A program made the position numbers and the translations under genes. From contig CM049318.1 in NCBI GenBank assembly GCA_026874595.1, positions 48,092,456 to 48,156,455 of the forward strand: a DNA stretch of 64,000 bases, given 5' to 3'. Under the pieces are notes generated by a model. The model saw nothing but the letters and a program-made list of their open reading frames with translations. It was not told where the DNA came from and searched no databases. Below are positions 1 to 64,000 of this stretch, in pieces. Source of the DNA: Sipunculus nudus. Taxonomy: Eukaryota; Annelida; Sipuncula; Golfingiida; Sipunculidae. How positions within the stretch are numbered: the first letter of the stretch is position 1; each line of letters starts with the position of its first letter.

Positions 1-1102
1 CACTGTCCCCATCCATTACTTAGTGTCTGAAAAGTATACAAATTCTCATTGTCATTTGGGTTGAATTTGCAATGCAAAATCTAATAATCCCTTAAAACTG
101 CACATGAAAGTTTTGTTTATATAGCCACTTATCTTTTAAATGTATGGGGTATGCTGTCCATGTATAATTCAGAGGAATATTTAAATGTTGATAAACAAGT
201 ATGATATCACTGTTAGAAGGAAAGCATACAACATTTCATAATTTACAGTTGGCAGTGCACGGATTAGTGCATTTAGTCAGGACAAGCCTTCCAGCCTGAT
301 CTGATGCCAGGAAGAACCAAATGCATCGCTTTTAGTCCTGGACACTGACTAGAGCCCAGCACTGCCGCTATTTTGGGTTGCCACCAACTGAGTTAAGATC
401 AAACCAAGTTTATCAGGAGCCACTGATTTTGCATTAAGCCTTATTTAGCCAATTTTGTGCAGCTCAGTTTGGCTTGAGAAAAAATTAATACAAAAAGTTG
501 AATCTTTTACAATTAAAAATGCCTGAAACAAATACAGAGAATACAGGCTAATAACAAGGAACCTTTGGGTTGTGCCCTCAGCTGAATTTTTTTAGCAATG
601 CAAGATATAGCTGATTTTTTAGAAAAAATATTTTACCAAATATAAGATACACTTTTTTCTATTTTTTTATATAAATTCGCACTTGAAAAGCTAAGAGGAA
701 ATGGCTGTGCTATCAAATACTAAATATGCTTTTGCCAAAATATGCAGTATGTCTCACGTAATATAGGTAACTTTTTTAAAATAAAATGGGTACTTTGCAA
801 CATCCTCAAATGAACAGGCTTTGAGGCGAGTTTAAGCCAGCCAAAATTTTGCGAGCTGAGTCTAGCTACGAAACTCTTCTTACTACTAAAGTCAGTTGTC
901 CTTTTGCCCAAGCTAGCTACATGTGTGGCTAACATAGCTCCAGGCACTGGCCCTGATAGGTGTTTTTTTTATTTGGGGGGAGGTGGGGAAGGGCATTACT
1001 GAGGCCTGTTAGCTACAAAATAACATCACATACAAGACTATTTTATCATAGCCATGTGTCTGTTGCCAGTGTGGAGTGACAGAGCCAATGTTGTTACGTT
1101 TA
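1..1102. other. AT-rich non-coding flank
   Basis: I find no gene here. Open frames are short, have no recognisable protein character and lack plausible splice context. A G-rich stretch lies near 975-990. The 17-mer GAAAAGCTAAGAGGAAA at 685-701 recurs exactly at 60,788-60,804 inside the insertion to the right of the satellite, with AT-rich sequence before it in both places. This suggests that both spots hold pieces of one old interspersed repeat. Confidence 0.6.
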
Positions 1103-1229
1103 ATTTTGACTAACAGCTCACTGGCCAGGCAACCCTCATGCGTTTTCCACAGAAAGAGAGGCCGGACACCTAGCCAGCACAGGGCCCTGTTAACAAGGGT
1201 TGCAGGGTCGATGAGCTGTCAGTCAAAAT
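1103..1229. repeat. Imperfect inverted repeat (hairpin)
   Basis: The arms at 1,103-1,136 and 1,196-1,229 are reverse complements at 28 of 34 positions. Key shared blocks are ATTTTGACT, ACAGCTCA and CAACCCT. The loop is about 59 bp. It could be the remnant of a small fold-back transposable element or a structured non-coding sequence. No target-site duplication is evident. Confidence 0.6.
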
Positions 1230-1508
1230 AAAATGCAACATTTGCTGCCAACAGATACATGGCTACAAAAGTCTTAATGTAATAGTGCACTGATCAAGCG
1301 GGAACAAAGTGGGAGTGTAACATGACCTATTATTTAAAAAGAGTTCCAAGGGCTGAAACAGTCACATGTATAACCAGTGGTCAGCTCACCGAGACAGGCA
1401 CCCAACACACAGGGTCACATCAATTGCTTTATTTGCACTTGTTTTTTTTTTTTTAAATAAAACAAGAGATCAGTGGCTCTAAATATACCACAGTACAGCA
1501 GGGTTGGG

Positions 1509-1626
1509 GCTAGGTACATGTGACAGTACCTAGGTTCAGGAACTTGTGAAAGGGCCAGGTACAGGTCCAGAATGTTTGTGGAGTATCTAGGTACAGGTAC
1601 ATAAGAAAGTACCAAGGTACATGTTC
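1509..1626. repeat. GTAC-rich degenerate repeat patch 1
   Basis: AGGTAC/GTACCT words recur irregularly every 10-30 bp, for example AGGTACATG, GTACCTAGG, AGGTACAGG and GGTACATAAG. A similar patch lies about 650 bp to the right in the opposite sense. The region reads as a decayed short-period tandem repeat. An open frame on the minus strand through it is a by-product of the repeated word. Confidence 0.5.
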
Positions 1627-2155
1627 TTCTTAAAGCTGTTTGAACTAATCAAAATTGCATAAATATCATCTAGGTATGCAATAATAAGAAGACAGAAGAA
1701 CGACAGATAATATTAAAAAGGTTTAAATGATCACTCCCTATGTCTTCAGAAAATAATACAGGCCATGAATATTGGACAGGCTTTAGTAAAAGTTATAAGT
1801 ATACAAAGTTGAGCTTAACGTTTGGGGATATAATATGTTTATTATTCAATTCATCATTTACTCTTCACCAGTAATCTGTGTTTACTAGACCACTATCTAC
1901 GTGGGGCATGTGAGCAACCCTGTTCATATCCATTTCTGGTTGTCCATTACTTGTGCTGATCATGTCACAATGAACTCCCTGTTTAGAGGCTGTCCAGAGG
2001 TAGACCAGCAACTAGTTTTAGCCCACTCAACTTCAAAGGCAGAAGGGATTTTAGCTTTGTAATTACCCCTGCCTAAGGCAGATACTGTTCCTGACAGGCG
2101 AGACAGCTTTGTACATGCAACTGACCAAAGTCTGGTGTCCATTTTCACGAGTATC

Positions 2156-2262
2156 ACATATGTACCTGCAGTACCTTATACCATGTACAGGTACTTCCAA
2201 TTCCAGGTACAGCTACCACGTACTTCTTACTCATGAAAACCAGGTACAAGTACAGGTACTCC
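2156..2262. repeat. GTAC-rich degenerate repeat patch 2
   Basis: A second cluster of GTACCT/AGGTAC words (GTACCTGCAGTACC, ACAGGTACTTCC, CAGGTACAAGTACAGG). It resembles patch 1 when one of the two is reverse-complemented. The two could be the ends of one decayed element or independent copies of the same simple repeat. The 1,230-1,508 and 1,627-2,155 stretches around them hold nothing I can name. Confidence 0.45.
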
Positions 2263-4577
2263 ATGGATTCTCAGATTCTTCAGATGTCCCTTCTGCTATG
2301 CATTTACTGGAAGTGCAATGTCCCAGGATTGGAAGGAAACAGTGTAGTATATGTGAGAATGCAAACTAATTAGACATGGTTGTGACATGCCTATAAACAC
2401 ATTTGTGGTGTCATTAGGAAAGTAAGGTACTGTTCTTTTTGTGGAACATGCCATTGCATGGATTTTTTTTTGTTACGACTAAAGTTTTGCGGAAAATCAG
2501 CGAAAATTAAAGTTGTAACATGCGCGCCCGAGTCTGTACCAGATTAAGTTTGTAAACTTGTATTTATATTATACAGAGGCAGTCCCCGGTACTGACCTTC
2601 TATAGGAAATACGCAATTAATTTAATTTCACCTAGGATTTGTGACAGGTGCCTGTGCCCGTGTTCTATAACTTGAGTATACGTCACACGTCTGTGCTGGA
2701 AACCACATGGTTTATAAGGTTGACCGAACTTGACAGGCAGACCTATGCTTGTGCAAATGTTTAAGCATTCGTCTTACTCTTAAATTTTATAATCTTAGCC
2801 CAGTACCTTTCCTCGCAAAAGAACTGAAACAAGTTCTATAATTTGTTCTCTCAAGTTCTCCACAGTAACAACCGAATGAATGAATTCAAAATGGCAAAAT
2901 AGAACACCTCATAGTGATAGTCATCAGGAAAATGACACAATATGAGGCAGTTACTTATATTGTTTCCCCAGCATCTCTCAGCCTCCATTCTGTCGTTGGG
3001 CGACATCTGGTAGAGACTGATTTCACTAAGCAACCGTTATCTGACTTATCAGGGAACCGACAGGGTTGGAATAATTTATGGGAAAGGTTCTAAAACTACT
3101 GGTCTTGTGTGGTGTGATCTTGTTGACAGTAATGCCAATTAATGCCCGGGTTTAAACGTACTCTTTTTCATAACTGTGCAAGGCAACCAGTGGGTGACGA
3201 TGGAATATAAAGGGACATAATCAGGAGCAATATTATGTCTATTCTTTCGTTTCCTTCCAGTTTTGCTTCATAAAAACGTTTCCCAGCAAAACCTCCCATC
3301 ACACAGTACCTCGCATACAGATGTTTAATACTTTTTATGATTTGCGTGTTTGTCAACACAATCCATGTGTGTCTGTTTACCACATCAACCGGAGGTCAAA
3401 TTGTGAGGCGCAAAACGCGATGTTTCAGCCAGCGGGAACATGTATTACATTTTTGTGACCAAGTCGGTCTGGGAATCTCATGATTGGCAGCTGTTGTGGC
3501 TCAGCGATGCACAGAGTTCAACGGGCTGTGTTTATGTGGACATCTGTGATCGCGCCCGGTCCACTGATTTCGGCACTCGTTTACAGGAGTAAGCAAACGG
3601 CTTCAGGGCAATATTTTTGCAGGAACAAAGTTATTTTCAAGGGAGAATCTATTTTTGTGTTCACTCAACATGGTCCCTTTTAAATAACATTTCAGTTGTA
3701 GTCCAACAGGTGGCGCCCTCTGTAGCTTACATCTGAATACAGGTAACATGATCACAAAAGCACGGCTTAACTTAAGGTAGCATCGCTGGCAAATCCCCTT
3801 GAATAAAAAATCAGTCAAAAAGTCATTTAAATTGTGATTAGATCCATGAAGTATATGTCATTTTGAACCTGGTGTAGTGGTCTTTCTGATGGTAAATGTT
3901 TATTTGACATTCATATTCTTTTTCAAATGAAATGTTAACAATTTTGAAAATTTTAAATTTTTTAATGGTACACAATTTTAAGCAACAATTAATAGCAAAC
4001 TACTTTTAGTTGGCTAATATCAAACTACATGACAGTAAATCAAAATCTTTTTTTTGTTTGTTTGTTTTTTTTCCTCTGCTATTACTGTTTTTTTTTATCT
4101 AAAAATTTAAATTTTCAAAAATGTTCAAATTTCATATGAAAATGGATGTTAATTTCATAATACATATAGCATTAGAAAGAGCTCTATACCAGTTTTAAAA
4201 TGATATAAACTTTATGCGTCTAATATTTATTTGAAACGGCTTAAGGGTTTTTGCCAGGGAGGCTAGTAGTTCAACCTAATTTGAATTTCAGAAATAATAT
4301 TTGAAATAATATCTGAATACAGATATTTACATTCACACTTTGATTTTATTTCTATTTTCATCTGTCAAGTTTGCTCGGGTTAGGATATCGAGAGCAGAGC
4401 TTGGGTCCATTCTGGATTAAACTGGAATTGAATTGGAAATAGACGGATTCTGACTGAATGTAGATAGAATTGATAAAAATAAATTAAATGGAAGAAGACT
4501 AGTGGGCACACGGTCAGGGTGGTTGATAATCCGTTGGGGGGGGGGGGGGGGGGCTGATAGTCTAACCATAAATGATA
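2263..4577. other. Non-coding AT-rich stretch
   Basis: No supported gene. A minus-strand frame at 2,851-3,006 follows a possible CTACCAG acceptor and ends in TGA. It has a faintly protein-like composition but no second line of support. A TGGCGCCCTC word at 3,711-3,720 relates loosely to the GGTGGCGCCACC palindrome family found further right. The rest is long T and A runs. Confidence 0.5.
4536..4553 (+). repeat. Poly-G run, 18 G
   Basis: An uninterrupted run of 18 G in an AT-rich context, just outside the left end of the inverted-repeat element. Similar runs occur at 4,956-4,969 (14 G), 5,493-5,503 (11 C), 7,246-7,265 (20 G) and 61,709-61,722 (14 G). Such tracts can fold as G-quadruplexes and are also prone to length error in sequencing. 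Confidence 0.9.
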
Positions 4578-6267
4578 CTACGGTGGCTGATTTAGGACAC
4601 AGAAAAAAAATTATCTTGAGATCTCCACATAAATTTTCAAAAAAAAATATTTGGCTGCAGAAAAAAAATATATTTATCTTGAGATCTCGTGATGTTAAGT
4701 CGAGATCTAGAGATCAAGTCGAGATATTATCTCGAGATAAAATTTCAATGAAAAAAATAGTCCACGTGGGCGTTGTACGAACCATTCAATGCTTAATTGA
4801 CGTAATGCAAAACCAAGTTAAAGGGACCTACTTCTGTATCTGACGTCTGTCAAATTAACATAATCTATTGAACCTTTCATAAAAATGAGCCAATCCTACG
4901 GGGTAAAGGTGGTGCCTTTTGTTTTTATACACGTGTTTATAACAGTGCTCGGGGCGGGGGGGGGGGGGGTGCCAAAATGGCCACCGATCGTAAAAGAAAG
5001 ACTTCCGGCAAAGACATCTGGCTTCAATTCAGAGAGTACAGAGTTCTGTAAATGACAAATGTTGCTTTGCTTCACATGCTCTAACGAATATCAACTATGG
5101 ATCTATCAACAACTCGGTTACATGTTTTTATCTATATGTTTTTATACTGGCCCAAGTACCTTGTGTACAAATAGCCTGTAGATAAAATGTTTATACGTCA
5201 AAGTGGCGTTATAAGAACCTTTCCCCAGCAAGGATTACCTTCACTTCTTTAATATGTATATGCAGAGTTAGCCGGTATCACAAAAATTCTATAAATAATA
5301 CAGGTGAATAGTGGCTTAGGACCAAAGCAGAGCATTCTGCTGAAGGAAAATGAGGATGAGAGATGAATGAAATATTAAAACCGTTTATTTATGAATATAA
5401 ATCATTTATGAAGATAGGTGGACTAAAGGTAATCTGAACTATAGTTATAGCTATAGTGGATAAAGACTGGGGCTTTGGGGGCTGAAGCACATCCCCCCCC
5501 CCCAGCCGAAAACAAAGTAATTATGTTTAGCATATTTTCATTTATAATGGTCAAATACATATGCCATAAAACAAATAACATTTCAATCAAAACAAAACCT
5601 GACAAAAATTGTACAAAAGGCGTGTTTCTATGCCAAGCTCATAATTGTTTGTATTTTTTAAATAATTAGGTACCCACAATGCATGAATGCAGACATAAAT
5701 ATTTCTATTTGAGTGATTTCTCAGCCATGGCTTCGAATCCGCCGTTCAGGTAAAATGTTTCAGTTTCTTTTGGCTTTATTATCTTACCTTACGGTATGAA
5801 TAATTAAATATTGAATTTTATATTGAACTTTTCTTCACTTCGCCTTATCTTATAGGGAAATACAAACGTGACTGATTTTAAATGAATTATATTGTATTGC
5901 CGTTCAGTTACACACAGTTTACATGGTCTTTGTTTTTAAAATTGCAATAGTAAGCTTTCTTAACAGAAACTGTCCCTTTTTAACGTTGTTTTGCTTTATG
6001 TCAATTCAGCATCGAATGGTTCGTACAAATGTGAAATTTTAGCTCGAGATCTCGACATAATATCTCGAGATCTCGACTTAACATCTGGAGATTTTGAGAT
6101 AAATTATTTTATTTTTACTGCAGCAAAATTTCTTTTATGTGAAAATTTATGTTGATATCTCGAGCTGTAATGTCGAGATCTCGAAATGTTTTCTCGAGAT
6201 CTCGAAATGTTATCTCGAGATCTTGAGATAAATATTTTTTTTCCATGTCCTAAATCAGCCGCCGTAG
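4578..6267. mobile_element. Non-autonomous element with long terminal inverted repeats
   Basis: The ends are reverse complements over a long distance. The left end begins CTACGGTGGCTGATTTAGGA, and the complement of the right end differs there only as GGC for GGT. The left arm (about 4,578-4,840) pairs with the right arm (about 5,965-6,267). Matched inner blocks include CATAAATTTTC, GATGTTAAGTCGAGATCT, TTGTACGAACCATTC and AATTGAC. The arms are packed with TCTCGAGA palindromes. ATA flanks both ends (4,575-4,577 and 6,268-6,270), a possible 3-bp target-site duplication. The 1.1-kb core holds two homopolymer runs and no recognisable transposase frame. This fits a MITE-like or fold-back DNA element moved by an enzyme encoded elsewhere. 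I cannot assign a superfamily. Confidence 0.8.
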
Positions 6268-6589
6268 ATAGCCAGCTTCAAAAGAGATCCAGGAATATTG
6301 TTTCCACATCCCCAGAGTGAGCCCTGTAAACAGTGAGGTCAGTGTGCTATGGCTTGGCACGTAAGAATAGAGAACATTCTGTGTCATCCCTTGAACGCAT
6401 TGGATCTTCAACCTGTACCATAGCTTAAAGGCACACCGAACCGTAACCACTTTACGAATACCCCAGCGTGCCATACGCGGTCATATACGCCTTAGAACTT
6501 CCGAGGAAACATGCATATACGCATGGATAGTTTTTCAATTTTATGGCAGAGACATGCAATCAAGTTGAATGATATGCGGATTTCACAGA
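6268..6589. other. Unassigned sequence right of the element
   Basis: This has less A/T-run sequence than its surroundings. A minus-strand frame of about 70 codons crosses it, but I see no homology or splice support for it and do not call a gene. Confidence 0.4.
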
Positions 6590-7410
6590 AATAATTTCTG
6601 AAACAAGCTCTCAAGTTTGTTCGAATGGTTCCAGTTCAGTAATTTTTGGACGAGTTACACTAAGCAGAATAGTCATTTCGCCAAATAAGCATTCATATGT
6701 TACAATCTCAGAAACGGCAGGAGCTAGTATAATTAAATTTTATGCACATGTTGGTGAAATGACGCATATTTGAAAATAAGGTACTTGCGCCACCTGCATC
6801 GGCTTTTCTTACGGGATTCCCCGTCTTCTCTACGTTGACCCATGATATCTCAGCATCGGTAAGAAATAACATCACCAAATTCTATTCAAAATCAGTCACA
6901 TGTCAAAGGTTGCGTGCGGGATTGAGCTTTTTGTGGCGCCACCTGCATGGACTTACATCTTACGGAAAATGTAGAAAACCATTGTAAATCTCCTCGAAAA
7001 TCATCCTGCCAAATTATTTAATATTTGAAAAAATGATCCCAGAGACGAAATCTCAATTTTGTTCAAATGGTATAGATTCAGTGAATATTGGACGAGATAC
7101 AGGAATTTGAACTTAGTCATTTGACCAAATAAGCATAATAACATAACTATCTGAGAAACGGCCGGACCAAGCATCACCAAATTTTATGCAAATGTTGGTC
7201 AATGTTTTTGTAGGCCACCTGAATTGACATGGTTTTTACGGAGGCGGGGGGGGGGGGGGGGGGGGACTAATGAGTTAAGCCTCTTTCAGCCACTATTTTA
7301 AACATCTATTCAGTGGAATATTTTATGCCATATTGTTTAATATTTCAAAATAATGATCCTAGGGTAGGGTTCTCAATTTTATAAGAATCAGATTGGATTC
7401 ATAAATTGTC
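6590..7410. repeat. Diverged tandem repeat, about three copies
   Basis: Related blocks start near 6,594, 7,027 and 7,343. Each carries a version of TCTCAAKTTTGTTCRAATGG followed by a GGACGAGWTACA word and CCAAATAAGCAT. The first two blocks are offset by about 435 bp and clearly diverged; the third is truncated. CGCCACCTGCATSG words occur between the blocks at 6,788 and 6,937-6,950. A 20-G run (7,246-7,265) interrupts the end of block 2. Confidence 0.65.
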
Positions 7411-7830
7411 AGCTTCAAAAAGCATTGTATAAAAAGTTGTTCAGAATTTATGAACAAATTTGGCAACATGTCATGATTTTGACAGTATCTATAAATTCGG
7501 CTGCAGGTGAAGTTTCAGTCTATATGTATAAAGATCATTGTCAGACTGCCAACTGTTACAGACTTGGCAACAGGCAATTTCAGTCTGAATCTGCAAATGG
7601 ATTATATTCCAGGCATGATTTGACAAATCACCTTGAAAGTGTGCATGTCCATACATCTTAGATAGCTTTGCCACCAGTTTTATCGTGTACAGGACTGGTG
7701 GCGCCACCTTCAATTGCTTTTGCATTACATGCATCTGTATTAATAACCCAAGAGTGGTTTGAAGTATCTGCCTGAAATTTTGATGTCCATACATCTTCGA
7801 TGGCTTTCTTGTACACAATACTGATGGCTT
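7411..7830. repeat. Interspersed repeat with GGTGGCGCCACC palindrome
   Basis: The perfect 12-bp palindrome GGTGGCGCCACC sits at 7,697-7,708. On each side are similar GATGTCCATACATCT / CATGTCCATACATCT words (near 7,645 and 7,780), followed by a TAGCTTT or TGGCTTT word. The composition matches the neighbouring repeat blocks, so this is probably another copy or internal part of the same family. Frames on both strands here overlap each other and look non-coding. Confidence 0.5.
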
Positions 7831-8580
7831 AACCTACAATCATTTTTGCGTAGTATAATCCATGCCAATCTCTTAGGATTGATGTTAGTAACTGGTGCTT
7901 GTATTCAGGTTCAAATGATCAAACTTTCTTTGTACATATTCATGCCACACATGTACCTGAAAAGAATCAAGTACTTTTCAAATAATGGTCAAATTTGTTA
8001 TCAGGGAAGGATTATACCTGTTTTTCCATTGCACAGGTTAGCACCACTCGTGTAGGCCTTTTTTTAAAAAAAAAAAAAAAACCTGGATGTACCATGATTG
8101 AATATAATGGTGAACATCCATTCTGATTTCCACTCCATTCTGATGTCCATCGAGTGCTATGTGTTTGCTGTAGAAATATTATTCTCTGTTTCTTTTGTTG
8201 TAAACAATGGAATAGCTGTCGGGAAAATCATAACATAAAGAGATATCGAGGTCGTTCATAATAATAAGCTATTTGCTTTAAATTTGAGAAGCGGAGTTTA
8301 ATTGAGATTGCATAAGATTTAAGTATACATGAAATTATACAATCACAATCATATATCTGTGTTGACGTTTAACAACTGCTGATGCTAATATTGTGAATAT
8401 ATAATAATGGTATCTTGTACACTATGATAATAATACCCATTGTTCACCAGTTTGTTGCTCTTTACAGTCTCCTGTGTGATACATCGATATCTAAAGTCAA
8501 TCTTTTGGCTTATGTACAAAAAATAACAATCAACAAATACAGAATATACATTGAGAAAGAAAAGAAAAAAAAAAAAAGAG
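7831..8580. other. AT-rich non-coding stretch
   Basis: Nothing supportable. It holds a T7-A16 self-complementary tract near 8,059-8,081 and an A-rich run near 8,560-8,577. Confidence 0.5.
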
Positions 8581-8995
8581 TCCGAACGAAACACAAATAC
8601 AAACGTCCCGGTACAGTTTGCTGACGCTCATGGCGGATTCTCACGCACGCAACTTGCTGTCTTAAATATGTTGTTTACATCAACAAAATTGTTTACAGTC
8701 AAATGTGACGTGGTTGTTCTTATTCATCGACATTTAAATAATCCAGCACAATGGTTCTCAGTTACATTTCTCGGTGATTTCTGGGTAACCTTAGTAACAT
8801 TCGGAACACCTCGGTCGATCGTTGCCGAATCGAACGGTAAAATTCAAATACTTAAACGTCCAGCAGAGCCAGCTTGCGCACGGCTACCCTGCACTGCCAG
8901 GCCATTTCGTCCGAATTTGTCGAAAATTCGTCTACATGGAAAAGAACTGTCCGACGCCGATCTGTAGCACGACGGTTATATTAACTCAATAATCC
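8581..8995. other. CpG-richer island without a clear gene
   Basis: This stretch has visibly more CG dinucleotides (ACGTCCCGG, CGCACGCAAC, CGATCGTTGCCGAATCG, GTCCGACGCCG) than the AT-rich sequence on either side. A plus-strand frame runs from 8,551 to 8,967 but starts in an A/AAG run and does not resemble a known protein. On the minus strand an ATG near 8,912 opens only about 17 codons. It could be an old promoter, a first exon with a 5' untranslated region, or a less-decayed transposon fragment. Confidence 0.3.
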
Positions 8996-9576
8996 GACAA
9001 AACGCATGATTTTTGTCATACGTTAAAATCGGCCTTATATGCACCCGTCTTTGGCCTGACATGCCTCACGCAAATTAAGGCAAGTTAAGTCAAATTTTGG
9101 GTTTAAGGTACATGTAATAGTCACTATGACGTAACAATTATGACATCACAATCGTGCTACTGCCCAAAGATAATATTCTTCACATACTGCACGAATCTGT
9201 TAATAACAGTTTATTCAAAACATTCTTAGTCGGTTAAGTCGTCTTCTTTTGGACACTTTGGATACTTTTGGACAAGCGAAGCTCTTCACTATATATGGTT
9301 TTATTTACATCTATATATTCTCGTATTTTATATGTATAGGCTTACTGAAATATAACATGCTTGTGGATCTCATCACACAAGAGTTCACACTTAAATATCC
9401 AGGAGCGTATACCTTTAAGCCCTCCTTGACATGACCTCATGGCAAACCTTTACAGGTAATATACGAAACAGCACCAGCTACAATACACCTCAATTTAAAT
9501 GCCACGTGACAGTTTCGGTAAGTAGGGTGTTGATTAAGGAAGTCCTTATGGCGGGTCCTCCAAAGTATTTATGTAC
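8996..9576. other. Non-coding stretch
   Basis: No supported gene. A plus-strand frame ending at 9,434 has a plausible-looking C-terminal part but no start context or partner exon. Confidence 0.4.
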
Positions 9577-9665
9577 CTGATCCAGGCGGGATTTTGTCTG
9601 CACATCCCCAGTCCTCCATCAAGCTATGGACTGTAAAATAGTGGAGACAGTCATCAAACACAGCA
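9577..9665 (-). CDS. Candidate internal exon, unknown protein
   Basis: Read on the minus strand, a TTTGCCAG acceptor precedes 89 bp that end in GATCAG followed by a GTACAT donor. With one leading base (phase 2), 29 codons are open and protein-like, running from AVFDDCLHYF to CADKIPPGS. Two cysteines are spaced C-x14-C, with aromatic and acidic residues around them as in small disulphide-bonded secreted domains. The exon starts in phase 2 and ends in phase 1, the same as the exon at 11,526-11,686. The two therefore cannot splice directly to each other and would need another exon between them. The acceptor's pyrimidine tract is interrupted by an A-run. I do not recognise the family; it could be an old pseudo-exon. 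Confidence 0.3.
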
Positions 9666-9980
9666 CTGGCAAAGTAAGTTTTTTTACGACAGAAAAAAAC
9701 ACACAACAAAGCCTTATCGAGCTTGGACAAAATAATGCAGAAAACATCTATCAATTCATTCTTATTTAATACTGACAAAACATTCTTTTCATTAGATGAT
9801 TTAGAAAAAAACAGTGTATGATAAAAAAGGATATTAGATTTATTAATATAATGCGAAATTAATATTAAATATACAAATCAAAATTTCATGTATAAAATAA
9901 CGCTTTTTTATATATGTATTTAGTGGTATGCTTAACAATTTTGTGACACTAAGGAATGAAGAATCCGGGGCCTCTAAGAC
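9666..9980. other. AT-rich intron-like sequence
   Basis: No feature beyond long A/T runs. Confidence 0.4.
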
Positions 9981-10975
9981 CAAGAAATTAATAATTAAAA
10001 CAATGGGGAAAATATATTAAAAACTAGAATACGGGTAGTCGACAAGCGTCTACGTGGTACGGACGAAGCATTGATTGAGTGGTAAGGGGAAAAAGAGTGA
10101 GATGTGTTGCATATTAGCAAGGATGGCTACCACGGAAACATAATTGAAGGTGGCGACACCTTTCATTTGAACGAGAAAGCTGTCAAAGATGTATACATAT
10201 GCAACTTTCAGGTGGATAAGTCAAACCACTGCTGAGATATGAGTGATTTTTACCCTAGGCAGATAAACAGATGGACGCTGTGCAAAAACAGTTGCAGGTG
10301 GAGTCACCAATTTTTTGTATGATAAATAGCTATGTAAGATGTTAACACATGCGACATTTCAGCCCGATACATCAAACCAGACCTAAGATATCAGCATGGA
10401 TGTCTAGCGTAAACGTTAATGTAGGTAGCGCCACCTGTCATTAAATCGAGAAAGCTATCCAAATTTTATACACATGCAAAATTCAGGTGGATAAATCCAA
10501 CCACTGCAGAAATATGAGTGATTTTTACCCAAGGCAGACTAACAGATGGTTGTTGTGCAAAAATGATTGCAGATGGCGCCAACAAGAAATTAATCATTAA
10601 ATCACTGGGGGAAATATAATTAAAAAAAAAAGAATACGGGTAGTTGACAAGCGACTATGTGTATCCGCCGAATCCAGAGGGGTACGGGTGAAGTGAGGTA
10701 TGGATTGAGTGGAAAGAAGAAATAGAGTGAGATGTGTTTCATATTAGCATGGAAGTCTGCCACGTAAAAATGATTGTGGCCCCACCTGTGATTTGAACGA
10801 GAATGTGTATACACATGCAAAATTTTAGGTGGATTGGTCCAACCACTGCAGAGATATGAGTGATTTAAACCAAAGGCAGACGAACAGATGGACGCTGTGC
10901 AAAATGGGTTCAGATGGCGCCACCAGTTTTTCGTATAATATAAAGCTATCCTAGAGTTACACTCATGCAAATTCT
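9981..10975. repeat. Diverged direct repeat, 602-bp offset, with internal copies
   Basis: CAAGAAATTAAT followed by ATACGGGTAGT and GACAAGCG occurs at 9,981 and again at 10,583. Within and across the two copies, a block of about 130 bp appears three times, starting near 10,148, 10,422 and 10,775. Each block contains GCGMCACCT or CCCCACCT, GAACGAGAA or ATCGAGAAAGCT, TACACATGCAA, CAGGTGGAT, CCACTGC, ATATGAGTGAT and ACAGATGG. The blocks belong to the GGTGGCGCCACC family seen at 6.9 and 7.7 kb. This is a multi-copy non-coding element, and its minus-strand open frame is not a gene. Confidence 0.65.
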
Positions 10976-11417
10976 AACCCCAACTGCCCGAACGAGTCCC
11001 AAGGTATGTGGGTTTACGTGTGAAAACAGACGCACAGATGGACGCTCTATAGAGAGAAAGGTCAGAGGTCAACCCGAAATGAGGGTCCTAATTCCGAGGT
11101 TCATAAAATTCCGTCCAGTGCTGAGAGAAAAGTTCACCAGAAACCTATGCGGCGGCGTCCGGCTGAAAAACTCTTTTTTGGCGGATACAATAACGAGTGT
11201 GCTAAAATCCACTTGCTCTTTATTTAGAAGACCTTTCCTGAGAAAATTACTTTCAAATAGTTCCGGAAAACTCAATGATATTCGTGATAAAATTAAAAAA
11301 AAAGAAATTGAAAAAAAAATTGATTAAAGAATTAAATTGAAGTAAATTCCAATTAAAATATCATATCGAAACGTTCTTCCCAATTAAAATACCTAGGTAT
11401 GCCGTTTAGTTAACACA
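10976..11417. other. Unassigned sequence
   Basis: Overlapping open frames of 68-120 codons exist on both strands near 10,965-11,327. None has a recognisable domain, and the plus-strand one ends in a Lys/Ile-rich tail made by an A-run. I read it as the end of the repeat on its left plus unique intergenic or intronic sequence. Confidence 0.4.
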
Positions 11418-11483
11418 CTCTTTCTTTCTCTGTTTCTGATTCTCTCTTTCTCTCTGTCTCTGTCTCTCTCTCTCTCTCTCTCT
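11418..11483 (+). repeat. (TC)n microsatellite
   Basis: A CT/TC-rich tract becomes a pure TC dinucleotide run over roughly 11,463-11,482. In the sense of the minus-strand exon next to it, this is a GA run immediately downstream of the duplicated splice donor. Confidence 0.9.
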
Positions 11484-11485
11484 GA

Positions 11486-11553
11486 ACTTACGTCGGTTGA
11501 CATCATTGCATGCCTTCCTACTTACGTCGGTTGACGTCATCACACGCCTTCTT
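11486..11553 (-). repeat. 34-bp tandem duplication of exon end and splice donor
   Basis: Two adjacent 34-bp copies (11,520-11,553 and 11,486-11,519) match at 29 of 34 positions. Both end in GTCAACCGACGTAAGT on the minus strand, so the last codons of the exon and a perfect GTAAGT donor are duplicated. Reading through the first donor meets an in-frame TAG two codons later. Use of the second donor would therefore truncate the product. Confidence 0.8.
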
Positions 11554-11686
11554 GGTCATGACGGCGTCATCACGGAGCTGGTAGACCGTCTGAAGAGTCC
11601 CGCCAGGATCTTTTGAGAGTTCCTGACACGAGGTTTCCTTCTCCATTTCGTCCTTGAAACACTGGATGGACGAATTTCCAAACAGA
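11526..11686 (-). CDS. Internal exon of an unknown, probably secreted protein (partial gene)
   Basis: On the minus strand, a CGTCTTCTTCAG acceptor precedes 161 bp ending in a strong GTAAGT donor. Taking one leading base (phase 2), 53 codons are open, with GC-rich third positions unlike the AT-rich surroundings. The peptide runs from LFGNSSIQCFKDEMEKETSC through TLQTVYQLRDDAVM to KKACDDVNR. Three cysteines are spaced C-x10-C-x27-C in a charged, helical context, which suggests a disulphide-stabilised extracellular domain. I do not recognise the family. Upstream of the acceptor the same frame has stops, so this cannot be a longer exon. The upstream exon would have to lie beyond the satellite array, whose first monomers start about 64 bp away. 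A partner exon downstream is not certain. Confidence 0.6.
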
Positions 11687-11750
11687 CTGAAGAAGACGTG
11701 TTATCATATATTTCCTGTAAGGCGATTATATTAACGAGGAAAAAACAATT

Positions 11751-14700
11751 ATGCATTTAAAGAACCAAGAGGTATACAATGAATCGATGGCAGTAAAAGA
11801 ACCAAAAGATTACAATAAACCAATGGCAGTTAAAGTACCAACAGGTATACAATGAATCGATGGCAGAAAAAGAACCAAAAGGTAACAATAAACCAATGGC
11901 AGTTAAAGAACCGACAGGTATACAAAAAATCAATGGCAGAAAAAGAGCCAAAAGGTAACAATAAACCAATGGCCGTTAAAGAACCGACAGGTATACAAAA
12001 AATCGATGGCAGAAAAAGAAACAAAGGTAACAATAAACCAATGGCAGTTAAAGAACCGACAGGTATACAAAAAATCGATGGCAGAAAAAGAGCCAAAAGG
12101 TAACAATAAACCAATGGCAGTTAAAGAACCGACAGGTATACAAAAAATCGATGGCAGAAAAAGAAACAAAGGTAACAATAAACCAATGGCAGTTAAAGAA
12201 CCGACAGGTATACAAAAAATCAATGGCAGAAAAAGAGCCAAAAGGTAACAATAAACCAATGGCCGTTAAAGAACCGACAGGTATACAAAAAATCGATGGC
12301 GGAAAAAGAAACAAAGGTAACAATAAACCAATGGCAGTTAAAGAACCGACAGGTAACAATAAACTAATGGCAGTTAAAGAACCGACAGGTATACAATAAA
12401 TCGATGGCAGAAAAAGAACCAAAGGTAACAATAAACCAATGGCCGTTAAAGAACCGACAGGTAAACAAAAAATCGATGGCAGAAAAAGAACCAAAAGGTA
12501 ACAATAAACCAATGGCAGTTAAAGAACCGACAGGTATACAAAAAATCGATGGCAGAAAAAGAACCAAAAGGTAACAATAAACCAATGACCGTTAAAGAAC
12601 CGACAGGTATACAAAAAATCGATGGCAGAAAAAGAGCCAAAAGGTAACAATAAACCAATGGCCGTTAAAGAACCGACAGGTATACAAAAAATCGATGGCA
12701 GAAAAAGAGCCAAAAGGTAACAATAAACCAATGGCCGTTAAAGAACCGACAGGTATACAAAAAATCGATGGCAGAAAAAGAAACAAAGGTAACAATAAAC
12801 CAATGGCCGTTAAAGAACCGACAGGTATACAAAAAATCGATGGCAGAAAAAGAGCCAAAAGGTAACAATAAACCAATGGCCGTTAAAGAACCGACAGGTA
12901 TACAAAAAATCGATGGCAGAAAAAGAGCCAAAAGGTAACAATAAACCAATGGCCGTTAAAGAACCGACAGGTATACAAAAAATCGATGGCAGAAAAAAGG
13001 CTAAAAGGTAACAATAAACCAATGGCCGTTAAAGAACCGACAGGTATACAAAAAATCGATGGAAGAAAAAGAACCAAAGGTAACAATAAACCAATGGCAG
13101 TTAAAGAACCGACAGGTATACAAAAAATCAATGGCAGAAAAAGAACCAAAATCTAACAATAAACCAATGGCAGTTAAAGAACCGACAGGTATACAATAAA
13201 TCGATGGCAGAAAAAGAGCCAAAAGGTAACAATAAACCAATGGCCGTTAAAGAACCGACAGGTATACAAAAAATCGATGGCAGAAAAAGAACCAAAAGGT
13301 AACAATAAACCAATGGCAGTTAAAGAACCGACAGGGATACAAAAAATCGATGGCAGAAAAAGAGCCAAAAGGTAACAATAAACCAATGGCCGTTAAAGAA
13401 CCGACAGGTATACAAAAAATCGATGGCAGAAAAAGAAACAAAGGTAACAATAAACCAAAGGCAGTTAAAGAACCGACAGGTAACAATAAACTAATGGCAG
13501 TTAAAGAACCGACAGGTATACAATAAATCGATGGCAGAAAAAGAGCCAAAAGGTAACAATAAACCAATGGCCGTTAAAGAACCGACAGGTATACAAAAAA
13601 TCGATGGCAGAAAAAGAGCCAAAAGGTAACAATAAACCAATGGCCGTTAAAGAACCGACAGGTATACAATAAATCGATGGCAGAAAAAGAACCAAAAGGT
13701 AACAATAAACTAATGGCAGTTAAAGAACCGACAGGTATACAAAAAATCAATGGCAGAAAAAGAGCCAAAAGGTAACAATAAACCAATGGCCGTTAAAGAA
13801 CCGACAGGTATACAATAAGTCGATGGCAGAAAAAGAGCAAAAAGGTAACAATAAACCAATCGCAGTTAAAGAACCGACAGGTATACAATAAATCGATGGC
13901 AGAAAAAGAGCCAAAAGGTAAAAATATACCAATGGCAGTTAAAGAACCGACAGGTATACAATAAATCGATGGCAGAAAAAGAACCAAAAGGTAACAATAA
14001 ACTAATGGCCGTTAAAGAACCGACAGGTATACAAAAAAACGATGGCAGAAAAAGAGCCAAAAGGTAACAATAAACCAATGGCAGTTAAAGAACCGACAGG
14101 TATACAAAAAATCGATGGCAGAAAAAGAGCCAAAAGGTAACAATAAACCAATGGCAGTTAAAGAACCGACAGGTATACAAAAAATCGATGGCAGAAAAAG
14201 TACCAAAAGGTAACAATAAACCAATGGCCGTTAAAGAACCGACAGGTATACAAAAAATCGATGGCAGAAAAAGAGCCAAAAGGTAACAATAAACCAATGG
14301 CCGTTAAAGAACCGACAGGTATACAAAAAATCGATGGCAGAAAAAGAGCCAAAAGGTAACAATAAACCAATGGCCGTTAAAGAACCGACAGGTATACAAA
14401 AAATCGATGGCAGAAAAAGAGCCAAAAGGTAACAATAAACCAATGGCCGTTAAAGAACCGACAGGGATACAAAAAATCAATGGCAGAAAAAGAACCAAAA
14501 GGTAACAATAAACTAATGGCAGTTAAAAAACCGACAGGGATACAAAAAATCGATGGCAGAAAAAGAACCAAAGGTAACAATAAACTAATGGCAGTTAAAG
14601 AACCGACAGGTATACAATAAATGGATGGCAGAAAAAGAACCAAAAGGTAACAATAAACCAATGGCAGTTAAAGAACCGACAGGTATACAAAAAATCGATG

Positions 14701-17700
14701 GCAGAAGAAGAGCCAAAAGGTAACAATAAACCAATGGCCGTTAAAGAACCGACAGGGATACAAAAAATCGATGGCAGAAAAAGAGCCAAAAGGTGACAAT
14801 AAACCAATGGCCGTTAAAGAACCGACAGGTATACAAAAAATCGATGGCAGAAAAAGAGCCAAAAGGTAACAATAAACCAATGGCCGTTAAAGAACCAACA
14901 GGTATACAAAAAATCGATGGCAGAAAAAGAAACAAAGGTAACAATAAACCAATGGCAGTTAAAGAACCGACAGGTATACAAAAAATCGATGGCAGAAAAA
15001 GAACCAAAAAGTAACAATAAACCAATGGCAGTTAAAGAACCGACAGGTATACACAAATCGATGGCAGAAAAAGAGCCAAAAGGTAACAATAAACAAATGG
15101 CCGTTTAAGAACCGACAGGTAACAATAAACTAATGGCAGTTAAAGAACCGACAGGTATACAATAAATCGATGGCAGAAAAAGAACCAAAAGGTTACAATA
15201 AACCAATGACCGTTAAAGAACCGACAGGTATACAAAAAATCAATGGCAGAAAAAGAACCAAAAGGTAACAATAAACCAATGGCAGTTAAAGAACCGACAG
15301 GTATACAAAAAATCGATGGCAGAAAAAGAACCAAAGGTAACAATAAACCAATGGCAGTTAAAGAACCGACAGGTATACAAAAAATCAATGGCAGAAAAAG
15401 AACCAAAAGGTAACAATAAACCAATTGCAGTTATAGAACCGACAGGTAACAATAAACTAATGGCAGTTAAAGAACCGACAGGTATACAATAAATCGCTGG
15501 CAGAAACCAGCCAAAAGGTAACAATAAACCAATGGCAGTTAAAGAACCGACAGGTATACAAAAAATCGATGGCAGAAAAAGAACCAAAAGGTAACAATAA
15601 ACCAATGGCAGTTAAAGAACCGACAGGGATACAAAAAATCGATGGCAGAAAAAGAGCCAAAAGGTAACAATAAACCAATGGCCGTTAAAGAACCGACAGG
15701 TATACAAAAAATCGATGGCAGAAAAAGAGCCAAAAGGTAAAAATAAACCAATGGCTGTTAAAGAACCGACAGGTATACAAAAAATCGATGGCAGAAAAAG
15801 AAACAAAGGTAACAATAAACCAATGGCAGTTAAAGAACCGACAGGTAACAATAAACCAATGGCAGTTAAAGAACCGACAGGTATACAATAAATCGATGGC
15901 AGAAAAAGAGCCAAAAGGTAACAATAAACCAATGGCCGTTAAAGAAGCGACAGGTATACAAAAAATTGATGGCAGAAAAAGAGCCAAAAGGTAACAATAA
16001 ACCAATGGCCGTTAAAGAACCGACAGGTATACAAAAAATCGATGGCAGAAAAAGAGCCAAAAGGTAACAATAAACCATTGGCCGTTAAAGAACCGACAGG
16101 TATACAAAAAATCGATGGCAGAAAAAGAACCAAAGGTAACAATAAACCAATGGCAGTTGAAGAACCGACAGGTATACAAAAAATCAATGGCAGAAAAAGA
16201 ACCAAAAGGTAACAATAAACAAATGGCAGTTAAAGAACCGACAGGTATACAAAAAATTGATGGCAGAAAAAGAGCCAAAAGGTAACAATAAACCAATGGC
16301 CGTTAAAGAACCGACAGGTATACAATAAATCGATGGCAGAAAAAGAGCCAAAAGGTAACAATAAACCAATGGCAGTTAAAGAACCGACAGGTATACAATA
16401 AATCGATGGCAGAAAAAGAACCAAAAGGTAACAATAAACCAATGGCCGTTAAAGGACCGACAGGTATACAAAAAATCGATGGCAGAAAAAGAGCCAAAAG
16501 GTAACAATAAACCAATGGCCGTTAAAGGACCGACAGGTATACAAAAAATCGATGGCAGAAAAAGAGCCAAAAGGTAACAATAAACCAATGGCCGTTAAAG
16601 GACCGACAGGTATACAAAAAATCGATGGCAGAAAAAGAGCCAAAAGGTAACAATAAACCAATGGCCGTTAAAGAACCGACAGGGATACAAAAAATCAATG
16701 GCAGAAAAAGAACCAAAAGGTAACAATAAACTAATGGCAGTTAAAGAACCGACAGGTATACAAAAAATCGATGGCAGAAAAAGAGCCAAAAGGTAACAAT
16801 TAACCAATGGCCGTTAAAGGACCGACAGGTATACAAAAGATCGATGGCAGAAAAAGAGCCAAAAGGTAACAATAAACCAATGGCCGTTAAAGGACCGACA
16901 GGTATACAAAAAATCGATGGCAGAAAAAGAGCCAAAAGGTAACAATAAACCAATGGCCGTTAAAGAACCGACAGGGATACAAAAAATCAATGGCAGTAAA
17001 AGAACCAAAAGGTAACAATAAACTAATGGCAGTTAAAGAACCGACAGGTATACAAAAAATCGATGGCAGAAAAAGAACCAAAGGTAACAATAAACCAATG
17101 GCAGTTAAAGAACCGACAGGTATACAAAAAATCAATGGCAGAAAAAGAACCAAAAGGTAACAATAAACCAATGGCAGTTAAAGAACCGACAGGTATACAA
17201 AAAATCGATGGCAGAAAAAGAGCCAAAAGGTAACAATAAACCAATAGCCGTTAAAGAACCGACAGGTATACAATAAATCGATGGCAGAAAAAGAGCCAAA
17301 AGGTAACAATAAACCAATGGCCGTTAAAGAACCGACAGGTATACAATAAATCGATGGCAGAAAAAGAACCAAAAGGTAACAATAAACTAATGGCAGTTAA
17401 AGAACCGACAGGTATACAAAAAATCAATGGCAGAAAAAGAGCCAAAAGGTAACAATAAACCAATGGCCGTTAAAGAACCGACAGGTATACAATAAGTCGA
17501 TGGAAGAAAAAGAGCAAAAAGGTAACAATAAACCAATCGCAGTTAAAGAACCGACAGGTATACAATAAATCGATGGCAGAAAAAGAGCCAAAAGGTAAAA
17601 ATATACCAATGGCAGTTAAAGAACCGACAGGTATACAATAAATCGATGGCAGAAAAAGAACCAAAAGGTAACAATAAACTAATGGCCGTTAAAGAACCGA

Positions 17701-18840
17701 CAGGTATACAAAAAATCGATGGCAGAAAAAGAGCCAAAAGGTAACAATAAACCAATGGCAGTTAAAGAACCGACAGGTATACAAAAAATCGATGGCAGAA
17801 AAAGAGCCAAAGGTAACAATAAACCAATGGCAGTTAAAGAACCGACAGGTATACAAAAAATCGATGGCAGAAAAAGTACCAAAAGGTAACAATAAACTAA
17901 TGGCCGTTAAAGAACCGACAGGTATACAAAAAATCGATGGCAGAAAAAGAGCCAAAAGGTAACAATAAACCAATGGCCGTTAAAGAACCGACAGGTATAC
18001 AAAAAATCGATGGCAGAAAAAGAGCCAAAAGGTAACAATAAACCAATGGCAGTTAAAGAACCGACAGGTATACAAAAAATCGATGGCAGAAAAAGAGCCA
18101 AAAGGTAACAATAAACCAATGGCCGTTAAAGAACCGACAGGGATACAAAAAATCAATGGCAGAAAAAGAACCAAAAGGTAACAATAAACTAATGGCAGTT
18201 AAAAAACCGACAGGGATACAAAAAATCGATGGCAGAAAAAGAACCAAAGGTAACAATAAACTAATGGCAGTTAAAGAACCGACAGGTATACAAAAAATCG
18301 ATGGCAGAAGAAGAGCCAAAAGGTAACAATAAACCAATGGCCGTTAAAGAACCGACAGGGATACAAAAAATCGATGGCAGAAAAAGAGCCAAAAGGTAAC
18401 AATAAACCAATGGCCGTTAAAGAACCGACAGGTATACAAAAAATCGATGGCAGAAAAAGAGCCAAAAGGTAACAATAAACCAATGGCCGTTAAAGAACCG
18501 ACAGGTATACAAAAAATCGATGGCAGAAAAAGAAACAAAGGTAACAATAAACCAATGGCAGTTAAAGAACCGACAGGTATACAAAAAATCGATGGCAGAA
18601 AAAGAACCAAAAAGTAACAATAAACCAATGGCAGTTAAAGAACCGACAGGTATACACAAATCGATTGCAGAAAAAGAGCCAAAAGGTAACAATAAACAAA
18701 TGGCCGTTTAAGAACCGACAGGTAACAATAAACTAATGGCAGTTAAAGAACCGACAGGTATACAATAAATCGATGGCAGAAAAAGAAGCAAAAGGTTACA
18801 ATAAACCAATGACCGTTAAAGAACCGACAGGTATACAAAA
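11751..18840 (+). repeat. Satellite sub-domain dominated by 73-bp AB dimers
   Basis: AB dimers follow each other almost without break, with occasional one-monomer insertions (extra A near 12,350, 13,480, 15,120 and 15,445). The block at about 13,500-15,200 reappears at about 17,180-18,840 with an offset of 3,677 and then 3,603 bp, the step reflecting the loss of about one dimer. Shared marks include GTATACAATAAGTCG, AAAAATATACC and GTATACACAAATCG. Confidence 0.85.
15860..17660 (+). repeat. Satellite block duplicated at +5,494 bp
   Basis: This block matches 21,354-23,154 monomer for monomer. Shared private variants include AAACCATTGGCC, GCAGTTGAAGAACC, AACAATTAACC and GTATACAAAAGATCG. It therefore links the first AB domain to the 4,985-bp repeats further right. 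Confidence 0.8.
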
Positions 18841-21800
18841 AATCAATGGCAGAAAAAGAACCAAAAGGTAACAATAAACCAATGGCAGTTAAAGAACCGA
18901 CAGGTATACAATAAATCGATGGCAGAAAAAGAGCCAAAAGGTAACAATAAACTAATGGCAGTTAAAGAACCGACAGGTATACAAAAAATCGATGGCAGTT
19001 AAAGAACCGACAGGAATACAAAAAATCAATGGCAGAAAAAGAACCAAAAGGTAACAATAAACCAATGGCAGTTAAAGAACCAAAAGGTAACAATAAACTA
19101 ATGGCATTTAAAGAACCGACAGGTATACAAAAAATCAATGGCAGAAAAAGAACCAAAAGGTAACAATAAACCAATGGCAGTTAAAGAACCAAAAGGTAAC
19201 AATAAACTAATGGCAGTTAAAGAACCGACAGGTATACAAAAAATCAATGGCATAAAAAGAACCAAAAGGTAACAATAAACCAATGGCAGTTAAAGAACCA
19301 AAAGGTAACAATAAACAAATGGCAGTTAAAGAACCGACAGGTATACAAAAAATCGATGGCAGTTAAAGAACCGACAGGTATACAATAAATCGATGGCAGA
19401 AAAAGAACCAAAAGGTAACAATAAACAAATGGCCGTTAAAGAACCGACAGGTATACAAAAAATCGATGGCAGAAAAAGAGCCAAAAGGTAACAATAAACC
19501 AATGGCAGTTAAAGAACCAAAAGGTAACAATAAACTAATGGCAGTTAAAGAACCGACAGGTATACAATAAATCGATGGCAGAATAAGAACCAAAAGGTAA
19601 CAATAAACCAATGACCGTTAAAGCACCAAAAGGTAACAATAAACTAATGGCAGTAAAAGAACCGACAGGTATACAATAAATCGATGGCAGAAAAAGAACC
19701 AAAAGTTAACAATAAACCAATGGGAGTTAAAGGACCGACAGGTATACAATAAATCGATGGCAGAAAAAGAGCCAAAAGGTAACAATAAACCAATGACAGT
19801 TAAAGAACCAAAGGGTAACAATAAACTAATGGCAGTGAAAGAACCGACAGGTATACAAAAAATCGATGGCAGAAAAAGAAACAAAGGTAACAATAAACCA
19901 GTGGCAGTTAAAGAACCAAAAGGTAACAATAAACCAATGGCAGTTAAAGGACCGACAGGTATACAATAAATCGATGGCAGAAAAATAGCCAAAAGGTAAC
20001 GATAAACCAATGGCAGTTAAAGAACCAAAAGGTAACAATAAACTAATGGCAGTTAAAGAACCGACAGGTATACAATAAATCGATGGCAGAAAAAGAGCCA
20101 AAAGGTAACAATATACCAATGGCAGTTAAAGAACCAAAAGGTAACAATAAACCAATGGCAGTTAAAGAACCGACAGGTATACAATAAATCGATGGCAGAA
20201 AAAGAGCCAAAAGGTAACAATAAACCAATGGCAGTTAAAGAACCAAAAGGTAACAATAAACCAATGGCAGTTAAAGAACCGACAGGTATACAATAAATCG
20301 ATGGCAGAAAAAGAACCAAAAGGTAACAATAAACCAATGGCAGTTAAAGAACCAAAAGGTAACAATAAACTAATGGCAGTTAAAGAACCGACAGGTATAC
20401 AATAAATCAATGGCAGAAAAAGAGCCAAAAGGTAACAATAAACCAATGGCAGTTAAAGAACCAAAAGGTAACAATAAACCAGTGGCAGTTAAAGAACCAA
20501 AAGGTAACAATAAACCAATGGCAGTTAAAGGACCGACAGGTATACAATAAATCGATGGCAGAAAAATAGCCAAAAGGTAACGATAAACCAATGGCAGTTA
20601 AAGAACCAAAAGGTAACAATAAACTAATGGCAGTTAAAGAACCGACAGGTATACAATAAATCGATGGCAGAAAAAGAGCCAAAAGGTAACAATATACCAA
20701 TGGCAGTTAAAGAACCAAAAGGTAACAATAAACTAATGGCAGTTAAAGAACCGACAGGTATACAATAAATCGATGGCAGAAAAAGAGCCAAAAGGTAACA
20801 ATAAACCAATGGCAGTTAAAGAACCAAAAGGTAACAATAAACCAATGGCAGTTAAAGAACCGACAGGTATACAATAAATCGATGGCAGAAAAAGAACCAA
20901 AAGGTAACAATAAACCAATGGCAGTTAAAGAACCAAAAGGTAACAATAAACTAATGGCAGTTAAAGAACCGACAGGTATACAATAAATCAATGGCAGAAA
21001 AAGAGCCAAAAGGTAACAATAAACCAATGGCAGTTAAAGAACCAAAAGGTAACAATAAACTAATGGCAGTTAAAGAACCGACAGGTATACAATAAATTGA
21101 TGGCAGAAAAAGAGCGAAAAGGTAACAATAAACCAATGGCAGTTAAAGAACCAAAAGGTAACAATAAACTAATGGCAGTTAAAGAACCGACAGGTATACA
21201 ATAAATCGATGGCAGAAAAAGAACCAAAAGGTAACAATAAACTAATGGCAGTTAAAGAACCGACAGGTATACAAAAAATCGATGGCAGAAAAAGAAACAA
21301 AGGTAACAATAAACCAATGGCAGTTAAAGAACCGACAGGTAACAATAAACCAATGGCAGTTAAAGAACCGACAGGTATACAATAAATCGATGGCAGAAAA
21401 AGAGCCAAAAGGTAACAATAAACCAATGGCCGTTAAAGAACCGACAGGTATACAAAAAATTGATGGCAGAAAAAGAGCCAAAAGGTAACAATAAACCAAT
21501 GGCCGTTAAAGAACCGACAGGTATACAAAAAATCGATGGCAGAAAAAGAGCCAAAAGGTAACAATAAACCATTGGCCGTTAAAGAACCGACAGGTATACA
21601 AAAAATCGATGGCAGAAAAAGAACCAAAGGTAACAATAAACCAATGGCAGTTGAAGAACCGACAGGTATACAAAAAATCAATGGCAGAAAAAGAACCAAA
21701 AGGTAACAATAAACCAATGGCAGTTAAAGAACCGACAGGTATACAAAAAATCAATGGCAGAAAAAGAGACAAAAGGTAACAATAAACCAATGGCCGTTAA

Positions 21801-23830
21801 AGAACCGACAGGTATACAATAAATCGATGGCAGAAAAAGAGCCAAAAGGTAACAATAAACCAATGGCAGTTAAAGAACCGACAGGTATACAATAAATCGA
21901 TGGCAGAAAAAGAACCAAAAGGTAACAATAAACCAATGGCCGTTAAAGGACCGACAGGTATACAAAAAATCGATGGCAGAAAAAGAGCCAAAAGGTAACA
22001 ATAAACCAATGGCCGTTAAAGGACCGACAGGTATACAAAAAATCGATGGCAGAAAAAGAGCCAAAAGGTAACAATAAACCAATGGCCGTTAAAGGACCGA
22101 CAGGTATACAAAAAATCGATGGCAGAAAAAGAGCCAAAAGGTAACAATAAACCAATGGCCGTTAAAGAACCGACAGGGATACAAAAAATCAATGGCAGAA
22201 AAAGAACCAAAAGGTAACAATAAACTAATCGCAGTTAAAGAACCGACAGGTATACAAAAAATCGATGGCAGAAAAAGAGCCAAAAGGTAACAATTAACCA
22301 ATGGCCGTTAAAGGACCGACAGGTATACAAAAGATCGATGGCAGAAAAAGAGCCAAAAGGTAACAATAAACCAATGGCCGTTAAAGGACCGACAGGTATA
22401 CAAAAAATCGATGGCAGAAAAAGAGCCAAAAGGTAACAATAAACCAATGGCCGTTAAAGAACCGACAGGGATACAAAAAATCAATGGCAGTAAAAGAACC
22501 AAATGGTAACAATAAACTAATGGCAGTTAAAGAACCGACAGGTATACAAAAAATCGATGGCAGAAAAAGAACCAAAGGTAACAATAAACCAATGGCAGTT
22601 AAAGAACCGACAGGTATACAAAAAATCAATGGCAGAAAAAGAACCAAAAAGTAACAATAAACCAATGGCAGTTAAAGAACCGACAGGTATACAAAAAATC
22701 GATGGCAGAAAAAGAGCCAAAAGGTAACAATAAACCAATGGCCGTTAAAGAACCGACAGGTATACAATAAATCGATGGCAGAAAAAGAGCCAAAAGGTAA
22801 CAATAAACCAATGGCCGTTAAAGAACCGACAGGTATACAATAAATCGATGGCAGAAAAAGAACCAAAAGGTAACAATAAACTAATGGCAGTTAAAGAACC
22901 GACAGGTATACAAAAAATCAATGGCAGAAAAAGAGCCAAAAGGTAACAATAAACCAATGGCCGTTAAAGAACCGACAGGTATACAATAAGTCGATGGCAG
23001 AAAAAGAGCAAAAAGGTAACAATAAACCAATCGCAGTTAAAGAACCGACAGGTATACAATAAATCGATGGCAGAAAAAGAGCCAAAAGGTAAAAATATAC
23101 CAATGGCAGTTAAAGAACCGACAGGTATACAATAAATCGATGGCAGAAAAAGAACCAAAAGGTAACAATAAACTAATGGCCGTTAAAGAACCGACAGGTA
23201 TACAAAAAATCAATGGCAGAAAAAGAACCAAAAGGTAACAATAAACCAATGGCAGTTAAAGAACCGACAGGTATACAAAAATCGATGGCAGAAAAAGAAC
23301 CAAAGGTAACAATAAACCAATGGCAGTTAAAGAACCGACAAGTAACAATAAACTAATGGCAGTGAAAGAACCGACAGGTATACAATAAATCGATGGCAGA
23401 AAAAGAACCAAAAGGTAACAATAAACAAATGGCCGTTAAAGAACTGACAGGTATACAAAAAATCGATGGCAGAAAAAGAGCCAAAAGGTAACAATAAACC
23501 AATGGCAGTTAAAGAACCGACAGGGATACAAAAAATCAATGGCAGAAAAAGAACCAAAAGGTAACAATAAACTAATGGCAGTTAAAGAACCGACAGGTAT
23601 ACAAAAAATCGATGGCAGAAAAAGAGCCAAAAGGTAACAATTAACCAATGGGCGTTAAAGGACCGACAGGTGTACAAAAGATCGATGGCAGAAAAAGAGC
23701 CAAAAGGTAACAATAAACCAATGGCCGTTAAAGGACCGACAGGTATACAAAAAATCGATGGCAGAGAAAGAGCCAAAAGGTAACAATAAACCAATGGCCG
23801 TTAAAGAACCGACAGGGATACAAAAAATCA
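18841..23830 (+). repeat. 4,985-bp higher-order unit, copy 1
   Basis: The first part (about 18,960-21,240) is made of 109-bp AAB trimers in which the first A ends in CCAAAA; the second part is 73-bp AB dimers. The rare variant ACCAATGGGAGTT gives exact registration: TGGG at 19,721 here, 24,706 in copy 2 and 28,705 in copy 3. The copy 1/2 offset is constant at 4,985 bp apart from a single-base step near 27,990. Confidence 0.85.
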
Positions 23831-26800
23831 ATGGCAGTAAAAGAACCAAAAGGTAACAATAAACCAATGGCAGTTAAAGAACCGACAGGTATACAATAAA
23901 TCGATGGCAGAAAAAGAGCCAAAAGGTAACAATAAACTAATGGCAGTTAAAGAACCGACAGGTATACAAAAAATCGATGGCAGTTAAAGAACCGACAGGA
24001 ATACAAAAAATCAATGGCAGAAAAAGAACCAAAAGGTAACAATAAACCAATGGCAGTTAAAGAACCAAAAGGTAACAATAAACTAATGGCAGTTAAAGAA
24101 CCGACAGGTATACAAAAAATCAATGGCTGAAAAAGAACCAAAAGGTAACAATAAACCAATGGCAGTTAAGGAACCAAAAGGTAACAATAAACTAATGGCA
24201 GTTAAAGAACCGACAGGTATACAAAAAATCAATGGCATAAAAAGAACCAAAAGGTAACAATAAACCAATGGCAGTTAAAGAACCAAAAGGTAACAATAAA
24301 CAAATGGCAGTTAAAGAACCGACAGGTATACAAAAAATCGATGGCAGTTAAAGAACCGACAGGTATACAATAAATCGATGGCAGAAAAAGAACCAAAAGG
24401 TAACAATAAACAAATGGCCGTTAAAGAACCGACAGGTATACAAAAAATCGATGGCAGAAAAAGAGCCAAAAGGTAACAATAAACCAATGGCAGTTAAAGA
24501 ACCAAAAGGTAACAATAAACTAATGGCAGTTAAAGAACCGACAGGTATACAATAAATCGATGGCAGAATAAGAACCAAAAGGTAACAATAAACCAATGAC
24601 CGTTAAAGCACCAAAAGGTAACAATAAACTAATGGCAGTAAAAGAACCGACAGGTATACAATAAATCGATGGCAGAAAAAGAACCAAAAGTTAACAATAA
24701 ACCAATGGGAGTTAAAGGACCGACAGGTATACAATAAATCGATGGCAGAAAAAGAGCCGAAAGGTAACAATAAACCAATGACAGTTAAAGAACCAAAGGG
24801 TAACAATAAACTAATGGCAGTGAAAGAACCGACAGGTATACAAAAAATCGATGGCAGAAAAAGAAACAAAGGTAACAATAAACCAGTGGCAGTTAAAGAA
24901 CCAAAAGGTAACAATAAACCAATGGCAGTTAAAGGACCGACAGGTATACAATAAATCGATGGCAGAAAAATAGCCAAAAGGTAACGATAAACCAATGGCA
25001 GTTAAAGAACCAAAAGGTAACAATAAACTAATGGCAGTTAAAGAACCGACAGGTATACAATAAATCGATGGCAGAAAAAGAGCCAAAAGGTAACAATATA
25101 CCAATGGCAGTTAAAGAACCAAAAGGTAACAATAAACTAATGGCAGTTAAAGAACCGACAGGTATACAATAAATCGATGGCAGAAAAAGAGCCAAAAGGT
25201 AACAATAAACCAATGGCAGTTAAAGAACCAAAAGGTAACAATAAACCAATGGCAGTTAAAGAACCGACAGGTATACAATAAATCGATGGCAGAAAAAGAA
25301 CCAAAAGGTAACAATAAACCAATGGCAGTTAAAGAACCAAAAGGTAACAATAAACTAATGGCAGTTAAAGAACCGACAGGTATACAATAAATCAATGGCA
25401 GAAAAAGAGCCAAAAGGTAACAATAAACCAATGGCAGTTAAAGAACCAAAAGGTAACAATAAACCAGTGGCAGTTAAAGAACCAAAAGGTAACAATAAAC
25501 CAATGGCAGTTAAAGGACCGACAGGTATACAATAAATCGATGGCAGAAAAATAGCCAAAAGGTAACGATAAACCAATGGCAGTTAAAGAACCAAAAGGTA
25601 ACAATAAACTAATGGCAGTTAAAGAACCGACAGGTATACAATAAATCGATGGCAGAAAAAGAGCCAAAAGGTAACAATATACCAATGGCAGTTAAAGAAC
25701 CAAAAGGTAACAATAAACTAATGGCAGTTAAAGAACCGACAGGTATACAATAAATCGATGGCAGAAAAAGAGCCAAAAGGTAACAATAAACCAATGGCAG
25801 TTAAAGAACCAAAAGGTAACAATAAACCAATGGCAGTTAAAGAACCGACAGGTATACAATAAATCGATGGCAGAAAAAGAACCAAAAGGTAACAATAAAC
25901 CAATGGCAGTTAAAGAACCAAAAGGTAACAATAAACTAATGGCAGTTAAAGAACCGACAGGTATACAATAAATCAATGGCAGAAAAAGAGCCAAAAGGTA
26001 ACAATAAACCAATGGCAGTTAAAGAACCAAAAGGTAACAATAAACTAATGGCAGTTAAAGAACCGACAGGTATACAATAAATTGATGGCAGAAAAAGAGC
26101 GAAAAGGTAACAATAAACCAATGGCAGTTAAAGAACCAAAAGGTAACAATAAACTAATGGCAGTTAAAGAACCGACAGGTATACAATAAATCGATGGCAG
26201 AAAAAGAACCAAAAGGTAACAATAAACTAATGGCAGTTAAAGAACCGACAGGTATACAAAAAATCGATGGCAGAAAAAGAAACAAAGGTAACAATAAACC
26301 AATGGCAGTTAAAGAACCGACAGGTAACAATAAACCAATGGCAGTTAAAGAACCGACAGGTATACAATAAATCGATGGCAGAAAAAGAGCCAAAAGGTAA
26401 CAATAAACCAATGGCCGTTAAAGAACCGACAGGTATACAAAAAATTGATGGCAGAAAAAGAGCCAAAAGGTAACAATAAACCAATGGCCGTTAAAGAACC
26501 GACAGGTATACAAAAAATCGATGGCAGAAAAAGAGCCAAAAGGTAACAATAAACCATTGGCCGTTAAAGAACCGACAGGTATACAAAAAATCGATGGCAG
26601 AAAAAGAACCAAAGGTAACAATAAACCAATGGCAGTTGAAGAACCGACAGGTATACAAAAAATCAATGGCAGAAAAAGAACCAAAAGGTAACAATAAACC
26701 AATGGCAGTTAAAGAACCGACAGGTATACAAAAAATCAATGGCAGAAAAAGAGACAAAAGGTAACAATAAACCAATGGCCGTTAAAGAACCGACAGGTAT

Positions 26801-28480
26801 ACAATAAATCGATGGCAGAAAAAGAGCCAAAAGGTAACAATAAACCAATGGCAGTTAAAGAACCGACAGGTATACAATAAATCGATGGCAGAAAAAGAAC
26901 CAAAAGGTAACAATAAACCAATGGCCGTTAAAGGACCGACAGGTATACAAAAAATCGATGGCAGAAAAAGAGCCAAAAGGTAACAATAAACCAATGGCCG
27001 TTAAAGGACCGACAGGTATACAAAAAATCGATGGCAGAAAAAGAGCCAAAAGGTAACAATAAACCAATGGCCGTTAAAGGACCGACAGGTATACAAAAAA
27101 TCGATGGCAGAAAAAGAGCCAAAAGGTAACAATAAACCAATGGCCGTTAAAGAACCGACAGGGATACAAAAAATCAATGGCAGAAAAAGAACCAAAAGGT
27201 AACAATAAACTAATGGCAGTTAAAGAACCGACAGGTATACAAAAAATCGATGGCAGAAAAAGAGCCAAAAGGTAACAATTAACCAATGGCCGTTAAAGGA
27301 CCGACAGGTATACAAAAGATCGATGGCAGAAAAAGAGCCAAAAGGTAACAATAAACCAATGGCCGTTAAAGGACCGACAGGTATACAAAAAATCGATGGC
27401 AGAAAAAGAGCCAAAAGGTAACAATAAACCAATGGCCGTTAAAGAACCGACAGGGATACAAAAAATCAATGGCAGTAAAAGAACCAAAAGGTAACAATAA
27501 ACTAATGGCAGTTAAAGAACCGACAGGTATACAAAAAATCGATGGCAGAAAAAGAACCAAAGGTAACAATAAACCAATGGCAGTTAAAGAACCGACAGGT
27601 ATACAAAAAATCAATGGCAGAAAAAGAACCAAAAAGTAACAATAAACCAATGGCAGTTAAAGAACCGACAGGTATACAAAAAATCGATGGCAGAAAAAGA
27701 GCCAAAAGGTAACAATAAACCAATGGCCGTTAAAGAAACGACAGGTATACAATAAATCGATGGCAGAAAAAGAGCCAAAAGGTAACAATAAACCAATGGC
27801 CGTTAAAGAACCGACAGGTATACAATAAATCGATGGCAGAAAAAGAACCAAAAGGTAACAATAAACTAATGGCAGTTAAAGAACCGACAGGTATACAAAA
27901 AATCAATGGCAGAAAAAGAGCCAAAAGGTAACAATAAACCAATGGCCGTTAAAGAACCGACAGGTATACAATAAGTCGATGGCAGAAAATAGCAAAAAGG
28001 TAACAATAAACCAATCGCAGTTAAAGAACCGACAGGTATACAATAAATCGATGGCAGAAAAAGAGCCAAAAGGTAAAAATATACCAATGGCAGTTAAAGA
28101 ACCGACAGGTATACAATAAATCGATGGCAGAAAAAGAACCAAAAGGTAACAATAAACTAATGGCCGTTAAAGAACCGACAGGTATACAAAAAATCAATGG
28201 CAGAAAAAGAACCAAAAGGTAACAATAAACCAATGGCAGTTAAAGAACCGACAGGTATACAAAAATCGATGGCAGAAAAAGAACCAAAGGTAACAATAAA
28301 CCAATGGCAGTTAAAGAACCGACAAGTAACAATAAACTAATGGCAGTGAAAGAACCGACAGGTATACAATAAATCGATGGCAGAAAAAGAACCAAAAGGT
28401 AACAATAAACAAATGGCCGTTAAAGAACTGACAGGTATACAAAAAATCGATGGCAGAAAAAGAGCCAAAAGGTAACAATA
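23831..28480 (+). repeat. 4,985-bp higher-order unit, copy 2
   Basis: Nearly identical to copy 1, including all trimer and dimer blocks. It carries a one-base deletion near 27,985 (GAAAATAGC for GAAAAAGAGC). The variant GAACTGACAGG at 28,425 corresponds to 23,441 in copy 1. Within about 80 bp the sequence switches to the pattern found near 24,490, which marks a recombination join. Confidence 0.85.
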
Positions 28481-31400
28481 AACCAATGGCAGTTAAAGAA
28501 CCAAAAGGTAACAATAAACTAATGGCAGTTAAAGAACCGACAGGTATACAATAAATCGATGGCAGAATAAGAACCAAAAGGTAACAATAAACCAATGACC
28601 GTTAAAGCACCAAAAGGTAACAATAAACTAATGGAAGTAAAAGAACCGACAGGTATACAATAAATCGATGGCAGAAAAAGAACCAAAAGTTAACAATAAA
28701 CCAATGGGAGTTAAAGGACCGACAGGTATACAATAAATCGATGGCAGAGAAAGAGCCAAAAGGTAACAATAAACCAATGACAGTTAAAGAACCAAAGGGT
28801 AACAATAAACTAATGGCAGTTAAAGAACCGACAGGTATACAAAAAATCGATGGCAGAAAAAGAAACAAAGGTAACAATAAACCAGTGGCAGTTAAAGAAC
28901 CAAAAGGTAACAATAAACCAATGGCAGTTAAAGGACCGACAGGTATACAATAAATCGATGGCAGAAAAATAGCAAAAAGGTAACGATAAACCAATGGCAG
29001 TTAAAGAACCAAAAGGTAACAATAAACTAATGGCAGTTAAAGAACCGACAGGTATACAATAAATCGATGGCAGAAAAAGAGCCAAAAGGTAACAATAAAC
29101 CAATGGCAGTTAAAGAACCAAAAGGTAACAATAAACTAATGGCAGTTAAAGAACCGACAGGTATACAATAAATCGATGGCAGAAAAAGAGCCAAAAGGTA
29201 ACAATAAACCAATGGCAGTTAAAGAACCAAAAGGTAACAATAAACCAATGGCAGTTAAAGAACCGACAGGTATACAATAAATCGATGGCAGAAAAAGAAC
29301 CAAAAGGTAACAATAAACCAATGGCAGTTAAAGAACCAAAAGGTAACAATACACTAATGGCAGTTAAAGAACCGACAGGTATACAATAAATCGATGGCAG
29401 AAAAAGAGCCAAAAGGTAACAATAAACCAATGGCAGTTAAAGAACCAAAAGGTAACAATAAACTAATGGCAGTTAAAGAACCGACAGGTATACAATAAAT
29501 TGATGGCAGAAAAAGAGCCAAAAGGTATCAATAAACCAATGGCAGTTAAAGAACCAAAAGCAAACAATAAACTAATGGCAGTTAAAGAACCGACAGGTAT
29601 ACAATAAATCGATGGCAGAAAAAGAACCAAAAGGTAACAATAAACTAATGGCAGTTAAAGAACCGACAGGTATACAAAAAATCGATGGCAGAAAAAGAAA
29701 CAAAGGTAACAATAAACCAATGGCAGTTAAAGAACCGACAGGTAACAATAAACCAATGGCAGTTAAAGAACCGACAGGTATACAATAAATCGATGGCAGA
29801 AAAAGAGCCAAAAGGTAACAATAAACCAATGGCCGTTAAAGAACCGACAGGTATACAAAAAATCGATGGCAGAAAAAGAGCCAAAAGGTAACAATAAACC
29901 ATTGGCCGTTAAAGAACCGACAGGTATACAAAAAATCGATGGCAGAAAAAGAACCAAAGGTAACAATAAACCAATGGCAGTTGAAGAACCGACAGGTATA
30001 CAAAAAATCAATGGCAGAAAAAGAACCAAAAGGTAACAATAAACCAATGGCAGTTAAAGAACCGACAGGTATACAAAAAATCGATGGCAGAAAAAGAGAC
30101 AAAAGGTAACAATAAACCAATGGCCGTTAAAGAACCGACAGGTATACAATAAATCGATGGCAGAAAAAGAGCCAAAAGGTAACAATAAACCAATGGCAGT
30201 TAAAGAACCGACAGGTATACAATAAATCGATGGCAGAAAAAGAACCAAAAGGTAACAATAAACCAATGGCCGTTAAAGGACCGACAGGTATACAAAAAAT
30301 CGATGGCAGAAAAAGAGCCAAAAGGTAACAATAAACCAATGGCCGTTAAAGGACCGACAGGTATACAAAAAATCGATGGCAGAAAAAGAGCCAAAAGGTA
30401 ACAATAAACCAATGGCCGTTAAAGGACCGACAGGAATACAAAAAATCGATGGCAGAAAAAGAGCCAAAAGGTAACAATAAACCAATGGCCGTTAAAGAAC
30501 CGACAGGGATACAAAAAATCAATGGCAGAAAAAGAACCAAAAGGTAACAATAAACTAATGGCAGTTAAAGAACCGACAGGTATACAAAAAATCGATGGCA
30601 GAAAAAGAGCCAAAAGGTAACAATTAACCAATGGCCGTTAAAGGACCGACAGGTGTACAAAAGATCGATGGCAGAAAAAGAGCCAAAAGGTAACAATAAA
30701 CCAATGGCCGTTAAAGGACCGACAGGTATACAAAAAATCGATGGCAGAAAAAGAGCCAAAAGGTAACAATAAACCAATGGCCGTTAAAGAACCGACAGGG
30801 ATACAAAAAATCAATGGCAGTAAAAGAACCAAAAGGTAACAATAAACTAATGGCAGTTAAAGAACCGACAGGTATACAAAAAATCGATGGCAGAAAAAGA
30901 ACCAAAGGTAACAATAAACCAATGGCAGTTAAAGAACCGACAGGTATACAAAAAATCAATGGCAGAAAAAGAACCAAAAGGTAACAATAAACCAATGGCA
31001 GTTAAAGAACCGACAGGTATACAAAAAATCGATGGCAGAAAAAGAGCCAAAAGGTAACAATAAACCAATGGCCGTTAAAGAACCGACAGGTATACAATAA
31101 ATCGATGGCAGAAAAAGAGCCAAAAGGTAACAATAAACCAATGGCCGTTAAAGAACCGACAGGTATACAATAAATCGATGGCAGAAAAAGAACCAAAAGG
31201 TAACAATAAACTAATGGCAGTTAAAGAACCGACAGGTATACAAAAAATCAATGGCAGAAAAAGAGCCAAAAGGTAACAATAAACCAATGGCCGTTAAAGA
31301 ACCGACAGGTATACAATAAGTCGATGGCAGAAAAAGAGCAAAAGGTAACAATAAACCAATCGCAGTTAAAGAACCGACAGGTATACAATAAATCGATGGC

Positions 31401-31760
31401 AGAAAAAGAGCCAAAAGGTAAAAATATACCAATGGCAGTTAAAGAACCGACAGGTATACAATAAATCGATGGCAGAAAAAGAACCAAAAGGTAACAATAA
31501 ACTAATGGCCGTTAAAGAACCGACAGGTATACAAAAAATCAATGGCAGAAAAAGAACCAAAAGGTAACAATAAACCAATGGCAGTTAAAGAACCGACAGG
31601 TATACAAAAATCGATGGCAGAAAAAGAACCAAAGGTAACAATAAACCAATGGCAGTTAAAGAACCGACAAGTAACAATAAACTAATGGCAGTGAAAGAAC
31701 CGACAGGTATACAATAAATCGATGGCAGAAAAAGAACCAAAAGGTAACAATAAACAAATG
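28481..31760 (+). repeat. 4,985-bp higher-order unit, copy 3 (internally deleted)
   Basis: Aligned to copy 2 at an offset of 3,999 bp up to about 29,430. The offset becomes 3,418 after a 581-bp loss of trimers, then 3,345 after the loss of one 73-bp dimer. It ends near 31,760 where the pattern changes. The deletion sizes are whole numbers of monomers, as unequal exchange in register would produce. Confidence 0.8.
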
Positions 31761-32489
31761 GCCGTTAAAGAACCGACAGGTATACAATAAATCGATGGCA
31801 GAAAAAGAACCAAAAGGTAACAATAAACTAATGGCCGTTAAAGAACCGACAGGTATACAAAAAATCGATGGCAGAAAAAGAGCCAAAAGGTAACAATTAA
31901 CCAATGGCCGTTAAAGAACCGACAGGTATACAAAAAATCGATGGCAGAAAAAGAGCCAAAAGGTAACAATAAACCAATGGCCGTTAAAGAACCGACAGGT
32001 ATACAAAAAATCGATGGCAGAAAAAGAACCAAAAGGTAACAATAAACCAATGGCAGTTAAAGAACCGACAGGTATACAATAAATGGATGGCAGAAAAAGA
32101 ACCAAAAGGTAACAATAAACCAATGGCAGTTAAAGAACCGACAGGTATACAAAAAATCGATGGCAGAAAAAGAGCCAAAAGGTAACAATTAACCAATGGC
32201 CGTTAAAGAACCGACAGGTATACAAAAAATCGATGGCAGAAAAAGAACCAAAAGGTAACAATAAACTAATGGCAGTTAAAAAACCGACAGGTATACAACA
32301 AATCGATGGCAGAAAAAGAACCAAAGGTAACAATAAACTAATGGCAGTTAAAGAACCGACAGGTATACAATAAATGGATGGCAGAAAAAGAACCAAAAGG
32401 TAACAATAAACCAATGGCAGTTAAAGAACCGACAGGTATACAAAAAATCGATGGCAGAAGAAGAGCCAAAAGGTAACAATAAACCAATG

Positions 32490-34700
32490 GCCGTTAAAGG
32501 ACCGACAGGGATACAAAAAATCGATGGCAGAAAAAGAGGCAAAAGGTAACAATAAACCAATGGCCGTTAAAGAACCGACAGGTATACAAAAAATCGATGG
32601 CAGAAAAAGAGCCAAAAGGTAACAATAAACCAATGGCCGTTAAAGAACCGACAGGTATACAAAAAATCGATGGCAGAAAAAGAAACAAAGGTAACAATAA
32701 ACCAATGGCAGTTAAAGAACCGACAGGTATACAAAAAATCGATGGCAGAAAAAGAACTAAAAAGTAACAATAAACCAATGGCAGTTAAAGAACCGACAGG
32801 TATACACAAATCGATGGCAGAAAAAGAGCCAAAAGGTAACAATAAACAAATGGCCGTTTAAGAACCGACAGGTAACAATAAACTAATGGCAGTTAAAGAA
32901 CCGACAGGTATACAATAAATCGATGGCAGAAAAAGAACCAAAAGGTTACAATAAACCAATGACCGTTAAAGAACCGACAGTTATACAAAAAATCAATGGC
33001 AGAAAAAGAACCAAAAGGTAACAATAAACCAATGGCAGTTAAAGAACCGACAGGTATACAATAAATCGATGGCAGAAAAAGAGCCAAAAGGTAACAATAA
33101 ACTAATGGCAGTTAAAGAACCGACAGGTATACAAAAAATCGATGGCAGTTAAAGAACCGACAGGTATACAGAAAATCAATGGCAGAAAAAGAACCAAAAG
33201 GTAACAATAAACCAATGGCAGTTAAAGAACCAAAAGGTAACAATAAACTAATGGCAGTTAAAGAACCGACAGGTATACAAAAAATCAATGGCAGAAAAAG
33301 AACCAAAAGGTAACAATAAACCAATGGCAGTTAAAGAACCAAAAGGTAACAATAAACTAATGGCAGTTAAAGAACCGACAGGTATACAAAAAATCAATGG
33401 CAGTTAAAGAACCAAAAGGTAACAATAAACCAATGGCAGTTAAAGAACCAAAAGGTAACAATAAACAAATGGCAGTTAAAGAACCGACAGGTATACAAAA
33501 AATCGATGGCAGTTAAAGAACCGACAGGTATACAAAAAATCAATGGCAGAAAAAGAACCAAAAGGTAACAATAAACCAATGGCAGTTAAAGAACCGACAG
33601 GTATACAAAAATCGATGGCAGAAAAAGAACCAAAGGTAACAATAAACCAATGGCAGTTAAAGGACCGACAGGGATACAAAAAATCGATGGCAGAAAAAGA
33701 GGCAAAAGGTAACAATAAACCAATGGCCGTTAAAGAACCGACAGGTATACAAAAAATCGATGGCAGAAAAAGAGCCAAAAGGTAACAATAAACCAATGGC
33801 CGTTAAAGAACCGACAGGTATACAAAAAATCGATGGCAGAAAAAGAGCCAAAAGGTAACAATAAACCAGTGGCCGTTAAAGAACCGACAGGTATACAAAA
33901 AATCGATGGCAGAAAAAGAAACAAAGGTAACAATAAACCAATGGCAGTTAAAGAACCGACAGGTATACAAAAAATCGATGGCAGAAAAAGAACTAAAAAG
34001 TAACAATAAACCAATGGCAGTTAAAGAACCGACAGGTATACACAAATCGATGGCAGAAAAAGAGCCAAAAGGTAACAATAAACAAATGGCCGTTTAAGAA
34101 CCGACAGGTAACAATAAACTAATGGCAGTTAAAGAACCGACAGGTATATAATAAATCGATGGCAGAAAAAGAACCAAAATGTTACAATAAACCAATGACC
34201 GTTAAAGAACCGACAGGTATAAAAAAAATCAATGGCAGAAAAAGAACCAAAAGGTAACAATAAACCAATGGCAGTTAAAGAACCGACAGGTATACAATAA
34301 ATCGATGGCAGAAAAAGAGCCAAAAGGTAACAGTAAACTAATGGCAGTTAAAGAACCGACAGGTATACAAAAAATCGATGGCAGTTAAAGAACCGACAGG
34401 TATACAGAAAATAAATGGCAGAAAAAGAACCAAAAGGTAACAATAAACCAATGGCAGTTAAAGAACCAAAAGGTAACAATAAACTAATGGCAGTTAAAGA
34501 ACCGACAGGTATACAAAAAATCAATGGCAGAAAAAGAACCAAAAGGTAACAATAAACCAATGGCTGTTAAAGAACCAAAAGGTAACAATAAACTAATGGC
34601 AGTTAAAGAACCGACAGGTATACAAAAAATCAATGGCATAAAAAGAACCAAAAGGTAACAATAAACCAATGGCAGTTAAAGAACCAAAAGGTAACAATAA
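32490..34700 (+). repeat. 1,236-bp offset duplication in the satellite
   Basis: Two blocks starting near 32,500 and 33,736 correspond monomer by monomer at a constant 1,236-bp offset. Both contain AGAACTAAAAAG, GTATACACAAATCG and GGCCGTTTAAGAACC. The same marker cluster occurs at 15.05, 18.65, 47.3, 49.6 and 59.4 kb. Confidence 0.8.
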
Positions 34701-37700
34701 ACAAATGGCAGTTAAAGAACCGACAGGTATACAAAAAATCAATGGCAGAAAAAGAACCAAAAGGTAACAATAAACCAATGGCAGTTAAAGAACCGACAGG
34801 TATACAAAAATCGATGGCAGAAAAAGAACCAAAGGTATACAATAAACCAATGGCAGTTAAAGAACCGACAGGAAACAATAAACTAATGGCAGTGAAAGAA
34901 CCGACAGGTATACAATAAATCGATGGCAGAAAAATAACCAAAAGGTAACAATAAACCAATGGCAGTTAAAGAACCAAAAGGTAACAATAAACTAATGGCA
35001 GTTAAAGAACCGACAGGTATACAAAAAATCAATGGCAGAAAAAGAGCCAAAAGGTAACAATAAACCAATGGCAGTTAAAGAACCGACAGGTATACAAAAA
35101 TAGATGGCAGAAAAAGAGCCAAAAGGTAACAATAAACAAATGGCCGTTAAAGAACCGACAGGTATACAAAAAATCGATGGCAGAAAAAGAGCCAAAAGGT
35201 AACAATAAACCAATGGCAGTTAAAGAACCAAAAGGTAACAATAAACTAATGGCAGTTAAAGAACCGACAGGTATACAATAAATCGATGGCAGAATAAGAA
35301 CCAAAAGGTAACAATAAACCAATGACCGTTAAAGCACCAAAAGGTAACAATAAACTAATGGCAGTAAAAGAACCGACAGGTATACAATAAATCGATGGCA
35401 GAAAAAGAACCAACAGTTAACAATAAACCAATGGGAGTTAAAGGACCGACAGGTATACAATAAATCGATGGCAGAAAAAGAGCCAAAAGGTAACAATAAA
35501 CCAATGGCAGTTAAAGAACCAAAAGGTAACAATAAACTAATGGCAGTTAAAGAACCGACAGGTATACAAAAAATCGATGGCAGAAAAAGAAACAAAGGTA
35601 ACAATAAACCAATGGCAGTTAAAGAACCAAAAGGTAACAATAAACCAATGGCAGTTAAAGGACCGACAGGTATACAATAAATCGATGGCAGAAAAATAAC
35701 CAAAAGGTAACGATAAACCAATGGCAGTTAAAGAACCAAAAGGTAACAATAAACTAATGGCAGTTAAAGAACCGACAGGTATACAATAAATCGATGGCAG
35801 AAAAAGAGCCAAAAGGTAACAATAAACCAATGGCAGTTAAAGAACCAAAAGGTAACAATAAACTAATGGCAGTTAAAGAACCGACAGGTATACAATAAAT
35901 CGATGGCAGAAAAAGAGCCAAAAGGTAACAATAAACCAATGGCAGTTAAAGAACCAAAAGGTAACAATAAACCAATGGCAGTTAAAGAACCGACAGGTAT
36001 ACAATAAATCGATGGCAGAAAAAGAACCAAAAGGTAACAATAAACCAATGGCAGTTAAAGAACCAAAAGGTAACAATAAACTAATGGCAGTTAAAGAACC
36101 GACAGGTATACAATAAATCGATGGCAGAAAAAGAGCCAAAAGGTAACAATAAACCAATGGCAGTTAAAGAACCAAAAGGTAACAATAAACTAATGGCAGT
36201 TAAAGAACCGACAGGTATACAATAAATTGATGGCAGAAAAAGAGCCAAAAGGTAACAATAAACCAATGGCAGTTAAAGAACCAAAAGGTAACAATAAACT
36301 AATGGCAGTTAAAGAACCGACAGGTATACAATAAATCGATGGCAGAAAAAGAACCAAAAGGTAACAATAAACTAATGGCAGTTAAAGAACCGACAGGTAT
36401 ACAAAAAATCAATGGCAGAAAAAGAACCAAAAGGTAACAATAAACCAATGGCAGTTAAAGAACCGACAGGTATACAAAAATCGATGGCAGAAAAAGAGCC
36501 AAAAGGTAACAATAAACAAATGGCCGTTAAAGAACCGACAGGTATACAAAAAATCAATGGCAGAAAAAGAGCCAAAAGGTAACAATAAACCAATGGCAGT
36601 TAAAGAACCGAAAGGTAACAATAAACTAATGGCAGTTAAAGAACCGACAGGTAACAATAAACTAATGGCAATTAAAGAACCGACAGGTATACAATAAATC
36701 GATGGCAGAAAAAGAACCAAAAGGTAACAATAAACCAATGGCAGTTAAAGAACCAAAAGGTAACAATAAACTAATGGCAGTTAAAGAACCATAAGGTAAC
36801 AATAAACTAATGGCAGTTAAAGAACCGACAGGTATACAATAAATCGATGGCAGAAAAAGAACCAAAAGGTAACAATAAACTAATGGCAGTTAAAGAACCA
36901 AAAGGTAACAATAAATCGATGGCAGAAAAAGAACCAAAAGGTAACAATAAACTAATGGCAGTTAAAGAACCAAAAGGTATACAAAAAATCAATGGCAGAA
37001 AAAGAACCAAAAGGTAACAATAAACCAATGGCAGTTAAAGAACCAAAAGGTTACAATAAACTAATGGCAGTTAAAGAACCGACAGGTATACAAAAAATCA
37101 ATGGCAGAAAAAGAACCAAAACTAACAATAAACCAATGGCAGTTAAAGAACCAAAAGGTAACAATAAACTAATGGCAGTTAAAGAACCGACAGGTATACA
37201 ATAAATCGATGGCAGAAAAAGAACCAAAAGGTAACAATAAACTAATGGCAGTTAAAGAACCGACAGGTATACAAAAAATCGATGGCAGTTAAAGAACCGA
37301 CAGGTATACAAAAAATCAATGGCAGAAAAAGAACCAAAAGGTAACAATAAACCAATGGCAGTTAAAGAACCGACAGGTATACAAAAATCGATGGCAGAAA
37401 AAGAACCAAAGGTAACAATAAACCAATGGCAGTTAAAGAACCAAAAGGTAACAATAAACTAATGGCAGTAAAAGAACCAAAAGGTATACAAAAAATCAAT
37501 GGCAGAAAAAGAACCAAAAGGTAACAATAAACCAATGGCAGTTAAAGACCCGACAGGTATACAAAAATCGATAGCAGAAAAAGAGCCAAAAGGTAACAAT
37601 AAACCAATGGCAGTTAAAGAACCAAAAGGTAACAATAAACTAATGGCAGTTAAAGAACCGACAGGTATACAATAAATCGATGGCAGAATAAGAACCAAAA

Positions 37701-39050
37701 GGTAACAATGAACCAATGACCGTTAAAGAACCAAAAGGTAACAATAAACTAATGGCAGTAAAAGGACCGACAGGTATACAATAAATCGATGGCAGAAAAA
37801 GAACCAAAAGTTAACAATAAACCAATGGCAGTTAAAGGACCGACAGGTATACAATAAATCGATGGCAGAAAAAGAGCCAAAAGGTAACAATAAACCAATG
37901 GCAGTTAAAGAACCAAAAGGTAACAATAAACTAATGGCAGTTAAAGAACCGACACGTATACAAAAAATCGATGGCAGAAAAAAAAACAAGGGTAACAATA
38001 AACCAATGGCAGTTAAAGAACCAAAAGGTAACAATAAACAAATGGCAATTAAAGGACCGACAGGTATACAATAAATCGATTGCAGAAAAATAGCCAAAAG
38101 GTAACGATAAACCAATGGCAGTTAAAGAACCAAAAGGTAACAATAAACTAATGGCAGTTAAAGAACCGACAGGTATACAATAAATCGATGGCAAAAAGGT
38201 CCAAAAGGTAACAATAAACCAATGGCAGTTAAAGAACCAAAAGGTAACAATAAACTAATGGTAGTTAAAGAACCGACAGGTATACAATAAATCGATGGCA
38301 GAAAAAGAGCCAAAAGGTAACAATAAACCAATGGCAGTTAAAGAACCAAAAGGTAACAATAAACTAATGGCAGTTAAAGAACCGACAGGTATACAATAAA
38401 TCGATGGCAGAAAAAGAACCAAAAGGTAACAATAAACCAATGGCAGTTAAAGAACCGACAGGTATACAAAAATCGATGGCAGAAAAAGAGCCAAAAGGTA
38501 ACAATAAACAAATGGCCGTTAAAGAACCGACAGGTATACAAAAAATCGATGGCAGAAAAAGAGCCAAAAGGTAACAATAAACCAATGGCAGTTAAAGAAC
38601 CAAAAGGTAACAATAAACTAATGGCAGTTAAAGAACCGACAGATAACAATAAACTAATGGCAGTTAAAGAACCGACAGGTATACAAAAAATCAATGGCAG
38701 AAAAAGAACCAAATCTGACAATAAACCAATGGCAGTTAAAGAACCGACAGGTATACAATAAATCGATGGCAGAAAAAGAGCCAAAAGGTAACAATAAACC
38801 AATGGCCGTTAAAGAACCGACAGGTATACAAAAAATCGATGGCAGAAAAAGAACCAAAAGGTAACAATAAACTAATGGCAGTTAAAGAACCAAAAGGTAA
38901 CAATAAACTAATGGCAGTTAAAGAACCAAAAGGTAACAATACACTAATGGCAGTTAAAGAACCGACAGGTATACAATAAATCGATGGCAGAAAAAGAACC
39001 AAAAGGTAACAATAAACTAATGGCAGTTAAAGAACCGACAGGTATACAAA
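34700..39050 (+). repeat. Mixed 109/145-bp trimer-tetramer domain
   Basis: AAB and AAAB units predominate, with frequent single-base-shortened B monomers (GTATACAAAAATCG). The variant ACCAATGGGAGTT recurs at 35,432, exactly 6,727 bp after the 28,705 copy, so this domain includes a further relative of the 4,985-bp unit. Confidence 0.7.
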
Positions 39051-39054
39051 AAAT

Positions 39055-42000
39055 CAATGGCAGAAAAAGAACCAAAAGGTAACAATAAACCAATGGCAGT
39101 TAAAGAACCGACAGGTATACAAAAAATCAATGGCAGAAAAAGAACCAAAAGGTAACAATAAACCAATGGCAGTTAAAGAACCGACAGGTATACAAAAAAT
39201 CAATGGCAGAAAAAGAACCAAAAGGTAACAATAAACCAATGGCCGTTAAAGAACCGACAGGTATACAAAAAATCGATGGCAGAAAAAGAAACAAAGGTAA
39301 CAATAAACCAATGGCAGTTAAAGAACCGACAGGTAACAATAAACTAATGGCAGTTAAAGAACCGACAGGTATACAAAGAATCGATTGCAGAAAAAGAGCC
39401 AAAAGGTAACAATAAACCAATGGCCGTTAAAGAACCGACAGGTATACAAAAAATTGATGGCAGAAAAAGAGCCAAAAGGTAACAATAAACCAATGGCCGT
39501 TAAAGAACCGACAGGTATACAAAAAATCGATGGCAGAAAAAGAGCCAAAAGGTAACAATAAACTAATGGCAGTTAAAGAACCGACAGGTATACAATAAAT
39601 CGATGGCAGAAAAAGAGCCAAAAGGTAACAATAAACTAATGGCAGTTAAAGAACCGACAGGTATACAAAAAATCGATGGCAGTTAAAGAACCGACAGGTA
39701 TACAAAAAATCAATGGCAGAAAAAGAACCAAAAGGTAACAATAAACCAATGGCAGTTAAAGAACCGACAGGTATACAAACATCGATGGCAGAAAAAGAAC
39801 CAAAGGTAACAATAAACCAATGGCAGTTAAAGAACCGACAGGTAACAATAAACTAATGGCAGTTAAAGAACCGACAGGTATACAATAAATCGATGGCAGA
39901 AAAAGAACCAAAAGGTAACAATAAACCAATGGCAGTTAAAGAACCAAAAGGTAACAATAAACTAATGGCAGTTAAAGAACCGACAGGTATACAAAAAATC
40001 AATGGCAGAAAAAGAGCCAAAAGGTAACAATAAACAAATGGCCGTTAAAGAACCGACAGGTATACAAAAAATCGATGGCAGAAAAAGAGCCAAAAGGTAA
40101 CAATAAACCAATGGCAGTTAAAGAACCAAAAGGTAACAATAAACTAATGGCAGTTAAAGAACCGACAGGTATACAATAAATCGATGGCAGAATAAGAACC
40201 AAAAGGTAACAATAAACCAATGACCGTTAAAGAACCAAAAGGTAACAACAAACTAATGGCAGTAAAAGAACCGACAGGTATACAATAAATCGATGGCAGA
40301 AAAAGAACCAAAAGTTAACAATAAACCAATGGCAGTTAAAGGACCGACAGGTATACAATAAATCGATGGCAGAAAAAGAGTCAAAAGGTAACAATAAACC
40401 AATGGCAGTTAAAGAACCAAAAGGTAACAATAAACTAATGGCAGTTAAAGAACCGACAGGTATACAAAAAATCGATGGCAGAAAAAGAAACAAAGGTAAC
40501 AATAAACCAATGGCAGTTAAAGAACCAAAAGGTAACAATAAACCAATGGCAATAAAAGGACCGACAAGTATACAATAAATCGATGGCAGAAAAAGAGCCA
40601 AAAGGTAACAATAAACCAATGGCAGTTAAAGAACCCAAAGGTAACAATAAACTAATGGCAGTTAAAGAACCAAAAGTTAACAATAAACCAATGGCAGTTA
40701 AAGAACCGACAGGTAACAATAAACTAATGGCAGTTAAAGAACCGACAGGTATACAAAGAATCGATGGCAGAAAAAGAGCCAAAAGGTAACAATAAACCAA
40801 TGGCCGTTAAAGAACCGACAGGTATACAAAAAATCGATGGCAGAAAAAGAGCCAAAAGGTAACAATAAACTAATGGCAGTTAAAGAACCGACAGGTATAC
40901 AATAAATCGATGGCAGAAAAAGAGCCAAAAGGTAACAATAAACTAATGGCAGTTAAAGAACCGACAGGTATACAAAAAATCGATGGCAGTTAAAGAACCG
41001 ACAGGTATACAAAAAATCAATGGCAGAAAAAGAACCAAAAGGTAACAATAAACCAATGGCAGTTAAAGAACCGAGAGGTATACAAAAAATCAATGGCAGA
41101 AAAAGAACCAAAAGGTAACAATAAACCAATGGCAGTTAAAGAACCGACAGGTATACAAAAATCGATGGCAGAAAAGGAACCAAAGGTAACAATAAACCAA
41201 TGGCAGTTAAAGAACCAAGAGGTAACAATAAACTAATGGCAGTAAAAGAACCGACAGGTATACAAAAAATCAATGGCAGAAAAAGAACCAAAAGGTAACA
41301 ATAAACCAATGGCAGTTAAAGACCCGACAGGTATACAAAAATCGATGGCAGAAAAAGAGCCAAAAGGTAACAATAAACCAATGGCAGTTAAAGAACCAAA
41401 AGGTAACAATAAACTAATGGCAGTTAAAGAACCGACAGGTATACAATAAATCGATGGCAGAATAAGAACCAAAAGGTAACAATGAATCGATGGCAGAAAA
41501 AGAACCAAAAGGTAACAATAAACCAATGGCAGTTAAAGAACCAAAAGGTAACAATAAACTAATGGCAGTTAAAGAACCAAAAGGTAACAATAAACTAATG
41601 GCAGTTAAAGAACCGACAGGTATACAATAAATCGATGGCAGAAAAAGAACCAAAAGGTAACAATAAACTAATGGCAGTTAAAGAACCAAAAGGTATTAAT
41701 AAACTAATGGCAGTTAAAGAACCAAAATGTAACAATAAACTAATGGCAGTTAAAGAACCGACAGGTATACAATAAATCGATGGCAGAAAAAGAACCAAAA
41801 GGTAACAATAAACTAATGGCAGTTAAAGAACCGATAGGTATACAAAAAATCAATGGCAGAAAAAGAACCAAAAGGTAACAATAAACCAATGGCAGTTAAA
41901 GAACGGACAGGTATACAAAAAATCAATGGCAGAAAAAGAACCAAAAGGTAACAATAAACCAATGGCAGTTAAAGAACCGACAGGTATACAAAAAATCAAT

Positions 42001-45000
42001 GGCAGAAAAAGAACCAAAAGGGAACAATAAACCAATGGCCGTTAAAGAACCGACAGGTATACAAAAAATCAATGGCAGAAAAAGAACCAAAAGGTAACAA
42101 TAAACCAATGGCAGTTAAAGAACCGACAGGTATACAAAAAATCAATGGCAGAAAAAGAACCAAAAGGTAACAATAAACCAATGGCAGTTAAAGAACCGAC
42201 AGGTATACAAAAAATCAATGGCAGAAAAAGAACCAAAAGGTAACAATAAACCAATGGCCGTTAAAGAACCGACAGGTATACAAAAAATCGATGGCAGAAA
42301 AAGAAACAAAGGTAACAATAAACCAATGGCAGTTAAAGAACCGACAGGTAACAATAAACTAATGGCAGTTAAAGAACCGACAGGTATACAAAGAATCGAT
42401 TGCAGAAAAAGAGCCAAAAGGTAACAATAAACCAATGGCCGTTAAAGAACCGACAGGTATACAAAAAATTGATGGCAGAAAAAGAGCCAAAAGGTAACAA
42501 TAAACCAATGGCCGTTAAAGAACCGACAGGTATACAAAAAATCGATGGCAGAAAAAGAGCCAAAAGGTAACAATAAACTAATGGCAGTTAAAGAACCGAC
42601 AGGTATACAATAAATCGATGGCAGAAAAAGAGCCAAAAGGTAACAATAAACTAATGGCAGTTAAAGAACCGACAGGTATACAAAAAATCGATGGCAGTTA
42701 AAGAACCGACAGGTATACAAAAAATCAATGGCAGAAAAAGAACCAAAAGGTAACAATAAACCAATGGCAGTTAAAGAACCGACAGGTATACAAACATCGA
42801 TGGCAGAAAAAGAACCAAAGGTAACAATAAACCAATGGCAGTTAAAGAACCGACAGGTAACAATAAACTAATGGCAGTTAAAGAACCGACAGGTATACAA
42901 TAAATCGATGGCAGAAAAAGAACCAAAAGGTAACAATAAACCAATGGCAGTTAAAGAACCAAAAGGTAACAATAAACTAATGGCAGTTAAAGAACCGACA
43001 GGTATACAAAAAATCAATGGCAGAAAAAGAGCCAAAAGGTAACAATAAACAAATGGCCGTTAAAGAACCGACAGGTATACAAAAAATCGATGGCAGAAAA
43101 AGAGCCAAAAGGTAACAATAAACCAATGGCAGTTAAAGAACCAAAAGGTAACAATAAACTAATGGCAGTTAAAGAACCGACAGGTATACAATAAATCGAT
43201 GGCAGAATAAGAACCAAAAGGTAACAATAAACCAATGACCGTTAAAGAACCAAAAGGTAACAACAAACTAATGGCAGTAAAAGAACCGACAGGTATACAA
43301 TAAATCGATGGCAGAAAAAGAACCAAAAGTTAACAATAAACCAATGGCAGTTAAAGGACCGACAGGTATACAATAAATCGATGGCAGAAAAAGAGTCAAA
43401 AGGTAACAATAAACCAATGGCAGTTAAAGAACCAAAAGGTAACAATAAACTAATGGCAGTTAAAGAACCGACAGGTATACAAAAAATCGATGGCAGAAAA
43501 AGAAACAAAGGTAACAATAAACCAATGGCAGTTAAAGAACCAAAAGGTAACAATAAACCAATGGCAATAAAAGGACCGACAAGTATACAATAAATCGATG
43601 GCAGAAAAAGAGCCAAAAGGTAACAATAAACCAATGGCAGTTAAAGAACCCAAAGGTAACAATAAACTAATGGCAGTTAAAGAACCAAAAGTTAACAATA
43701 AACCAATGGCAGTTAAAGAACCGACAGGTAACAATAAACTAATGGCAGTTAAAGAACCGACAGGTATACAAAGAATCGATGGCAGAAAAAGAGCCAAAAG
43801 GTAACAATAAACCAATGGCCGTTAAAGAACCGACAGGTATACAAAAAATCGATGGCAGAAAAAGAGCCAAAAGGTAACAATAAACTAATGGCAGTTAAAG
43901 AACCGACAGGTATACAATAAATCGATGGCAGAAAAAGAGCCAAAAGGTAACAATAAACTAATGGCAGTTAAAGAACCGACAGGTATACAAAAAATCGATG
44001 GCAGTTAAAGAACCGACAGGTATACAAAAAATCAATGGCAGAAAAAGAACCAAAAGGTAACAATAAACCAATGGCAGTTAAAGAACCGAGAGGTATACAA
44101 AAAATCAATGGCAGAAAAAGAACCAAAAGGTAACAATAAACCAATGGCAGTTAAAGAACCGACAGGTATACAAAAATCGATGGCAGAAAAGGAACCAAAG
44201 GTAACAATAAACCAATGGCAGTTAAAGAACCAAGAGGTAACAATAAACTAATGGCAGTAAAAGAACCGACAGGTATACAAAAAATCAATGGCAGAAAAAG
44301 AACCAAAAGGTAACAATAAACCAATGGCAGTTAAAGACCCGACAGGTATACAAAAATCGATGGCAGAAAAAGAGCCAAAAGGTAACAATAAACCAATGGC
44401 AGTTAAAGAACCAAAAGGTAACAATAAACTAATGGCAGTTAAAGAACCGACAGGTATACAATAAATCGATGGCAGAATAAGAACCAAAAGGTAACAATGA
44501 ATCGATGGCAGAAAAAGAACCAAAAGGTAACAATAAACCAATGGCAGTTAAAGAACCAAAAGGTAACAATAAACTAATGGCAGTTAAAGAACCAAAAGGT
44601 AACAATAAACTAATGGCAGTTAAAGAACCGACAGGTATACAATAAATCGATGGCAGAAAAAGAACCAAAAGGTAACAATAAACTAATGGCAGTTAAAGAA
44701 CCAAAAGGTATTAATAAACTAATGGCAGTTAAAGAACCAAAATGTAACAATAAACTAATGGCAGTTAAAGAACCGACAGGTATACAATAAATCGATGGCA
44801 GAAAAAGAACCAAAAGGTAACAATAAACTAATGGCAGTTAAAGAACCGATAGGTATACAAAAAATCAATGGCAGAAAAAGAACCAAAAGGTAACAATAAA
44901 CCAATGGCAGTTAAAGAACGGACAGGTATACAAAAAATCAATGGCAGAAAAAGAACCAAAAGGTAACAATAAACCAATGGCAGTTAAAGAACCGACAGGT

Positions 45001-45065
45001 ATACAAAAAATCAATGGCAGAAAAAGAACCAAAAGGGAACAATAAACCAATGGCCGTTAAAGAAC
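39055..45065 (+). repeat. 3,015-bp tandem duplication, two copies
   Basis: Copies at about 39,055-42,070 and 42,070-45,065 correspond at a constant 3,015-bp offset. One exact registration point is AAAGGGAACAATAAACC, with GGAAC at 42,021 and 45,036. Other shared private variants are AAAGAATCGATTGCAG, GTATACAAACATCG, AGGTATTAATAAAC and GAACGGACAGG. Differences between the copies are very few, so the duplication is recent. A shorter third copy of the first part follows at about 45,065-45,490. Confidence 0.9.
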
Positions 45066-47089
45066 CGACAGGTATACAAAAAATCGATGGCAGAAAAAGA
45101 AACAAAGGTAACAATAAACCAATGGCAGTTAAAGAACCGACAGGTAATAATAAACTAATGGCAGTTAAAGAACCGACAGGTATACAAAGAATCGATGGCA
45201 GAAAAAGAGCCAAAAGGTAACAATAAACCAATGGCCGTTAAAGAACCGACAGGTATACAAAAAATTGATGGCAGAAAAAGAGCCAAAAGGTAACAATAAA
45301 CCAATGGCCGTTAAAGAACCGACAGGTATACAAAAAATCGATGGCAGAAAAAGAGCCAAAAGGTAACAATAAACTAATGGCAGTTAAAGAACCGACAGGT
45401 ATACAATAAATCGATGGCAGAAAAAGAGCCAAAAGGTAACAATAAACTAATGGCAGTTAAAGAACCGACAGGTATACAAAAAATTGATGGCAGTTAAAGA
45501 ACCGACAGGTATACAAAAAATCAATGGCAGAAAAAGAACCAAAAGGTAACAATAAACCAATGGCAGTTAAAGAACCGACAGGTATACAAAGAATCGATGG
45601 CAGAAAAAGAGCCAAAAGGTAACAATAAACTAATGGCAGTTAAAGAACCGACAGGTATACAATAAATCGATGGCAGAAAAAGAGCCAAAAGGTAACAATA
45701 AACTAATGGCAGTTAAAGAACCGACAGGTATACAAAAAATTGATGGCAGTTAAAGAACCGACAGGTATACAAAAAATCAATGGCAGAAAAAGAACCAAAA
45801 GGTAACAATAAACCAATGGCAGTTAAAGAACCGACAGGTATACAAAAATCGATGGCAGAAAAAGAACCAAAGGTAACAATAAACCAATGGCAGTTAAAGA
45901 ACCGACAGGTAACAATAAACTAATGGCAGTTAAAGAACCGACAGGTATACAATAAATCGATGGCAGAAAAAGAACCAAAAGGTAACAATAAACCAATGGC
46001 AGTTAAAGAACCAAAAGGTAACAATAAACTAATGGCAGTTAAAGAACCGACAGGTATACAATAAATCGATGGCAGAAAAAGAAACAAAGGTAACAATAAA
46101 CCAATGGCAGTTAAAGAACCAAAAGGTAACAATAAACCAATGGCAATTAAAGGACCGACAGGTATACTATAAATCGATGGCAGAAAAAGAGCCAAAAGGT
46201 AACAATAAACCAATGGCAGTTAAAGAACCAAAAGGTAACAATAAACTAATGGCAGTTAAAGAAACGACAGGTATTCAATAAATCGATGGCAGAAAAAGAG
46301 CCAAAAGGTAACAATAAACCAATGGCAGTTAAAGAACCAAAAGGTAACAATAAACTAATGGCAGTTAAAGAACCGACAGGTATACAAAAATCGATGGCAG
46401 AAAAAGAGCCAAAAGGTAACAATAAACAAATGGCCATTAAAGAACCGACAGGTATACAAAAAATCGATGGCAGAAAAAGAGCCAAAAGGTAACAATAAAC
46501 CAATGGCAGATAAAGAACCAAAAGGTAACAATAAACTAATGGCAGTTAAAGAACCGACAGGTAACAATAAACTAATGGCAGTTAAAGAACCGACAGGTAT
46601 ACAATAAATCGATGGCAGAAAAAGAACCAAAAGGTAACAATAAACCAATGGCAGTTAAAGAACCAAAAGGTAACAATAAACTAATGGCAGTTAAAGAACC
46701 AAAAGGTAACAATAAACTAATGGCAGTTAAAGAACCGACAGGTATACAATAAATCGATGGCAGAAAAAGAACCAAAAGGTAACAATAAACTAATGGCAGT
46801 TAAAGAACCAAAAGGTAACAATAAACTAATGGCAGTTAAAGAACCAAAAGGTAACAATAAACTACTGGCAGTTAAAGAACCGACAGGTATACAATAAATC
46901 GATGGCAGAAAAAGAACCAAAAGGTAACAATAAACTAATGGCAGTTAAAGAACCGACAGGTATACAAAAAATCAATGGCAGAAAAAGAACCAAAAGGTAA
47001 CAATAAACCAATGGCAGTTAAAGAACCGACAGGTATACAAAAAATCAATGGCAGAAAAAGAACCAAAAGGTAACAATAAACCAATGGCA

Positions 47090-50000
47090 GTTAAAGAACC
47101 GACAGGTATACAAAAAATCAATGGCAGAAAAAGAACCAAAAGGTAACAATAAACCAATGGCCGTTAAAGAACCGACAGGTATACAAAAAATCGATGGCAG
47201 AAAAAGAAACAAAGGTAACAATAAACCAATGGCAGTTAAAGAACCGACAGGTATACAAAAAAATCGATGGCAGAAAAAGAACCAAAAAGTAACAATAAAC
47301 TAATGGCAGTTAAAGAACCGACAGGTATACACAAATCGATGGCAGAAAAAGAGCCAAAAGGTAACAATAAACAAATGGCCGTTTGAGAAACGACAGGTAA
47401 CAATAAACTAATGGCAGTTAAAGAACCGACAGGTATACAATAAATCGATGACAGAAAAAGAGCCAAAAGGTAACAATAAACCAATGGCAGTTAAAGAACC
47501 AAAAGGTAACAATAAACCAATGGCCGTTAAAGAACCGACAGGTATACAATAAATCGATGGCAGAAAAAGAACCAAAAGGTTACAATAAACTAATGGCAGT
47601 TAAAGAACCAAAAGGTAACAATAAACCAATGACCGTTAAAGAACCGACAGGTATACAAAAAATCAATGGCAGAAAAAGAACCAAAAGGTAACAATAAACC
47701 AATGGCCGTTAAAGAACCGACAGGTATACAATAAATCGATGGCAGAAAAAGAGCCAAAAGGTAACAATAAACCAATGGCAGTTAAAGAACCAAAAGGTAA
47801 CAATAAACTAATGGCAGTTAAAGAACCGACAGGTATACAATAAATTGATGGCAGAAAAAGAGCCAAAAGGTAACAATAAACCAATGGCAGTTAAAGAACC
47901 AAAAGGTGACAATAAACTAATGGCAGTTAAAGAACCGACAGGTATACAATAAATCGATGGCAGAAAAAGAACCAAAAGGTAACAATAAACTAATGGCAGT
48001 TAAAGAACCGACAGGTATACAAAAAATCAATGGCAGAAAAAGAACCAAAAGGTAACAATAAACCAATGGCAGTTAAAGAACCGACAGGTATACAAAAATC
48101 GATGGCAGAAAAAGAGCCAAAAGGTAACAATAAACAAATGGCCGTTAAAGAACCGACAGGTATACAAAAAATCGATGGCAGAAAAAGAGCCAAAAGGTAA
48201 CAATAAACCAATGGCAGTTAAAGAACCAAAAGGTAACAATAAACTAATGGCAGTTAAAGAACCGACAGGTAACAATAAACTAATGGCAGTTAAAGAACCG
48301 ACAGGTATACAATAAATCGATGGCAGAAAAAGAACCAAAAGGTAACAATAAACCAATGGCAGTTAAAGAACCAAAAGGTAACAATAAACTAATGGCAGTT
48401 AAAGAACCAAAAGGTAACAATAAACTAATGGCAGTTAAAGAACCGACAGGTATACAATAAATCGATGGCAGAAAAAGAACCAAAAGGTAACAATAAACCA
48501 ATGGCAGTTAAAGAACCAAAAGGTAACAATAAACCAATGGCAATTAAAGGACCGACAGGTATACAATAAATCGATGGCAGAAAAAGAGCCAAAAGGTAAC
48601 AATAAACCAATGGCAGTTAAAGAACCAAAAGGTAACAATAAACCAATGGCCGTTAAAGAACCGACAGGTATACAATAAATCGATGGCAGAAAAAGAACCA
48701 AAAGGTTACAATAAACTAATGGCAGTTAAAGAACCAAAAGGTAACAATAAACCAATGGCCGTTAAAGAACCGACAGGTATAGAAAAAATCGAGGGCAGAA
48801 AAAGAGCCAAAAGGTAACAATAAACCAATGGCAGTTAAAGAACCAAAAGGTAACAATAAACCAATGGCCGTTAAAGAACCGACAGGTATACAATAAATCG
48901 ATGGCAGAAAAAGAACCAAAAGGTTACAATAAACTAATGGCAGTTAAAGAACCAAAAGGTAACAATAAACCAATGGCCGTTAAAGAACCGACAGGTATAG
49001 AAAAAATCGAGGGCAGAAAAAGAGCCAAAAGGTAACAATAAACCAATGGCAGTTAAAGAACCGACAGGTATATAAAAAATCGATGGCAGAAAAAGAGCCA
49101 AAAGGTAACAATAAACCAATGGCCGTTAAAGAACCGACAGGTATACAAAAAATCGATGGCAGAAAAAGAGCCAAAAGGTAACAATAAACTAATGGCAGTT
49201 AAAGAACCAAAAGGTAACAATAAACTAATGGCAGTTAAAGAACCGACAGGTATACAATAAATCGATGGCAGAAAAAGAACCAAAAGGTAACAATAAACTA
49301 ATGGCAGTTAAAGAACCAAAAGGTAACTATAAACTAATGGCAGTTAAAGAACCAAAAGGTAACAATAAACTAATGGCTGTTAAAGAACCGACAGGTATAC
49401 AAAAAATCAATGGCAGAAAAAGAACCAAAAGGTAACAATAAACCAATGGCCGTTAAAGAACCGACAGGTATACAAAAAATCGATGGCAGAAAAAGAAACA
49501 AAGGTAACAATAAACCAATGGCAGTTAAAGAACCGACAGGTATACAAAAAAATCGATGGCAGAAAAAGAACCAAAAAGTAACAATAAACTAATGGCAGTT
49601 AAAGAACCGACAGGTATACACAAATCGATGGCAGAAAAAGAGCCAAAAGGTAACAATAAACAAATGGCCGTTTAAGAACCGACAGGTAACAATAAACTAA
49701 TGGCAGTTAAAGAACCGACAGGTATACAATAAATCGATGGCAGAAAAAGAGCCAAAAGGTAACAATAAACCAATGGCAGTTAAAGAACCAAAAGGTAACA
49801 ATAAACCAATGGCCGTTAAAGAACCGACAGGTATACAATAAATCGATGGCAGAAAAAGAATCAAAAGGTTACAATAAACTAATGGCAGTTAAAGAACCAA
49901 AAGGTAACAATAAACCAATGACCGTTAAAGAACCGACAGGTATACAAAAAATCAATGGCAGAAAAAGAACCAAAAGGTAACAATAAACCAATGGCCGTTA

Positions 50001-51046
50001 AAGAACCGACAGGTATACAATAAATCGATGGCAGAAAAAGAGCCAAAAGGTAACAATAAACCAATGGCAGTTAAAGAACCAAAAGGTAACAATAAACTAA
50101 TGGCAGTTAAAGAACCGACAGGTATACAATAAATTGATGGCAGAAAAAGAGCCAAAAGGTAACAATAAACCAATGGCAGTTAAAGAACCAAAAGGTGACA
50201 ATAAACTAATGGCAGTTAAAGAACCGACAGGTATACAATAAATCGATGGCAGAAAAAGAACCAAAAGGTAACAATAAACTAATGGCAGTTAAAGAACCGA
50301 CAGGTATACAAAAAATCAATGGCAGAAAAAGAACCAAAAGGTAACAATAAACCAATGGCAGTTAAAGAACCGACAGGTATACAAAAATCGATGGCAGAAA
50401 AAGAGCCAAAAGGTAACAATAAACAAATGGCCGTTAAAGAACCGACAGGTATACAAAAAATCGATGGCAGAAAAAGAGCCAAAAGGTAACAATAAACCAA
50501 TGGCAGTTAAAGAACCAAAAGGTAACAATAAACTAATGGCAGTTAAAGAACCGACAGGTAACAATAAACTAATGGCAGTTAAAGAACCGACAGGTATACA
50601 ATAAATCGATGGCAGAAAAAGAACCAAAAGGTAACAATAAACCAATGGCAGTTAAAGAACCAAAAGGTAACAATAAACTAATGGCAGTTAAAGAACCAAA
50701 AGGTAACAATAAACTAATGGCAGTTAAAGAACCGACAGGTATACAATAAATCGATGGCAGAAAAAGAACCAAAAGGTAACAATAAACCAATGGCAGTTAA
50801 AGAACCAAAAGGTAACAATAAACCAATGGCAATTAAAGGACCGACAGGTATACAATAAATCGATGGCAGAAAAAGAGCCAAAAGGTAACAATAAACCAAT
50901 GGCAGTTAAAGAACCAAAAGGTAACAATAAACCAATGGCCGTTAAAGAACCGACAGGTATACAATAAATCGATGGCAGAAAAAGAACCAAAAGGTTACAA
51001 TAAACTAATGGCAGTTAAAGAACCAAAAGGTAACAATAAACCAATG
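47090..51046 (+). repeat. 2,289-bp offset duplication in the satellite
   Basis: The blocks 47,090-48,757 and 49,379-51,046 match at a constant 2,289-bp offset and diverge sharply at their right ends (AATGGCC against AATGACC). Between them, about 48,600-49,000 holds a local 221-bp duplication carrying GTATAGAAAAAATCGAGGG twice. That variant links this region to the 1,566-bp units on its right. Confidence 0.85.
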
Positions 51047-51499
51047 ACCGTTAAAGAACCGACAGGTATACAAAAAATCAATGGCAGAAAAAGAACCAAA
51101 AGGTAACAATAAACCAATGGCCGTTAAAGAACCGACAGGTATACAATAAATCGATGGCAGAAAAAGAGCCAAAAGGTAACAATAAACCAATGGCAGTTAA
51201 AGAACCAAAAGGTATACAATAAATTGATGGCAGAAAAAGAGCCAAAAGGTAACAATAAACCAATGGCAGTTAAAGAACCAAAAGGTGACAATAAACTAAT
51301 GGCAGTTAAAGAACCGACAGGTATACAATAAATCGATGGCAGAAAAAGAACCAAAAGGTAACAATAAACTAATGGCAGTTAAAGAACCGACAGGTATACA
51401 AAAAATCAATGGCAGAAAAAGAGCCAAAAGGTAACAATAAACAAATGGCCGTTAAAGAACCGACAGGTATACAAAAAATCGATGGCAGAAAAAGAGCCA

Positions 51500-54400
51500 A
51501 AAGGTAACAATAAACCAATGGCAGTTAAAGAACCAAAAGGTAACAATAAACTAATGGCAGTTAAAGAACCAAAAGGTAACAATAAACTAATGGCAGTTAA
51601 AGAACCGACAGGTATACAATAAATCGATGGCAGAAAAAGAACCAAAAGGTAACAATAAACTAATGGCAGTTAAAGAACCAAAAGGTAACTATAAACTAAT
51701 GGCAGTTAAAGAACCAAAAGGTAACAATAAACTAATGGCTGTTAAAGAACCGACAGGTATACAATAAATCGATGGCAGAAAAAGAACCAAAAGGTAACAA
51801 TAAACTAATGGCAGTTAAAGAACCGACAGGTATACAAAAAATCAATGGCAGAAAAAGAACCAAAAGGTAACAATAAACCAATGGCAATTAAAGAACCGAC
51901 AGGTATACAAAAAATCAATGGCAGAAAAAGAACCAAAAGGTAACAATAAACCAATGGCCGTTAAAGAACCGACAGGTATACAAAAAATCGATGGCAGAAA
52001 AAGAGCCAAAAGGTAACAATAAACCAACGGCCGTTAAAGGACCGAGAGGTATACAAAAAATCGATGGCAGAAAAAGAGCCAAAAGGTAACAATAAACCGA
52101 TGGCCCTTAAAGGACCGACAGGTATACAAAAAATCGATGGCAGAAAAAGAGCCAAAAGGTAACAATAAACCAATGGCCGTTAAAGGACCGACAGGTATAC
52201 AAAAAATCAATTGCAGAAAAAGAATCAAAAGGTAACAATAAACCAATGGCAGTTAAAGAACCGACAGGTATACAATAAATCGATGGCAGAAAAAGAACCA
52301 AAGGTAACAATAAACCAATGGCAGTTAAAGAACCGACAGGTATACAATAAATCGATGGCAGAAAAAGAACCAAAAGGTAACAATAAACTAATGGCAGTTA
52401 AAGAACCGACAGGTATACAATAAATCGATGGCAGAAAAAGAGCCAAAAGGTAACAATAAACCAATGGCCGTTAAAGGACCGACAGGTATACAAAAAATCG
52501 ATGGCAGAAAAAGAGCCAAAAGGTAACAATAAACCAATGGCCGTTAAAGGACCGACAGGTATACAAAAAATCGATGGCAGAAAAAGAGCCAAAAGGTAAC
52601 AATAAACCAATTGCCGTTAAAGAACCGACAGGGATACAAAAAATCGATGGCAGAAAAAGAGCCAAAAGGTAACAATAAACCAATGACCGTTAAAGAACCG
52701 ACAGGTATACAAAAAATCGATGGCAGAAAAAGAGCCAAAAGGTAACAATAAACCAATGGCCGTTAAAGAACCGACAGGTATAGAAAAAATCGAGGGCAGA
52801 AAAAGAGCCAAAAGGTAACAATAAACCAATGGCAGTTAAAGAACCGACAGGTATATAAAAAATCGATGGCAGAAAAAGAGCCAAAAGGTAACAATAAACC
52901 AATGGCCGTTAAAGAACCGACAGGTATACAAAAAATCGATGGCAGAAAAAGAGCCAAAAGGTAACAATAAACTAATGGCAGTTAAAGAACCGACAGGTAA
53001 CAATAAACTAATGGCAGTTAAAGAACCGACAGGTATACAATAAATCGATGGCAGAAAAAGAACCAAAAGGTAACAATAAACCAATGGCAGTTAAAGAACC
53101 AAAAGGTAACAATAAACTAATGGCAGTTAAAGAACCAAAAGGTAACAATAAACTAATGGCAGTTAAAGAACCGACAGGTATACAATAAATCGATGGCAGA
53201 AAAAGAACCAAAAGGTAACAATAAACTAATGGCAGTTAAAGAACCAAAAGGTAACTATAAACTAATGGCAGTTAAAGAACCAAAAGGTAACAATAAACTA
53301 ATGGCTGTTAAAGAACCGACAGGTATACAATAAATCGATGGCAGAAAAAGAACCAAAAGGTAACAATAAACTAATGGCAGTTAAAGAACCGACAGGTATA
53401 CAAAAAATCAATGGCAGAAAAAGAACCAAAAGGTAACAATAAACCAATGGCAATTAAAGAACCGACAGGTATACAAAAAATCAATGGCAGAAAAAGAACC
53501 AAAAGGTAACAATAAACCAATGGCCGTTAAAGAACCGACAGGTATACAAAAAATCGATGGCAGAAAAAGAGCCAAAAGGTAACAATAAACCAACGGCCGT
53601 TAAAGGACCGAGAGGTATACAAAAAATCGATGGCAGAAAAAGAGCCAAAAGGTAACAATAAACCGATGGCCCTTAAAGGACCGACAGGTATACAAAAAAT
53701 CGATGGCAGAAAAAGAGCCAAAAGGTAACAATAAACCAATGGCCGTTAAAGGACCGACAGGTATACAAAAAATCAATTGCAGAAAAAGAATCAAAAGGTA
53801 ACAATAAACCAATGGCAGTTAAAGAACCGACAGGTATACAATAAATCGATGGCAGAAAAAGAACCAAAGGTAACAATAAACCAATGGCAGTTAAAGAACC
53901 GACAGGTATACAATAAATCGATGGCAGAAAAAGAACCAAAAGGTAACAATAAACTAATGGCAGTTAAAGAACCGACAGGTATACAATAAATCGATGGCAG
54001 AAAAAGAGCCAAAAGGTAACAATAAACCAATGGCCGTTAAAGGACCGACAGGTATACAAAAAATCGATGGCAGAAAAAGAGCCAAAAGGTAACAATAAAC
54101 CAATGGCCGTTAAAGGACCGACAGGTATACAAAAAATCGATGGCAGAAAAAGAGCCAAAAGGTAACAATAAACCAATTGCCGTTAAAGAACCGACAGGGA
54201 TACAAAAAATCGATGGCAGAAAAAGAGCCAAAAGGTAACAATAAACCAATGACCGTTAAAGAACCGACAGGTATACAAAAAATCGATGGCAGAAAAAGAG
54301 CCAAAAGGTAACAATAAACCAATGGCCGTTAAAGAACCGACAGGTATAGAAAAAATCGAGGGCAGAAAAAGAGCCAAAAGGTAACAATAAACCAATGGCA

Positions 54401-57400
54401 GTTAAAGAACCGACAGGTATATAAAAAATCGATGGCAGAAAAAGAGCCAAAAGGTAACAATAAACCAATGGCCGTTAAAGAACCGACAGGTATACAAAAA
54501 ATCGATGGCAGAAAAAGAGCCAAAAGGTAACAATAAACTAATGGCAGTTAAAGAACCGACAGGTAACAATAAACTAATGGCAGTTAAAGAACCGACAGGT
54601 ATACAATAAATCGATGGCAGAAAAAGAACCAAAAGGTAACAATAAACCAATGGCAGTTAAAGAACCAAAAGGTAACAATAAACTAATGGCAGTTAAAGAA
54701 CCAAAAGGTAACAATAAACTAATGGCAGTTAAAGAACCGACAGGTATACAATAAATCGATGGCAGAAAAAGAACCAAAAGGTAACAATAAACTAATGGCA
54801 GTTAAAGAACCAAAAGGTAACTATAAACTAATGGCAGTTAAAGAACCAAAAGGTAACAATAAACTAATGGCTGTTAAAGAACCGACAGGTATACAATAAA
54901 TCGATGGCAGAAAAAGAACCAAAAGGTAACAATAAACTAATGGCAGTTAAAGAACCGACAGGTATACAAAAAATCAATGGCAGAAAAAGAACCAAAAGGT
55001 AACAATAAACCAATGGCAATTAAAGAACCGACAGGTATACAAAAAATCAATGGAAGAAAAAGAACCAAAAGGTAACAATAAACCAATGGCCGTTAAAGAA
55101 CCGACAGGTATACAAAAAATCGATGGCAGAAAAAGAGCCAAAAGGTAACAATAAACCAACGGCCGTTAAAGGACCGAGAGGTATACAAAAAATCGATGGC
55201 AGAAAAAGAGCCAAAAGGTAACAATAAACCGATGGCCATTAAAGGACCGACAGGTATACAAAAAATCGATGGCAGAAAAAGAGCCAAAAGGTAACAATAA
55301 ACCAATGGCCGTTAAAGGACCGACAGGTATACAAAAAATCAATTGCAGAAAAAGAATCAAAAGGTAACAATAAACCAATGGCAGTTAAAGAACCGACAGG
55401 TATACAATAAATCGATGGCAGAAAAAGAACCAAAGGTAACAATAAACCAATGGCAGTTAAAGAACCGACAGGTATACAATAAATCGATGGCAGAAAAAGA
55501 ACCAAAAGGTAACAATAAACTAATGGCAGTTAAAGAACCGACAGGTATACAATAAATCGATGGCAGAAAAAGAGCCAAAAGGTAACAATAAACCAATGGC
55601 CGTTAAAGGACCGACAGGTATACAAAAAATCGATGGCAGAAAAAGAGCCAAAAGGTAACAATAAACCAATGGCCGTTAAAGGACCGACAGGTATACAAAA
55701 AATCGATGGCAGAAAAAGAGCCAAAAGGTAACAATAAACCAATTGCCGTTAAAGAACCGACAGGGATACAAAAAATCGATGGCAGAAAAAGAGCCAAAAG
55801 GTAACAATAAACCAATGACCGTTAAAGAACCGACAGGTATACAAAAAATCGATGGCAGAAAAAGAGCCAAAAGGTAACAATAAACCAATGGCCGTTAAAG
55901 AACCGACAGGTATAGAAAAAATCGAGGGCAGAAAAAGAGCCAAAAGGTAACAATAAACCAATGGCAGTTAAAGAACCGACAGGTATATAAAAAATCGATG
56001 GCAGAAAAAGAGCCAAAAGGTAACAATAAACCAATGGCCGTTAAAGAACCGACAGGTATACAAAAAATCGATGGCAGAAAAAGAGCCAAAAGGTAACAAT
56101 AAACTAATGGCAGTTAAAGAACCGACAGGTAACAATAAACTAATGGCAGTTAAAGAACCGACAGGTATACAATAAATCGATGGCAGAAAAAGAACCAAAA
56201 GGTAACAATAAACCAATGGCAGTTAAAGAACCAAAAGGTAACAATAAACTAATGGCAGTTAAAGAACCAAAAGGTAACAATAAACTAATGGCAGTTAAAG
56301 AACCGACAGGTATACAATAAATCGATGGCAGAAAAAGAACCAAAAGGTAACAATAAACTAATGGCAGTTAAAGAACCAAAAGGTAACTATAAACTAATGG
56401 CAGTTAAAGAACCAAAAGGTAACAATAAACTAATGGCTGTTAAAGAACCGACAGGTATACAATAAATCGATGGCAGAAAAAGAACCAAAAGGTAACAATA
56501 AACTAATGGCAGTTAAAGAACCGACAGGTATACAAAAAATCAATGGCAGAAAAAGAACCAAAAGGTAACAATAAACCAATGGCAATTAAAGAACCGACAG
56601 GTATACAAAAAATCAATGGCAGAAAAAGAACCAAAAGGTAACAATAAACCAATGGCCGTTAAAGAACCGACAGGTATACAAAAAATCGATGGCAGAAAAA
56701 GAGCCAAAAGGTAACAATAAACCAACGGCCGTTAAAGGACCGAGAGGTATACAAAAAATCGATGGCAGAAAAAGAGCCAAAAGGTAACAATAAACCGATG
56801 GCCCTTAAAGGACCGACAGGTATACAAAAAATCGATGGCAGAAAAAGAGCCAAAAGGTAACAATAAACCAATGGCCGTTAAAGGACCGACAGGTATACAA
56901 AAAATCAATTGCAGAAAAAGAATCAAAAGGTAACAATAAACCAATGGCAGTTAAAGAACCGACAGGTATACAATAAATCGATGGCAGAAAAAGAACCAAA
57001 GGTAACAATAAACCAATGGCAGTTAAAGAACCGACAGGTATACAATAAATCGATGGCAGAAAAAGAACCAAAAGGTAACAATAAACTAATGGCAGTTAAA
57101 GAACCGACAGGTATACAATAAATCGATGGCAGAAAAAGAGCCAAAAGGTAACAATAAACCAATGGCCGTTAAAGGACCGACAGGTATACAAAAAATCGAT
57201 GGCAGAAAAAGAGCCAAAAGGTAACAATAAACCAATGGCCGTTAAAGGACCGACAGGTATACAAAAAATCGATGGCAGAAAAAGAGCCAAAAGGTAACAA
57301 TAAACCAATTGCCGTTAAAGAACCGACAGGGATACAAAAAATCGATGGCAGAAAAAGAGCCAAAAGGTAACAATAAACCAATGACCGTTAAAGAACCGAC

Positions 57401-59235
57401 AGGTATACAAAAAATCGATGGCAGAAAAAGAGCCAAAAGGTAACAATAAACCAATGGCCGTTAAAGAACCGACAGGTATAGAAAAAATCGAGGGCAGAAA
57501 AAGAGCCAAAAGGTAACAATAAACCAATGGCAGTTAAAGAACCGACAGGTATATAAAAAATCGATGGCAGAAAAAGAGCCAAAAGGTAACAATAAACCAA
57601 TGGCCGTTAAAGAACCGACAGGTATACAAAAAATCGATGGCAGAAAAAGAGCCAAAAGGTAACAATAAACTAATGGCAGTTAAAGAACCGACAGGTAACA
57701 ATAAACTAATGGCAGTTAAAGAACCGACAGGTATACAATAAATCGATGGCAGAAAAAGAACCAAAAGGTAACAATAAACCAATGGCAGTTAAAGAACCAA
57801 AAGGTAACAATAAACTAATGGCAGTTAAAGAACCAAAAGGTAACAATAAACTAATGGCAGTTAAAGAACCGACAGGTATACAATAAATCGATGGCAGAAA
57901 AAGAACCAAAAGGTAACAATAAACTAATGGCAGTTAAAGAACCAAAAGGTAACTATAAACTAATGGCAGTTAAAGAACCAAAAGGTAACAATAAACTAAT
58001 GGCTGTTAAAGAACCGACAGGTATACAATAAATCGATGGCAGAAAAAGAACCAAAAGGTAACAATAAACTAATGGCAGTTAAAGAACCGACAGGTATACA
58101 AAAAATCAATGGCAGAAAAAGAACCAAAAGGTAACAATAAACCAATGGCAATTAAAGAACCGACAGGTATACAAAAAATCAATGGAAGAAAAAGAACCAA
58201 AAGGTAACAATAAACCAATGGCCGTTAAAGAACCGACAGGTATACAAAAAATCGATGGCAGAAAAAGAGCCAAAAGGTAACAATAAACCAACGGCCGTTA
58301 AAGGACCGAGAGGTATACAAAAAATCGATGGCAGAAAAAGAGCCAAAAGGTAACAATAAACCGATGGCCATTAAAGGACCGACAGGTATACAAAAAATCG
58401 ATGGCAGAAAAAGAGCCAAAAGGTAACAATAAACCAATGGCCGTTAAAGGACCGACAGGTATACAAAAAATCAATTGCAGAAAAAGAATCAAAAGGTAAC
58501 AATAAACCAATGGCAGTTAAAGAACCGACAGGTATACAATAAATCGATGGCAGAAAAAGAACCAAAGGTAACAATAAACCAATGGCAGTTAAAGAACCGA
58601 CAGGTATACAATAAATCGATGGCAGAAAAAGAACCAAAAGGTAACAATAAACTAATGGCAGTTAAAGAACCGACAGGTATACAATAAATCGATGGCAGAA
58701 AAAGAGCCAAAAGGTAACAATAAACCAATGGCCGTTAAAGGACCGACAGGTATACAAAAAATCGATGGCAGAAAAAGAGCCAAAAGGTAACAATAAACCA
58801 ATGGCCGTTAAAGGACCGACAGGTATACAAAAAATCGATGGCAGAAAAAGAGCCAAAAGGTAACAATAAACCAATTGCCGTTAAAGAACCGACAGGGATA
58901 CAAAAAATCGATGGCAGAAAAAGAGCCAAAAGGTAACAATAAACCAATGACCGTTAAAGAACCGACAGGTATACAAAAAATCGATGGCAGAAAAAGAGCC
59001 AAAAGGTAACAATAAACCAATGGCCGTTAAAGAACCGACAGGTATAGAAAAAATCGAGGGCAGAAAAAGAGCCAAAAGGTAACAATAAACCAATGGCAGT
59101 TAAAGAACCGACAGGTATATAAAAAATCGATGGCAGAAAAAGAGCCAAAAGGTAACAATAAACCAATGGCCGTTAAAGAACCGACAGGTATACAAAAAAT
59201 CGATGGCAGAAAAAGAGCCAAAAGGTAACAATAAA
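51500..59235 (+). repeat. 1,566-bp higher-order repeat, about 4.9 tandem copies
   Basis: The variant GTATATAAAAAATCGATGG starts at 52,851, 54,417, 55,983, 57,549 and 59,115, exactly 1,566 bp apart each time. All copies also share AAACCAACGGCC, GGACCGAGAGG, AATTGCAGAAAAAGAATC and GAAAAAATCGAGGGC. Copies 1, 2 and 4 read GATGGCCCTTAAAGG where copies 3 and 5 read GATGGCCATTAAAGG. Copies 3 and 5 alone have AATGGAAGAAAAAG. The array therefore has a 3,132-bp superperiod over its last four copies. Homology starts near 51,500 and fades near 59,235. Confidence 0.93.
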
Positions 59236-60105
59236 CCAATGGCCGTTAAAGAACCGACAGGTATACAAAAAATCGATGGCAGAAAAAGAAACAAAGGTAA
59301 CAATAAACCAATGGCAGTTAAAGAACCGACAGGTATACAAAAAAATCGATGGCAGAAAAAGAACCAAAAAGTAACAATAAACCAATGGCAGTTAAAGAAC
59401 CGACAGGTATACACAAATCGATGGCAGAAAAAGAGCCAAAAGGTAACAATAAACAAATGGCCGTTTAAGAACCGACAGGTAACAATAAACTAATGGCAGT
59501 TAAAGAACCGACAGGTATACAATAAATCGATGGCAGAAAAAGAGCCAAAAGGTAACAATAAACCAATGGCAGTTAAAGAACCAAAAGGTAACAATAAACC
59601 AATGGCCGTTAAAGAACCGACAGGTATACAATAAATCGATGGCAGAAAAAGAACCAAAAGGTTACAATAAACCAATGACCGTTAAAGAACCGACAGGTAT
59701 ACAAAAAATCAATGGCAGAAAAAGAACCAAAAGGTAACAATAAACCAATGGCAGTTAAAGAACCGACAGGTATACAAAAATCGATGACAGTAAAAGAACC
59801 AAAGATAACAATAAACCAATGGCAGTTAAAGAACCGACAGGTATACAAAAAATCAATGGCAGAAAAAGAACCAAAAGGTAACAATAAACCAATGGCAGTT
59901 AAAGAACCGACAGGTATACAATAAATCGATGGCAGAAAAAGAACCAAAAGGTAACAATAAACCAATGGCCGTTAAAGAACCGACAGGTATACAAAAAATC
60001 GATGGCAGAAAAAGAGCCAAAAGGTAACAATAAACCAATGGCAGTTAAAGAACCAAAAGGTATACAATAAATCGATGGCAGTTAAAGAACCGACAGGTAT
60101 ACAAA
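59236..60105 (+). repeat. Right end of the main satellite array
   Basis: Mixed AB and AAB units with growing irregularity: a GATGACAGTAAAAG B variant and a CAAAGATAACAATAAACC junction near 59,800, and two short B-type monomers after 60,045. The array stops inside a B monomer after GGTATACAAA. Confidence 0.85.
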
Positions 60106-60110
60106 CAAGG

Positions 60111-60122
60111 GACCCATGGGTC
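60111..60122. repeat. 12-bp perfect palindrome at the array/insertion junction
   Basis: GACCCATGGGTC is its own reverse complement and lies six bases inside the insertion's left end. It may be part of the element's terminus. Confidence 0.8.
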
Positions 60123-60539
60123 ACGGTGCTCAGCTGATCGTGATTGGACTATAAATGTTTCTCCACTGTGATACTATATCGAGTCGATAAAGCTTATGAA
60201 TATCATGTACATGTTGGGCTATTATAAAGGAATGTAATGTAATATGTGAGTAAATGATAAATGAAATTACCTGACTGATGGATTAATAGAGTCAAATAAA
60301 GTGGTTTATTTTTTATTTATTTAGGAGGGGTTGAAAATTGTGATATATTTGAGCAAATATGAATGCATTGACAGCAGTAATAAGCAGTAGTAGATGATAA
60401 GGCTATTTGTTGAAGGATCTAAAGTGTATGGTAGTCTGCAAGCGTTCAATTTGACAGATATGATGTTATGATTAACTATGCTGATGAAGTGATTGATGAA
60501 TATGTGACTGTATGACACAATATCTCTTTAGTCTTGACA

Positions 60540-60670
60540 AGGTACATTATTGTGATGCCCACTATGTCTACATATTACACAATATTGACATAATTTCTGG
60601 CATGTACATAGGTACCTATGGACGAATAGTTATACAAAATATTAAAGTATGAATATATCTGATTCATCTT
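60540..60670. repeat. Partial copy of the 653-bp internal repeat
   Basis: ATCTGGCATGTACATAGG near 62,890 and the near-identical TTTCTGGCATGTACATAGG here sit in the same order within TATTGACATAATTT / TACTGACTTAATAT contexts. A weaker relative lies near 62,200. This makes a third, truncated and diverged copy of the unit. The rest of 60,140-61,880 holds no gene I can support; it includes the 17-mer shared with position 685 and a 14-G run at 61,709-61,722. Confidence 0.55.
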
Positions 60671-61879
60671 GTTCTTGCTTACTGAGGCTGACTTTGGGAT
60701 GGGGTTCGGAGAAGGGAAAAGTGAGGGCAGCACGAAGGTGGATGTAGAAATATTCTATTGTAATGTTTTTCATTTATATAAGAATATGAAAAGCTAAGAG
60801 GAAAGGGGCCCTCCTACTTGGTTATAGTAAAGTTCTAAATATATGATTGCAAACTAATACTCTGACAAGACTGTCATGAAGAAAAACAGTAAAAGTTTTG
60901 AGATACTGTGTTGCATACGAAAATTTACAGATGGACAGGCAAGTGGACAGAATGGACTAATACTTTTATTTCACTTTCAAGAGAATAATGCATTTAAGTT
61001 TATATATAATCCTATTTTTTTAAGCAGATCCACTTTTTCCATTAAGAAGTTTTTATCTGTATCATTTTTTTATTTACAGGTTTATAAATTTTTAATTAAA
61101 AAACCTGAAAATATAAGTTAAAATATTAGAATTGTTGCAAAAGTTGCAATCATTATATATACAGAGTAAAAAACATTGGGTCATATTATGCATACACATA
61201 TATTTTATTATTTTTAAATCATAAATGTTTTAACTGATTTTAAAAGAAAATAATGCCACAACATGGCATCTACAAGAATATTCCTTGAATCACTATTTAA
61301 AAGTTTTGCATATTGGAGTTTTCAGGACATGCTTAATTTTATTCACCAAAATAAAATAAAAGTAAATTTGACAAAATAAAACATCTTTTCAAATAAAGTA
61401 TACACACTGTTGGTTGAATGAGGGACAAACAATATCATTGTGCTAATTACTATCCCAGTTTTAATTAATTACTGGAATTAATAGTCAATTTCACACCTGG
61501 TGAAGTTTTTACTCTTCTGAAGTAAGGAATTACTTATTTCATGAACATCCAGACTTTCACAGCAATACACAACTTTGTGGACACAATTAAATGTACACTT
61601 TAATCATTGTAACCCTTGTGGTTCAATACAAAATCCAAAATGTAGCATGTCCAAGAATAAAATAAAATACAGAAAAATTATAACATTCATCTAGTTTATG
61701 CACCAGCTGGGGGGGGGGGGGGTGAGTGCAGGGCGAGGGGAAGCCTGCTAGTAGTGGCCAAGCTGGGCCAAGGTAAGCTGCCTGGGGTGGGTTACATAAT
61801 GCAAGTGAAGGCTGTACTACTAGGTGGGCTAGATGTAAACAACACTTGACATGGTGTGTGAAAACATGAATAAAAGCTA

Positions 61880-63120
61880 TTCATTCCAATCAATTTCTTT
61901 TGAAAGTTCAGATTTTAAAAGATTAAATCCTTATGCATATATGCTGGGAAAATTAAATCAACAGTGCCAAAGTTGGACAAAATTTAAGGTATTGTTTTTT
62001 ATTTATGCTAATAACTTGAAAAATTTGCAAAATTCAGATCTAATTTTGGGTAAACAATTGAATTTTGATTAAATAAAGTTATATTCCTGAAAAAAGGTCT
62101 CTAGGTTCAGCAATTCTCATGTGAGTAAATATATTTCCTGATTTTTAAAAAAAATTGCATTATGTTTTGGCCCATAACTTCAAAATAATACTCAATACTG
62201 ACCTAATTTTTGGTATGTTCATAGAAAATGTATAAAAGAATGTGAATACTAAATACGATCAAAAACAGATCAGTGGTTTTGATATTAGGCAGCCTTGAAG
62301 TGTAACAATGGCTTTTTTCATGGAAAACGGAGTTTTTTTCCTTAATATCTCGAAGGAACAAAGTCCTAATGACCCAATTTACGGTATGGTAGGAGATTTT
62401 GGGGACATCTAAAATTATGTCAACAGCCTGGGGAGCATAGAGATGTGCACTGAATGACCTACAGTCATCAAAGTGGACTGCTTGACAATGTAAGGGAATA
62501 CAACAAGAGCCTCCAAAAATTCAATAACTAGCCTAATTTTGCAGCTTTTATTTTCAAATTTCAGATTTTAACAGATTAAATCCTTATGTATACATGGTGT
62601 GAAAATTAAATCCACAGTACTTACAGGAAAAAAACGTGCCATGGCCAAAGTTGGGCAAAATTTAAGGTACCAATTTTATATTTTTGCCAATATTTAAAAA
62701 AATTTAACAGATTTTGATCTAATTTTTGGTATACAATTAAATTTTGATTAATTAAAGTTGTATTACTGGAAAAAAGTCCCTACCTTTAACACTTTGGGTC
62801 TTAAGTGACAAAATATCTTCCTGATTTTTTTACAAAGTGCATTATGTTTGGGCCAATAACTTTTTAAAATTATATAATACTGACTTAATATCTGGCATGT
62901 ACATAGGAACTATATAGAGGAATATTTATGGTAAATATGAAGAAAACCAGATGAGTGGTTTTGATATTAGGCAGTCCTGAAGTGTGAAAATAGATTTCTA
63001 ATAAAAAATTGAGGTTTTTCCTTAATATCTCAAAATAAAAGGAAGTCCTATTGACCCAATTTTTGGCATGGTAGGAGATTATGGGGACATCTAACTGTAT
63101 GCCGAAATTCAGATTCGTAG
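61880..63120. repeat. Two diverged 653-bp direct repeats inside the insertion
   Basis: GATTTTAAAAGATTAAATCC at 61,911 corresponds to GATTTTAACAGATTAAATCC at 62,564. The order of shared blocks is then kept: CCAAAGTTGGRCAAAATTTA, AATTTTGATTAA, CCTGATTTTT, GCATTATGTTT, GATATTAGGCAG, TTCCTTAATATCTC, GACCCAATTT, GGTAGGAGATT and GGGGACATCTAA. The copies are clearly diverged, so the element's internal tandem structure is older than the satellite duplications. The short plus-strand open frame at 61,851-62,072 lies in copy 1, is not conserved in copy 2 and is not a gene. Confidence 0.75.
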
Positions 63121-63154
63121 GTCCAACGGTGTCGAAACGTGCCAGTCTTACGGA

Positions 63155-63228
63155 CGGACATCCAGACGGACAGACAGACAGACGGACGGACGGACGGACG
63201 GACAGACAGACGGACGGACGACGGACAA
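63155..63228 (+). repeat. (GACG/GACA)n microsatellite
   Basis: A period-4 run of GACG and GACA words, with a clean core at 63,171-63,220. It sits just before the insertion's terminal hairpin. The position is typical of microsatellite-tailed non-coding elements. Confidence 0.9.
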
Positions 63229-63242
63229 TGGACCATGACTAT

Positions 63243-63271
63243 AGCTCAGATGACTTATAGTCAGCTGAGCT
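63243..63271. repeat. Terminal hairpin of the insertion
   Basis: The arms AGCTCAGATGAC and GTCAGCTGAGCT pair at 11 of 12 positions around a TTATA loop. CTAA follows directly, and then satellite sequence. This is consistent with a 3' terminal structure of a Helitron-like element, or simply with an inverted-repeat end. Confidence 0.7.
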
Positions 63272-63749
63272 AAAAATCGATGGCAGAAAAAGAACCAAAA
63301 GGTAACAATAAACCAATGGCAGTTAAAGAACCGACAGGTATACAAAAAATCGATGGCAGAAAAAGAACCAAAAGGTAACAATAAACCTATGGCAGTTAAA
63401 GAAAAAGAACCAAAAGGTAACAATAAACCAACGGCAGTTAAAGAAAAAGAACCAAAAGGTAAAAATAAACCAATGGCAGTTAAAGAAAAAGAACCAAAAG
63501 GTAACAATAAACCAATGGCAGTTAAAGAACCGACAGGTATACAAAAAATCGATGGCAGTTAAAGAACCAAAATGTAACAATAAACCAATGGCAGTTAAAG
63601 AAAAAGAACCAAAAGGTAACAATAAACCAACGGCAGTTAAAGAAAAAGAACCAAAAGGTAACAATAAACCAATGGCAGTTAAAGAACCAACAGGTATACA
63701 ATAAATTGATGAAAGTTAAAGAACCAACAGGTACACAATAAATCGATGG
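63272..63749 (+). repeat. Satellite island with 42-bp monomers
   Basis: The satellite resumes in the same orientation, starting inside a B monomer. Several units are 42 bp because AAAGAA is repeated (GTTAAAGAAAAAGAACC), a form I do not see in the main array. The last monomers are degenerate (TTGATGAAAGTTAAAG, GGTACACAATAAATCG). I read it as the original right edge of the array, cut off by the 3.17-kb insertion. Confidence 0.9.
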
Positions 63750-64000
63750 AACATTTGTAGCAGTATATTTAACGAAGCATTTGTGGCAGTATATTTAACG
63801 GAGCATTTTCAGCACTATATTTAACGGAGCATTTGTAGCAGTATTTATAACGGAGCATTTGTAGTAGCATATTCCAACAGTGGATTTTTAGTAGTATGTT
63901 AAACGGAGCATTTGTTGCAGCATATATAACGCGCCATTTGTAGCAGTATATTTAACCGAGCATTTATAGAAGAATATTTTACTGAGCATTTGTTGCAGTA
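63748..64000 (+). repeat. 26-bp tandem repeat, about 9.7 copies, runs off the window
   Basis: The unit starts GGAGCATTTG, continues TAGCAGTATA and ends TTTAAC. Copies diverge by a few bases each, and one is 27 bp. It starts directly at the last CGATGG of the satellite, so two unrelated tandem repeats abut with no spacer. The right end lies outside the window. Confidence 0.92.

Follow-up and report, generated by a model that had tools for sequence, protein, structure and literature searches.

Must a satellite array in which short monomers, their multimers and whole blocks of several kilobases are all repeated be read as a centromere, or can such order arise at a single ordinary locus? The question is raised by a 48-kb array in the genome of Sipunculus nudus, which a preliminary description of the sequence regarded as unusual for an invertebrate and as a possible centromere, heterochromatin block or large intronic satellite. 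We analysed it within a window of 64,000 nucleotides that is free of any N. The features referred to below are collected in the following table.

Features of the satellite locus and its surroundings (positions within the 64,000-nucleotide window)
Position	Strand	Feature	Evidence
9578..9631	-	Second exon-like stretch; in our reading its splice phase is compatible with 11527..11685	
11527..11685	-	Exon-like open stretch with gtaagt donor; no second genome copy	Genome search; no Pfam match
11753..60104	+	Main array of 1,330 monomers, all in one orientation and mostly 36/37 bp long	TRF; decomposition; 0 reverse-strand matches to the cores tested
11753..18812	+	Left zone, nearly all AB (73-bp) dimers	Class string; bin counts
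15757..31828	+	Nested, older copies of blocks at offsets of 5494, 10479, 3345, 8330 and 13824 bp, 99.2-99.6% identical	Self-scan
18813..27989	+	4985-bp block pair, 99.76% over 4,192 bp (10 mismatches)	Self-scan
39026..45085	+	3015-bp block in two tandem copies, which match with 0 mismatches over 3,045 bp	Self-scan
47057..51070	+	2289-bp block pair, 99.6% over 1,725 bp (7 mismatches)	Self-scan
51451..59236	+	Tandem series of a 1566-bp HOR unit (exactly 43 monomers), about five copies	Self-scan
60106..63270	.	Interspersed element inside the satellite; its 5' end is at 60106 and its right end is approximate	Flanks; genome search; copy comparison
63269..63749	+	Detached right end of the satellite	TRF; junction count
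63748..64000	+	Start of an unrelated 26-bp array, which runs 433 bp past the window end	TRF

The nested order of the 36/37-bp repeat was borne out by TRF, autocorrelation, monomer decomposition and self-scan. TRF reported a single array (11753-60104) with periods of 73 and 109 bp, and the autocorrelation of the whole array peaked at lags of 73 (0.770), 109 (0.648), 146 (0.641) and 36 (0.615), against a baseline of 0.338 expected from base composition. Decomposition by dynamic programming against five seed monomers yielded 1,330 monomers representing 202 distinct variants, with lengths of 36 bp (722), 37 bp (540), 35 bp (63) and others (5). The two main types, A (GCAGAAAAAGARCCAAAAGGTAACAATAAACCAATG, 549 monomers) and B (GCMGTTAAAGAACCGACAGGTATACAAWAAATCGATG, 570 monomers), share a mean identity of 0.758, compared with 0.954 within A and 0.940 within B. 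Type C (171 monomers) combines a B-like head with an A-like body, with the switch from B to A inside a short stretch common to both types; its mean identities are 0.966 within the class, 0.889 to A and 80.7% to B. The same switch occurs later in the monomer in type Y (37 monomers), and the three monomers of type X are hybrids of the opposite sense. The array shows strong strand asymmetry (AT skew 0.56-0.59), and the six monomers at each of its ends are 0.94 identical to their class consensus versus 0.956-0.975 in bins along the array.

Several other properties were looked for in the array and rejected. Inverted monomers would have given reverse-strand matches to the cores tested, of which there were none. 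An ancestral 18-bp half-unit, hinted at by rows of the TRF output, was evaluated by comparing one half of the monomer with the other, and the similarity was not above shuffles in any of four monomer classes (p 0.23-0.67). AA/TT dinucleotides are not phased helically at 10-11 bp (correlations -0.043 and -0.007). A coding array is contradicted by the longest stop-to-stop stretch wholly inside it, which reaches only 156 aa, and by the lengths of the 73-, 109- and 145-bp units, none of which is divisible by three. No Rfam family matched at the gathering threshold (0 hits).

The monomers follow a strict grammar. Of the units that end in B (570 in all), AB accounts for 381, ACB for 106, AYB for 28 and ACCB for 21, and the remaining 34 are of other composition. 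The 73-, 109- and 145-bp units of the preliminary description are thus present at these lengths as AB, ACB and ACCB; these last two labels are preferable to the AAB and AAAB given there to the trimer and tetramer, since C is a third type. No A follows another A (0 of 549, with about 226 in shuffles), B follows B in 14 of 570 cases (about 244 in shuffles), and the monomer preceding A is B in 545 cases, X in three and C in one (n = 549). Because C lies between A and B in 106 of its 171 occurrences, and Y likewise in 28 of 37, the positions of the hybrids fit an exchange shifted by one monomer.

The grammar is also one-sided. In a rotated phase, where P denotes a B-body with an A-head (544) and Q an A-body with a B-head (754; 31 junctions fit neither), 541 of the 544 P are succeeded by Q and only 2 by another P, and Q forms runs of one, two, three and four in 391, 137, 27 and 2 instances, respectively. 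The body of C equals that of the upstream A in 4 of 137 cases, below the value for random A monomers (0.09 expected). C was thus not newly copied from the monomer next to it, and the trimers probably trace back to older units that already contained C. The presence of Q runs with almost no P runs would be explained by a founder ACB unit; alternatively, a sequence constraint may be the source of this asymmetry.

Above the unit level, an ungapped self-scan identified 15 block pairs of high identity, and the nine block offsets obtained in a scan at the monomer level are all whole numbers of monomers, from 43 to 229. Block identities are graded from 100% (3015) through 99.87% (1566), 99.76% (4985) and 99.41% (5494) to 99.23% (3345). 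The previously listed offsets of 1566, 2289, 3015, 4985 and 5494 bp reappeared as long runs and that of 1236 bp as a 400-bp stretch with 99.5% identity. An offset given as about 3,640 bp is also present, although not as a single one, as it splits into 3603 (99.5%) and 3638 (99.0%) over 400 bp. Beyond that list we found further offsets, 3345 and 6727 bp among them. The longest run of identical monomers is 108, compared with at most 8 in grammar-keeping shuffles and 12 in first-order Markov arrays (100 trials each).

The 1566-bp unit matches itself over 6,220 bp, as in a tandem geometry. Its copy 2 is the same as copy 4, and copies 3 and 5 are alike save for the last 44 bp, a difference that falls at the end of the repeated zone; only two sites set copies 3 and 5 apart from copies 1, 2 and 4. 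The resulting pattern of 1, 2, 3, 2, 3 suggests duplication of a 3132-bp pair, and gene conversion would also serve. With units 99.87% identical at this level and A and B monomers at 0.758, the array has the property by which HOR satellites are generally defined, namely a tandemly repeated multi-monomer unit whose copies are much more alike than the monomers within it.

Rare monomer variants had been described as keeping register between blocks, and this proved correct. For 88 variant types present in 2-8 copies, which form 512 pairs, the separations seen most often are 1566 (53), 3132 (42), 4985 (30), 4698 (27) and 3015 (23). Monomer identity is flat with distance, at 0.93-0.95 from neighbours to monomers 1,300 apart. 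This independence of distance indicates that the monomer variation is old and array-wide and that the blocks are young.

False duplication is a known risk of genome assembly, and the 3015-bp pair, in which 3,045 bp match with 0 mismatches, might itself be such an error. That the blocks in general, and chiefly this pair, are artefacts is nevertheless improbable. Other pairs bear substitutions, 10 in 4,192 bp (4985), 7 in 1,725 bp (2289) and 12 in 2,031 bp (5494), which argue for distinct copies, with joined haplotypes also conceivable; moreover, blocks of 1.5-5 kb fall within the length of long reads, and the window contains no N. The 3345 pair differs at 16 positions in 2,089 bp, five of them adjacent. 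In four block pairs, the 45 mismatches comprise 22 transitions and 23 transversions, and eight are at a CpG.

The satellite is private to one locus in the present 1.43-Gb assembly. A genome-wide search with an exact 24-bp core of the A and C bodies gave 322 matches on the forward strand, all of them in the window, and 0 each for the reverse strand and the control. For a 24-bp core of B with up to three mismatches, the genome has 574 forward and 2 reverse matches (control 1), of which the window contains 574 forward and 0 reverse; the two reverse matches, which lie elsewhere, are on a par with the reversed-pattern control. The assembly appears to comprise 17 chromosome-sized contigs, as judged from 10 of the contigs C1-C17 that were sampled and from seven later contigs, all below 0.11 Mb. 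Exact-pattern scans of further genomic and viral contig collections gave 0 matches each, and five sequence fragments from the neighbourhood of the array had no occurrence in the literature searched. This confinement sets the array apart from classical satellites, which occur abundantly, either at many loci or as blocks of megabase size, and from centromeric families that several chromosomes share.

A chromosome-specific centromere or a pericentromeric heterochromatin block would account for HOR order with local homogenisation, in which the array resembles primate centromeres, and for a position at 48.1 Mb of a 70.9-Mb contig (C13:48.104-48.156 Mb, internal to 70.94 Mb). However, the array measures just 48 kb, is private to one contig, and has EGF-like exons within about 35 kb as well as unrelated short arrays nearby. 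Lying in the contig interior close to these exons and arrays, it is unlikely to be a centromeric or heterochromatic satellite of the shared kind, and we consider the chromosome-specific form very unlikely too; the earlier proposal of a centromere or heterochromatin block was therefore not upheld. The CENP-B box is a mammalian feature, so the 0 matches to a CENP-B-box-like motif on both strands say little.

At its right end the satellite is interrupted by an interspersed element, which starts at 60106 within a B monomer. A genome search with the first 395 bp of the element gave 1,677 first-look candidates, and the 40 of these that were scored include its own copy and 39 others at 99%. Over the 1.5-1.9 kb compared, it is 97.5-99.3% identical to seven other genome copies, and in the four of these for which the 5' flank was compared, the element begins at the identical base, behind a run of A, and the flanking sequence is different. 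These near-identical copies with the same start base and foreign flanks indicate that the insertion is probably young. The presence of such an element might mean that the satellite itself is carried by a mobile element, like the Helitron/Helentron-associated repeats of oysters. We regard this as extremely unlikely, because the element breaks into a monomer, the four copies compared at the 5' flank adjoin other sequence there, and neither of the two monomer cores occurs elsewhere in the genome above control, whereas Helitron-type repeats are dispersed monomers inside elements.

The element splits off the last 480 bp of the satellite, which hold a chimeric 42-bp monomer. Its junction is present five times in the detached end and 0 times in the main array, and the two parts are therefore no longer homogenised together, or never were there. 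According to TRF over 164 kb around the satellite, further arrays unrelated to it lie on the right, with unit and array lengths of 26 bp and 0.7 kb, 49 bp and 1.7 kb, 57 bp and 5.2 kb, 65 bp and 0.4 kb, 64 bp and 4.8 kb, and 40 bp and 2.7 kb; in addition, smaller arrays occur to the left and to the right. All 26 exact matches of a core taken from the 57-bp array fall within that array's own locus. Five of the neighbours were analysed for block order by autocorrelation only: a block lag exceeds the monomer lag in the 40-bp array (880 bp, 0.946, versus 0.908; dimer lag 0.925) and, on an overlap of only about 330 bp, in the 49-bp array (1416 bp, 0.829, versus 0.801), but not in the 57-, 64- and 26-bp arrays.

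An intronic position of the satellite is possible. On the right, EGF-like exons lie on the minus strand at the window-equivalent positions 69,913, 70,502, 73,830 and 94,014; three score above the cut-off of PF00008 and one above that of PF07974, and one more EGF-like candidate near 73.1 kb is below the Pfam cut-off. On the left, exon-like stretches on the same strand are found at 11.5 and 9.6 kb. The array may accordingly be a giant satellite in an intron of a minus-strand gene that contains EGF-like exons, perhaps with an influence on the transcription or splicing of that gene, a proposal that we entertain tentatively. Satellite-filled, megabase introns are known in Drosophila Y genes (PMC6508621), which offer a precedent. 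The longest intronic tandem repeats with units of up to 50 bp are reported, from older assemblies, as 682 bp in Daphnia, 3,049 bp in the fly and 943 bp in the bee (PMC3152781); at 48 kb, the present array would, if intronic, exceed them by far.

What joins the two sides is less favourable to an intron. The 11.5-kb stretch has no Pfam match and the genome search returns only itself (1 match, 2 candidates). Its homology to the right-hand Cys-containing stretch was rejected, as 347 of 1,000 shuffles scored as high, and in our reading its acceptor phase mismatches the phase-1 pattern of the right-hand exons. Minus-strand exon-like stretches thus flank the array, with no homology above chance linking left to right. 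Across the flanks and the insert, Pfam searches with 15 of the 74 stop-to-stop stretches of at least 55 aa gave only matches below the cut-off; on the right flank the Pfam scan took in 6 of 20 stop-to-stop stretches and three EGF-like pieces. A search of the PDB produced one weak match (E 0.24).

Minisatellites and VNTRs have units of 10-100 bp at one locus, interspersed variant repeats and tandem expansion. The array has a unit in this range, tandem structure and a defined locus, and shares interspersed variants and tandem expansion with minisatellites analysed by variant-repeat maps; relative to typical ones it is far larger and has in addition a dimeric and block hierarchy. Most probably, then, it is a giant minisatellite of a single locus, born and amplified in place by unequal exchange. 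An intronic position is compatible with this explanation, and both may hold. We infer the mechanism of exchange and the order of events as follows. An ancestral repeat of ~36 bp would have diverged into the monomer types A and B (about 76% identical), and the AB pair would have become the unit of amplification. The third type, C, with its B-like head and A-like body, would then have yielded the ACB and ACCB units. Finally, whole blocks of 43 to about 150 monomers would have been duplicated, some repeatedly, by in-register unequal exchange or by template switching in repair, between sister chromatids. Such a process is expected to leave duplications of whole-monomer length, hybrids at shifted crossovers and new blocks superimposed on old ones, and all three signatures are present in the array. 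The structure is explicable without a cellular function.

A crude neutral simulation of this process (18 runs) fits the array only in part. The observed values for comparison are a longest identical run of 108 monomers, eight offset families and 202 variants. With mean blocks of 20-40 monomers (12 runs), the longest identical runs were 33-152; six of these simulations kept 109-153 variants and had longest runs of 33-72 with 8-17 offset families, and the other six, with fewer variants, had longest runs of 49-152. Mean blocks of two gave 172-182 variants and longest runs of 28-45. Under this model, larger blocks fit better than single-unit slippage, but the observed runs exceed those of the comparable simulations, an excess that a small number of large, recent events would produce. 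The one-sided grammar was reproduced in 0 of the 18 simulated arrays, so that the model has to be supplemented with a founder effect or a constraint.

HOR order in invertebrates is already known, and the preliminary view of it as unusual there was not confirmed. What is notable here is the size, the hierarchy and the confinement to one locus. Alpha satellite has a 171-bp monomer and forms very large centromeric arrays; here the monomers are mostly 36/37 bp rather than about 171 bp, the CENP-B box, which a subset of alpha-satellite monomers carries, has 0 matches, and the array occupies 48 kb at one locus that is not centromere-like. Human and ape centromeres contain local-nested and 'cascading' HORs, and like the array, primate alpha-satellite HORs are described as combining diverged monomers, near-identical units, internal repeats of monomer types and nested tandem amplification (PMC10053651, PMC12428378).

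Among invertebrates, dimeric HORs have been published for the beetle satellites TCsat38 and TCsat18 of Tribolium castaneum (PMC10218199). As in our array, TCsat38 is described as having AB dimers with less divergence within a type than between types (A/B divergence 19.4%); unlike it, TCsat38 also occurs as scattered monomers, and the parts of that report drawn on here mention no block hierarchy (PMC10218199). In another beetle, Chrysolina carnifex, monomers coexist with HOR dimers and trimers, as here, in this case with a 211-bp monomer and a pericentromeric position (PMC8122249). HOR units have been discussed for molluscan satellites as well (PMC5874043). Comparable length is reported for CgiSat01 of Crassostrea gigas, a genome with little classical satellite, whose longest standalone array has 232 monomers (about 40 kb); in contrast to the satellite described here, with its confinement to a single locus, CgiSat01 is associated with mobile elements in 91.4% of its extractions (PMC8268682).

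It is conceivable, if doubtful at present, that the locus represents a satellite caught at birth: a full HOR hierarchy, comprising the monomer, the dimer, trimer and tetramer, the 43-monomer unit, possibly its pair, and multi-kilobase blocks, at one private intrachromosomal and perhaps intragenic locus, with neither a genome-wide family nor a centromere, and with a grammar that may reflect constraint and not drift alone. If the private-locus reading is true, HOR order would need neither centromere function nor interchromosomal exchange, and local unequal exchange would be enough; HOR order alone should then be taken with caution as evidence of a centromere. The graded steps preserved here, with blocks at 100, 99.9, 99.8, 99.4 and 99.2% and an element at 97.5-99.3% to the copies compared with it, would provide a compact natural record for testing models of satellite birth.

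In the main satellite array (window 11753-60104), the order of the two rotated-phase units, P (B-body plus A-head) and Q (A-body plus B-head), follows a one-sided grammar, with up to four consecutive Q units and P almost never following P (2 of 544). A neutral simulation with symmetric rules, run 18 times, never produced this one-sidedness. The detached right end of the satellite (window 63269-63749) contains a chimeric 42-bp monomer, a B head and A joined at their common AAAG, whose junction occurs five times there and is absent from the main array. On the left side of the main array, the splice-donor end of the exon-like stretch is duplicated locally over 34 bp (window 11486-11551).

The element interrupting the satellite has GCTCAGCTGA close to each end in inverted orientation, a subterminal ACGG microsatellite and internal repeats spaced about 650-680 bp apart. 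A genome search with 395 bp of it returned 1,677 first-look candidates; among those scored, 39 besides the window's own copy showed 99% identity over 395 bp. Runs of A precede the insertion point in the four other copies read. Of 12 open stretches listed for the element, 4 were compared with Pfam, and no hit among these passed the cut-off.

Features in and beyond the window (numbering continued along contig CM049318.1 past 64000)
Feature	Position	Remark
Interspersed element	60106-63270	high copy number; further copies all over the genome
26-bp array	63748-64433	
EGF-like exons, at least 4	69913-94121	minus strand
49-bp array	70940-72688	
57-bp array	78805-83994	
65-bp array	84260-84693	
64-bp array	97091-101860	
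40-bp array	117785-120466	

This contig thus listed carries six further, unrelated tandem arrays. Block periodicity is present in the 40-bp and 49-bp arrays, and the tested core of the 57-bp array matches only its own locus. Short tandem arrays are interspersed among the EGF-like exons, which are apparently parts of one multi-EGF gene.
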